Assembly: GCA_950295325.1 (NCBI GenBank)
Contig: OX485805.1
Span: 15,301,501-15,365,500 of the forward strand
Direction: 5' to 3'
Origin: Polytrichum commune
Taxonomy: Eukaryota; Streptophyta; Polytrichopsida; Polytrichales; Polytrichaceae
DNA length: 64,000 nt
Shown here: positions 1-64,000 of the stretch, piece after piece
Layout of the letters: every line of letters begins with the position of its first letter
Position numbering within the stretch: the first letter of the stretch is position 1
Position numbers and translations under genes: made by a program
Notes under the pieces: generated by a model
Seen by the model: the letters and a program-made list of their open reading frames with translations, nothing else
What the model was told of the DNA's origin: nothing
Database searches by the model: none

Positions 1-41
1 TGGTAGCTGGCAGATGGACTTACTATATAGTCACTAGGACC

Positions 42-357
42 TTGGGCAGAACTAAGCTGCTGGGCAGAACTAAGCTGCTGGGCAGCTGAAGGAGTGAGCT
101 GCTAGACCCTGGGCAGAACTAAGCTGCTGGGCAGCCGAAGGAGTGAGCTGCTAGACCCTGGGCAGAACTAAGCTGCTGGCCCTGGGGCAGAACTAAGCTG
201 CTGGGCAGCCGAAGGAGTAAGCTGCTGGACCCTGGGCAGAACTAAGCTGCTGGGCAGCCGAAGGAGTAAGCTGCTGGCCCTGGGCAGAACTAAGCTGCTC
301 GGCAGCCGAAGGAGTAAGCTGCTGGCCCTGGGAAGAACTAAGCTGCTTGGCAGCCGA
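42..357. repeat. Minisatellite of GGGCAGAACTAAGCTGCT units
   Basis: About six imperfect copies of a unit near 50 bp lie head to tail. Each has a GGGCAGAACTAAGCTGCT core, usually followed by a GGCAGCCGAAGGAGT spacer. Units differ by small deletions of the spacer. No coding potential is evident. Confidence 0.9.
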
Positions 358-973
358 ATTAATCAAGGGACTGCCGGTAACTAGGCGTGAGTTGTACCAA
401 TGGTTACTTAGACAATTGGTAGGTTTAGCAAGCTAAGGCTAAGATTGTGTGGAGGTTGCCACTAAACTATCCAATAGGGTGTTAGACCAATCGTAGAATT
501 AAATAGTTATTAGACGAGTGTTAAGCTCAATAGGATAGGCAAGGTGTGTGGAAGTCTCATGTGATTGTACGTAACATTGACTATAGAGTAAAGTGTTTTT
601 CAACACTTGCATCTATCGTTCAAAATAACTTACTTGCATCATTAATGGAGAATGTGAAGGACTCTTGCAATGGCAAGAAAAATGGGGTGAAGATCAAAAG
701 AGTGAGGGGAATGTCCGTAAGGGCGTGTGCGGCTAAAGCCGCGGGTTGGACTCTTGAGAAAGCCAACTCTAGCACAAACCAAGAGACCAACATTAATAAA
801 GTACAATGAGTGAGACAATACATGTTCATTTGAACATGAAAATTACCTTGCACATGGTTCAATGTTGTAATAGATAAATGTGATTCTCAAAGTCATCACC
901 CGGACTAGGACGCTTAAGGGTGGTGGATTTGGCCTCACACAAGGTTAGGGTGTAGTGCATTGACGCGTTGCAG
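358..973. other. No recognisable gene; probable intron or upstream part of the diverged element copy
   Basis: Only short, low-quality open frames occur here. The stretch ends in a plausible splice acceptor (GCGTTGCAG at 965-973) that leads into the exon at 974. It may therefore be the intron or interior of an old relative of the main transposon. Confidence 0.4.
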
Positions 974-1261
974 GTTGCTCCCTCCCGTAAACCTATGCGG
1001 TCTAGTGCGTCCATCGAGTTGGAGCGTTTCTACTCCATGACCAAAAATGCGAGACAATCCACTTCATCGTATTCGAATTCTTCTTCGTATATTTCAGGCG
1101 GCCGACGGACTCCAAAATGTGTTATGGATGGCGGTCACCCCAAGAATGGCTATAGTCGCGGGGCGGAGATTTTCAGGAATGTTGAAGCAATGCGAGCAAA
1201 AGAAGCCGCAGCAAAAGAAAAAGAGGCAAAAGAAAAAGAGGCAATCTCCGAGGCTAGATAG
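974..1261 (+). pseudogene. Last exon of the proline-rich right-arm gene of a diverged element (E3 remnant)
   Basis: After the acceptor GCGTTGCAG the frame encodes about 95 residues ending in a TAG stop. The core GYSRGAEIFRNVEAMRAKEA matches GYSRGPEIFRAMEAAKKKG in the last exon of both main element copies (18729-19049 and 29614-29934). The Ser/Tyr-rich segment before it also corresponds. The C-terminus is a charged Lys/Glu/Ala helix. Upstream exons are not recognisable in the window, so this is the right-hand remnant of an older, divergent relative. Function unknown. The homology is seen directly; the E3 label is my inference. Confidence 0.6.
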
Positions 1262-1397
1262 GCCATAGTAGGCGTAGGGTTTTGGGCCATAGGCAACATC
1301 ATTTTAGGTCGCACTATCCAATGGATGTGTGGTGTTAGCATGCTATGCATCTTACATGCCATACTTTGTATGTTTTTTTTTGCAATAATATAAGTGT

Positions 1398-1660
1398 CAC
1401 ATGATTTCCCCTTCAATATGGTCCAAGGTTTGGATTGCCCTAACTAAACCATCACAAATATGAGTTTGGAATATTTTGGATGTTATATTAAATTGGTTCA
1501 CATATTTCCCCTTCAATATGATCTAAGGTTTGGAGTGCCCTACCTAAACCATATTCATACAAGCTCTCATATTTTGTGTGCGATAATATGAATGTTTTAA
1601 GATTTCCCCTTCAACTTGGCCTAAGGTTTGGATTGCTCACCCTAAACAATCCCAAATATG
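1398..1660. repeat. Three degenerate direct repeats, CACTA-type subterminal region of E3
   Basis: Three copies spaced about 100 bp apart share TTTCCCCTTCAA, then AAGGTTTGGATTGCCC, then a CTAAACC arm. The last two parts form a small inverted repeat. Related TTTGG-TGC-CC units occur near the ends of E1, E2 and the inverted arm at 35.8 kb, as expected for subterminal repeats of CACTA elements. Confidence 0.55.
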
Positions 1661-1761
1661 AGTTATTAATGGGGTTCTTGTTCTAAACACCTGACACAAA
1701 GTGTTTGCATCTTATAACTTTCTCCAATATGTGTTCCATTTATCCTTGTTATTATTTATAA

Positions 1762-1797
1762 CACTATATTCGTTAATTGGAGACTTTTGAAAGTCTC
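1762..1797 (+). repeat. E2 left terminal inverted repeat
   Basis: CACTATATTCGTTAATTGGA is followed by a GAGACTTTTGAAAGTCTC hairpin. The same 36 bp recurs with one change at 7351 and, inverted with more changes, at 35994-36029. Confidence 0.85.
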
Positions 1798-2162
1798 AAA
1801 ATAAAATATGCCCATAGTTTGGGATGCCAATATTGTGGGCATACGGAATATTGGAAACATCAAGAACATGACAATTTAAAAATTCGTACGTAAAGGATAT
1901 TCTTATTACTAAAAATAGATAATTTCAATTAAAATGAAAAGTGAGCTCCATGTGGAAAATAACAATCCACTCCAAAAAAAACAAATGGTTTATGTCATTA
2001 TAGAGTTTGGGGTGCGCATCCCATAAGTAAGGCTCTTATGAATTTGGATGGCACATCCCAAACGTATACCACAATGGAGTGTGACAAGTCCACTAAGTCT
2101 ATTAAAAACCAAATCTACTAATCACCCATGTTTTTCGCCATTAACTCCCACCTATGTTATGT
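1798..2162. other. E2 left subterminal region
   Basis: AT-rich subterminal DNA nearly identical to 7387-7750. It contains CATAGTTTGGGATGCC, GAGTTTGGGGTGCGCATCCC and TTTGGATGGCACATCCCAAA, which resemble the subterminal units of the E3 remnant. It probably includes the 3' UTR of the leftward transposase. Confidence 0.5.
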
Positions 2163-5100
2163 TTACACATCTCCATCTTTCGCTTCATATCCATTCTCGG
2201 CGTCATTTTCTGCCGCTGCAATACGTGCCAAGTTGTCTTTGGCAAAATCTATATGTTTTTGGGGGATGGTTATTGTTTCTGTTTTGGACCCTTTGCGCGG
2301 CTTCCAAGCACAAAGTATAGTATCCGTGTTTATCCAAACCGGTGTGTACGCTAAGTCCACTGTCCACTTAAAATTCTTTTTGGTGTCCCAACCTAAATAA
2401 GTGCGTAGCACGTTCTGGTCTTTAGTACTTGGACGACAATATTCCACCTCAATCTGACGAAAGTTGGGGCTAGTTCGAACAAAATTAGGTGAAGACAATG
2501 CTTTCACCAACCAAATTGGCTTGGGATGTTCCTCATCCCCTGCTCGTACAAGGACCAAATAACCTTCATGGCAATCAACACCTACACGAAACGACGGTGC
2601 CGGTCGATTGCGGGCAGGGCCAACGTAATGCTCGTCCATTGTGAACTCTTCACGAATGTCTCCATTGCTAAAAACCATGGTGTCGGACTCGACAACCGTC
2701 AAACGACTTTGTGGCCAAAATCCTTGTGTTAAAGTTGTACGGGTGTCACCACCAAGTGTCATTAGGGCGGAACGAATGCGATCCCAATACGCAATCAAAG
2801 GTTCATGAGTATCTCTAACATGTCTAGTAATGTCCTCCTCACACAACTCTTTCCAATATTCAATGAATCCGGATATGCTTTTGATGATTTCCGGCCCATT
2901 CCTCATGGGGTCGGGTTTGCAAGGCTTTGGATCCCCATCCGGGAGCAAATATTTGCCATCATTGTCTTGACGCCATACAAGTATACCATCATCCGGGCCC
3001 CAATTAGGAGATGTGCACAAAAGCTTGAATTGCATGGCTGGGAGACCATCATCCCTTATATAGAATCGGAATTGTTGTGCTTTGGTATGCCCCACCAAAC
3101 GGTCCCCTCCCTTCAACATGTATGACTTGATGAAGGCCTTGAAATCTGGTACTTCCTCAATCATGTGCGGAATTACTGGCATATGGTCCAAATCCATATA
3201 CGATTTCATAAGAAGAGGTATGGTTGGAAAATCTTCTTCATGCAACTTCATGCTCCACCGTCCGAATGATGCATCAATGTCGTCGTGTGTATGTCCCACC
3301 ATCAAAAACGATACAAACACCTCCTTGAAGATTCTTTTCGCCATGAGCAATGACCAAAAACAAAATACATATCGACATTTGTTGTCTTTCGCGCAATTAT
3401 CAAGTTGAACGTGAAGAGTTGGAGGCAATGGTTTTGCACAAATAGGTTCTTCCGGTGGTTCTGGCAATGACGACATACAAACCTCCTTCCCCGCAAGCAC
3501 TGCTTCGTAAAGGGGTGTCGTTCCACAACCATCAAAAAATGCACGTGATGAATGTAACGGCGGCTTCTCCATATCGCGCAAGAGTTTTGCAAATGAACCC
3601 ACTGTGTGGTTAACATCGCCAGGGTAAAAATCCAACCCATAATGGGCATACTTTACGTCTCCATGGCCGTGGGCAATCATCCCTGCGAAAAAAAACAAAC
3701 GATGCTTGAACAACAACAATAACAACGACAACTCCAAACGGAGGTATGAAATTGGACATTTGGCAAACACACCCAGTAAAATTTTAGAGAATTTGAATAC
3801 ATATTTGTGATTCAATACAAACCTGTGACAGATACGGGCAACTTGAAGAGACCATCCGTGGCCTTTATTTTCCGTGCATAACAAGGACATGCGGTCTTGG
3901 CGTGGTCCATTTTATCATGGATGATTGTTAGAACCTTTGTAGGCCTCATTATGGATAGAGCACGGTTCTTGTAGTAATCTTGACGGTGAGCCTCTTGGTT
4001 GTTGACATGTTCAATATATTTTGCTTGGTGTCTAGTGTGGGATTCGGTGCCTATGGGGTGGACGTCTCGAAGACCTTTGTATTTTTCACACATTGTACAC
4101 CTAGCGAACTTGTCCCCATGTCTCTTCAAAATGTATTCGGCAAACTGTTGGTTTTTAATCACACTCAACTTGGACAAAGAAATGGGCCCACATCCCGCCA
4201 TGCGACCCACTTCATTGATGTCCGTTAATATGTTCTTCCATTTTGTACCCGTGGGCAACACCATTTGTACAACTTTCTCCCCTGACGACAATGTCGTCTT
4301 GTGGGGCATTGCATCGGCCAATGAGACTATAATGGTGGAGAGTGTCGCGGAGGCTTGGAGTGTAGCCTCCCTAGGTTTCTTTGTGCCCGAATTGCCATGA
4401 AATCGAGAGCGGCGACCCAACAATAAATATTTTTGAAACCTATAAAAGTCAGACTTTGATACGGTGTGGATGGTATACCACGCAGTACAACACACTTCCA
4501 CATTCTCAAGTGTGACCACCTTATGCCCATGGGTGTCAATGTGGACATTTCTGTGGACCTCGAGTTTCTTTGCCGATCTCATACGGAAATCCGCAAGCCA
4601 CATCTCTTGACGTAGGGACTTAATTTTCTACTGCGGGAAAAATTGGCAACATTTCCTCTCGCAACAGTCCTTGGCGGACACAAGACAGATAGATTCGTCT
4701 CCCAATATTCGATCCCGTCGACGTTCCTTATCTCCACGAGGCACACGGTTAGAATCATATCTGCGTAGGCCTTTGCGAGGACGTATTTTGGCCAACAAAG
4801 CTAATTGCGTTTACTTATGGCGGCGCTCATGGTCCAACAAGCTTACTCCGTCATGGAGAACCCGACAAAGAGGCCATCGACGCAAGGAAAATCTCCATGT
4901 CACCGGGACGTCAAGCGGAAGCAAAGAATTCAAGATGCACACACCCACATCATCGGGACCAAGGGGGTTGGCATCCACACAATCACGGGGATCGGAGTTT
5001 CTACATATGCCATCTGCCACCAGGACACCAACATCGTTGAAAAGAACAACATCAAGGCCCATCCATTGCTCCCTACCGAAACCGGCACATAACGGAATGT

Positions 5101-5288
5101 CATCATTGTCATCCCCGGAACGTATAGATTGTTCGTGCGCTTCAAATGATTCGTGGGAGGATGCATCCACAAACCGCCGATGCCATGCCATGACTACCCG
5201 CCGATGGCGAAGATAGTTCACAGTCACCATCGGAAGAGGAAGCTTTTGTGGACAACTCCAATGAACTATGTCCAACGTGCATCGCCAT
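2163..5288 (-). pseudogene. DUF7869-type transposase, E2 copy, disrupted
   Basis: This copy is closely similar to the intact E1 gene. The C-terminal exon (3682-2163) is open and holds the QLDNCAKDNK and GHTHDDIDASFGRW motifs. A 150-bp intron (3832-3683) has a GTTTGT donor and a GCAG acceptor. The upstream exon is broken. A TAG replaces the Glu/Arg region just before MWLADF (about 4630), and further frame breaks lie between about 4600 and 4810 and near 5140-5275. In E1 the corresponding stretch is one open frame. The likely start corresponds to MAMHVGHSSLELS at 5288. By family this would be the DDE-like transposase, but it cannot be made full length here. Confidence 0.75.
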
Positions 5289-5752
5289 CCAACCTAAACA
5301 AACCACCAATAAATGACCAACACAACAACAACCGTAATGCATACAAAAGCGGATACGAGATATGCCTACATATATGGCTGAAAAATCACAACCAACACTC
5401 GCCACACCGTTGCGGGACCTCACATATGAAGACAAACGTGCGTTCGACAACAACCCCATGACATGCAAATCCTACACGGGACTTAGACGTCCCTGTACAA
5501 CGGAACCCCATTCCGATATATATTACCCGTGAAGGGCTTTGGGTGGAGTCGCCAATAAAACATTGAAAGGGTTGTCCACCACCAAGGGACAACACAAGCA
5601 CATATATTCACGAACGCGAGGATGAAAACATCAACCCAATATACAATAAAATCTAAATGGGACATATTATAAGAGCACCTAAAATATACTTGTCACTTTA
5701 TTCACATGCAGTAAGCATCATATTTGAGGGGCGTATATTTGATGGGCGAGTG

Positions 5753-6740
5753 TTTACGAACGATCGTTCGTTAGCTACAGCCGAAATGGAGGGCTTATGC
5801 ACACGAACGATCGTTCGTAAGTTCCAGCCGAAACATAGGGGCGGATGCATACGACCGATCATATGTATGTTACAGCCGCGACAGTGTTAGGCAGAAATGA
5901 TTGGACACGTCCGAATAGAGATATCTATAGCCACGTTACATGGATACATGAAATCCAATATCCAGTGGAAAATGACAATCAACATCTATCACTAAAATCA
6001 TGATTGAACAGATACGAACGAGCGTTCGTATCTATCATAAACACGGTGTAGTCCTCTACACATGCTTGCGTCAACAGGTCTGTTGGTGGATGCGTGGACG
6101 GTGGACAGGTGGTATTTACGAACGTGCGTTCGTAAAATTGGAAAACATAATTCTCCGTGGACATAAATGGTAGTGCGAAATACGAACGAGCGTTCGTATC
6201 TATCCTAAACATGGTATAGTCCTCCACACATGCTTGCGTTAACAAGTCTGTTGGTGGATGCGTGGACGGTGGACAGGTGGTATTTACGAACGTGCATTCG
6301 TAAAATTGGAAAACATAATTCTCCGTGGACATAAATGGTAGTGCGAAATACGAACGAGCGTTCGTATTTAACTTCCATATTGTTAACGTGGCCAATGCAC
6401 GGAAGTGTATAAATTAAGGAATGTTTATGGATTCTTGAAAAATAATCCCAGGTGATATTTACGAACGTACGTTCGTAAATATCCCATCATCAGATGTTCT
6501 GTTGGAGAAAACGGTTACACGGGAACTCATGCGCGTCTGGGTCTTGAAGGCAGATATACGAACGTACGTTCGTATATAATCGACACAATTTTCGTGCCTA
6601 GTTTTGTCTATAAGTAACTCAATGTCGAGTACGGTTGTGATCAACTTACGAACGCACGTTCATAAACAACTCACATCATATCTATGTACCTCTTGTACAC
6701 GTGCTACCAACTCACGTTTACGAACGTGCGTTCGTAAACG
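5753..6740. repeat. Palindrome cluster A (TACGAACGNNCGTTCGTA), upstream of E2 transposase
   Basis: Eleven good copies start near 5753, 5802, 6012, 6115, 6180, 6284, 6348, 6457, 6554, 6646 and 6717, with one decayed copy near 5849. The centres are AT, AG, TG, TA or CA. Flanking T and A often extend the arms to TTTACGAACG/CGTTCGTAAA. The cluster lies between the transposase start and its presumed promoter. Confidence 0.95.
6013..6348. repeat. 168-bp tandem duplication carrying two palindromes per unit
   Basis: Units 6013-6180 and 6181-6348 are almost identical. Each runs from one AG-centred palindrome through a TG-centred one to the next. The second unit has a C-to-T-type decay in one palindrome arm (GTGCATTCG). 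Confidence 0.9.
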
Positions 6741-6744
6741 TCCG

Positions 6745-7010
6745 GTATTTGCGGCGGTATATACGGGTATGTGCAGTCTGTAGTGGACCTGGGAGGTGTA
6801 GGGTTGGCGCACAAGAAAATGGTTTGAACGCGTTCCAGTCAGGTCTGTGGAGCGTACACTTGGATGTGCCGCAGAAAAGAGCTCTTCTGTGGGGGGAAGA
6901 GCTTTAAGTACCTTCCCCCCGATGGTTCAAAATCCCTTGGATGCTATTTAAAAAGCGGATTCCCGCCGCCTACTTTGACCTAACAATATGCCATTCCATC
7001 CATGCGCAAT
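6745..7010 (-). promoter_or_regulatory. Candidate transposase promoter of E2
   Basis: This block is conserved with 12280-12560 although the DNA beyond it differs. Read leftward it has a TATA-like CTTTTTAAATAG (6955-6944), then a long leader containing palindrome cluster A before the transposase start. The conservation is seen; promoter function is inferred. Confidence 0.4.
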
Positions 7011-7120
7011 ATATAAATATCATTATGTATGGAACATGTCTTGCGTGCACGCAATATATTGTAAATCTATAAATCCGTCACACACCTTAATTGTTACCAA
7101 GGTCGCACGAAAATATGTCT

Positions 7121-7206
7121 ATATGTCTATATGTATATATATATATATATATATTTTACTATTTTACTATTTTATATATGGGTTATTATATTATATATAT
7201 ATGGGT
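7121..7206. repeat. AT-rich microsatellite
   Basis: Runs of TATATATA with interspersed TTTTACTA and TATATGGG. The same position in E1 (about 12655-12700) is also a TA microsatellite. Confidence 0.85.
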
Positions 7207-7350
7207 TGATGGGTTAACATTGAGTATTAAATTATTTGCGACTAAGGTGTGAAGTCCAAGTGAATTGATGAAGGTCTAAGTGATATATATATTCACACAC
7301 ACAATGAGGTAAGAGTGGCTAAGAATATATTGTGGAATCCCCTAAAATAA

Positions 7351-7386
7351 CACTATATTCGTTAATCGGAGACTTTTGAAAGTCTC
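7351..7386 (+). repeat. E1 left terminal inverted repeat
   Basis: It matches the E2 left end with one substitution (AATCGG for AATTGG), including the GAGACTTTTGAAAGTCTC hairpin. Confidence 0.85.
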
Positions 7387-7750
7387 AAAATAAAATATGC
7401 CCATAGTTTGGGATGCCAATATTGTGGGCATATGGAATGTTGGGAACATCAAGAACATGACAATTTAAAAATTCGCACGTAAAGAATATTCCTAATACTA
7501 AAAATAGAAAATTGCAATTATAATGAAAACGTGAACTCCATGTGGAAAATAACAAGCGAATATAAAAAACAAATGGTTTATGTCATTATAGAGTTTGGGG
7601 TGCGCATCCCATAAGTAAGGCTCTTATGAATTTGGATGGCACATCCCAAACGTATACCACAATGGAGTGTGACAAGTCCACTAAGTCTATTAAAAACCAA
7701 ATCTACTAATCACCCATGTTTTTCGCCATTAACTCCCACCTATGTTATGT

Positions 7751-10700
7751 TTACACATCTCCATCTTTCGCTTCATATCCATTCTCGGCGTCATTTTCTG
7801 CCGCTGCAATACGTGCCAAGTTGTCTTTGGCAAAATCTATATGTTTTTGGGGGATGGTCATTGCTTCTGTGTTGGAACCTTTGCGCGGCTTCCAAGCACA
7901 AAGTATAGTATCCGTGTTTATCCAAACCGGTGTGTACGCTGAGTCCACTGTCCACTTAAAATTCTTTATGGTGTCCCAACCTAAATAAGTGCGGAGCACG
8001 TTGTGGTCTTTAGTGCTTGGACGACAATATTCCACCTCAATTTGACGAAAGTTGGGGCTAGTTCGAACAAAATTGGGTGAAGACAATGCTTTTACCAACC
8101 AAATTGGCTTGGGATGCTCCTCATCCCCAGCTCGTACGAGGACCAAATACCCTTCATGGCAATCAACACCTACACGAAACGACGGTGCCGGTCGATTGCG
8201 GGCAGGGCCAACGTAATGCTCGTCCATTGCGAACTCTTCACAAACGTCTCCATTGCTGAAAAACATAGTATCGGACTCGACAACCGTCAAACGACTTTGT
8301 GGCCAAAATCCTTGTGTCAAAGTCGTACGGGTGTCGCCACCAAGTGCCATCAAGGCTGAGCGAATGCGATCCCAATACGCGATCAACGGTTCATGGGTAT
8401 CTCTAACACGTCTTGTGATGTCCTCCTCGCACAACTCTTTCCAATATTCAATGAATCCGGATATGCCTTTGATGATTTCCGGCCCATTCCTCATGGGGTC
8501 GGGTTTGCAAGGCTTTGGTTCCCCATCCGGGAGCAAACATTTGCCATCATTGTCTTGACGCCATACGAGTATACCATCATCCGGGCCCCAATTAGGAGAT
8601 GTGCACAAAAGCTTGAATTGCATGGCCGGGAGACCATCGTCCCTCATATAAAATCGGAATTGTTGTGCTTTGGTATGCCCCACCAAACGGTCCCCTCCCT
8701 TCAACATGTATGGCTTGATGAAGGCCTTGAAATTTGGTACTTCCTCAATCAAGTGCGGAATTACTGGCATATGGTCCAAATCCATATACGATTTCATAAG
8801 AAGAGGTATGGTTGGAAAATCTTCTTCATGCAACTTCATGCTCCACCGTCCGAATGATGCATCAATGTCGTTGTGTGTATGTCCCACCATCAAGAAAGAC
8901 ACAAACACCTCCTTGAAGATTCCTTTCGCCACGAGCAATGACCAAAAACAAAATACGTATCGACATTTGTTGTCCTTCGCACAATTATCAAGTTGAACGT
9001 GGAGAGTTGGAGGCAATGGTTTTGCACAAATGGGCTCTCCGGGTGGTTCTGGCAATGACGACATACAAACCTCCTTCCCCAAAAGCACTGCCTCATAAAG
9101 GGATGTGGTTCCACAACCATCAAAAAGTGCACGGGAAGAATGTACCGGTGGCTTCTCAAGATCGCGCAACAGTTTTGCAAATGAACCCACCGTGTGGTTA
9201 GCATCCCCAGGGTAAAAATCCAAACCATAATGGGCATACTTTACGTCCCCATGGCCGTGGGCAATCATACCTGGAAAAAACAAACGATGCGTGACCAAAA
9301 TAATCAAATAACCACTAAACGGATGTATGGAGTTGGACATTTGCCAAACACACCCAAGAAAATTGGATAGACTTTAAACACGTAGTTGTGATTTCATACA
9401 AACCTGTGACAGCTACGGGCAACTTGAAGAGACCATCCGTGGCCTTTATTTTGCGTGCATAACAAGGGCATGCGGTTTTGGCGTGGTCCATTTTATCATG
9501 GATGACTGTTAGAACCTCTGTGGGCCTCATTATGGATAGAGCACGATTCTTATAGTAATCTTGACGGTGTGCCTCTTGATTGTTGACATGTTCAATATAT
9601 TTTTTCTGGTGTCTGGAATGAGATTCAGTGCCTATGGGGTGGGCGTCTCGAAGACCTTTGTATTTTTCACACGTCGTACATCTAGCGAACTTATCCCCGG
9701 GTCTTTTCAGAATGTATTCCGCAAACTGCTGGTTTTTAATCACACTCAACTTGGACAAAGAAATGGGCCCACATCCCGCTATGCGACCCACTTCATTGAT
9801 GTCCGTTAAGATGTTCTTCCATTTTGTGCCCGTGGGCAACACCATTTGAACAACCTTCTCCCCTGACGACAATGTCCTCGTCTTGTGGGGCATTGCATCG
9901 GCCAATGGCACTATGATGGTGGATAGTGTCGCGGACGCTTGCAGTGTAGCCTCCCTAGGTTTCTTTGTGCCCGAGTTGCCATGAAATCGAGAGCGGCGAC
10001 CCAACGATGAATATTTTCGAAACCTATAAAAGTCAGCCTTGGAGACGGCGTGGATGGTATACCACGCTGTACAACACACATCAACATTCTCAAGTGTCAC
10101 CACCTTATGCCCATGGGTATCAAGGTGCAAATTTCTGTGGACCTCGAGTTTCTTAGCCGACCTCATACGAAAATCCGCAAGCCACATCTCTTGACGTAGA
10201 GATCTAATTTTCTCCCGCGGGAAAAATTGGCAACATTTCCTCGCGCAACAATCCTTGCCGGACACTAGACGGATAGATTCGTCCCCCAAAAGCCGATCCC
10301 GTCGACGCTCATTATCTCCGCGAGGCACACGGTTTGAATCATATCTACGGAGGCCTTTGCGAGGACGTGTTGTGGCCAACAAAGCTAATTGTGTTTGCTT
10401 ATGCCGCCGCTCATGATCCCACAAACTCACTTCCTCATGTAGAACTCGACGAAGCGGCCATCGACGCAAGGAAAATCTCCATGTCACCGGGAACTCTACC
10501 GGAAGCAAAGAGTTCAAGATGCACACGCCAACATCATCGAGACCTAGGGCGTTGGCATCGACACAATCACGGGGATTGGAGTTTCTACATATACCATCTG
10601 CCACCGGGACACCAACCTCGTTGAGTAGAACGACATCAAGGCCAACCCATTGCTCCCTCCCGAAACCGGCACACAACGGAATGTCATCGTGGTCATCTCC

Positions 10701-10880
10701 GGAATGCAGAGATTGTTCGTGGACTTCCAAAGATTCATGGGAGGATGTATCCACAAACACCCCCCTCACGTTTGGCACACCATTACTATCTGCCGACGGG
10801 GAAGACAGTTCACATTCCGCATCGGATGACGATGCATACGTCGACAACTCCAATGAACTATCACCCACATGCAACGCCAT
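7751..10880 (-). CDS. DUF7869-type transposase of CACTA-like element E1 (intact)
   Basis: Two exons, 10880-9404 and 9270-7751, join in phase to give 998 residues. The intron has a GTTTGT donor and a TTTTTTCCAG acceptor and splits a Gly codon (AVT-G-MIAHGHG). The start at 10880 is the first Met before an acidic, Ser-rich N-terminus that is also kept in E2; an upstream in-frame Met at 11057 is possible. The N-terminal third is variable and basic. A Cys/His cluster (CTTCEKYKGLRDAHPIG) precedes KNRALSIMRPTEVLTVIHDK. The second exon has QLDNCAKDNK and GHTHNDIDASFGRW. Asp in IHDKMD, QLDN and HNDID are my candidates for a DDE/RNase H-like triad. Family membership in DUF7869 is recalled, not searched. 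The protein would act in the nucleus on the CACTA ends. The TATA-like block near 12490 could drive it. Confidence 0.8.
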
Positions 10881-11201
10881 ACAGCCTATACCAACCACCA
10901 GGACATGATCAACCCAACCACCACCGCAATGCATACAAGAGAGGATAGAATATATGTGGAGATAAATGGCCCAAAATTGACAAACAAATTTTGGTGCACC
11001 ATTGGAGAACCTCACGCACAAAGACGAACGCGCGTCCCAAAAAAACGTTTTAAGCATACGTCTAGGTTGTTCACTAATGTAAACAATACATGGACAAAGA
11101 GGAGAACACTCGTTAGTCGTCCAGGAGGGCCCTGCTGTTCGGACCAGCGCCTGTCCACATACAACCGACGACGAAATCAGAAATCCGAGAACGTCACATG
11201 C

Positions 11202-12278
11202 ATTTACGAACGCGCGTTCGTGACCTCAGTAACTTCTCCATGTACATCCGGCGGCCTTCGAGATCCCTCAAATGAGAGCACCCTGAGGAATATCGGTTTT
11301 GTAGGTCAAAGTACCATGTTGACTTAGGAACCTGCGCGATATACTATCACAAGAGAACACTTGTCCATACGCACAAAATTAGCAAATCTGCAGATGATGC
11401 CTGAATCAACTCCAACAATATTTTGAACACTGAGCACCTCCATATTGTGAATTTGATTATGTTGACTTTTGCGTACCTACCCATTTACGAACGGACGTTC
11501 GTAAATGGGTGCGACCCCGTGTTCACATCCTTCACGGACGAGCGATGAGCATATTTTTCTTGCTATTCTGTGTTCGTAAATTACTGCCATACTAATGTGC
11601 ATGAATGAAGATGTGTTGCTGGATGCGTAGACAATAATGACATGTATTTACGAACGAACGTTCGTAAATTTCCGACCATCAGGTAACAATAGATACGGGT
11701 CAAATAAGTATGTATGATCCTCGAAGGCATATTTACGAACGCACGTTCGTAAATGACTGTCATGGATTAAGTGCATGTGACTAACCATATGAGTACCTCA
11801 ATCCAGAACATGCTCTCATGTGGGATTTACGAACGCACGTTCGTAAATTACCGACCAACAGGTACCAATAGACAAGGGTCAAATATGTATGTATGAAACT
11901 CGAAGGCATATTTACGAACGCACGTTCGTAAATAAATGCCATGGATGATGTGCATGTGACTATCCATGAGTAGCTCAATCCAAAACATGATCTCCTGTGG
12001 GATTTACGAACGCACGTTCGTAAATTACCGACCATCAGGTACCAATAGATAAGGGTCAAATATGTCTGCATGGTCCTCGAAGGCATATTTACGAACGCAC
12101 GTTCGTAAATAACTGAGATGGATTACGTGCATGTGACTATCCATATGAGTAGCCCAATCCAGAACATGCTCTCATGTGGAATTTACGAACGCGCGTTCGT
12201 AAATCCTTGCCATGTCCAGGTCCGAATCGTTTGTCTAAACCTGAAGCTCTTCATCTTTACGAACGTGCGTTCGTAAAG
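11202..12278. repeat. Palindrome cluster B, upstream of E1 transposase
   Basis: Ten copies start near 11202, 11484, 11645, 11732, 11826, 11909, 12002, 12087, 12181 and 12255, mostly of the form ATTTACGAACGCACGTTCGT plus AAAT. Isolated half sites lie near 11540-11580. The cluster occupies the same place as cluster A in E2, but the sequence between palindromes is not conserved, so the motif rather than its context is kept. Confidence 0.95.
11645..12180. repeat. Tandem units of about 178 bp, two palindromes each
   Basis: Three units share ACCGACCAACAGGTACCAAT-like and CATGTGACTATCCAT-like spacers with palindromes at fixed distances. They are unrelated in sequence to the 168-bp units of E2, so local amplification happened independently in the two copies. 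Confidence 0.8.
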
Positions 12279-12279
12279 T

Positions 12280-12560
12280 TCCGGTATTTACGGCGGTATA
12301 TGCGGTAGGTACAGCCTGTACTGTACCTGGGTGGTGTAGGGTTGGCGCACACGAAATGGCTTGAGCGCGTTCGGTGAGGTCTGTAGAGCGCACACTTGCA
12401 TGTGCCGCTGAAAAGAGCTTTGTTGTGGGGGGAAGAGCTTTAAGTACTTCATCCCGCTGGTTCAAAATCCCTTGGATGCTCTTTAAAAAGCAGATTCCCG
12501 CCGCCTTCTTTGACCTAACAATCTCCCATTCCATCCATGCGGAATTATATAAATAGCATT
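12280..12560 (-). promoter_or_regulatory. Candidate transposase promoter of E1
   Basis: This is the conserved counterpart of 6745-7010. It includes a GC-rich block (GATTCCCGCCGCC read on the plus strand) next to a TTTAAAAAG that reads CTTTTTAAA on the minus strand. Transcription leftward would pass cluster B before reaching the transposase start at 10880. Confidence 0.4.
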
Positions 12561-12654
12561 GTCATGTATGGAACATGCCTTGCATGCACGCCAACATATT
12601 GAAAATATATAAATCGGTTGCACACCTTAGTTGTGACCAAGGTCTCATCGAAAT

Positions 12655-12810
12655 ATATGTATATACGTATATATATATATATATATATACACATAATGTC
12701 TAAATATGGAGATGGTTAACATTGAATATTTAATGATTTGCGACTAAGGTATGAAGTCCAAGTTAATTGACAATTGATGCCTAATAAAGTTATGAATGTC
12801 GAAGTCATAG

Positions 12811-12851
<41 letters not shown>

Positions 12852-12856
12852 CAATG
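12655..12856. repeat. Two TA/CA microsatellites
   Basis: TA runs at about 12660-12700 and 12810-12830; the second continues into (CA)n up to about 12854. Confidence 0.85.
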
Positions 12857-12889
12857 AGGTCAGAGTGGCTAAGAAACATGTTGCGGACG

Positions 12890-14490
12890 CCCCTAAAATT
12901 ATAGGTATCATATGTTTCACATCAAAAAATGACCGTAATATGGTCACCAAGTGCATGAATACAACTAAAAAATCGGGTTAATCCATAATGGCTTGCACTA
13001 GGGTAGATTGAGGACACTATGAACTAATTATACCTAATAATATATGTAAGTTAGGTCTTCTTTCAAATGGTATCTAGGTGTGAAAATAAGGAATTAAAAT
13101 GGCATGAGTAGGAAGGATTAATCAATTTGTAATGCTGCATAGTATGATAGCGTAATGATCATTGAGACTTGAAACCATACTAGCTACCGTAACGTTGAAT
13201 CATAGTTACAATTATTATGTGTTTGACGTCCTATTGGAAATTGAATTTTCGTCCACTTGTTGTAAGGGTACGGATACACATTGGTTAAATGTTTATTAGA
13301 TCATTGGTGATATTTATAGTGGAATGCATTGTTCGATTGTTAGTTTAAGTTGACACATGATTAAATGAGTTGAGGTCCTATTGGAAATAGACTTTTAGGG
13401 TTTGGGGAAATGCACTATTAATTTGGAATGGTGCATACAATAGTATGTACTTACAATTAATATATGTTTTGCATCCTATGAGAAGGATGTGCATCATCAT
13501 AGCTTAAAGTGTTGATATAAATTGAAGTCTTAAGACATGCATGTTATTATAATAAGATCGTGGATTGTGTGATGAAATTTCACTCAGAACTATTAAGGTG
13601 AAAGTGGGAATATTTGAAATTTTACTTATCACTTAAACCAAAGTTTTATCTCAAATCTATTAATTTGGAATGTGAAATTGACAATTGCCATCATTATCAA
13701 TTATTATAGTTGTTATGAACGGAATTAAGCATTCTCCATCCAACCAACATTGGTAGACCAATTTGACCTGCCCTCAGAAAACAACATGGCCACATATAAG
13801 AAAGGTTGGTAAGATAAAAAGATGCAGGGATGTAGGGTTTAGGGTTTGCGGTTAGGGTTTAGGGTAAGGGTTTGGGGGTAGGGTTTAGGGGTTTAGGGTT
13901 TGTGAAAGTTGTGTATGTGGTATTTGGGTTTAGGTTTTAGATTGTTACTAGGATACATTACACACACAAACAATATTGACTCCTCAAAAACCCTTGTAAT
14001 TGCATTAACTTCATTCATCGCAAGCTCGTAGTTGATGCTAGCAAAATAGTTGACCACTCCAGAAATGCATTAGTTCAAGCTAACACCTAATATTAGAACT
14101 TGAATTGACATCCTATCGTATAGCAACTCTGCGCAATCTCATATTATTATGAATTCTTTTTTGCATGTAATATTTATTTGAGGAACCATCGAATTAATTG
14201 AAAGATATCTAGCTCTTACATAAACTATATTTTAAAACACCAGATATATATCTTTGGGGGTGGATTCTACATTGACAACCTAGGGAGTGACATGCATTGT
14301 TTATTACGAATTAACTGAGCATATTTTCCTAAAATATGTTTACAAGGAATCCAAATGTAGAGGTACTAAGGAAATAAAACGAGTAAAATTCATGTATTTG
14401 AACTAAGCTTGTCAAGTTAATGCCTTAAACGCGTCCATTACATATAAATATGTCAAAGCATGAGAATAACATGAAGGGTTCCAATATACA
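12890..14490. other. E1 central spacer, no gene seen
   Basis: AT-rich DNA homologous in patches to 19440-21180 of E2 (for example GGTATCATATG and ATGGTCACCAAGTGCATGAAT). It separates the leftward and rightward genes. No frame of quality is present. It contains the telomere-like stretch listed separately. Confidence 0.6.
13832..13901 (+). repeat. Telomere-like TTTAGGG stretch
   Basis: Imperfect repeats of TTTAGGG or TTAGGG lie on the plus strand inside E1. A shorter counterpart is at 20149-20185 in E2. Confidence 0.85.
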
Positions 14491-14494
14491 ACCA

Positions 14495-14580
14495 TCTCCC
14501 ATCTCCCATCGCATCCCATCCCATCCCATCCCTTCCCATCACCTCCCATACCATCCCATCCCATCTCTCTCCCAACCCTA
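14495..14580. repeat. CCCATC microsatellite, short allele (E1)
   Basis: Runs of CCCATC and CCCAT just upstream of the conserved G-box/telo-box block. The E2 counterpart has grown to about 330 bp. Confidence 0.9.
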
Positions 14581-14595
14581 GCCAGTGGAGTTGTG

Positions 14596-14622
14596 CCACG
14601 TGGCAGGTGCTGGGAAACCCTA
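14596..14622 (+). promoter_or_regulatory. G-box and telo-box of the E1 right-arm gene
   Basis: CCACGTGG (14596-14603) is followed 12 bp later by AAACCCTA (14615-14622). Both are kept at the same spacing in E2 (21536-21562). G-boxes bind bZIP/bHLH factors, and telo-boxes are common near plant transcription starts. A TC-rich tract follows. This is the likely core of the rightward promoter. Confidence 0.55.
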
Positions 14623-14739
14623 GCGGCGCACCTACCTCCCCGCGCCCCTTCCTCTTCTCCTCATTTGTCATTTCGAGGAGAGGAGGAGCGGAGCGTTTAG
14701 AGAGCGAAGCTCTTGCTTTTTTTAGTCTTGAAGTTTTAA

Positions 14740-15090
14740 ATTAGTTTTGTTGCAAGTTTTGAGAGATTTCAGATTGAGAGCTTGTGTGAAAGCTTTTGAA
14801 TTTGTGAAAGCTTTCATTGTGAAAGCTTTCAGTGTGAGAGTTTGTGAGTTTCAAAAGCTTGAGAGCTTGAGTAGGAAAGCTTCAGAGTTTCGGATTGAGA
14901 GCTTGAGGGTGATCTTTAGAAGCTTGAGAGTTTAAGGAAGCTTCAGAGTTGAAGCTTGAGAGTTTAAGGAAGCTTCAGAAGTGAAGCTTGAGAGTTTAGG
15001 GAAGCTTCAGAAGTGAAGCTTGAGAGTTTAGGGAAGCTTGAGAGTTTAGGGTTTGCTTAAGAGTTCAGAAGCTTGAGAGCTACAAGGTTG
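14740..15090 (+). repeat. GCTTGAGAG leader repeats (E1)
   Basis: Many imperfect copies of GAAGCTTGAGAGTTT occur between the promoter block and the first apparent donor at about 15265. The same kind of array is at 21710-22010 in E2. It probably forms the first, untranslated exon. Confidence 0.8.
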
Positions 15091-15264
15091 TGAGTTTTGT
15101 GTACATAGGAGTATACTAGGGTTTGTATATAAGCTGTGAAGGCTTGAGGTCTGCATTAGAGAGTTATCTGAGTGTGCATTTGAAAGGCAATTGAGTGTGC
15201 AGTTGTGAGGATTTCTGGGATTTTCAGAAAGAGAAGAAGCAGGGATTGCAGTGTGCAGCATTTC

Positions 15265-16224
15265 AATGTAATTTGTTATCCTTTCCAACTCCTCTCACAT
15301 TCTGAAAATGTTGCTTCTTGAATTCAATTTCTTTTGTTACATGCAATGTGAACTATCACTCTTTTCTTCATGTTTCATTCTGCATCTCATTCTGCATCTC
15401 AATTGCTTTATGATTGAAGAATTGCATCATTCTGACCAAAATTTTGCAGGCACGGCTGCAAGCAGAGTAGCTAATAAGTGAGTTATATACATATACGTAT
15501 ATATACGTATTCGTATATACACGAATACATATATGTACGGACAGGGGATCCCAAAACCATCACATATACGAACGCTCGTTCGTAAATGGACATACACTGC
15601 ATACCCACCTCCATTTACGAACGCTCGTTTGTAAATGGACATACACTGCATACCGAACCTCCATTTACGAACGTGCGTTCGTAAATACGCACTCCACGTT
15701 CTTTGAAATGATCTATATTTACGAACGCACGTTCGTAAATATACTCAAAATATCACTCAGAAGGAACCTTAACTTAAATATGAACCTCTATGAATATCTA
15801 AAGAACAAATACAATTTTGCGAACACCAATAAGACAAATCACATGTACTTACGAAAGATAAATCAACCAAATATCCGAAAAGATAGACCAAATGGACATA
15901 CTTACGAACGCACGTTCGTAAATGAATCCAAACCTATAAAACCTATATCTTTTACGAACGATCGTTCGTAAAAATAACCAAATATATTACAAACACATTC
16001 ATGACGAGTAGTCTCTTTGATCTTCATATCTTTTACGAACGCTCGTTCGTAAACTCAATACTAAAAATTTATATGATCTTGCAACCCCTCATTTACGAGC
16101 GAACGTTCGTAAATATAATTACATCAATTGCAAAGACGCATTAACACTGCGTAGTCTGTGGGATATGCATGTCACTTACGAACGTTCGTTCGTAAAGTCA
16201 CTAATTGTTTATATTCTGTTGCAG
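15265..16224 (+). other. Leader introns of the E1 right-arm gene
   Basis: CAATG is followed by a GTAATT donor (about 15267), a TTTTGCAG acceptor (about 15449), a short exon, then a long intron ending TTCTGTTGCAG directly before the ATG at 16225. E2 has the same arrangement. The second intron is filled with palindromes. Confidence 0.5.
15567..16196. repeat. Palindrome cluster C (E1 leader intron)
   Basis: Nine copies start near 15567, 15611, 15661, 15717, 15901, 15950, 16031, 16091 and 16174. The centres are CT, TG, CA, AT, AA and TT. Two carry single-base decay (GTTTGT, ACGAGCG). Confidence 0.95.
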
Positions 16225-17937
16225 ATGGCAAGATCAAGCAGAAGCGCCATTGAGATGTTCGCGGTGAAGGTCGATGGCCTCCCAGAGTCGGTGTTAGACG
16301 ATAACGGCAACGACAACTATGTCCCCAAGGAAGACTTCATGGGGGAGTGGACGGCACTGCCAGAGAAGATCGGGGACGGCCTCTTCTGCATGCGCATCCA
16401 GGCGACACAGGCCTCTCAACCGGAGCGTGAGGCAGAGGCCATGGAGACAGAGGCGGCTGCAGCTGTGGAGGTTACGAACGCGCGTTCGTTAATCGTTGAG
16501 GAGGGACCTGCTGCTCGGTCCAGCGCCGCTACCCCTCCCCCCGATGACGAGGTAACTCTCCTCTGAGAATACCATTTTTTAACGAACGCGCGTTCGTAAC
16601 CTCTCTAACATCGCGATGTTTTTCTCTTCATCGACATCTAGTGGCCTTGCGAGAGCCCTCTTCAGCGGTCCCCCTTAGGGCCGAACAGTTTTGTAGGACA
16701 CGGCATCATTTTGCCTTAGGAAAATGTGATAGACTATCACGTGAGAAATGTAAATATTCAACGGATTAATATATGAGCCTATGTTATCTGCATCGCGTTG
16801 CTTCAAATTCTCTGCCCTCGACCCCTTCTCGTATGTTGTATATGTTGATGAGATTATGTTCATTCTTGCATACCCACCTCATTCGCGAACGCTCGTTCGT
16901 GAAAGGCTGCGACCCACTGTCCACCTCATTCGCGAACGACCGCTCGTAAATGTACGTGTAGCCGCGCTCACGAACGAGCGCTCGTAAATGATGCGCACCG
17001 CCCCCGCAGCCTTCATTCACGAACGCTCGTTCGCAAGTGTGCCCTTGAGCACATTTTCCTTGCACTCTCCTCACTTCCTCGTCTTTCCCCATAATGCACC
17101 GTCTTCATTTTCTACGCAAAATTTCATTATTGGATCATAGAATTAAACTAGTCGAGTTGTTCATCACAGGACCCCCCGGAGATTGGTCGCAACCCCTCTA
17201 CCAGTGGACCTCCCACCCGGAACAAACCTTTCATCGTTTTTGACCTCAACGGGGTGTTGTGTCACACCCAACACATCCCAAGGGTCCCCACGCGTCCCTT
17301 CCGTCACCCCGACGAAAGGGACTACGACGGCGAGCTCGACACCCTCATTAACCGCAAGGCTGTCCGCGCCCGTCCCGGCTTGCGTGACTTCCTTCGCGAG
17401 GTGGTCGAGTTCGCTCACGTCATTGTGTGGAGCTCCATGGTCATGGAGAACACCGAGCCCATCGTGCACTTCTTGTTCCGCGATCTCCCGAGCCCTTGCC
17501 TCGTCCTCGGCCAAGAGGACTGCGACGAGCTGCTCGACGAGAAAGGTCAACCGGTGCCCAAGTTTGGCGGTCGGGGCGGAGGACAACAGTTCCTCAAGGT
17601 CCTCCGCTCGAGACTCTGGCGAGGCGTCCCCCGTCTGCAAGGGACGCCGCACGGGTGGTGGCCGACTCCAGAGAACACCGTCCTCATCGACGACAGCCCC
17701 ACCAAGAGTGTCTTAAACCCCCCGGGCAACGTCATCTTCCCGGACACTTGGACCGGCGATAGGCAAGACACATTTTTGGTCGATAGGCTAGCCCCCTACC
17801 TTAGAAGGCTCGTGCTCCACGCCGGTAGCATCCCATTTTTTGTTAGGTCCAACCCCTTCGGCAATGCGGCGCTAAGCCCCCGCGATAATGTATTCAAGAG
17901 CATCATGAGGCTCGCCAAACTCAATAAATTGATTTGA
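16225..17937 (+). CDS. Internally deleted right-arm protein of E1 with FCP1/NIF-type phosphatase domain
   Basis: Exons 16225-16551 and 17170-17937 join in phase 0 (GAG/GTAACT donor, CATCACAG acceptor) for 364 residues. The start follows a splice acceptor directly. Residues 1-59 match the N-terminus of the long E2 protein. An in-frame deletion then jumps to its tail near QPEREAEAMETEAAA. From about residue 130 the FCP1-like HAD domain begins: FIVFDLNGVLCH (motif I, with Asn in place of the second Asp of DxDxT/V), VIVWSSMV (motif II) and NTVLIDDSPTK (motif IV). FCP1/SCP enzymes dephosphorylate the RNA polymerase II C-terminal repeat. The Asp-to-Asn change, also present in some plant relatives as I recall, makes activity uncertain. 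The intron carries palindromes at 16578, 16884, 16930, 16967 and 17016. Confidence 0.7.
16473..17039. repeat. Palindromes in the last coding exon and intron of the E1 gene
   Basis: One copy (16473-16490, centre CG) is coding and is read as VTNARSLI. The other copies, near 16578, 16884, 16930, 16967 and 17016, lie in the intron. The last four are the most decayed, with GCGAACG and CGCTCG arms. Confidence 0.9.
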
Positions 17938-18048
17938 AATGCCTCCATGTCTTTGCTTGTATCATGTGGTTCACATTTACTAATGCTTGCTTCGTTTTTG
18001 GATGTCTTTTGTTGTTGTGATTGTTGTTGTTGTTGTTCTTGCCCATAG

Positions 18049-19049
18049 TCTGCCCCCATATGCGACGCCCCTGTGGTCGACGGCCCTTCCCGTCCCCTCT
18101 CGCCCCCTGCCTCCCCTTCCCGCGACGTCACGGGCTTCCAAATGCCATCCCTCTACCAGTTCTCGGCGGTCGACGCGGCCTCGGCCGTGGATTACTCCCG
18201 CGACGTCGGCATCGACGACGGCGTCGTCAACAGCCCGCCCCCACCACTTGTCGCCCGCGCCTACGCCCCGTCGCCCTCCCCCCTCTCCAAGGAGAAACGG
18301 ACGCTCGTTCGTTTGGGACACCTCTCGCCCTCGAGGGACGACGCCGTCGCTCGTCGCGGGCCGAGCCGGCGTCTCCGCATGGAAGGCCCCCGTTGCCACA
18401 CCTCCCCCGCCGACTCCGTTCCTCCCCCCGCAACGTCCTCCGCGATCGTGGGCCCTCCACGCCTCGACTCCCCCCCGCCATCCAACATAATTGCAATAGT
18501 TCCATCGGCTCCGGATGCTCCCGTCGACGCCCCCCTCGTTCCCACCGTTCCCCGCATGGACGTCCCCAAAGCCAAGGTGCCCTCCTCAACCCTGAACCCC
18601 TTTCTCGCTTTTGCTTTCCTTGTCTTCCGTTTGCGTGCCATTCTCTTTACGAGCGCCCATCCCAAACCGCCCTCATTATTTTCCCCACTCCATTCCTATT
18701 CTTATCTTCCTATGACGTTGTTTCGCAGGTGGTTACCCGCTCGCTTGGTGCCCGGCCCTCCTCCACGTCCTCCTTGGATAGGCACGCCCTCAAGGCCGCA
18801 TCTTCCGAGTCCGATCGTTGTCTGGCCCTCCGGAGAAGCGCAAGACGTTCCCTTTCGCAAACACCCTCGCATTCTACTTATAATACCACCTCTTACAATT
18901 CGGGAGCGCGTCCTGAAACATGCAAGAACGACACATATTCCTGTCCAGGCAACACACAAGGATACAGTCGTGGGCCTGAGATTTTTAGAGCCATGGAGGC
19001 CGCCAAAAAAAAGGGCTTAGCCGCAAAAAAAAATAATGGGTCGGACTAG
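18049..19049 (+). CDS. Proline-rich right-end protein of E1, two exons visible, start not found
   Basis: Exons 18049-18576 and 18729-19049 join in phase 0 (AAG/GTGCCC donor, GTTTCGCAG acceptor) to give 282 residues. The frame is open back to an acceptor (TTGCCCATAG, 18039-18048) with no ATG, so the first exon lies upstream. A phase-0 GT in SPRDN/GTATTC near the end of the phosphatase gene (about 17890) would splice the two into one protein, avoiding the stop at 17935, but this is only a possibility. The product is disordered, Pro/Ser-rich, with a basic C-terminus (GYSRGPEIFRAMEAAKKKG). It is conserved in E2 and in the E3 remnant, so it is a genuine element gene. Function unknown. One palindrome (18297-18312) is read in frame within KRTLVRLGH. 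Confidence 0.55.
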
Positions 19050-19411
19050 TGTGACGTCTAGAAGCGTACTAGTGGGACGGACTCCCTAAATGGGCTTAGG
19101 TGTAGAACATATTTAAGTGCTTACTTTCTATGCTATTCCAAGTTACTCAAGATATTGATGGTATTTCCATTATAATTGTATTTCAATCCCAATTAATTCA
19201 TTCAACTTCCATTCATTCTTCGCACCTTCCCTTCCATTCATAACGAGTTGTGATTTCATACGCAACTATTTTCATGTATGCCTCACATTTTTGTTCACTT
19301 CCATGCCTTTATGTATAATAATAGTAGCATACCATTATACATATGGAATTTTTAGTCGTCATTACTGGTCCAATTTTGAAAGGTGCATCCTTATATAGTC
19401 TCATAATCAAC
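19050..19411. other. E1 right subterminal region
   Basis: Noncoding DNA nearly identical to 29935-30293 of E2. It probably contains the 3' UTR of the proline-rich gene. Confidence 0.6.
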
Positions 19412-19439
19412 AAAAAGTCTCCAAATACCGAATATAGTG
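19412..19439 (-). repeat. E1 right terminal inverted repeat
   Basis: AAAAAGTCTCCAAATACCGA followed by ATATAGTG is the inverse of the left end. It is followed by TTA and then E2 sequence. Confidence 0.85.
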
Positions 19440-20148
19440 TTAAATTGTAGGTATCATATGATTCACATAAAAAAAATGCTTGTAATATGGTCACCAAGTG
19501 CATGAATACCAATAAAAAGTCGCTTAATCCATAGTGGCTTGTGCTAGGTAGATTGAGGACATTTGGAACTGGAGGCTCACCAAACATCGGCCCATATTAA
19601 TATGACTCATTGTTGCAATTCATCATTGGTGAAAATTAAAGTTTAATGCACTAGTATTTGATCGTTAGTTCAAGTTGACACCTAATTAAATGACTTGACG
19701 TCCTATTGGAAATTCACTTTAGGTCCACCATGGTGTGGACATGGATAACTAATTTGGAATGGTGCATACAATAGTATGCACTTACAATTATATATTTGTA
19801 TTATTTGCAACAAGAAGTATGTGCATGACCATAGCTTAAACTGTTGATTTAAGTTGAAGTCTTAAACCATTCATGTTATAATAAGACTAAGTGTGTATTT
19901 TGTGATCAAATTGCACTCAAAACTATTAAGGTGAAAGGGCTAGCATTTCAAAATTCACTCTTCACCCCCTAAACCAATGTTTTATATCAAAATGACAATC
20001 ATTGGCACGAGTCTAGATTATTATAGTTGCTATGACCCAAATAAAGCAAGTTCCAATCGAACCAACATTGGTAGACCATTTTGACATGAAACGCATAGAC
20101 CACAACATGGCCATATATAAGAAAGGTTGGTAAGATAAAAAGATATAG

Positions 20149-20185
20149 GATTTAGGGTTTAGGGTTTGGGGTTAGGATATAGAGT
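20149..20185 (+). repeat. Short telomere-like stretch in E2
   Basis: GATTTAGGGTTTAGGGTTTG is followed by a degenerate GGGTTAGG. It occupies the same relative place as 13832-13901 in E1. Confidence 0.75.
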
Positions 20186-20325
20186 TTGTGAAAGTTGTCT
20201 ATGTGGTTTGCGGGCTTAGGGTTTAGATCGTTACTTCAATGCATTATATACACAAACAATATCGACTCCTAAATAATCCATATCGCACTAACTTAATTTA
20301 TGGGAAGCTCAGACTATCAATTATT

Positions 20326-20575
20326 GATACTACTAGTAAAACATGCGACCACATGGCTAAAATACACTACACTAAATATGATATTTAGTGTTTGATTGTA
20401 TAATATAGTGTTGACACACTATCATGGTCAACACTAAATTTCAATTCTTTGATACTACTAGCAAAACATGCGACCACATGGCTAAAATACACTACACTAA
20501 ATATGATATTTAGTGTTTGATTGTATAATATAGTGTTGTTACACTATCATGGTCAACACTAAATTTCAATTCTTT
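20326..20575. repeat. 125-bp tandem duplication with a CACTA-ended palindrome
   Basis: GATACTACTAG begins both units (20326 and 20451), and the units differ at only a few bases. Each contains a perfect palindrome, CACTAAATAT-G-ATATTTAGTG (20370-20390 and 20495-20515). Related ATATTTAGTG and CACTAAATAT arms recur at about 20788 and 20816. The block is specific to E2. Confidence 0.9.
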
Positions 20576-21184
20576 GATAATTAGTGTTGGACATATTAAA
20601 TGGGCCACCACATTTCCTACTACCATGTCCTTTATGTTTTTATCATTGTTAATTGTTTTTTTCATATTAATTTCCTTACACAAAATTTGTGCATGCGACA
20701 TCCACATATTATCATTATAGTTGAAATTAAGTGTTTGAGTTCACAATGAATAGTAGTTACTTTCATAGGGTTACTGATATTTAGTGTACTATGCGTTTGT
20801 ATTTAGAGTATCTAACACTAAATATCATATTAAGGGTGGTTCAAGCTAACACCTCATTAAATTAATGACATCGTATTGAAAATTGAATTTTCATCCACCT
20901 CTTGTGGAGAATCAGATAGCCCCTCTCCACAATTCAAATTGAGTCATTTATATATGTAATATTTATTTGAGGAACCATTGAAGAACTTTAAAGATGTCTC
21001 GTTCATGAAAACGACATTTGCATCTTGGGGGTGGATTCTTCATCGAAAACCTACTAAATGACATGAATTGTTAAATACAAATTATCTGAACATACTTTTC
21101 TAAAATATGTTTACAAGGAATCCATATGTCGAGGTACTAAGGGGATACGGAAAGTTAAATTTATATCCCTAAACTAAGCTCCTC

Positions 21185-21518
21185 CCATCTCCTATTTCAT
21201 TTTTCCTGAACCCTCATCCCTCCATGTCCCCATGGTATCCCCTCATCCCCATCCCCTCCCCCTCCCCCTCTCCCATCCCATCCTCATCCCATCCCCTCCC
21301 CTCCCCATCCCATCCCATCCCATCCCCATCCCCTCCCTTCCCCTCCCCATCCCATCCCCTCCCCCTCCCCCTCTCCCATCCCATCCTCATCCCATCCCCT
21401 CCCCATCCCATCCCATCCCATCCCCATCCCCTCCCCTCCCCTCCCCATCCCATCCCATCCCCATCCCATCCCCTCCCCATCCCCTCCCCATCCCCCTCCC
21501 CCTCCCCCATCCCAGCCC
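21185..21518. repeat. CCCATC/CCCCTC microsatellite, expanded allele (E2)
   Basis: About 330 bp of C-rich CCCATCCC and CCCCTCCC units occupy the position of the roughly 85-bp tract in E1. Long open frames in both directions here are artefacts of the repeat. Confidence 0.95.
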
Positions 21519-21535
21519 TAGCCAGTGGCCACTAG

Positions 21536-21562
21536 CCACGTGGCTGCCGCTTGGAAACCCTA
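21536..21562 (+). promoter_or_regulatory. G-box and telo-box of the E2 right-arm gene
   Basis: CCACGTGG (21536-21543) and AAACCCTA (21555-21562) are conserved with E1 at the same spacing, while the DNA around them has diverged more. Confidence 0.55.
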
Positions 21563-21709
21563 GCGGCACCGGCTACCTCCCCGCGCCCCTCTCTCTCCTC
21601 CTCATTTGTCATTTGGAGCAGAGGAGGAGAGGAGCTCTTAGGTGCGGCGAAGCCCTTGCCAATTTTAGAGCCTCATTATGAATGTTGTTTTGTTGTGTTG
21701 TCAGAACCT

Positions 21710-22015
21710 TGAGAATAGGAAAGCTTGAGAGTAGGAAAGCTTGAGAGGTTGAGAGTTATAGAAAGCTTGAGAGGTTGAGAGTTATAGAAAGGTCGAGAGG
21801 TTGAGAGTTATAGAAAGCTTGAGAGGTTTAGAGTTTTAAAAAGCTTGAGAGCTTGAGTTTTAGAAAGATTGAGAGGTGGAGAGTTTTAGAAAGCTTGAGA
21901 GCTTGAGAGTTTCAGAAAGCTTGAGAGCTTGAGAGTTTTGGAAAGCTTGAGAGCTTGAGAGTAGGAAAGCTTGAGAGCTTGAGAGTTTCAGAAAGCTTGA
22001 GTTTTCTGAAGCTTG
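21710..22015 (+). repeat. GCTTGAGAG leader repeats (E2)
   Basis: Some fifteen imperfect copies of GAAAGCTTGAGAGCTTGAGA-type units lie before an apparent GTGAGT donor at about 22199. A second acceptor (GAGTTGCAG) lies near 22411. Same architecture as E1. Confidence 0.8.
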
Positions 22016-22439
22016 TGAGTTGTGTACATCAAGGTTTGTGTAGGATTTGCATATAAGTTGTGAAGGCTTGAGAGTGTGACAAAGTGAAATTGCAATTGAA
22101 AGCGAATTCAACGCTTTTGAAAGACAATTTGGTGTGCATTTGTGAGGATTTCTGGATTTCTCAGTAGGAGGCAGGAGGTTTTCTGTGCAACAATTCAATG
22201 TGAGTACAGGTTTCCTTTACAAATCACTCCTTCACAATCTGAAATTGTTGTTTGATGAATTCCTTGTGATTTGTTTTCTGCATTATGAGGTATGGCATGT
22301 TTTATATGAAATAACACTTTCCTCTTCATTCTGAATTATCAATCACTGACTCGCAATTTTGTTCTGATTCCATTTTTCACTTGTGTTTCATCAATCTGAT
22401 CACGAGTTGCAGGTTCATGAACAATGCAAGATCGCAACA

Positions 22440-22515
22440 TTCATACCAACATATATATGTATATATACATATATGTATCAGTATATGTACGGATATATGT
22501 ATATAAATAAATATA
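22440..22515. repeat. TATATG microsatellite in E2 leader
   Basis: TATATATGTATATATACATA-type runs occur just before palindrome cluster D. A similar TATACGTAT tract is at 15485-15540 in E1. Confidence 0.85.
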
Positions 22516-22540
22516 CCATTTCCTAATCCCAGATGACCAC

Positions 22541-23108
22541 ATTACGAACGTTCGTTCATAAATGTGGCGTGAATACATGCCTTACCCCACAAACATATAC
22601 GAGCGTGCGTTCGTAAATACGCACCTCACCCTCCATTTTTACGAACGCACGTTCGTATATTCGTCTATACCCTGTACATCAGAGAAATCCTCAAATCAAA
22701 TTACACATACAAAAATACGAACGAACATTCGTAATCACAAACTATAACAATATACCAAACCCTTCATGGTAATTGTCTGCTTTCCCTAGTAGCATAATTT
22801 ACGAACGCACGTTCGTAAATAAGAACTAAAGTATTAATTCACCTATTTCAAAGATGCTCATGGAAATTAGAACAATCCTCGTGGAAATTAGATAACCCTG
22901 GACAACGCGTAGACTTGTTTAGAAACAATACGAACGCACGTTCGTAAACTTGAGCCAAATACACCTTAGCAACCACATTCTTTACGAACGATCGTTCGTA
23001 AATGAAATCAGCGAAGACATCATTAAAACTCCTCACGGGTACCCATAGCCAGCATTCATTGATTAGTATATATGATTTGCTTGTCAATTACGAACGCTCG
23101 TTCATAAA
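22541..23108. repeat. Palindrome cluster D (E2 leader intron)
   Basis: Eight copies start near 22541, 22597, 22637, 22714, 22799, 22928, 22981 and 23087. Several have a decayed arm (GTTCAT, ACATTCG). They lie in the intron that ends CTCTGCAG directly before the ATG at 23139. Confidence 0.95.
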
Positions 23109-24430
23109 CACAATACTAAATGTTTATGTGCTCTGCAGATGGCTAGACCGAGCAGGAGCGCCATTGAGATGTTCGCAGTGCAGATAGATCAGCTACCAGA
23201 GTCAAAGTCGGACCCCAACGGAAACGATAATTATGTCCCCAAGGAGGACTTCATTGGGGAATGGACGGCACTGCCAGAGAAGACATCAGAAGGTCTTTTC
23301 TGTCTTCGCTTCACCTACGAGCTGGAAACGACGCCGGACCAGCTAAGCAATGGGTGCAGATGAAGACTTGGGAAGTAGAATCAATTGAGGCACAAGGAGA
23401 TTATGTGATTTTAGACATGAAAAATAAGAAGGATCACATTAACCTCCTGTTAGAGTACAGGAGACATAGTTTCTCCTACACATACGCAGAAAATAACGTA
23501 GTGGCTGATGCCAAACACTTCCTCAAGGACCTGTTCACGAAGTACGCCCTGAGCTCGTACTGGACAACAAGGAAGTTGGCCGCGCTTTCCTTGAATATCT
23601 CCAAGTACAATAGCGCGGTCGCCGAAGCCAACAAGAAGAAGAAGAGCCCACAAAAACCATCCGCATCCGGGGCAGGAGGATCGAGAAGTGCATCCAGGCC
23701 GGTGCCTTCCGCGAGCAGGGTGACGGAGGGTCCCAGCCGACATTCCACACCATCGAAGAGGTCCCGGGACGAAATGGAGAGGTCTGGGGTAACAGAGGGC
23801 GCTGAGGTGAGCTCTCCTCCCCTGATGCCAACCCCTTTAAAGAAGGGTGAGAATCCAGATGCAGTGAAGGCAACAAAGATCCCACGAGATTTCAATAATT
23901 ACTCGAAGGATTGCTGGCCCATGGGGCGCCACTTCACGTTCAACGTGGACTGCTTCAAGTGCGAAAAGTCCCCCAACAAGTGGGTGGTAAGGTCTCGCGA
24001 GAGCGGTGGGGTGAAGTGGCAGATCAACAACCTCATGAACAACGTCAAGTGGAATAGGCAGACCGTCTGCGTCATGCCCAAGGGGCTGACATCCCGACCG
24101 ACAGAGATGGATTGGCCGCGAATCCAGAATGGAGAATTCTGGATTATAGATGGTCAGCATAGCTTGGAGGCGTCGCAACAGATCCTCAAGGACGACAACT
24201 TCCAGCACGAGCTGAAGGCTGACCTGCGGTACTGGAAGGCGTTCTTGGTCTGGTCGGACGATTGGGACAAGTTGCGCAAGATTTCAACCTTCCTGAACTC
24301 GGGGAACAAAATCAAGGCGTTCGAGGCTTCGTGGGCGGCCAACATAGTGGCTGCGAGAGACGTCTGGGTGGCACACGGATGCCCACCAAAGGAGAGGGAG
24401 AACGCCAAGAACCAGTCTCCTCAATGGAAG

Positions 24431-24488
24431 GTGAGTTTACGAACGAACGTTCGTATTATGTGCAACACTGACATCTTGTTTTGTGCAG
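24431..24488. repeat. Intron with one palindrome
   Basis: A 58-bp intron (GTGAGT donor, TTGTGCAG acceptor) whose middle third is TTTACGAACGAACGTTCGTA. Confidence 0.85.
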
Positions 24489-25815
24489 GCATTTTGCGAC
24501 GCGATGGTAGACAAGTTCTCTTCCATCGATATGAAGTCCACCACCACCAAGTCTGTGCTTGAGCTGAAGGGTGAGCTCAGACTAATCTGCTGCAATAGGG
24601 ACACATGGGACTTGTGGACGCAGTTTTTTGATGCACACAACTCGGGCGATTTGGTCAATCCCGACACGGAGGAGAAGTACAACACGGAAAAAACCGGTGA
24701 AGCGCCCCCACTACTGAGGGAGTTTTTTAGACACCTCCAGGGATTGACGGAGTCAGAGCTGAAGAGGTGTGCGATTCATGTTCTTGGGAACACCGTGAGA
24801 AGAAACCTTCCCTATCCCAAGATCTTTTTGAAGAGGCCAAAGCACAAGCCCGGGACGTACTCTATCAAGGAGTGGTGTGACCACCGGAAGCTGAAGACTG
24901 CTGCCATGAGAGAGTTGAGCGTACTCGTACCAGAGTACAAAATCTTTGAAGTCGACGGCGACATCAACTGGCCGCAATGGCAATTGTTAAAGGTCGACTA
25001 CAATATCAACAGAGCCTCCATGCGCAGTCTGGTCAAGGAGCACGCCTCGGTTTTGAAGTTGAAGGGGAACAAAAGGACTAAGAAAACCGACACGGATCCC
25101 CATGAGGTAATGCTGTACTTAAAAATTTTGGAGAGGAAGAGGAACGCCACATTCGAAGGAGTGGCAAGGTTTTGCGTGATGACCTCCGGCGTGGAGAGGG
25201 TCACATTTTCCAAGTGGGACGGCACCATCAGCAGGGCCGAGGTGAGGGAGGATCGACGGGGTTGCCCTTTTGCCCTGATCGATTTCAGGGGGATCCCGGG
25301 TGCGTCAAGGCAGGGGGGGGAAGGACATTCCCTTCTACAATCCCTTCATGGCCAAGTTCATGGAGTTCAAATCGCCGGCCATGAGGGAGCCACACGTTTG
25401 GCTGTGGATAGTCGAACAAGAGAAGTTGTCGTTCGTCACAGAGTTGTACGAGCAGAAGATCAAATTCGAGTACAGCATCTTCCACAGCACGTACGTGCCA
25501 ACGAAGACGGAGGGGATCGTGGCCATCAACGAGGCCAGGGGCAACAAGCAAGTGGGAGCGGTCAGCCTGATTTTCTTGACGTACAATGAGTTTAGGGATG
25601 GGCGACCGCCTATCAAGGCAAACAACACGTTCAAGAAAATCTACAGCATCCCGCATCCCCCTCCCAAGGATCTGTTGCAAGAGACCTTCTACACCGTCTT
25701 CCCCGCCATAGAACTCAGGATGGAGTTCTACGTCTCTGTATTGCAGAGTCTGGTTATAAGTGGAGAGACGGTATGCAACGTATGTGGAGGCTCCAAATTC
25801 ATGTATGCGGCCATG

Positions 25816-26037
25816 GTAAGTTGTCCAGACTCCATTTACGAACGCTCGTTCGTAAAGTTAACCAACTTCTCAATGTATTGTTTCACAGTCGCTGCACGTG
25901 ACGCATTCATGTTTACGAACGCTCGTTCGTAAACATAACCCCTTCGTAATGTAATGCTTGAAACTCGTTGCACGCTACGCTTTGATGTTTACAAACGTGC
26001 GTTCGTATTTTCTGACCTTATTGCTATCTTCTCACAG
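25816..26037. repeat. Intron with three palindromes
   Basis: A 222-bp intron (GTAAGT donor, CTCACAG acceptor) with copies near 25837, 25912 and 25988. It splits the methylase-like motif I region (MYAAM/MMGLVV). Confidence 0.85.
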
Positions 26038-27022
26038 ATGATGGGTCTCGTAGTCAACACATTTGTTGACGCTATCGACGAAGAAGACTTCAAGATCCAC
26101 CGTGCAAAGGCGTCGACGATGGACCTCAAGGACATCTCTGTCCCCAGGATGGACTTCAGTATGCCCGCCGACGAGGGCATACCATTCCACGATTATGAGG
26201 ACGACGAGCCCGCCCCCTCCGCCAACGTGGACGCCATTCTGCAGTCCTTCGACGTACCCCCACTTCGGATCTTGCCGCCAACAACAGATCTTCCCGACCC
26301 TCAAGGAACGCCGGGTGGTTATACCGGGTCGTCCGCGGGGACAACCCTGGACGTCCTCCCCGCGAGAACATCTCTTGCGGAGCCTTTCGGAACGCCAGGC
26401 GGATGCTCGACGTCACAGTCTCCAAGGCCCGCCGTGGTTCCGAAGATGGAAACCCTGGACATCCTCGACCAACGCTCATGGCCATCTTTGGACCTCTTCC
26501 GCAACACGAGGAGGAGGATGAAGAAGACTCCATACGTGGAGTTGCCGCCGGGAGCAATCATCGAGGTCTCGGACGAGGACGAGGGGGACATGGACATCAT
26601 GGCCGAGCTTGGGGTGGACTACGACAAGAACAAGCGAGTGAAGGAGGAGGCACTCACCGTCGCTGAGCTCAACGCCAAGCTGGAGGCGAAGATGAAGGAG
26701 GAGATGGCTGCAGCACAGGAGGAGAACGCCAAGCATCTGGCCAGGCTGCAAGAGCAGCTGAGGGATTCAGCGGCCAAAACCGACGCCATCTTCGAGATGC
26801 TTAGAAACATGCAGAGCTTCTCTGCGCCGGTCCAGCAACCTTACCCCTTTCCCCTGGAGGATACCCCTCACAGCCCCCACCTCCAGTCATGTACCAAGGA
26901 GGGCCTTCCCACCAAACAGCGCCACACCCAACGCCGGCGGGAAGTCCATTGCCCCCGGAGGTGACGGCGGCCGCCTCAACCTCCCACGATGCAATCACGG
27001 CGGCGCTAAGGGAGGACGAAGA

Positions 27023-27936
27023 TTTACGAACGCGCGTTCGTGAATCTTCAGGTCCGGCAGTCCTCACCCCTCCCCCTTCAAGGGTAGGACTGCCCACAGA
27101 CACCGACACGGCCTCTTTCACCGTCGTCCCAAGGGTTCTAGATAGGCGGGGCGATGACACTGCGCAACACACTGACATGGTCATTGTGGAGGAAACGCAG
27201 GGGAGCCCCAATGACTCGGCAGGTCCACATGGGATGGTCGTGGAGAGCCCTGACCAGGAACGACATCCGTCCGCGCACATGGAGGATGTCCGCATGGAGA
27301 GACTCGACCTGGGCGGAGACAACGACGTGGAGCTCATCCAACAGACCCAGTCGTCTCAGGAGGAGCGTCCAGCGGAGGTCATGGAAGCAGAGGCTGCTTC
27401 CCCAATGGATATTACGAACGCGCGTTCGTTAATCAAAGAGGTAACTCATCTCTGAGAATGCCAAATGTTTTACGAACGCGCGTTCGTAACATCACTAACC
27501 CCCCGCGTTGTGTTCTTGGCGCTTCAACTCCATCGACATCACGTTGCCCGCGCGAGAATTTTTCTACGTGATCGCTTGGGCCGACCAATTTTGTAGGACA
27601 CTGCATTTTTTCCTTAGGAAATTGTGATAGATTATCACGCGAGACAAATGTACATATTCACCGAATTAATATATGAGCAGACGATCTCTGCTCACATCCC
27701 CTTAACTTATTGCATATTATTCTCGCGTCTTGTGTTGTCTGTGCTCTTGCGCGTCCTTGCATTCTTTGCATACACACCTCACTCACGAACGCTCGTTTGT
27801 AAAACTGTGCGACCCCGTCTCGACCTCCTTCACGAACGAGCGTTCGTATATGTACGCATCCGCGCTCATGAACGAGCGTTCGTAAATGATGCGCACCGCC
27901 CCGCAGCCTTCATTGACGAACGGTCGTTCGCAATTG
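27023..27936. repeat. Palindromes in the tail exon and last intron of the E2 gene
   Basis: Two copies are coding: 27023 (read as DLRTRVRESS) and 27412 (read as ITNARSLI, as in E1). Intron copies lie near 27468, 27783, 27829, 27867 and 27914 and correspond one to one to those of E1. Confidence 0.9.
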
Positions 27937-28936
27937 TGCCCTTGTGAACATTTTCCTTGCACCCTCCTCACTTCCTCCTCTTTTCCCATAATGCATCGTC
28001 TTTATTTTCTACGCAACAATTTCTTTATTGGATCATAGAATTAAACTAGTCGCGTTGTTCATCACAGGACCCCCCGGAGATAGGTCGCAACCCCTCGACC
28101 AGTGGACCTCGAACCCGAAACAAACCGTTCCTCGTTTTTGACCTCAACGGGGTGTTGTGTCACACCCAACACATCCCAAGGGTCCCCACGCGTCCCTTCC
28201 GTCACCCCGACGAAAGGGACTACGACGGCGAGCTCGACACCCTCATTAACCGCAAGGCTGTCCGCGCCCGTCCCGGCCTGCGGGACTTCCTTCGCGAGGT
28301 GGTCAAGTTCGCCCACGTCGTTGTGTGGAGCTCCATGGTCATGGAGAACACGGAGCCCATCGTCCACTTCTTGTTCTGTGATCTCCCGAGCCCTTGCCTC
28401 GTCCTCGGCCAAGAGGACTGCGACGAGAAAGGCCGACCGGTGCCCAAGTTTGGCGGTCGAGGCGGAGGACAACAGTTCCTCAAGGTCCTCCATTCAAGAC
28501 TCTGTCAAGGCGTCCCCCGTCTGCAGGGGACGCCCCACGGGTGGTGGCCGACTCCTAAGAACACCCTCCTCATCGACGACAGCCCCACCAAGAGCGTCTT
28601 GAACCCCCCGGGCAACGTCATCTTCCCGGACACTTGGACCGGCGATAGGCAAGACACATTTTTGGTCGATAGGCTAGCCCCCTACCTTAGAAGGCTCGTG
28701 CTCCACGCCGGTAGCATCCCATTTTTTGTTAGGTCCAACCCCTTCGGCAATGCGGCGCTAAGCCCCCGCGATAATGTATATAAGAGCATCATGAGGCTCG
28801 CCAAACTCAATAAATTGATTTGAAATTCCTCCATGTCTTTGTTTGTTATCATGTGGTTCACATATCTAATGCTTGCTCTGTTTTTGGATGTCTGTTCTTG
28901 TTTTTTTTTTGTTCTTGTTCTTGTTCTTGCCCATAG

Positions 28937-29934
28937 TCTGCCCCCATATGCGACGCCCCTGTGGTCGATGGCCCTTCCCATCCCCTCTCGCCCCCGGCAT
29001 CCCCTTCCCGCGACATCACGGACTTCCAAATGCCATCCCTCTACCACTTCTCGGCGGTCGACGCGGCATCGGCCGTGGATAACTCCCGCGACGTGGGCAT
29101 CGACGACGGCGTCGTCAACAGCCCGCCCCCACCACTTGTCACCCGCGCGTACACCCCGTCGCCCTCCCCCCTCTCCAAGGAGAAACGGACGCTCGTTCGT
29201 TTGGGGCACCTCTCGCCCTCTAAAGACGACGGCGTTGCTCGTCGCAGGCCGAGCCAGCGTCTCCGCATGGAAGGCCCCCGTTGCCACACCTCCCCCGCCG
29301 ACTCCGTTCCTCCCCCCGCAACGTCCTCCGCTATCGTGGGCCCTCCACGCCTCGACTCCCCCCCGCCATCCAACAGTGCAATATTTCCATCGGCTCCGGA
29401 TGCTCCCGTCGACGCCCCCCTCGTTCCCACCGTTCCCCGCATGGACGTCCCCAAAGCCAAGGTGCCCTCCTCAACCCTAAACCCCTTTCGCGTTTTTTCT
29501 TCCCTTGTCTTCCGTTTGCGTGCCGTTCTCTTTACGAGCGCCCATCCCAAACCGCCCTCATTATTTTCCCCACTCCATTCCTATTCTTATCTTCCTATGA
29601 CGTTGTTTCGCAGGTGGCTACCCGCTCGCTTGGTGCCCGGCCCTCCTCCACGTCCTCCTTGGATAGGCACGCCCTCAAGGCCGCATCTTCCGAGTCCGAT
29701 CGTTGTCTGGCCCTCCGGAGAAGCGCAAGATGTTCCCTTTCGCAAACGCCCTCGTATTCTACTTATAATACCACCTCGTACAATTCGGGAGCGTGTCCTG
29801 AAACATGCAAGAACGACACATATTCCTGTCCAGGCAACACACAAGGATACAGTCGTGGGCCTGAGATTTTTAGAGCCATGGAGGCCGCCAAAAAAAAGGA
29901 CTTAGCCGCAAAAAAAAATAGTGGGTCGGACTAG
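28937..29934 (+). CDS. Proline-rich right-end protein of E2, two exons visible, start not found
   Basis: Exons 28937-29461 and 29614-29934 join in phase 0, giving 281 residues that are nearly identical to the E1 protein. The acceptor CTTGCCCATAG precedes the first exon and, as in E1, there is no in-frame ATG after it. The phosphatase gene has a phase-0 GT (SPRDN/GTATAT) that could splice to it. The protein is rich in Pro, Ser and Asp in its first half and ends in a basic Ala/Lys helix. No domain recognised. The in-frame palindrome (about 29185-29200) is kept exactly as in E1. Confidence 0.55.
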
Positions 29935-30293
29935 TGTGACTAGAAGCGTACTAGTGGGACGGACTCCCTAAATGGGCTTAGGTGTATAACATATTTAAGT
30001 GCTTACTTTCTATGCTATTCCAAGTTACTCAAGACATTGATGGTATTTCCATTATAATTGTATTTCAATCCCAATTAATTCATTCAACTTCCATTCATTC
30101 TTCGCATCTTCCCTTCCATTCATAACGAGTTGTGATTTCATACGCAACTATTTTCATGTATGCCTCACATTTTTGTTCACTTCCATGCCTTTATGTATAA
30201 TAATAGTAGCATACCATTATACATATGGGATTTTTAGTCATCATTACTAGTCCAATTTTGAAATGTGCATCCTTATATAGTCTCATAATCAAC

Positions 30294-30321
30294 AAAAAGT
30301 CTCCAATTACCGAATATAGTG
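30294..30321 (-). repeat. E2 right terminal inverted repeat
   Basis: AAAAAGTCTCCAATTACCGA followed by ATATAGTG is the inverse of the left end except one base. It is followed by GTT and unrelated DNA. Confidence 0.85.
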
Positions 30322-30434
30322 GTTTAGCTTCTGTCTCTTCTCTTCTCCTTAGTCTCAGGTTTTCATTGCAAAATAGTACTATATGGGTCGAACGCAAGAT
30401 TTATGATACTGCTACTTCTTTGTTGTCATTGACC

Positions 30435-33400
30435 ATGCGTGAGAATCCTAGGGTTGCCGACAACGGATCCTCAACGTGGGAACTCTGCGCTAGTAAATAC
30501 AGGGTGTACGGACTTCCAAGTCCTTCCACGAATGTAACCCCACCTCTTGTGTCTCCTCTTCCTCAATCCCCTGCCAAACCCCCCATTTCCATTCTTCAAT
30601 GTCTACGTAAACTTGCTTCGATGCCCGGTAGGAAAAACATCCTTAAAAAGCTAGATTATGACACCTTACACATTGAGGTGGTCAATTTCATGCCTCCTCG
30701 CTTTGATGGGAATTGTATGTTTGTCCTCCCCCCAGTAGGCGTCTCGTCATCTCATACGAAGGCCATGTCTTGACCAAAACCCAAACCACCAACATTACCA
30801 ATGACTTGGGCCTTGCTTTTCGTTCGTCCACCTGCGTTGGCCACCTGGAGTGTCATAATCCTACTTGCGACTACCTTCAACGTGCTCATCGCACCTCCAC
30901 TGTCAATGATACTGATTTTGACGGCTTCACAAAGGAGCCGTTTACCGTTGGTGGCCCCTTTCCTTTGGACTCCACTCTTATTTGCAGAATCTGTAAGGAG
31001 CCTCCCAAGTGCATTGCCCCATGCCATGCCAAAATCTTCTACGTCCACGGCAATGGTACCACTCAACGTGTGTGCATTCATCTGGGTAACCATCGCCACC
31101 CGGTCAAGGTCGGCAACTGTAGAGATAGTCGCAAGCGCATCGACGCCCTTATCGAGGAGCACGTTGAGTGAACGCCCCAAGCCACTCATAGCAAAATTGT
31201 TCTTGAGGCCAGCAAGGACCTTGTGGGTGAGTTCCTCCTCCGCAATGATACTGATCCTCATCAACTCCTTTCCTTGGAAGAACTTGAGCCCGTTTTTTTA
31301 TCCTTGCAAGGAGTTGAATTCCCCCCACATGCGAAACAAGGTTACCACCTTCAAATACTTACGTAGATTAGGAGTTATGGATGGAATCGTCAGACTTAGA
31401 GGTGTCAGCACCTGGGCCTATGTCCAGCGGAATCAATTCCCAGGACAAGGTGAGGATACGGACAAAGTTTTCATTTTCAAGATGTTCGAGGTCGGCCCTG
31501 GTAGTGGGGTAGACTTGGTTAAACGCATGCAACCTGGCAGAGATCTCGAGCATGCTTGGATCATGTCCGACCATGTCAAACGCGTCGCCAAGTGGACCAC
31601 CATGGCCTGCCACATTTACGACGGGACCTACCAGTGCATCATGACTATTGCTTGCTGCGACTTCCAATTGGAGGACAAGGAAGTGCAAGTGTTTTTCTGG
31701 CACAACCTCAACCACGTCATGGCTAGGCATGGAATTCCCAAGCCTCACTTCAAAGGATTCATGGCTGACAGTGCGCAAGCTAATTGGAATGCCGTCAAGA
31801 TTGTCTACGGCTCTGGAGATCCTAAGGTTCCCATCGATGGACGCGAGAGAACCTGCTACTTCCATTGGACCCAGTCTCTGGAAAAACACACGAAGCTCTA
31901 TATCAAGCACGACTTGCAAGACCAACACAAGCGTCTCTGCCTCTAGTATCGTGACGCATTCTCTATGCTCGAGGCGGAAACGAGGTACCTTGCCATCAAG
32001 GCCTGGTGGGCTTCTTCGAACTGCACCTCCGAGGAGGGGTTGAAACACCTTCAACTTTGGCTGGCCTTCTGGCACTTTCGATATCGACAATGGGGTGGCT
32101 TCATGGAATTGGTGTGTCTTTACTCTTATTACTGTTTTGTTTGTTTCTTTTTTTTTCTGGTTCTTTGCTTATTTCTTATATAGCCATTCCATTTTGCAGG
32201 AGAAAATCATGACCGCAGAGGAATTCGCACAAATGCCCAATTGCAACCTCGCCGAATCTATTCACAACAAATGGCTTCAAGCGTCCGGCAACGAAGGTGG
32301 CGATCTTTATGTGGCCACTGTGGATGACTACATTCAAACCTTCCTCCAAGTCGTGGCTTCCCATCAATTTCCCATAAGGTGGCGCTGGAGGTGATGGCCC
32401 TAGTAAAGAAGAACTCAAGCTTCGATGCGCACAACGTCGTGCTCAACGTACCGGTGACCCCGCAGATCTACAGAAGGTTCTCCTCGACTTTGAAGGTGTG
32501 GATGATTTCTGTACTCGTAGTCCCCACCTCGAGGGTGCCGAGGTCTTCGGCTTGCAGAACGCAAGCCTGACACCCCCATTAGAGCTGACGATGAGACCCA
32601 CCGCCCCGACACCCTCAACTTCTCTCGCCCTCGTGTCGCTCAGAGAACCACAAGGTCTCATGCTTCACCTCTACCTACCATCGTCGAGGAGTCCTCTCCG
32701 TCTGTGCTCGAGGTTCCCCCACCCCCTCCCAATGGTCTTGATTTTCGCCGTGTTACTGCTGTCCAAGAATCTGAAGTGGACGAGAAGCTCTGGCATATTG
32801 CTCGTGTTCCTTACAATTCCTCAAAGACATGTTGGGCCATGCATGTTGTCACCAAGAAGAAATGCACTGCCAAAATTGTCTCCAACTCCAAGAGCACCCC
32901 TGCACAGGCATACCTTGGAGTTTGGAACTATTACAAATTCACAGCACCTAAGGTCGATAAGTTTTTTTTTGCCCCGACGACATTGAGCGTTGTGTCAAAG
33001 GTTCACGACGCAAATGGGTCGACAAATTCTCTGCTGACCAAGAACGACCTCCGATTCCTCCCGTGTGGCCTGTCAAGATTGGTACCAACCTCACTCTTCC
33101 GGAGATCCTGAAGCTTGAAAATGCAGGCTTCCAGCTCCCGCAGAAAGAACGCATCACGCCCACTCGTCTCTTCAACACTTCAGCTCCTCCCCTGGACCTC
33201 TCCGGAGTAGATGTTCCTGCCAACCCCGACTCTTATCCTTCATCCAGGTAGTCCAAGTCTACGAGACGGTCTGCTACTGCACCGTCAACAAAACAAATGC
33301 AGATGGTCGCATCTGCACGAACTATGGACGGGACAATTTTGAAGGTCACCATGATTCCACGCCCTGGATTTGGTTGCGTACTCAAGTTGCAATCCAAACC

Positions 33401-33656
33401 TGCACCTACACAATCTATTTACCAACTGACAGTCAGTTCCATGCCCGAGTGTAATTGCCCGGCCTTCAAAGATATGATATCAAAGTTTGGCCGCAAACGA
33501 AATTCGTTCCTGCACTGCAAATACATGTACTTCATATTTGTTAAGGTGTCTAATGCAGACCCTGAAGTTGATTTGTTCATACACGCCCCTACCTTTAGCT
33601 TCAATGAAGTCAAACTCATCCTAGAGGGAGGCATCTTGACACAATCTACTTCCTAG
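30435..33656 (+). pseudogene. MULE-like transposase with zinc-finger and SWIM parts, degenerate
   Basis: Fragments in several frames form one ancestral gene. At the N-terminal side a zinc-chelating segment of WRKY/GCM type is visible (CRICKEPPKC, CHAKIFYV, HLGNHRHPVK). A MULE-type catalytic region follows (TTMACHIYDGTYQCIMTIAC, VFFWHNLNHVMARHG, GFMADSAQANWNAVK, CYFHWTQSLEKH). Near 33430-33530 is a SWIM-like CNCPAF with HCKYMYFIF. Breaks: a frame change near 30720, stops at about 31169 and 31944, and more downstream. One intron is apparent (GTGTGTC at about 32113 to TTTTGCAG at about 32200). Compared with MULE proteins the order zinc finger, transposase, SWIM is typical. Clearly inactive. Confidence 0.65.
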
Positions 33657-34700
33657 AATTCCTCTCAGCCTAGCACTACATTAGGCTATGATATATGTGT
33701 CCATTTCTAGACCTTTTGTGAACTCATAATTGATTGATATAATAAATATATAATCTTTTGGATTATTTTTATTTACTTCAAAATTTTGTATTACAGTGTT
33801 TCCTATATCTATCAACTCTATTTCCGTTTTGCATACTTCTTGGATGATTCCGAGGAAGGTGGACCCGGTCAAAGCAAATCAATATAAGAAATTGTTTAAT
33901 CTCTCATTCGATCCTTCAGCGGACGACGATGCGGCGACAATCCTCTCATCCTTTCGCGACATGAAAAAAACTTCGAAGATTCGCCTACCACCTTCACCTC
34001 CTGCTCCATTTCGTTCGGTTTGTCTTCATCCAAATCAGTGTCCTTCTCCGGCACATCTATCTGCCTCTTTTCATTTTTCTCATATTATTTCTGCTCCTCC
34101 TGCACCCTCCACTTCTATGCTTGTGTAGACTACGAAAATGGAGTCAGCTCGTAGTCATCACTACTTCGATTTCCAGCAGCAAACTCAAATTCCGGCGATG
34201 GATTAAAGGAAATATGAGGATCTCCTAGACTTCTAATTTCCTTCTCCCATCCTAGTCCAGCAAACATGTCTCTCTCATCTCCCATTGTGTGTAATTGTAT
34301 ATACAATCATGTTGGGTATGAGTTCAATTTATAATCTATTCGGCCAAAAACGATAATTGTTGCAGTCCAAGCTATAGAGTTGACTCACATATAGGACAAA
34401 GAGAAAAATGATGGAATAAAAACGAAGCAAGTTGATTATTTTGATTGACTCATTCTTCAATTATACCAATATCAAAAAATTCATTTTCATTGATTTTTTC
34501 TTGTAATCATCCTTGGTTTTAATAATTCAACGACCTCACGGTTTCCAAACTTAATGAGACCATTTCACATTCAGGGTTTTTTTTTTAATTTTAGGACCTA
34601 TACATCCCACGGAAATAGGTCCAATTTTTACTATTTTTGGTAGATTCTGGAATATTCCATGTAGATTCCTATCTATTTTTAAACAAACTTATTTTAGTCT
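33657..34700. other. No clear gene
   Basis: AT-rich DNA with one modest open frame (33796-34128; Pro/Ser-rich, KVDPVKANQYKKLF). This may be a tail fragment of the MULE gene. Nothing else supported. Confidence 0.4.
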
Positions 34701-34739
34701 ATCAAGTTTGCTATTTTTATTTCCTCTCCGCTCTATGCT

Positions 34740-35485
34740 CACATAAGAGTGTCGTCCCTAGGCCTTGCAAGCCAATAGCCATGAAGAATTTGGAGGATAT
34801 TTTGAAAGATATATCAGGCTTCATACAATATTGGGAGAGTTTGAAGATAGTTGATATTGGCGGATCATGTTGGTATCGTTATGGGAGTTGGATACATTAT
34901 TGGACACGTGTTCGTGCCGCCTTGGCAGACCTCCACCAAGATAGCCCTCATACTTTGAGGCAAGGATTTTGGCCACAAACTCGTATCGATGTACAAGCTT
35001 CGGAGGCTTGCCTTCTGGAAAATGGAGAGGTTCGAGAGGAGTTTGATGTGGATGACCATTACGTTGGGCCTGCTAGTCAACGTGCCCACCATCTTTCCGC
35101 ATTGCAGTGGATTGTCATGAAGGTTATATGTTCATTTTGCGTCCTGGAAATGAGACATATGAGAAGCCAGTGTGGGTGGCAAGAGCTTTGTCTAAACCAA
35201 ATTTTACAACTTCCAGCCCTCATTTTCGACAAATACAAGTATTACCGACCAACAACACGGAATGAACATGTGATTCGGCATTATACAGGCTGGGACACAA
35301 ACCAACACTTTCGGTGGAAGGTGGATTCGGAGCACGGTTCATCTTGGGTAGATACAGATGCCATATTCATAGCATGGAAACCACAGAAAAACCATAGTGG
35401 ATCAGTGTCCATCCCTCAAAAGTACATAACTTTTGCAAAAGCCAACCTTGCTCGGATTGCACAAGAAGCAATCCACGTTGAATGA
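34740..35485 (+). pseudogene. C-terminal part of a DUF7869-type transposase, inverted diverged copy (E5)
   Basis: The frame aligns along its length with the C-terminal third of the E1 transposase: PRPCKPIAMKN, SGFIQYWESL, LRQGFWPQTRIDV, EEFDVDDHYVGPA, HYTGWDTNQHFRWKVDS, SIPQKYITFAKANLARIA. The middle (about 35095-35220) is shifted or diverged. The catalytic half is missing, and the upstream border is MULE or unknown DNA. The frame ends 544 bp before a CACTA terminus, matching the 400-bp distance in E1 and E2 but in the opposite orientation. Confidence 0.75.
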
Positions 35486-35993
35486 GAAGTTGGTAGGATT
35501 GTGTTAGCATGTAATATGTGTTAACATGATTATAGTTTAATACATAATTATAGCAATATAAATTACCATATGTGTGCTGTTCAAAATTGGGGCAGAGTTT
35601 GGATAGAACTTACGAATGCTATATTGTTTGGAGTTGGATGAATATCCATTTACTATATTTCAAAAAAAATGTGAAGTTCATCTTATTATTATGTTTGGGA
35701 CTAAATTGTCGATTGAAGAAATATACATTTATTACATGCACTTTGTATGTTGCAATGTCTATATTTTATTGACCATGCTAATAATGAAAACATTTTATAT
35801 GTTTTTTGGATGAAACTTGTTTGGAGTGCTCTACCCAATGTGATTTTGTTGATGAAGTTGGTGTCGAGTGCTCTACCATATGTGCTTATATCCGCACATC
35901 ATAGATTTGGGATATTAGAACATATAATATATTTGAGATTGTTGACGATATAGTTTCGGGCATCTTCATGTTGTTTGATCCATATATTAATTT

Positions 35994-36029
35994 GAGACTA
36001 GAGAAAGTCTCAATTTAACGAATATAGTG
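35994..36029 (-). repeat. CACTA terminus of the inverted copy E5
   Basis: GAGACTAGAGAAAGTCTCAA, then TTTAACGAATATAGTG. Read on the minus strand this starts CACTATATTCGTTAA and contains the GAGACTT hairpin. The partner end is not in the window. Confidence 0.8.
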
Positions 36030-36940
36030 TTTTGAGACAAATATTTGAAATGAGTGAAATGAGTGACGGCTCGGTTACGCTTTATCTGAAAGCTGAAGTC
36101 CTTCAAGTTTCAAGTGGGGTGTTCATTACTCGAAGGGGATACTGCAAGCAAGTTCTCGAAACTTTTGGTTTACTCAATTCAAATCCAATCTCTACACCGA
36201 TGGCAGAGCGTCCATGACTAATCTCCAACATGCAGGAAGACTCAATAGATCCAGCTCTGTATAGATCTATGGTAGGAAAACTCTTACATTTGACGCATAC
36301 ACGTCCAGATATTACTTATGCGGTGAGCGTAGTTAGTAGGTACATGCAGACACCTCAAACCTCCCATCTACAGGCAGTAAAGAGAATTTTTAGATATCTA
36401 GCAGGAACGTGGGACTCGGGCATTCTATTCGGACGAGGGGGTGAAGGAATTACAGGATATTCCGATTCAGACTATGCCGGAGATATTGAAAGTGGCAGGT
36501 CAACATCAGGTTTTGTATTCTGCTTTGGAGCTTCTCCCATCACCTGGTATTCAAAGAAACAACCAACTGTTGCACTGTCAAGCACTGAAGCCGAATATCG
36601 AGCTTTATCCGAAGCAGCACGAGAAGCAGTTTGGCTGAGAAGTCTTTTGGGAGACTACGGATTAGAGAGTCAAGAACCAATTCTTATCAACTGTGACAAC
36701 GAAAGCTCAATCTGCCTTGCACGAAATTCAGTGTGTCACTCGAAAACAAAGCATATTACTGTCCACTATCATTTTGCACGAGAGAAACTAGACAGTGGCG
36801 AAATCAATGTCACTTACATTCCAACAGGAGAACAGCTTGCTGACCTTTTCACAAAACCCTTAGGAAAATCTCTCTTCGAAAAATTAAGAAACAAGGTACA
36901 AATCTTGAGCTCTGCTGAGGCCATCTGCAGTCAAGATTGA
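36030..36940 (+). pseudogene. Ty1/copia reverse transcriptase C-terminus and RNase H, truncated
   Basis: The frame opens right after the CACTA end with LRQIFEMSEM and continues through GVFITRRGYCKQVLETFGL. A stop in AERP/LIS (about 36215) is followed by DPALYRSMVGKLLHLTHTRP, SAST-type RNase H motifs (GYSDSDYAGD, SGFVFCFG, SSTEAEYRALSEAAREA) and the characteristic HIT-HYHFAREKLDSGEI and LADLFTKPL ends. Upstream RT, integrase and gag are absent. The element was split by the CACTA copy E5. Confidence 0.85.
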
Positions 36941-37051
36941 TTATTGTTTTGTTTGAAGTTTTTATTTTATTTTATTTTCTCTGTTTAGATAGATGTGTTC
37001 AAGATAGACACCTTCTTGTTTCTTGGCTGACAAGTCAGGTGTACAAGGCGG

Positions 37052-37178
37052 TGTTAGAATGTTTCCATCTAGTTTAGTATTACATATGTTCATCCCTTGG
37101 CTTTTTCTATCCATTGAAGTAGTATATAAGTAGTTTCGAACTCATCTGTAACATACTTCATTTCTATAAAGTTTAGCA
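37052..37178 (+). repeat. Probable short copia LTR
   Basis: TGTTAGAATG follows GTACAAGGCGG and starts a roughly 127-bp block containing a TATATAAG signal and ending TTTAGCA. Position and TG...CA ends fit the 3' LTR of the copia element. No second LTR is available to confirm it. Confidence 0.5.
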
Positions 37179-37192
37179 TTTTATCAGGAGCC
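37179..37192 (+). other. Primer-binding-site-like sequence after the LTR
   Basis: TTTTATCAGGAGCC closely resembles the initiator Met-tRNA primer site (TGGTATCAGAGCC) that normally follows a 5' LTR. Here it follows what looks like a 3' LTR. Confidence 0.35.
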
Positions 37193-38589
37193 AATTGTTT
37201 GCACCCAGTAGATGGCTATGACCTTCATATGAAACTGGAAGTGCAGGCTGATTGCCAGAACTTCACTTACTTTTGATTAGATACCAACAGTGAGGATTGA
37301 AATTTAGCGTCCCTCAGTAGGTTGCAATTCATTTGTACACACATTCATTCTTCCGCATTGGAATCGAATAGAAATCACTTGCTTGCAAATACAATACACA
37401 AATTCTACTTCATGGTGTCTTCTCTACAGTGCATGCACCGAATGTCATTTTAACGTAACCGAACATTTGGTTTGGATTTCAAATAATTCCATGCGGTCAA
37501 GTTGTTTTCCATGTCGCCATTAAAGAGGTTCCAACCAATCACATGATGGCATGTGAACATTCAGGCAAGAATTAATTAATTCACATTTAATTCCCCACAC
37601 TTTGGGTAGACGATTCTGGAGTTATCCAATGTGTGGACAGTTTATTTTGAAGTTGATCGAGAGGAATATGAGTTTGGCTTATGAGGTTGGATCAATGCAA
37701 GCTAAGAATCTACAATGCATTAGGTATTGTGATCTTCAGTCGGACTGATCTTTTGGCAAGGTAGTCATATCATTTTTATCTCTACTTATTTCATGTTGAC
37801 TTCTAAGAATACCAGAACCCTTGAACAATATCCTCTATATATCTAGTGAAATGCAATATCACAGTAGAGATGCCAAGTGACTTTTTAATACTCTAAAATA
37901 AACATCTAAAAACTATCTTCCTTGCCTACATGGAAATTACTTGGTCCTAAAACATACTTTCCATTTGACACGGACAATCGTGAAGACATGATCCCACTTA
38001 CAAGAGTTGATTATAATATATGATAATTATAAATTGGACTTACTTGTCAATGGGGTCATGTGCCAATGATCGCATGTGTCAAATGGGAAGTTTGTCCTAA
38101 GATCGTGTGGAGTTCTAGTAGTGTTCCTTTTCTTGTATGCTCTTATCTTACCCTATTCTTATCTTATGTATTCTTTGGGTCTTCCTTTGCCGTTATAAAT
38201 GTTGTGTTCAAATATGTTCTAGTATATAACTATGCGTTTTTAGTTAAAAGCATAATCACAAATATTCCAATCACAACCTTCAATTCACAATATATCTTTC
38301 GATTCAGTTTCAGTGGTCATGATTATCCAAGGGATTGGAACATCTTGACCTAACAAGTGCGTACCTTGATTTTCCTAGCTTTATCCCTAGATTTCATACT
38401 CCTCAACATCTCTATGCCTTATTGGTTCTACTATTAGATATCTAAATATAGATGGGTCTCCCAATGGCCCAAACTAATGACCTCAAATGGAACAAGGCCC
38501 ATAAAATCGGGGATGCCTCCAATGCTCAAGTGTACCACTTAAGTTTTAAAACTAGTTGTGAAATTCATGCATACAACAGTTCATGCAAA
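37193..38589. other. Noncoding, one hairpin MITE
   Basis: No gene recognised. It holds the hairpin element listed at 37944-38102. Confidence 0.5.
37944..38102. mobile_element. Hairpin MITE of about 159 bp
   Basis: The left arm, GTCCTAAAACATACTTTCCA then TTTGACAC, is answered by the right arm GTGTCAAATGGGAAGTTTGT then CCTAAG. Inner parts (ATGATCCCA/TGGGGTCAT) also pair. Confidence 0.65.
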
Positions 38590-38949
38590 AGTACAAATTA
38601 ATGATGAGACATATGGTGACCTTATGTCCAATATTGGCATCAAACAAGGATACCCTTTCTCGCACGCAATTTGAGGTACGATGATGAATTTGAAACATAT
38701 TTGGACGAGATCAACATGGATTCTTATTTGAAGCAACCATTGACTCCACCTCAACAAAAAATCAATGTTCCTTACTACACTTCAAATCATACACTTGCCA
38801 TTGAACTTGGCTGGTGGTCAACCATCCCTATCTCTAGGGATAAAAGATTAATCCAATTTTGTTTTGAAAATGCAATTGAAATTGAGGCTCACTTTGTGTT
38901 GGAGTGTCCCCTCTACAACTCCATTAGAGATATGGTAGGTGGATCTTAA
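38590..38949 (+). pseudogene. Non-LTR retrotransposon reverse transcriptase remnant
   Basis: YGDLMSNIGIKQGYPFS matches the G-KQG-PLS motif of LINE reverse transcriptases. After a stop and frame change, HTLAIELGWWSTIPISRDKR and AHFVLECPLYNSIRD resemble the C-terminal Cys/His tail (HFLLECPLY-IR). The roughly 120 codons represent pieces of a much longer ORF2, with a large internal deletion. Confidence 0.6.
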
Positions 38950-39529
38950 GTGGCTTGTTTTCTTAATCAAACCCCTAAATTTGATTGATATGTGGTTTGG
39001 TGAGGATCAAAGAGCAAACATAATAAATACACATGTTTAAATGACATTGGACCATGTCTTCACATATTAACAACTACTCTGAACTCAATAGTGAACACAA
39101 TTGGGAACACTTATGTATCCAATCAAGAAATCAACAAACATGCACTTCTAATATCTATACAGAGGTCTGATTTTCAATCCAATTTTTTGCAAGTGTTTCA
39201 TCATAGATGTGCTATTGCAACATGAATTTTATTATGTGAATCTAATTAGTAGAAGTTGGAGAACATGGAAAACGAACCAAATAACACCCATATACCTCAG
39301 GTCTCCTTCCCTATTTCAACAGGTAATACTGGTAGTCTCAAGTTTTTCTCCCAATTGAACCATCAAGTTGGTGTTAGCCTCCATCCTAGTAAGGGCATTG
39401 CACTACATTACTCTAGGGAATTAACCTTCTTAGCACAACCTTAATGTAGTGTTAGTCCCATCTTCATTTGCATCGTCTCAACTGGTGAGACATTCATTTT
39501 CACCTTCAAATGCATGCCTAGGGAAAGAG

Positions 39530-39734
39530 GGAATTATCATATACGAGCATACACCTTAAACATAAAAGCCCACGGCAGTTACTGTGTTTATAGTTGATGT
39601 GACACCGAAATTAGCTTTAAGGACCTTAAATTAGTTTCCTAGAGGTAATTCGAGATGAATTGGCAACGAACCTATAATGGGTCAAGTTTTTATGTTGGAT
39701 GGATGAGGGATACGCTCATATACGATAATTCCCT
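39530..39734. mobile_element. MITE, GAATTAT family, copy 1
   Basis: GGAATTATCATATACGAGCA at the left pairs with the inverse of ATACGCTCATATACGATAAT then TCC at the right. The inner arms ACATAAAA and TTTTTATGTTGGATGGATGA extend it. Confidence 0.7.
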
Positions 39735-41904
39735 CCCATTCGTGCATATCAATTTGGTCCCACATAACTATCAAAAAGATTTGAGCTCTGTATCTCAAAT
39801 AAAATGGTTGGGCATGTCCAAGATGAATAGCACAAAATGGATGCCCTTCACGACCACAATGGGCTTTGAAATATTCCAACCCTGAAATTGAATAAGAAAT
39901 ATAGGTTTGATTCACATGGCTTCCTAATTCACTTTGAAATGCGTATCCAACAAGATAATCGACCCAGGAATCAGTTCACAAGGATCCAACCTCGCCAAAG
40001 CATCAGATGTATGTGGCAACTACTCAGCATCTTGAGAACCCGGTTTGGAGTTATAGGTCAACTGTATATAGTTGGTTTTTGCAAGCACAACAACCATCAG
40101 ACACAAAACAGCAAGAAATTGAAGACGAAAGGAGTAAACACTCGAGGAATGGAATTATGAAATTGAGCAATAAATTGATTATTGTCATTAACTAGAGCAT
40201 ATCTGCTGTGGAACAAGGAAACAGAGCATCCAAGACAGTATGACGACCAGAACCCAGAACGACCACTCTGAGATCCCATCCTGGCAATCCGGAAAAGGAA
40301 GTACACACTATTAGGTGGTAAATCTTGTGCCGGATTTAGCCTTGTTGTAAGCCTTGTTGTCCCACAATGTGCAAGCCTACACAAACAACAGCCAACTAAG
40401 TTATTTAAAAACCTGTCCTGAAGTCCTGAACACATGAGAAGCAAGAAAAATGAATGGATTTGAAGTGGAGGAAGATGGAACTGTAGAAAAGACAAGGAAG
40501 CCAGCTCAAGACCTGCCTTGTAAAGCCCTGCTTTTGGTTCGAACTGTAACTGGCACACTCCAACCAAAAATTTTGAAGTCCCCTTGTGAGCAGGAAGGTG
40601 CAGGAACACTCGGTCCAAAAGCAGTGATCCAGTACCGCTATGCACAACATAGAGCTTCACTTCTTGGTATATTGCAAAACACTTTAGAATACTCAGTCAC
40701 ACACTGTCCTCAAGCACTTTAGTTGCATCAAATGTTTGAGTTGCACTGCAAGCATTAACTACAGGTACTCTGGGGATGCTTGAACTTGGAAGTATTAAAT
40801 TAAAATTAGAATAAACGATGCCTTTCTCACAATGCAGAATGTCTGAAAAAGAAATACCACGGGTTTGTACTCACCTTGGTTTGGTGCAACTTATTTAAAG
40901 AGTCACCAGGGTTAGAGATCAATCCTCTCGTTAGATCTGAACATATAGTAACTTGCACGAGCTGCACAGAGACCCACAATGGCCAAAGCTCGAGTTTCAA
41001 GGTTGGATGCATCACCGGTGTCAACAGCTACAGATTGAATAACAGCTCAGGTATTTGGAATTCGTCTAAGAATCTACTGGCAAATATAGAGGATTCACAT
41101 ATAGAAAGGTCACAGTAAATTGTCATAAATGAAGAATTTCAACTCTATATAACGAATTGTAACAACCCGTAAACCTCATGTGTGCTGTGAAACTAACATA
41201 TTTCCAGGGCAGGTAGCTAAATGTGTACCTTGCTTTTGCAGTTATGATGAAGCAAGGCCACTGGGTGTTCTGGCTCTTCACGTTGACCTTTAGTGAAAGA
41301 ATTCTGTTAGTATTGCTCCCTTAAACTTGCAGATGCATACCTGCACAACCATAGATTATTTGCCAATTACAATGTGCTACAAAGCTCAGTCAGACTACGC
41401 GATTCCATGACTGTACCAGGTCAAATTGATATGAACCAGGTGATCCAGCTCAACCTGAATCCACAACTGTGTGTCATAAGATACTCATAGAGGACGAGGA
41501 CAATTCAATCTCCTACTAAAAATGAATACACAAATTCTAAGGCAAAATAAGTAATCAAATTAAGGATTAAATGTACAATGAGATTGACAATTTAATGGTT
41601 TGTGAACATTCAGCTCACATTCAGGACACTATTCAATTTTGAGCGTGAATATCTAAACTATAGGAAACTGCTTACGGTGTGGATTCGATACCAGACTTGG
41701 AGCTAAATTTAGATTCTACCGCAATTTGAAGGAGCAGTATAATGAACTTATAAATGATAATGCACCCTCAGTACCTGACATCGAGTAACCAGGGCCTGAG
41801 CATGATAGTATTTCATCAGCCAACTTGGATATGATCCGATATTTGTCTGTAACCCCAACTTGAACCTTCTGTCCACTTGACCTAATAATGAGTGAGATAA
41901 TCCA
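39735..41904. other. Downstream region of the response regulator, no separate gene seen
   Basis: Several short frames lie on both strands but none has a recognisable family or codon pattern. The part nearest 41904 may be the 3' UTR of the minus-strand regulator gene. Confidence 0.4.
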
Positions 41905-44900
41905 TCAAAGGTGTGGCACCTTAGGGTTTCCTTCATTCCGCCACCCAGGGGTAAACTTGCCGGAGAGTTCAGAATCCAGCAGTCCACCCCCATAATTCTG
42001 AACTTGGGTTGAGAACTGTGGACTTATACCTGAACTTAAAGCTGGTCCTATATCTCCAACCATGTTTTCTGTATAACCCAACCATGCTGGTGAAGTGCCC
42101 TGAGAAAATCTGTGCTGCGCTTGACTTAAATGGTTTGGAGGGTTGTAGGCCCACATTGATTGCTGTTGGTTTAATACTTCATGCACTAGAGAATGGCCTG
42201 GCCCACCCCCAAGTTTTGGAGATTGCACAGACACAGCCATGCTAAATGTACCAGCAGCAGAATTCCCAAGAAGTGGTTGCTCGTCAGCAAGTGGGGCATG
42301 ATGAACAGATGCGCCCAGGGCACTTGAAAGGGAGGTGCCTGCACCAATTGAGGGTGATGAATCCCTACCACCGGAGCCATTTATGGCTGGAAGGCCAATA
42401 CCAGGCCCTATATTTCCTAATATTGTAGGTGATGGACTAACAGGTCCAAAGTTGATGTCATTTGCAAGAAGATGAAGAGGGCCTAGACCACCCCTGGGTT
42501 GTGAGAGGTTTGCAGGTGATCCACCACCTTGCTGAGGAGCCCTCGAATGAAGGATGTGCATGACTAGGGCATCACCGCTAGGATTTGAAAGATTCCCGCT
42601 AGTTCCCCCAAAGGATCCAACCCCTAAATCACAGTTTCCATTCATTTGAGGAAACGCCTTGGAGTTGCTCGGAATGTTATCCAATTCATTAATTAGAGGT
42701 AAATGGTGAGCAGTATCAGGAAGCTGGTCTAGGTGAAGCCCAGTGGGTAGAGAAGGCAGTAAACTTGAACTAGACTTCATCATACCATTGATATGTGGCC
42801 CAGGCAAGTCCTGTAATAAGAACTGACCTAACATTGGATCCAGGCCATTGGAAAGACCAATCCCATTGGATGAGTTCATTCTGCCCAAAAAGTTTAATTG
42901 GGCCAAAGCTTGGGGTGTCAGCTGCCCACCTGCTAAATTTAAACCCATGCCCTCAGGTGACATTAAGAAAGAGTCTGACCCTCCGAAGTGCACATTCATG
43001 TTGTTCTGTTGAGTCGTAACCCCACTAATCCTTTTCAAATATAACCGATATTTCTGCACAGCCATCAAATACATGTGACAAACAGAGGCTGTGAGTCAGG
43101 ATTTGAGAACGTCAACTGTGATAGAAAGAAATCAAGAGAAACAGACTTTTCGGACCAATGGGTCTAAGGAGTCCTAGTCAGCTGGGATCTCTCAAGCTAC
43201 TCCACGACAATAAAAACATGTGATCAGGAAGACTTACAAGGAGACCAAGGATCTACAAAAACAACCAGATGTTTTGTCACAAGTCTAATCTCTTGTAATT
43301 GATGCCACAGTTGTATACAGAGCAAGATTGGCAGTATGAATATAGAGCAACATTTATACCTGTAAGTGGCTAGCAACATTTTCCCGTGTTAATCCATGCA
43401 CGCCCATTAATTCTAGGATTCTCTTTGGTACAGCTTCTGCACCGCACCAATCACGTGTCAGTATTGACTAGCAGCTCTCACACAGAGAACACACTACCAA
43501 AATAGCCAGTAAGATGACAACAACTAGTGCCTTCACATGAAGGCTGTGCACCCGGACAATCAAGTATAGCAGATGTGAAAGTGAGGCTCCGTCCACAGTG
43601 CTACAGAAAGTAAACATCCAACTCAAGAGTAGGAAGAGGAAATCATTGGCACAAGCAACATTAAACTCCTCATTGATACGACTAGACAACCAGAAGTGAA
43701 ATGAACTATCCTGTACCTATTTAGCATGACAGAAAGAACTGTGAACCCACAACAACAGTAATGATCTACCTTATCCAGACATGGACAAGCTTCACAACCC
43801 CAGAAAGAGTTGAACAGTGTCAATACAGTTTGTCAGGAGTAGAAACTATCTTACTGTCAATTCCAAGTTGATTCACAGCACTGACGAACTGCTGATGGAG
43901 TTCAACAGACCAAACAACTCGGGGTTTCTTCATTGTAGATGGATCGTCAGTCTCCTGTTCATTATCCTCCTCCTCTTCTTTGGACTCCTTCCTCCTCTTC
44001 GTACATCTACCATCGGTATCTGTAGCTGAAGATGTATAGTCAGTATCCTCTACTCCACCTCGCTTCTGCCTCTCAGTACCTTCATCGAGGCTCTTTGAGT
44101 GCCCTATATCTTTTATTTCCTGTCGTTTCTTCCTTACAACATGTTGCCAGATATTTCTTAACTCCTCTATTCTCACAGGTTTCAGTAGGTAGTCGCATGC
44201 TCCATGTGTGATTCCTTTCATGACCGCACTCGTTTCCCCATTTCCAGACATCACTGCAAGAAGTTAACAAGAATACCCAAATCAAAATTACAGACAATCA
44301 GGTAACAAAATCGATACGGAAGTGTGACAATTCTCTTTGTAAAGACAGCTTAAATGCATATGAAGGAGTCGCCATTACAAACCACCTCCAGAAAATAAAA
44401 AATAGTAGTATATCTCACATCCACAACCAAAGAAACTGAATTTATCCAATTTATAAGTCTTAAATAGTTAAGAGTCTTACGTGATGCAAGATTGCAACAC
44501 ACGAAAAGGTGAAACACAAACACTTACTGATTACAGGAAGGTCCATCTCCAAACCAACAAGCTCGAGGAGCTTGAAACCATCCATGTCTGGCATGTAGAC
44601 GTCGCTAATTACAAGGTCAAACTTACTTATATCCTCCCTGAGTAATGACAGTGCATCTGCTGCTCTCCCACATGTGGTAACTGCCACCCACAATCACTGT
44701 TAAAACTTCCTGTCACTGTGAACAGTTTTGATCTCATCGTAGAACCGATTTGATCTCTTTCGGTAGATTTCTGACACGATAATCATAAGAAATTCTTCAC
44801 TCGACACCTAATTACAATCTCCAACCTTAATTGGCCAGAATACATCGGTCTATCTAAAGGACCTCCAGAGAACCGACACTGTACAACTATAGGTGAGTGT

Positions 44901-46008
44901 ATAACTCAGGCTTGTCTGCAACAACTCGAAGATAAGCATTGATGTCGAAGTTAGTTATTTCTGAGAAAAAAAACAATGAGCAAAAGGATGTCTCTTCATG
45001 TGTAGCACACATGCATTCACTTGAATTCTGTCGGTGGGTTGTCAACATCGTGGTACAACTCTGCTCCGATCTACATGATTTCTACAACCCAGGAAAACAA
45101 TTTCAACACTTCAAAATAATGCTTCTCTGAAGCCCTTACAACCCAGAGTACCGGGGTCTCAAGAATTGAGTGATGGGTAGTTCATTAGAGTAGCCCATTG
45201 CATTGCTCTCTTTGCACATCCTTGAAGTTCACATGTCCTCTCTTGCACTTGCTCAGCTCATGCGGGTGCGAGACAAAGCTTGCAATGAGAGATACTTCCA
45301 TCACAGGGCTCAAAGAGCTATTGGCACTACACTACACTACGAGGATCTCACTAGGGAAGAGAATCAAGGATGAAAGAGCAAAGAATTACATTTCGTAGGA
45401 GCTAGACCCCCTGCTCAGAAATCACAACGTCATTGGAATCGTAACGGAAGTGGATCTGCGTCTAAGAAACACAAGAATGATAGCAGCATGTGTAGAATGA
45501 TACAAGGAAAGGGAGAGAACCCCCAAACATACCTCAACAGAGTCTAATTGATGCATCTACGCTACAGGATGCTGGTTAGCAAAACAATTGAGCGGAGGAA
45601 GAAGAAAGAAAACGAGAAAGACGAACCTCGATACGAACACTTGCGTAGTAAATGTTCCAAGATGGTGAGACAGACGGGGTCATCGTCCACAACCAACACC
45701 TTCATTCCCACAGGAAACTCGTCGAGCGGATCCATTCTGCCCAAACTTCCACCGCGGACACTGCTGCTGCAGTTGATGTGGGTCTGAGCGCCGCTGCTGT
45801 TCACTGCCGTGTTATCATCACTACCCGGTCGATGATGATTGGGTTGATGTGGCTTCTGATGACTCGAAGGCTGCTGCTGCTGCTGATGCTGGAGGCCAGC
45901 TAACGCCAGACCCGTGCCCGCGCCCGCATCTCGCTCTCCAATTTTCCTCACTCTACTACCTACCTCTCCGCCTCGCACACAAAACAACGCAATGTCCTCC
46001 GCCATCAT
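41905..46008 (-). CDS. Type-B cytokinin response regulator (receiver plus GARP transcription factor)
   Basis: Five exons (46008-45627, 44680-44528, 44253-43855, 43436-43360, 43053-41905) join in frame for 719 residues; all introns are GT-AG. Residues 1-100 form a Gln/His-rich extension. The receiver domain runs from about 102 ([13 protein letters not shown]) with acidic residues 108-110, phosphoacceptor Asp154 ([10 protein letters not shown]) and Lys203 (YLLKPV). An acidic/basic linker follows. The GARP DNA-binding domain spans about 287-345 ([36 protein letters not shown]). The C-terminal 370 residues are Gly/Ser/Asn-rich, as in activation domains of the family. Type-B regulators receive phosphate from histidine phosphotransfer proteins in cytokinin signalling and activate transcription in the nucleus. 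The exon borders inside receiver and GARP match the plant pattern as I recall it. The only intact host gene here. Confidence 0.92.
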
Positions 46009-46740
46009 GACGTATCATACCTCACCTCCACTACACCAACATCCTCCCTACATGACGCTGGCTCACCAAACCTACCACACCTCAAACTTCCCCTGGGGTT
46101 AGGTTTCACGAGGAATCTGTGAGGTATGTCCACCTTAGCTGCGATCCAAACACAGTTAGTGACTTCCTTCCGCAAGCTCGAAGCAAGTCAGCACCCGACA
46201 AAGAGATGCAAGCGTGACGAACGACGAGAAGAATCGGAGCGAAAGGTGCAACAAGAAGAAGAAGAAGAAGAGAAGGAAGGGGATGTCTCCCTCCCACAAC
46301 TACTACAACATCCTACGATGCCATTGAGACGCCCTACATGACGCTGGCTCATCGAACCTCCCCCAAAGCGTGGAGGAAAGACCCTGGGGTTAGGTTTTCG
46401 AGTGGAAGGAATCCGGTGAGGATGGATGCGTCCCCCTGAGCGGCGATCCGACCACACTCACGTTCCTTGTGTGGCCTTGAAGCAGCCCGAAAGAGATGTG
46501 AGCTCGACGAAACAGCAGAGCGCGAACGAGGAGACGAAGGAGCGGAGAGAGACGTAGTAGTAGGAGAGATTGGAGAAGGTCGAGGACGAGACGAAGAAGA
46601 GGGACAAGGGCAGAGCAGGTTTGGCCATGGCGAGCAAGGAAAGCGAAGGTTGCACAGCAAGCCCGACTCCCGAGGGCCAGGGAAAGGAAAAGGGAAAGCC
46701 AAAGGAAATGGGACGTGACGGGGCGTGACGGGCTTGCTTC
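46009..46740 (-). promoter_or_regulatory. Leader and promoter region of the response regulator
   Basis: Pyrimidine-rich on the minus strand (CTTCTTCTTCTTCTT near 46255-46275), typical of a plant 5' leader. It includes a direct duplication: CATGACGCTGGCTCA...CCTGGGGTTAGGTTT occurs at about 46052-46110 and again at about 46338-46400. Short upstream frames exist on the minus strand but I cannot tell whether they are transcribed. Confidence 0.5.
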
Positions 46741-47194
46741 GTTGGAGAGGCCGAGAATAATAAGTTTACCCTACGTAGGAGTACCTACGATGTGCCCCGT
46801 GCTTTCCGCTAGGCGTTTGGGTACCTTGTGTGGCCCTATTGTGGGCGTCTCCACCTCGACGCATATAATTTGGGCCGTCGGATCGGATCGGATCGGATGG
46901 AGGATTGACTCTCGAGCTCGCTCGAGCTATTGCGGATCACGCATCGTAGAGCTATGGAGTTGTCCATTTCAAATTTCGGTATCAAAGTTTTATATGCAAA
47001 AGTTGTAGCAAGGAGGTCAAAGTGCATATTCTTTTTCCTCTATATGATTGTTTGGGTGGAGGCCCCCCCACATGGAGAGCGAACAACTTACCTATGTGTC
47101 TAGGATATAATGTGGGTCGTTGGATTGGATCGAGACTCGACTCGTTTGGTTCGCAATTGCATATCACACATGTAATTTGTTTTTATCCTGTCGA

Positions 47195-47632
47195 ATTAGT
47201 GTGGGTTATCGTTTGGAGTTATGTGTTGCTATACCCTTTTTGCCGTCATTGTTGTTTTTTTATTTACCAACTAAGTTATATCAAATTTCTTTGGTGTTCA
47301 TACTAGCTTCTTGTATTATTTGGGTGAAAAATGAATCTTGTGGTGAGACACCAGTGTCCCAAATAAATCGGAGCCTCCTTGATGATTGGTTTTGTGGTTG
47401 TAAGTGATCGAAAATAGAAACCAGCTTCGAACATCAAAGCGTGTACAAGACGTCGAGATGATCTCAATGCCGCTTTGATTGCTTTCAACTGACCATTTTT
47501 TACGTCGACACGGGCTTTAAGGTTTAACCATTGTATTATGGGACACCAATGTCCCGCTATAACGTTCAAAGCATGTTGTCAATATAAAGGTTATGGCATC
47601 ACGTAACTCCAGATGGTAACCCACACTAATTA
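47195..47632. mobile_element. MITE, AATTAGTGTGGGTTA family, copy 1
   Basis: The left AATTAGTGTGGGTTATCGTT, then TGGAGTTATG, pairs with the right arm GTAACTCCAGATGGTAACCC, then ACACTAATT. It sits inside a unit of the tandem array, whose sequence resumes at about 47640. Confidence 0.75.
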
Positions 47633-48059
47633 GACAAAATAGTGTACTTGTGCATTTCAAATTGGGTATCAAAGTATACATGCAAAAGTCAAAGTGAAGA
47701 CTCTGTTTCTAAGTGATGGTTTGGTTGAAGGCCCCATGGAAAGAGAATATCTTACTCATGTCTCTTGTGCATTAAGTTAGGTGGCCTAGGATGCAAGGAG
47801 AATAATAAGTTACCTAGGTGCCTATGTGACCCGTGCTCTCCAATAGGCATTTAAGGTACATATGTGCCCATGTTGTGGGCATTTCCAACTCCGTCCATAA
47901 TTTGGGTTGTTGAATTGAACCAGGGATTGACTCATTTGGTTAGCAATTGCAAATCACACGTATACTTATCGTTTCAAAACTTTAGGATGCAAATGCTATA
48001 AAAGGACATTGTGAAAATTCGTTATGAGAGCGGTGGGTTGGTGGGATGCCCTAGGGAAA

Positions 48060-48293
48060 GGCAACATGGAATTGTTGCATACAAGCGTATCTCTCATTCA
48101 TCCAACTTGAAAACCATGAAATAGTTTGTACTCCGGGGGCAATTTAATCACCTAGTGGATTTGACACCATAATCAATTTCAAAGACCTTGACTTGGTTCA
48201 GCCTCGCATGTTTGAGATAAAACAACCAAAAAACTACGGGGTTCAAGTTTTGAACATGGATGGATGAGAGGTAGGCACGGTTACAAGAATTCT
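48060..48293. mobile_element. MITE, GAATTAT family, copy 2
   Basis: GGAATTGTTGCATACAAGCG then TATCTCTCATTCATCCAAC pairs with the inverse of TTGAACATGGATGGATGAGA then GGTAGGCACGGTTACAAGAATTC. More decayed than the copy at 39530. Confidence 0.55.
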
Positions 48294-48969
48294 ATGGGAA
48301 GAAAAAAGAACTTACCCATGTGCCATGTGTTTTCCGAATTAGACATAAGGTATGTGACTCTATTGTGGGAACTTCCAGCTCTACATATAGTTTGGTTGTT
48401 GGGACATTTCAGGAATTGTCTTATATGGTTGAAAAGTGTAGGTTAAGGATCACCACATCTAATTGATCATCGTGGATCACCCAAAAAAACATTATCTCAA
48501 ATATCAATATATGGGTTTATATGCAAAAGTTATAAGATGTCAAAGTGATTGGTTTGTTGGTTGCAAGAGAATAAAAAGTCACTTAGATATCTATGTGCCA
48601 TGTGTTCTCCACTGTGTATGAGGAATGTCACCCTAAGGTGGGCACTTCCAAGTATGCATATAAAAATTGGTTGTAGAATTGGATCAAGGGTTGTCTCATC
48701 CATTTAGCAATTGCATATCGCAAAATTGGTTATTTCAATTTTCAATATTTAGAATTTAGATGCAATTGTTAAAAGATGTGATAGAGACGGGTTGGTCGGA
48801 TGCCCCATGAATAAAGAATCAAAAGTTACCAAAATGGCTTAGTGTTTTTCACTAGGTATAATGTATGTGGCCATATTGTGGGCATTCCAACACCACAAAA
48901 TAAAATTTGGACATTGGAGCGGATTGGGGATCCAATTGAAGGTCATGTGGGTTCCCATTCAACTTCCGG

Positions 48970-49668
48970 AGTCTAAGGTGAGATGCGAAGCTATAAGATG
49001 TTAAAAAGAATAATCCAATTCCACTCAAAAGTACATATAGGTGCCACCAATCATGCCAACTATTCACCTATGATGATTCAAATACTTTGAGCACAAACTT
49101 CAACCACACCGTAACACTTGTGATGTTGATGTTCGTTCATAACTACGAGCTTTCCCATGCACCACTCAAATATAGGTGTCCAATTGAGAATAGTGACCAC
49201 ATAATGCCATGCATATCTTATAATAAGGCCCATGCAATAAGGGGTCCCAAGTGGGAGGTTGCAAAAATTGCACTACTTTTGAGACGGGGTTTTGAAAAAT
49301 GGGGGCACTTGAAACAAAGAAAAATACAATCTCTCATTGGTTGTTGGTCCATTCAACCGTGTGATATTAACTTATGGGGGAGGATGCGCCACTTGCTGGT
49401 TCATTCACTTGAATAGACTTGTGGAGGGTTGTCCGTAGCAAGTAGAAAAATTGACTGCCAAGTAGGTTAGTCTAAACAACACTTAGTTGCTTGAGACACA
49501 ATGCAAGCGATTATGTCACACATACAAGATAACAATATTCTTCAAGAAGACTTCAAGAAGACATTGGTGTACTCACAACCTTGCACTGCCCATGTGATTG
49601 AGAGATATTTTAGTTTTTGTCATTAGCTGGATCCTTCTTATTCCCCCTTTTATTACATGGATTATCCC
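48970..49668. other. No recognised gene
   Basis: One 109-codon frame (49087-49416) ends in KWEVAKIALLLRRGFEKWGH-like sequence that I cannot assign. Otherwise AT-rich noncoding DNA. Confidence 0.35.
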
Positions 49669-49851
49669 AATTAGCGCATGTTATTATTTGGAATTACGCA
49701 ATGCAAGAACGTCTTACTCATGAGTTCATTTTTTACTAACGAAAGTGCAATAGGTTGTTCAAACATTATAGAACATAAACGACTTTTCTTGATAAAATAT
49801 TACATTCCTGGCTATAGCGTCATGTAACTTTGAATAGTAACACACACTAAT
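49669..49851. mobile_element. MITE, AATTAGTGTGGGTTA family, copy 2
   Basis: AATTAGCGCATGTTATTATT then TGGAATTACGCAATGC at the left pairs with GCGTCATGTAACTTTGAATA then GTAACACACACTAAT at the right. Confidence 0.6.
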
Positions 49852-50852
49852 CAGGATTATTAATGTAGATGTATTCTTGACATGGGAGCAACATACACAT
49901 CGCAAAGGTCCAAAAGCCGGTGTATAATATTGTTATTGAACTTAATGATATATAATGTGATTTTTATGGAATAAATGCATCGATCTTATGTACATATTTC
50001 CGCTGCAAAAGTATGGTGTGACACAACCGTAAATGATGATAATAAAGTAACGTAAGTGTCATGTTATTGATTGAAATTAATGTGAATGTGATTTCGATAT
50101 TCTAACATTCTTACGTCATGATTTAAGCCTTTAGAATTTAAATGCGACTAAATCGAATTTAGACACGGGACCCAACAAACAAGCACACCGAGAGTAATGG
50201 TAGTACTTATGGCAAAGCAATCAAGGAAGAGGATTAGCTCAACAAATTGGTGACTATTACACCATCGGCAATGTCTGGGGAGATTTTTGGGCTTGATTTT
50301 CAGTTGAGATCCTAGTGTTTCCAAGTCCAAAACTGGTTAACATCTTTCGCTTTTTCTTCATTAATTTGAGATATATTCTCTAAATTCTTTTAAAATGATA
50401 GGTAATCTTCTCGCGGTCTTCAACTTGAACCGGCTATTCCTCAAACTCAACTTCATTCATTTTGCAGTGGAAATATCACCTTGAAGCGTAATCGCTCACA
50501 AGAACCACGCACCTCTCGAGTGCTAGTCTAATTCCTAACCGAGAATCGGTATGCCAAGCATGGACTACCGCCACCACAAACGAGAACAAAGCCGGCACAA
50601 AAAAATTGTAAACGAGTAGGAAGGTGGGGCGACAAGAAGACAATAACCCTAATTGTCAAGGAATTGAAAATCAGCGTTGAGCAGGGTAGGGTGGTAACAA
50701 CATTAAATATAATCAAACACTAAATATCCTTTTCAGTGTAGTGGTCGGTTCTCCCGATCATTGATTGTGCATTTCTGGCTAGCTTGTATGGAGATTATTA
50801 CACGGTGATTGTCCTTGTTCGTAGGATTTCCAAACACCACATTGTTTGGTCT
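49852..50852. other. No recognised gene
   Basis: AT-rich noncoding DNA with only short frames on both strands. Confidence 0.4.
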
Positions 50853-51044
50853 AATTAGTGTGGGTTTATCATTGGGAGTTATGCAGTGCTATAACATTTC
50901 ACTAAGAGCATCATTTCTTACCCAAACAACTAAAGTAGTTAACATGCATACCAAAGAATATGATATAACTTAGCTGGTAAAAAACCGTTGTGTGGGTAAA
51001 AAGTCATAGTGACACTCACCTCCAAATGGTAACCCACACTAATT
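50853..51044. mobile_element. MITE, AATTAGTGTGGGTTA family, copy 3
   Basis: AATTAGTGTGGGTTTATCAT at the left and ATGGTAACCCACACTAATT at the right. Immediate flanks are GTCT and AGAC, so the pairing extends a few bases beyond. Confidence 0.7.
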
Positions 51045-51850
51045 AGACAAAGCAGTGGTACTCCTTGGTAATCCAACATTCAAGCATATGTAGTTTGTCC
51101 TCACATGATTTATTACGCAATAATGTATTCCGTACCTCTGAGTCATTTCCTACAATATAATACTTAAAATTTCCTCTACTTTATGAAAGTTTGGTTGCTT
51201 GTGTGCTTGGTTGTGTGGTAGAGAAGTCGGCAAAGTTTGACGACACGGGGCTAAGGTGTGCGGGTGTTATTTGGTTAGTTTTTTTTTGTTTTCCATCTTC
51301 AAATTGAACATCAAATTAATGTCTCCATATTTATGTTATATTGATAGATTTATGATGAACATTAACAAAGACTATATTAACAATTAATTCTCTCCTTATT
51401 TAGTTTAGGTTATCAAGAGTGCATGTTTGCTGAATTGGTAACTAATTACATAGGTTGTCTCAATTGTGTTCATTGTTGAGTGTGGAGCACTTAATAAAAT
51501 TGAAGACATGGTCTGATCTCTTTTAAACAAGTGTCTTTATGATGTTTGCTCTTTGACTCACCCAACCACACACCAATGAAATATAAGGGTATGATCGAGA
51601 AAAATACATGAATAGCACCCGCATACCTTATGAGACATAATATCTCATAGTCATCAAGCTCATTCCACTCTTGTTGTTGTTCATCACAACATTTCAAAGG
51701 CATTGTATATAATGTGAGCTATCACACCTAGTGGTGTACAATGTAATTGTCATGTAATGTATGTATCAATTCTATCTAACAACATTGTTTGTGAGGTTGT
51801 AATGTGGCCACAATTTTAAAGCGGGTAAGAAAAAATACGCTAATTATCCC

Positions 51851-52018
51851 AATCATTGTGTTTTACTAATTAGAGTTATGCAGTGCAATAATGTCTTTCT
51901 CACGAGTTTAATTTCGTTCGGACATTACAAAACATGCATGATTTTGCTTGGTAAAATACTACATTCTCGTTAAATGGTTATAGCACTATGTAACTTTGAA
52001 TAGTAACACACATTAATT
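51851..52018. mobile_element. MITE, AATTAGTGTGGGTTA family, copy 4
   Basis: AATCATTGTGTTTTACTAAT then TAGAGTTATGCAGTGC at the left and GCACTATGTAACTTTGAATA then GTAACACACATTAATT at the right. The most decayed member, closest to copy 2. Confidence 0.55.
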
Positions 52019-53204
52019 GAGATAATCCATGAAGTTATCACAATATGGGTTAAAATAAAAATATGATCCAATTGTGACATTTTACTATTTAAAGTAATAA
52101 TATAGCCTTTGGAAGTTTTTTGATGTTGCCCCCTGTGTGGCATGGGCCTTATAAGGCCCGCCCCCTCACTAACCATTACAAAATGGAAGTACTTTCAAAT
52201 TTTACTATGTCAAGAGTTAGTGTTTTCTAAATCACTTCCCCTTGCATTATGCTACAAAATCAACCCATTTATATGGCAATTTTTTTGTAACACGGGGGAC
52301 TCACCCATCATAATTCATTTTGTTTCCCAGGATACATGTATTGCTAGCTTGGCCCACCTATATCAGTATGACAAATTAGAAAGTTATTTTATTATAGATC
52401 AAATTCACTCTTTCAGTTTGGTATGTTTAATGGATTAATAACACTTGAATAACTTATACATAGCCTTTCCAACTCACTTTTTAGCCACCTCAGCCAAGGT
52501 TTGACCTAGAAACTTTATGAAAAACTATAGTGTTTATCCATATTAGTCGAGTTCTTTACACGAGAATCATTGTAGACAAATTCAATATATAGATTTAGTT
52601 CTACAACCATCTACTACACAATAGACACAATAGACTATGGTCAGGTGGCTATGCAACTATCATTCCAAAGATTCTAAGCATTTCGGCCAGTGATGGTGGC
52701 ATGTTGACTGGATGATGTAAGGATGGCCCAAGATATTGATTTGTATGTACAAGTGCAACGAGTTGGGATGGCATAGGTCCAAAGTAGTGATCACACAGGG
52801 CATACGGTGACAAATTGGGCTTAATTTTGCATGATATAACTATGCATAAAAAGGATGATTGGATGAGAGGTTGTTAATTCTCTCATAGGTTAATTCTCTC
52901 AACCTACACATCCACATAAACACCATGAAAAACCTCATGAAATTCATACACCAAAATGCCAATTGATTCCATACATGCTTAACACTAAACAAAGGAAAAC
53001 TAAACAACCACCCAACCCCCTTCATTGAAGCCCACCTTCCGTAAGAAAAAAATTGACCCAACCTAGAGATCCAAGATCAATATATGGGGAACGGGTTCAA
53101 ATTCACATCGTGCATTGAACATGAACATTCATTTTTCTTTCCTTTTCTTTCCTTTTCTTTAGGGAGACTCTTATAGGATTCCACATCAATTTTTGGGACA
53201 GAGG

Positions 53205-53435
53205 AAATTATTGTGTACGAGCATATTTCTCATTCATTCAACATAAAAACTCGAACCCCTATAGATTTGTGATTGATTCATCTTAAACGACCTTGAGTAA
53301 ACTAATTTAGAGTCTTTAGAACCGATTCCGGTGTCAAATCAACACACAAAAAAACTTCCAAGATGCACAATATTTCAGGACATTTATGTTGGATGAAAGA
53401 GAGGTACACTTATATACAATAATTCCCTCTCTCCC
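53205..53435. mobile_element. MITE, GAATTAT family, copy 3
   Basis: GGAAATTATTGTGTACGAGC then ATATTTCTCATTCATTCAAC pairs with the inverse of TTATGTTGGATGAAAGAGAG then GTACACTTATATACAATAATTCC. Confidence 0.65.
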
Positions 53436-56400
53436 ACTTTTTGTCTCTAGAGAGACGTTATTGCAGTCCACGATAATAAGATATTTATGGGGGACTTTGA
53501 GTTTGGAGCTTGGGTTTTTAATGCATTTTTGAGCTTTGATATTTGGAATTGAAATCGCTGCTCTTCTAAAAGTGGGCCAAAAGCTTAAACGGTCCAAGAG
53601 CTGACTATGTATTTAGGGGTTTCCGGGATGAATGGAAGACAAGTTTGTGTGTAAATTGATGGGTGAGCATTACCGATGTCATAGTTAGGTATGCCATCGT
53701 TGTCTCTTAAGCCTTAACCCCTAAGCTCCAACCCAATGAATGTCATGATTTTTGTGATGCTTTGGTAGAAGATCCATCAATTATGAGTGGGATGTAACCA
53801 TTTGGAACCTAAATCGTTCAAACCCAAATCGAGTCACATCTAACAAAATGAACAAACCACCCAATCTTTGCAATTCATAGATTTTTTTTGATATGGATGT
53901 TAATTTTTGAAAGATTGAAAGTATTTTGCATCGATACCAAGATCATGTAAATACATATCCCATAACTTAGGGGCGATATTTTGTATAAGTGTGCTTCTAG
54001 ATCTTATATGTGCACTAACATGCAACATTTGCATATTTTTTATACATTGCGAGTAACCTTTTTTTAGGAAGTCGTGAAATGTTTTTTGAACTTTTAAGAA
54101 AACCACGAGCTTTCATTTCATTATTGGGAAATTCATGGATGAATTGAAACTTGTGACCAAGTCACACTTTATAACACATTTTTGATATGAGGTCTACCTC
54201 TATGTCCTTAAGGGGTTAAAGATGAGTAGTCAAACATGAACAATGAGTGAGCTCCAAATAATATGGTGGGAAATGGCTTTGGCCCTCCATCCCATCTCCC
54301 CAATCAACAACCTAAAATCCATTTCAACAAGATCATCTTGGGCCTATTTGCATGCATTGCACAAAGCCTCTATGTTTAGTTTCGCAACATGGATACTAGC
54401 CCAACATAATTGACATCACCAGTGATGGAGGATTCGTAAATGTTTAAGGACACAATCATCATAATACTTCTTGATGTTGACCACCTCTACGAAAAACGGT
54501 GCAGTTGTTTTCCCATTTATCACACACCCAAATCTAATTTTCATGGTGTCTTGAGAGGTGTCCTCCATCACCTCAACACCCCATTTCTCAACTTGATCCT
54601 TCATTAAATATGTAACCACCGTTGGTAAGAAAAACTTCCTATGTTTCCATCAATGTTTTTAGACACCAAATGCTTCAATTGTTGTGTACCCATTTACCGC
54701 CTGTAGAAAACCTCCATATAATGAATGAATGAATCTTAGAAATGGAAGATCTAATTTCTTGATAACTCTACACTAGAACCATATAAATTGGGAGACCTCC
54801 CGATTTGCTCTACAACTCAACACATAAACCTGCTACTTATAACAACACTATAAACATAACAAATGAATATGAGAATTTCATATGCCTAAAAAAATTGTGA
54901 ATGTAATAGAAAAGCACATGTACGATTTACAAATGCAACACATTGATTGGGCTAACAAGATTGACCACTAATGGGAAACCTCCTTGCATTGGGAGTGCTC
55001 TTGGTGCAAGAAACTCAAACATAATCCAACAACACACTCAAACCCTTAACCCTGAAAGCATTTTCATTGGAAATGCTCCCAATGCAAAAAAACTCAAACA
55101 CAATGCAGCAACACAAAGCACGTGCATCGGGAAGGCTCCCAATGCAATTATTTTAGAATAAGACACAATTAAGAAATGTGCGAGATTTAAGCTCATTTGG
55201 GCTAGAAACGTGCAACAACTCCTGTTTGTTTAGGGAGCTCGTTGATTTGCACCACAAAATGCTCTACATGAGTATGGATTGAAAAAGGAAAAAATAAACA
55301 AATGGAAAATTGGATGAAAGATGGATGGGAATAGCAAAGAGGATGGTAACCTAAATGTTGCTGCGAACCATGAGGGATTAAAGTTTGTTCCACAACCCAA
55401 CAGGGTTTCACTGTGGAAGCATAAATGAGGATGGCTTTGGGAGAGCTCCCCATATATATTACTCTCAACATGATCACACCACCCTAACAAATCAAACCTA
55501 TTTGTAGATAATGTGTAAACTATACTTGCGTTATGAGTGGTTGCCGTTGAAGTTGTTTGTTTGTCATTGCCATTTTAAGAGATTAGATTGCTACTTTGGC
55601 TTGGGCATTTCATCATGATCATGTCGTGGATGTTATGACGACGCTAACGGCCTGCCTATACAATTCATTATGAAAAAACATCTTGAAATGTGTGCATTGT
55701 TAGTATGACATGTGTGACGCGAAATCAAATTGTCACTTCCTCCATGACTTTCTCTAACACGTATCAATATGTCTTGTCCTGTACCTCGGAATGTCATTCT
55801 CAATCTGTTGGGTCTAGAACGTGGCATAAATGCAATTCTCAAAGGGGACCTAAATATAGTCACGTTTTTTATCACCTTCACAAACATTACACATTGTAAT
55901 TTTGTGTGCGAATCGTTACTAAATTGAAGGTGTTATACTTTTTTTTGTCGCTTTCAGAGGGACATAAATGGTAGATGCTCAATGACATTTATAATGAAAG
56001 ACATTAATGATGACATTTCTCCTTCTTAGCATGGGTTGATGACAAAATGTAAATAAAAAACTCTTGAATAAAATATGACAATCCTTGGGAATTTGTAAAT
56101 GGAGCTAGGCATTTCAAATATGTAATGACATACATTAAAATGATGTATAGTTAAAAAAGTGAATATTGATAGTAGATTTTTTTGAAGAATTCACTTGTAT
56201 AGAAGATGATTATTTATTGTTGATGCAATTATCAAATTCAAAGTATAAATGTATCATAGAAAAATAATTATGATTGTTGTAAAGTAGAATAGAGATGCAT
56301 GTGTGAAGGTTAATGTCAAATGAACGCATATTTATTACAATGTATTAAAAAAACAAGGAGAGCATACTATACTTTTGTAAGGACGTTGCCATATTTTTTA

Positions 56401-56869
56401 CTTACTACATTATTGTATACTGATCATGTATTTCACTCCTCATCTATATAATTTAGACATAGAGTATATTATATGAAAAATTTATAGCCTCAGAATCTCA
56501 TTCTACCTACACAACTATATCATTTATGAGCAAAATGACAATGCACACAATACATAGAGGATTATAATCATAGAATATGATTATAATTAATCTGCATGTC
56601 CATCATCAAATTTTGTATCTTGCAACATCGAGAGATGTTTTTAGAAATGAGGATGTTGTATAAATTTTTTCTTTTCTTTGTACAATGCTCTTGTATGGTG
56701 AGTATTTCAAGCTTGGACTTCGCACCATGTACTCCCAATGTAAATATAAAGTCCACATGAATCCAGTCTTTTATTTGTTCGCTCGATCGGGCTCCATGAC
56801 ATCCGGCCCATCACGAAGGCCTTTTGGAGAGATTGACTAGTATCAAAGAAGTAAGAACTTTCCATCTTC

Positions 56870-57778
56870 TCATGCCACATTCTTCATCTCTCGTACCTTT
56901 TCCACCTCAAATTTTGCACCATTTCGGTGTGCCTCTTTAGGTGCTTGGACCCCAAGAAAGTCCCCAATTTGCACATCAATGCGACTCAGGATCAAAATTA
57001 CACTACCTTTTGTCGTTGTATAGGCACCAGTGACATTTGAAACCGGGCCACTCGATGAAGATGTTTGCTTTGACGTCATGTAATCCGTGCACTACGATCC
57101 TACCTCTGTTTCTTGAATATTTCTCGGCGTCTTTTTTTTGTTTTTTTTTTTTTGGTGTCTTGATGCCTTTCCCTGCGGTCCAAAATATCCGCAATATTCT
57201 ACTGCTAGAAAATACGGAAGCACATCAGAGATATGTGGATCCTCCTCTTGTATGTGCCTCCATAGTCTCCAATGTTGCCTTCCCCAACGAAAATAATCCA
57301 CCAAAACAACGTCTTCATTGCATGCACTGCAGTCCTATCCATAGATGGAAATTCTTCCAAGTATGCAATGAAGGACCGCGTGTTTGCTATGATGTTTCGA
57401 TACGATTGAAGCTCCTCCTCCCTTGCATTCAACCCAGGAAAGTTGTTCCAATTGTCGCTCTTTTAAGCTCACGAATGATTGCCATACTACAATTTCTTCC
57501 AAATGGCTTTGGAATACCGCATCAAATCCATGTTTGCTTCTCATATTAGGTAGGGTGTGTAGGTGAAACCTCCCCATCGGGTGGTCCCCGTGCATCATTT
57601 GCATAGATTTATGCTGCACAAGAGGACAATTGTTCCCTTGATAAATTTGGAAATGGTGTGGTTCACTCACCCTTGTAAATTCCAAGCTCTTGCTTGAGAA
57701 CATGTGCGGCCGAATGAATGCTTTCCAATCATAAATATTCTCCACGAGTTCTGAATACTGAACTGGCTTTATCCGCAT
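56870..57778 (-). pseudogene. Distant DUF7869-type transposase remnant
   Basis: From 57778 leftward PVQYSELVENIYDWKAFIRP and HHFQIYQGNNCPLVQHKS align with PVIPHLIEEVPNFKAFIKPY and QQFRFYMRDDGLPAMQFK of the E1 transposase. Near 57000, IGDFLGVQAPKEAHRNGAKF resembles the C-terminal GYLVLVRAGDEEHPKPIW. Stops and frame changes separate the pieces, and a Lys-rich simple tract (about 57125-57155) interrupts it. No terminal repeats found. An old relative from another subfamily. Confidence 0.5.
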
Positions 57779-60092
57779 GATCTGGAATATGACTTTGTGT
57801 GGTGTAGAAGTTTGTAAAGGGAATTGATGTCATCCCACTTCAAAACATGAGGTATACAGCTGAAGCATTGATCTATAACATTTTACACCAACATATTGAA
57901 ATAGAGTCACACACTATATTGTAGGGCCCTTGTATCTGTTCATGTCTTCTTGTGTAGTGAGATTTAATAATGAAAATAAAAAATTAGAGCCTTAATTGAA
58001 ATCCACATCCTCAACCCATCTAGGACAATATAACTGAAAATATATTAAAATCTAATTAGGTTAAATACGCTGCTTTCACTACTGAAGGTGTTACATCTAA
58101 TTGCAGTCCAGCTTGGGAGTTAAAGCAACAGTATCTACTACTATGATATTTTTCCGAAAACCAAAACCGTAGAAGAACACCCATCGTGGCGGCACTTCCT
58201 TCCGCAGCGCAAATTAACTATGCCTCTGCATTCTTGTTGATCAGACGTTCCATGACGAACGTCACGACAGTTTGTAAAATATCATACCACAAACATCTGG
58301 TAGGAAACCAGAAACAAAGGCTGCGATGATTTGAATAGGGCACACTGTTCGCTCACATGTTCATACACAAAATGGTAAACACTAAGTCTTCCTGTCATGA
58401 GGAATTTATGTTTTCCAACGACCACAATCTCTAGACCCGATTTCAATGTCAACAATGCCAAAGATATGTAGTGCTACAAAGTTCATTTAAGAATTGGGTC
58501 AAGCCCAGATTGAAAGTCACGTACAAATTGTGGTACATGATCGAGTAGATCTTATTTGAATAATTTTGATCTGAAGTCTCATTCAAGGTAGTCCATATTA
58601 CCGGAGTCTGAAGGAGGTAGCCGACTGAAAATAGTCATGCTCGACCTGGCAATACTACAGTGTGTTGTGAACACCAGTCGTCAATAGCAGCCATAGCAAA
58701 TCAATATAAACAGCACCAAAGCGTCCGCATGTAATCAATATCAACAACACTTTTCTTATGCAGGATAATATCCAGCACTTACTTCGAAAAAAATTGTCCC
58801 TCTCGGTTGGTGAGTTCGGTTCACGTTAAGAGAGAAAGGTTCACGCTGTAGAACTGCACATGCAGACACATGCTAAAATTCTCAGTCCATGCCACTTAGA
58901 AATTAAACAACAGATGAGTGAGCACGTTCCATTTCTACCATCACTGTCAATGCCTATCACCAGCAGGGCTGATTCGTTCCAAAGTTCTGACATCTTGGAT
59001 AAATGCTTTGAGAGTGTCTCTGCTAATTAATGGTAATGTGATAAGAGGATAGAGACCTCCATAGAACTTTCTGTCATATATTGCTCTCGAGTTATTGCAG
59101 GCCATGAGAATTGACAATCTGCTAAGAGAGTAAGAGAATTGATTGACAGAGAGTCTCGATGGCCCATGTGGAAGGAATAACTTTACGTCCAAAGTAATCC
59201 TACTGCCATCGGTGTGTGCGTGTTGCCGATTGTGCCTGCACTAAACCACTTCCAGATGCATCCGAACCTTCACAAGCAATGCTATTCATATGAGAATATA
59301 TATATATATAAGGAACTAGGCACTTCATACCTGGCAGTCACAACATCGGCATGCTCTCCTCTGGTTCTACAACGACTGTTACAGAAAGATTAAAATAAAA
59401 AAGTGAATGCTCGACAATGACTGGCTTCTGCACATCGGTCGGAGCTCGATCCTTGGAGATGCATAGTTATAGTTTAAACTGCACATTACTACCTCGCCTA
59501 ATCCATACGTGTTACTCTTAATTTTTTTTAAACTGGCATTAGGAAACCTTAGAACAGAGTGTAGAGGTGCCTCATGCTACTATATCAGGGTTGTCCAATC
59601 TCGAAACAAGAATTTTGGTAACTTGCGGACTGCAGATTCTTTTCCTAGATATGTTGCGTTGAGAGTAGCTTAGAATAGTACGTAGATATCCTTACAGTGG
59701 CATAAAATTGATCCAAAGATCTTAAATTGTAAGCACGTTGCGTTGAATGACTTTATATATCATTATCATCATGTTGCAGAGGGTATTTTCTTCATTCATG
59801 AATGAGAACTTCTGGTGCAACTTGTAAGTTTCAGAAGTCCTGTTACATTGTGATTTACTATAAGATGTTAAAGGAACAATCACAGAAGCTCACTGAGGCA
59901 TCTATAGTGACATAATAATTTTTTTGGCAACATGAAGTTGAGGAGTCTCCCTGGGTTTACGTAAACATATTTGTTGTTCATTGGTGGGTTTTGTAGTCCT
60001 TCGCGGTTGGAGAACTTCAAAGTTACAGCCTACAGGCTGTACCTGTACATCCCCAAGTATAAGGAAAGATTTACCCCAAGCTGGACATCCTT

Positions 60093-60241
60093 CATAACAT
60101 TACTCAGCATTCAGATCTCGTTCCGTGGGCCCTCAAAATATAACAGTTAGATGGTCGACAAGCTGCGCCGGGAGATTCAGACTGAACTGATAGCATCTCA
60201 CTGTTATATTTTGAGGGCCCACGTTGCTGAGTAATGTTATG
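60093..60241. mobile_element. Foldback element, copy 1
   Basis: CATAACATTACTCAGCA at the left pairs with TGCTGAGTAATGTTATG at the right, and CGTGGGCCCTCAAAATATAA then CAGT pairs perfectly with its inverse at 60199-60222. Confidence 0.8.
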
Positions 60242-63053
60242 TTTCTATAGTTGTTGTCATCATCATTTAAAATTATGCGTGGAACTGCTGCATCATTCCA
60301 CTTGTTGAATTCCTCCCACACAAGCTGGACATGCTCTATGTGATGACAACTCTATGTGACGTTCTCTTTTTGCTCCACTATGTTCACACATCTGAGCATC
60401 AACAACTTTGTTGCCTGTAGAGCAAATGCCAGTCCTGTAGAACAAGGCCCGCTCATGCGCAGTTTACTTTATTTTCAATAACAGATATCCAAGTGATTGA
60501 GGATTTGTTTTGTAATGTAGCCGCTGTGTAATTATTTGAGTGCCAAGATTTTCTTCTGACAATGTCAGGTTGAATTGGGATACTCAGCGTAATGGCACTA
60601 CTTCTTAGGCTTGATAATATTATGACGATTTCGATAAAAATACAAGGATCCTTCTTCTGGCAGACGGTTATATTCTAAGTTGTGGACTAGCAAGTACTCG
60701 AGACAGTTTTTCCTGCAGTCATGCTCATGCTCATGATCAAAATTTTGATACATCTTTGCTTTAATTCTTCAACTTTTCTATGGTAATAGCAGTTGCCAGT
60801 TCTGTTTCTCTTCAGCTTAGTATCTGCATGCAAAGTCCCAAAGACTCGCACAATCTGATCCAGATGGGTCCAGGTGTAGGTAGCTTCAGGGGTCAGTAGA
60901 AAATCACTTCAAACTTGAGCATGATCTACCTGAAATTTTCTGGTAAATAAGCATGAATGAATCAGAATATGAGTGAACATTACATCCATAAATTGTGTCC
61001 GGAACGGTGGCAGCGAAGGCTATGATCGATGTCTGCATCCACTTCCTTAAATGCACCGACATCAAACGTTGAAGGGATCACCGGTACTATGTAGATAAAA
61101 CAAAAAAATCTAAGAGCATGTTCCCAAGCACTATAGAGGATATACCGAAGGACCCTGTGGAAGTCTGTATGGAGTGAAGCCATCCAAAAACTTGACCTCC
61201 AATGTCTTAATCATATTCTCTGTCTGATCAGTTCGTTACCATTGTTGATTCCAAGCGCCTGCCAACTACGTGGTTGAGTGCACAGTAAGCGAATGTGAAT
61301 CGTTTCTCACTGTCGTGGGATTTTCATATACTTTACTTTAGTTGCCGATTTTGCTACACTCGAGCTGTGATATATCCTTCTCAAATTGTTTTGGCTTTGG
61401 ATTAGTTGTAGATGTATCGGTAAATGGAGAAAATCATGTCTTCGAAGCTGATCCAGATGGGTCCAGGTGTAGATAGCTTCAGGAGTCACGAAAAAACCTT
61501 TATATGTATAAAATAAAAATTACATGTTATTGTTTAGAGTTTTATGAAGTACTTCGCATCCTTTGATTCATTGCATTCTAATAAGTATTTTAAACATTTA
61601 TCCATTATAGTTCCGAAGATTCAATTCGTAGGAAAGGACTTTAGGGTTGCTCCATTTCGTTTACACTTGCTGATCTAGTAGCTTCATTCACTGATGAGTC
61701 TCCAAATACAAAGACTTGTATCAAGAGCCTATCTCCTCTCTTGATCTCCCTGGATTAATTTTTATAATACTTCTCACATCTTGTGGGATACCCTTTCTGT
61801 GTTCTTTGAAATATTGAGGAGAGTTGTGAAGACATTATCCTTTACAAGACAACGAGTATTTTTCTATTAACATCATTTTCTTTAACATATCTTGTTTTCG
61901 TTGATAATGTATATTTTCCATCCTATTGTCAATATGAAAAGGAAGTTTAGATTGTTTAATTTTCCTTGTCTTCAATAATTGATCATATTTTGTTTGGCAA
62001 TGACTTGTGGATGAAGATTGCCTTCTCCTCAAACTATTCATTTTGCTCAATTAGGGGTGAGAAGGTGAAGCCTTGAACTAGAACTAAAATGATATTGCCA
62101 TAAAATTTCACTTCACACACATTTGAGAAGGAAAAACTGAAATTTAGCTAAAAACATGGATTTCAACAGAGTGGAAGGTTTGATGACTACTAAAAGAGTT
62201 CAATTTTAGGATGTGAATCTCTCTCACAATATTAATTATTTTCATGAAGTATCAAGAACTTTGGTGAATCAATTAAGAGATTTTAGTTAGGGGTAGTACG
62301 TAGTTTGAAGGATTGGAAAAAAAGGAAAAAAGAAAATTATGCCTTAATTAAAGATTTTGTGATTTCAGAGACCATTTTGAACACCTTTGTCTTTTAACAG
62401 TTTACCTTGTTTGTTATTGGCCACCTAGGAAGCATACCAGTGCTTGTGGCTCATTTAAGTGACTACATTTCCAATTTCTTTTTGTAATTTCCAAGCTATG
62501 TGAAGGAGGTTTATGGGTTTTGAGAATGTGCACGTTCAAGGAACTGTGGTGAAGAATGATTTCTATCATGGTCCATGTTGATGACAAGGTAGAATAATAT
62601 ACAATCACAAAATACATAGAAAATGAAATATACAACACATGTAGTTTAACCTCTACAAATTCAGCTTTGACTAGCAATCTCTATGAAGTTATTTGAAGAT
62701 GGTACATGAATTCTCAAGTTAAAGCAGCATCCAATGCATCCACTAAACCTAATGTGACCCCATGGATAGTAGTATCTAACACAATAGTAATTTAGTTCTC
62801 ACAGGCCTTTGGTAACACAACGGTTTGCAAAGGATTGTAGTATTTCAATTTTCACAGGCCTTTAGTAACACGGCACTTTGGAAAGGGTCCACGACCCACT
62901 GTAATTTTGAGTTGAAAGGCTGAATGGGTTCACAAAGACCTTGAATTAATCCAACTGCCCTAGATACATCTTACAGTCCTAATTCATGTGTGACTGGCAT
63001 TCTCTTTGAGATTAGCTCCTGTTTAAATTTCATTTTAGCATTCAGTAATACAC

Positions 63054-63207
63054 ATAACATTATTCAGATTCATAACAATGTTCTGCGGGACTGACAATGT
63101 TCCAAGGAATATTTCATGTATTTTTCACATTCAGTCTGAATGTGGGGAATATTCCTTAGAATACTGTCAGTCCCGCAGAACACTGTTATGGATCTGAATA
63201 ATGTTAT
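63054..63207. mobile_element. Foldback element, copy 2
   Basis: A near-complete hairpin: ATAACATTATTCAGATTCAT, TGTTCTGCGGGACTGACA and GGAATATT pair with AATATTCC, TGTCAGTCCCGCAGAACA and ATGGATCTGAATAATGTTAT, around a short loop near CACATTCAGTCTGAATGTG. Confidence 0.8.
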
Positions 63208-63530
63208 ACAGTGGCAGCTGTAGAAGTGTGGAACATGTTGTGGCACTCGTTTAGGGCCCAATGTTTAATAATCTGTGAATAGTATTTTGTGCAGTGTTTT
63301 TGAAAGGGTACTATCGTGGCAAATCTCCTTTGAATTTTTGGACACATCAAATGCAGGTGGGGATTTTTTGTAGCATCCCATCTCTTAGTTGTAATCTAGG
63401 AAAAAGTGAGTTACAAAGGCGATGATTTGTAGAGTACATTTCTAAGTATGGGAGCAGAGGCAAGGCTCAATAGTTTATCAAATCATTTGTTTCACCAATA
63501 AAACACTACCACATAGTTTTGACTCATGTA

Positions 63531-63694
63531 CATAGCATTATTTGGATCCATAACAATGTTATGTGGGACTAACGATATTCCATGAAATATTTTCAGATTT
63601 TCTCCACATTCAGACTGAATGTGGGGATATATGATAATATTCCGTGGAATATTATCAGTGCCACATAAGACTGTTATGGATTTGAATAATGTTA
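63531..63694. mobile_element. Foldback element, copy 3
   Basis: Related to copy 2 (CATTCAGACTGAATGTGGGG centre; ATTTGGATCCATAACAATGT against its inverse near 63670-63694). Arms show more mismatches. Confidence 0.75.
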
Positions 63695-63838
63695 CGTCTG
63701 TTTTCATGAATATGCAAAATTGTGATTCATTCAACTCTAATAAGTGAGATGACAGAGATGGAAAGTGTTGTTTTGCAAGCACTCCAACCTAAATAGAATG
63801 TGAACTTTCAGGTTGAATCAATTCTTAGCAGCTTTCAA

Positions 63839-63862
63839 GAGAGAGAGAGAGAGAGAGAGAGA
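63839..63862. repeat. (GA)n microsatellite
   Basis: About twelve perfect GA dinucleotides. Confidence 0.95.
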
Positions 63863-64000
63863 ATGAAGAAGTTGTTGGTTGATTGGACCTAGGTCTGTAG
63901 GTAATTGTAGGTGGAAAACTTTATGGGAATTGTAGGGTGCAGTGAATAGGGAGAAGTAGCAGCTAGATATCCCGCGTACGCAACTCCCATATTATACGTA

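Follow-up and report, generated by a model that had tools for sequence, protein, structure and literature searches.

An 18-bp palindrome scattered through two nested DUF7869 transposons of Polytrichum commune is one member of a set, and the palindromes and the protein lineages of these elements have co-diversified. The reading best supported by comparison of the sequences is that of a functional site for a symmetric dimer. On balance we lean towards seeing in these palindromes lineage-specific self-recognition sites, which would be bound by a dimer of an element protein (likeliest the product of an accessory gene, here called R) and would serve anti-silencing or gene regulation.

The palindrome and the two nested elements

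The window, that is, the whole 64-kb stretch of DNA that was analysed, contains the following features (strand given where one applies).

1762–30321: element 1 (outer), CACTA to CACTA, with terminal repeats at 1762 (+) and 30321 (−)
2163–5300, − strand: DUF7869 transposase gene of element 1, two exons, limits approximate (ORFs; PF25273)
5755–6736: 11 palindromes upstream of the element 1 transposase, some within a 168-bp tandem repeat
7351–19439: element 2 (inner), internally deleted and nested in element 1, with terminal repeats at 7351 (+) and 19439 (−)
7751–11225, − strand: DUF7869 transposase gene of element 2 (ORFs 7751–9373 and 9315–11225)
11205–12275: 10 palindromes upstream of the element 2 transposase, some within a 179-bp tandem repeat
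15567–16194: 9 palindromes 5′ of element 2 gene R, likely in a leader intron
16473–17035: element 2 palindromes in the proline-rich exon remnant (16473) and the tail intron (16581–17035)
17152–17937, + strand: FCP1/NIF-like phosphatase exon of element 2 (PF03031, E=2.9e-16)
22543–23106: 8 palindromes 5′ of element 1 gene R, likely in a leader intron
23139–24433, + strand: gene R exon 1, N-terminal region and ParB/sulfiredoxin-like DGQH domain (ORFs, fold)
24438–24455: palindrome in gene R intron 1, right behind the splice donor
24490–25815, + strand: gene R exon 2, methyltransferase-like domain (ORFs, alignment, weak fold match)
25837–26007: 3 palindromes in gene R intron 2
26038–27434, + strand: gene R exon 3, proline-rich (ORFs)
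27471–27932: 5 palindromes in the tail intron ahead of the phosphatase exon
28050–28823, + strand: FCP1/NIF-like phosphatase exon of element 1, within a 94% duplicate of 16866–19439
29184–29201: weakly matching palindrome (3 mismatches) in what is probably the final coding exon, with a counterpart at 18296 in element 2

Element 1, whose full ends are AACACTATATTCG, is split by element 2. Its flanks, TTAT and TTAG, match at three of four bases, and element 2 is bordered on both sides by a 4-bp target duplication, AAAT. The two transposase copies share 91% DNA identity, with PF25273 (DUF7869) matching 2163–3911 of element 1 at E=3.6e-39. In element 1 the frame of gene R exon 1 is broken (it is a single open frame in L003, another copy), exon 2 likewise lacks a single open frame, and the palindromes at 27025 and 27413 sit within the coding part of the proline-rich exon. 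The PF03031 match for the phosphatase exon comes from the element 2 copy.

A search of the whole window finds 53 copies of the palindrome at ≤2 mismatches, from 5755 to 27932, against a mean of 0.01 in 100 shuffled windows. At ≤3 mismatches there are 57 copies within 5.7–29.25 kb, the last at 29184, which agrees with the count of about 57 in the earlier note; that note saw none in the remaining 35 kb, and 30322–64000 indeed holds zero copies of this class at ≤2 mismatches. Each copy is built of an 8-bp arm, two bases and a second arm. Conserved arms around a free centre, also claimed there, are borne out by arm positions that are almost invariant and by the use of 11 of the 16 possible central dinucleotides among the 53 copies, and base conservation reaches one to two positions beyond the arms (TTTACGAACGNNCGTTCGTAAA). 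Four CpGs per copy holds for perfect copies. The spacers, described earlier as unconserved, turn out to be partly related: several clusters are tandem arrays, with units of 168, 179, 49 and 76 bp, so that part of the copy number stems from tandem duplication.

Across the genome the palindrome occurs in 4680 exact copies, and the gap between the arms is exactly 2 in 4680 of the 4682 copies with a gap of 0–6 bp. The surroundings of the first 100 of the 4680 exact places, all on contig C1, form eight clusters: four lie at a transposase or gene-R match, one (L001) carries the terminal repeat of the element, two (L023, L024) are element fragments by blastn, and one (L025) has weak element matches only (75–76% over 142–162 bp). 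Confinement to one transposon family, as first proposed, fits these 100 places, the family itself being genome-wide. PF25273, which scores 134.8 bits in the window against a curated cut-off of 26, has at least 150 scored matches in the genome, all listed ones above the cut-off. The rbcL gene on contig C8 reads as one of land-plant type.

Different palindromes, built alike, in related elements

Related DUF7869 elements carry different palindromes made in the same way, of an 8-bp arm, two free bases and an arm. The other classes are TTGGGTCG (10,011 copies), TACGGACG, CACGGGYG and GTGAGGCA, giving at least five palindromic classes in the genome, or six if CACGGGTG and CACGGGCG are counted apart. 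Among 17 further DUF7869 loci sampled, 15 have one palindrome class each (that of L031 assigned from 2 sites only); in the other two, L011 and L028, a repeated palindrome was looked for and not found. These two loci group with the GTGAGGCA lineage and may be decayed copies or truly palindrome-free.

Three elements, E540II (L002 and L003), E502 (L015 and L005) and E543 (L009 and L017), have their palindromes in six common compartments: upstream of the transposase, upstream of R, in introns 1, 2 and 3, and in the proline-rich exon. The classes do not mix, since E502 has 40 copies of its own class (≤2 mismatches) and 0 of the window class, and E540II has 0 copies of the E502 class. Within the proline-rich exon, the peptides encoded by two classes are unrelated (FGSSDPN/FGSADPN vs LRTRVR/TNARS), which indicates that it is the DNA that is kept there and not the protein. 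Placed on the transposase tree, palindrome class changes 6 times where the minimum is 5, and none of 200 shuffles reached so low a value. The link between class and R is one of descent, and five classes cannot part co-evolution from co-inheritance.

Arms diverge less than their surroundings

In aligned non-coding DNA of diverged related elements, the arms differ by 5–7.5%, the spacers by 12–14%, the near flanks by 18–24% and the two central bases by 21–44%, although the conservation of the arms is partly overstated through the calling of sites by similarity to a consensus. Arms and centres differ in all three pairs (Fisher p of 6e-5, 2e-5 and 0.03). Decay of arms and spacers at the same rate, which the earlier note had named as evidence against function, is not seen in these pairs. 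Between element 2 and E540II, which are near-identical, there is no arm effect (arms 3/292, spacers 32/4602, centres 0/36). The arm conservation, the strict 2-bp spacing and, most strongly, the sister palindromes in the same compartments all support the site for a symmetric dimer that was proposed at the outset.

Self-amplification of a functionless satellite, spread by gene conversion or slippage, would account for the tandem clusters and for the near-identical pair, but we hold it to be highly improbable, given the strictness of the spacing, arms that diverge less than spacers, and centres most, in diverged pairs, and the presence, in other lineages, of unrelated but identically built arms in the corresponding compartments. 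RNA hairpins formed in transcripts, for splicing or small RNAs, are scarcely credible. Many sites do lie in introns and leader regions, yet the arms keep a set distance of 2 around a variable centre, a loop of 2 nt is too small for an RNA hairpin, and transcription need not reach the clusters upstream of the transposase. Both readings were set aside.

Gene R and its predicted folds

Gene R is predicted, from models of its product, to encode a ParB/sulfiredoxin-fold domain and a degenerate methyltransferase-like domain. Pfam and NCBIfam searches of exons 1–3 gave nothing relevant and no ParB match by sequence, and a profile of exon 1 run against PDB sequences gave chance matches only (best E 0.048); R is therefore placed by fold search alone. 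For the DGQH model, the best 15 Foldseek rows are all ParB/KorB or sulfiredoxin (probability 0.77–1.00), and it fits ParB 7bnk with Z 10.6 and an rmsd of 2.1 over 95 residues. For the methyltransferase-like model, DNA amino-methyltransferases (N6A/N4C, or bearing that name) make up the best 32 VIA rows; the match is weak (Z at most 6.8, in a low-confidence model). Overall pLDDT is low for both models (45 and 50), and neither has a Foldseek match at E ≤0.001, the best being 0.012 for DGQH and 0.0098 for the methyltransferase-like domain. The Pfam scan of R recognised no helix-turn-helix, and outside DGQH the model is mostly of low confidence.

The CTP motif of ParB is GxxRxxA. Its arginine is replaced in R in the lineages read (GQHSLEA, GQHSVEA, GQHSVMA, GQHTLAA, GQHVEHA), and the DPPY-like motif is degenerate (DFRG, DFRA, DFRN or DCRN, with GGSK or GGTK as motif I), so that neither CTP switching nor methylation may work.

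Gene R diverges faster than the transposase core. Between E540II and E543, identity is 36% in the N-terminus of R, 51% in DGQH (92 columns), 54% in exon 2, 31% in the proline-rich part and 61% in the phosphatase, against 86–91% in the transposase core. Between E692 and E689, whose arms differ by one base, R diverges more slowly, with 64% in the N-terminus and 87% in both DGQH and the transposase.

Which protein would bind, and to what end

Each lineage having its own version of the tag, an element protein may recognise and mark its own DNA. The R product would combine a fast-evolving N-terminus, a ParB/sulfiredoxin fold, a degenerate N6A/N4C-methyltransferase-like domain, a proline-rich part and an FCP1-like phosphatase. 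As a dimer, it could sit on palindromes at many points of the 16-kb element, where it would mark or coat the element and counter host silencing, or else regulate both divergent genes. Acting in trans, it would serve all copies that share its tag, even internally deleted ones such as element 2. A shift in the specificity of R might then let a new palindrome spread through the element and replace the old sites, helped by tandem duplication. A more specific version, which we put forward tentatively, is an addressing system like ParB/parS: a clamp of mixed ParB and DNA-methyltransferase origin would load at dozens of palindromes in introns, leaders and coding exons and shield the element, and lineages would arise when protein and sites switch code, protecting self copies only.

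Binding by the DUF7869 transposase itself, for synapsis or excision, is unlikely, even though CACTA TnpA and MULE transposases bind repeated sites. The N-terminal ~120 residues of the transposase also diverge with palindrome class (46% for E540II vs E543, 72% vs E547), which makes this region a rival binder, and every mapped lineage with sites has a cluster upstream of its transposase; some of E543, E692, E689 and E975 have single sites within the transposase region. However, where both ends are known (three elements), the sites keep away from them: in E540II, 3.9 kb separate the left end from the first site, and 2.4 kb the right end from the last one at ≤2 mismatches, while in E547 and E502 the first are 3.7–3.8 kb in, with a weak site in E502 ~0.5 kb from the right end. 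They also fill introns of the other gene and one of its coding exons, and the terminal repeats of E540II and E502 share their first 15 bases despite unrelated palindromes. Unlikely, too, are operators of a feedback circuit, in which R or the transposase would repress or activate the two divergent genes with no role in silencing. In the three full elements analysed compartment by compartment, both genes do have clusters upstream, and the PDB entry of KorB, a ParB relative matched by the DGQH model, names it a transcriptional repressor. Against this, an element may hold up to 40 sites, seemingly beyond what promoters need, with introns 1–3 and the proline-rich exon occupied as well, and their non-coding spread resembles that of VANC sites (PMC5735166).

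Relation to known systems

The ends of the elements, with CACTA after AA, the accessory gene and the repeated motif recall CACTA/EnSpm transposons, which have TnpA sites, a 3-bp target duplication beside CACTA and Transposase_21 (PF02992). Here the target duplication is of 4 bp, outside AACACTA in three of five two-ended copies (AAAT, ATGA, CTTA; that of E540II matches only after a one-base shift), the sites are internal and not subterminal, and the scanned transposase ORFs of the window match PF25273 only, with no Transposase_21. A literature search with most subscription journals outside its range found nothing on DUF7869. ParB-parS and KorB offer a second likeness, in the ParB N-terminal fold and in their sites, which are short inverted repeats; by contrast, gene R has no CTP-motif arginine and no identified helix-turn-helix, and its candidate sites number dozens, with a free 2-bp centre, spread over a eukaryotic transposon.

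Algal transposons are known to carry ParB-methyltransferase accessory genes, which, in the part of the source available, are suspected of binding and modifying their own element (PMC12477816). The present elements differ in their DUF7869 transposase, their plant genome and their degenerate methyltransferase motif, as well as in the added FCP1-like phosphatase and the matched lineage-specific palindromes, that part of the source mentioning no sites. Among the matches listed (titles and abstract starts, most subscription journals lying outside), none joined matched lineage-specific palindromes to ParB-methyltransferase transposons.

A further parallel is VANDAL/VANC, where an element-encoded protein goes with short lineage-specific motifs that are numerous in introns and elsewhere in non-coding DNA and have multiplied through tandem repeats, and where the partner protein is variable and the neighbouring transposase better conserved (PMC5735166); here likewise, an element-specific short motif is repeated in introns and intergenic DNA. 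VANC motifs are of 8–9 bp, with palindromy undescribed in the sections consulted, and the VANC partners belong to DUF1985 and DUF287 (PMC5735166); the sites here are 18-bp palindromes, and gene R is of another family, a Pfam scan of the L003 R exons and exon-1 relatives having found neither domain. Binding and loss of methylation were demonstrated for VANC in Arabidopsis (PMC5735166), while the sites described here are known from sequence. With at least five palindromic classes and their protein variants, specificity is directly testable by domain swaps and gel shifts. If the proposal is true, these elements would represent a second origin, independent of VANC and outside flowering plants, of sequence-specific anti-silencing self-recognition, and would provide a set of orthogonal DNA-binding modules.

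A dispersed palindrome carried by two nested elements

The palindrome TACGAACGNNCGTTCGTA, built of two 8-bp arms around two bases, occurs 53 times in the window at up to two mismatches, between 5755 and 27932 (0.01 matches are expected in shuffled sequence), and 57 times at up to three. Its arms are nearly fixed and its centre is free, while none of the six palindromes tested has a match at up to two mismatches in 30322–64000. An earlier note had described just such a dispersed palindrome, with about 57 copies, conserved arms, a freely varying centre and the rest of the window empty, and in this it is confirmed. It had also assigned the copies to one transposon family: they are indeed transposon-borne, but the terminal repeat CACTATATTCG...GGAGACTTTT is present in four copies, and the family is therefore two nested elements rather than a single unit. 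Split by position, 31 of the 57 palindromes belong to element 1 and 26 to element 2.

1762–30321: element 1, outer transposon; terminal repeats at 1762 (+) and 30321 (−)
7351–19439: element 2, inner, internally deleted derivative; terminal repeats at 7351 (+) and 19439 (−)
13833–13902 and 20146–20175: degenerate TTTAGGG-like repeats within both elements
30774–31946: ORF directly right of element 1, by eye like a MULE/FAR1-type transposase; no Pfam match
36003–36029, minus strand: terminal repeat of the type found in E502, a related element; probably the right-hand end of a further related element or of a remnant

Within element 1, element 2 is flanked by a 4-bp AAAT duplication. Such duplications are exact in three of the five copies with both ends (AAAT, ATGA, CTTA); that of element 1 matches at three of four bases, and that of the related element E540II (C1:5765318–5781387) fits only with a one-base shift. 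In both window elements the minus strand encodes a DUF7869 transposase and the plus strand a second gene, R. Most of R is gone from element 2, which still holds 26 palindromes. In 4-kb bins, CpG observed/expected is mostly about 0.8–1.1 within the elements, with 0.64 in 20–24 kb, and 0.31–0.77 from 32 kb onward; this would fit elements that are young or have little germ-line methylation.

Copies across the genome and conservation of the arms

The 407.8-Mb genome (64 contigs) contains 4680 exact copies of the palindrome, and 4682 if a gap of 0–6 bp is allowed; the 2-bp gap is thus strict. The matches listed (100 of the 4680 places) form eight clusters, seven clearly within elements and the eighth, L025, with only weak similarity to them. 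Close copies number at least 103 for R exon 1 and at least 83 for the transposase. In one diverged element, L001, the same tag forms an extreme array (7486–8687): palindromes follow one another every 33–93 bp, most of their centres are GG or AG, and their spacers do not resemble those of the window. Elsewhere, a plastid rbcL fragment (L022, C3:14137891–14138196) on a large, presumably nuclear contig is likely a plastid-to-nucleus transfer.

Do the arms decay as fast as the DNA between them? This, which according to the earlier note would speak against a binding site, was not seen in the diverged pairs when non-coding DNA was aligned among E540II, its relative E547 and elements 1 and 2. In these pairs the arms differ by 5–7.5%, a figure somewhat flattered because sites were picked by similarity to the consensus, against 12–14% in spacers, 18–24% in near flanks and 21–44% in the centres, which are a fair internal control. 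Over three pairs, p = 6e-5, 2e-5 and 0.03 for arm versus centre and 4e-4, 8e-4 and 0.02 for arm versus spacer, although positions within one pair are not independent. No arm conservation is seen between element 2 and E540II, which are nearly identical (arms 3/292, spacers 32/4602, centres 0/36), and E540II/L001 (arms 0/16) has too few aligned sites for a contrast. The strict gap and the conserved arms support the earlier reading of the palindromes as predicted binding sites.

Lineage-specific palindromic codes

The broader result is a set of palindromic address codes that differ between lineages. Seventeen further DUF7869 loci (11 + 6) were sampled, picked mainly by differing open-frame length: 15 carry a single palindrome class, L011 and L028 carry none, and two unrelated classes occur together in 0 of the 17. 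The one-base-apart pairs AACG/GACG and GGTG/GGCG cross-match under the two-mismatch rule; GGTG and GGCG sites also lie close to each other in several places, and were therefore counted as one class.

Palindrome classes among the sampled loci
TACGAACG: 2 loci (L014, L029)
TACGGACG: 3 loci (L009, L010, L026)
TTGGGTCG: 2 loci (L004, L005)
CACGGGYG: 5 loci (L006, L007, L013, L027, L031, the last by 2 sites only)
GTGAGGCA: 3 loci (L008, L012, L030)

Genome-wide counts for three further classes gave 10,011 exact copies for the TTGGGTCG class, 1254 for the CACGGGYG class and 203 for the GTGAGGCA class, with 0 for each reversed control. On a 20-row transposase tree, the five classes plus "none" cost 6 changes (minimum possible 5), and 0 of 200 label shuffles gave a value as low, a test helped by near-identical rows and with strong support on only 2 of 16 inner branches.

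Different codes occupy the same compartments, as assigned by reading of coordinates.

Sites at up to three mismatches (5′ of transposase; 5′ of R; intron 1; intron 2; proline-rich exon; intron 3)
E540II: 10; 9; 2; 2; 2; 4
E502: 17; 13; 4; 3; 2; 1

Each has one extra weak site nearer the right end, and a third element, E543, also has sites in all six compartments. Where they fall within the proline-rich exon, the two codes translate to different peptides. From the sequences, the palindrome change between lineages looks like a wholesale replacement at the DNA level.

Gene R and its divergence

The anatomy of R comes from E540II: exon 1 (N-terminal region plus DGQH, a ParB/sulfiredoxin-like domain), exon 2, exon 3, which is proline-rich, and an exon for the phosphatase, all predicted from the DNA, with introns read as phase 0. 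Sequence-profile searches did not place R. The exon 1 model is of low overall confidence (pLDDT 45) but reaches 61–85 in blocks across residues 271–380; the best 15 Foldseek rows for these residues are 6 ParB/KorB and 9 sulfiredoxin chains (probability 0.77–1.00, none at E ≤ 0.001), and VIA aligns the model with ParB at Z 10.6, with an rmsd of 2.1 across 95 residues. For exon 2 (pLDDT 50), the best 32 VIA rows are DNA amino-methyltransferases, with Z at most 6.8; consistent with this, by eye it ends in a motif-I-like GGSK..AAM and has a DFR-type motif in place of DPPY. FCP1-like phosphatases have DLDG at the DxD motif. In the phosphatase exon this motif is DLN, and DLNG is seen at window 17152–17937 and 28050–28823 and in E540II, E547, E543 and E502; the exon may encode a pseudo-phosphatase. 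R thus resembles a fusion of ParB and methyltransferase domains whose active motifs are altered, together with an FCP1-like phosphatase.

E540II and E547, which share a code, are 95% identical in the transposase core, 81% in the R N-terminus, 94% in DGQH and 90% in the phosphatase. Between E540II and E543, whose arms are one base apart, the values are 86–91% for the transposase core, 36% for the R N-terminus, 51% for DGQH (92 columns, E543 being frame-broken there), 54% for exon 2, 31% for exon 3 and 61% for the phosphatase; between E540II and E502 they are 66–75% for the core and 21–43% for R. Two further relatives, E692 and E689, are 87% identical in the transposase, 64% in the R N-terminus and 87% in DGQH, so that only the N-terminal part of R outpaces the transposase in that pair. 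The first 120 transposase residues diverge too (46% identity for E540II/E543, 72% for E540II/E547), and the transposase N-terminus therefore stays a candidate alongside R.

Likeness to known transposon systems

VANC of VANDAL works in the way proposed for the palindrome-bearing elements: its motifs are specific to the element, lie in introns and other non-coding DNA and grow in tandem, the transposase is more conserved and the partner variable, and methylation is lost (PMC5735166; the system is also the subject of a later paper, PMC10398659). The protein families of VANDAL are unlike those of the DUF7869/R elements, which are therefore not VANDAL. PMC12477816 describes ParB-methyltransferase accessory genes in a Sola1 transposon of Ectocarpus, suspected of binding and modifying their own element; green and red algae have similar proteins. 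Among the literature matches listed, what is new here is the matched palindromic codes. The most likely role of the palindromes would be in anti-silencing.
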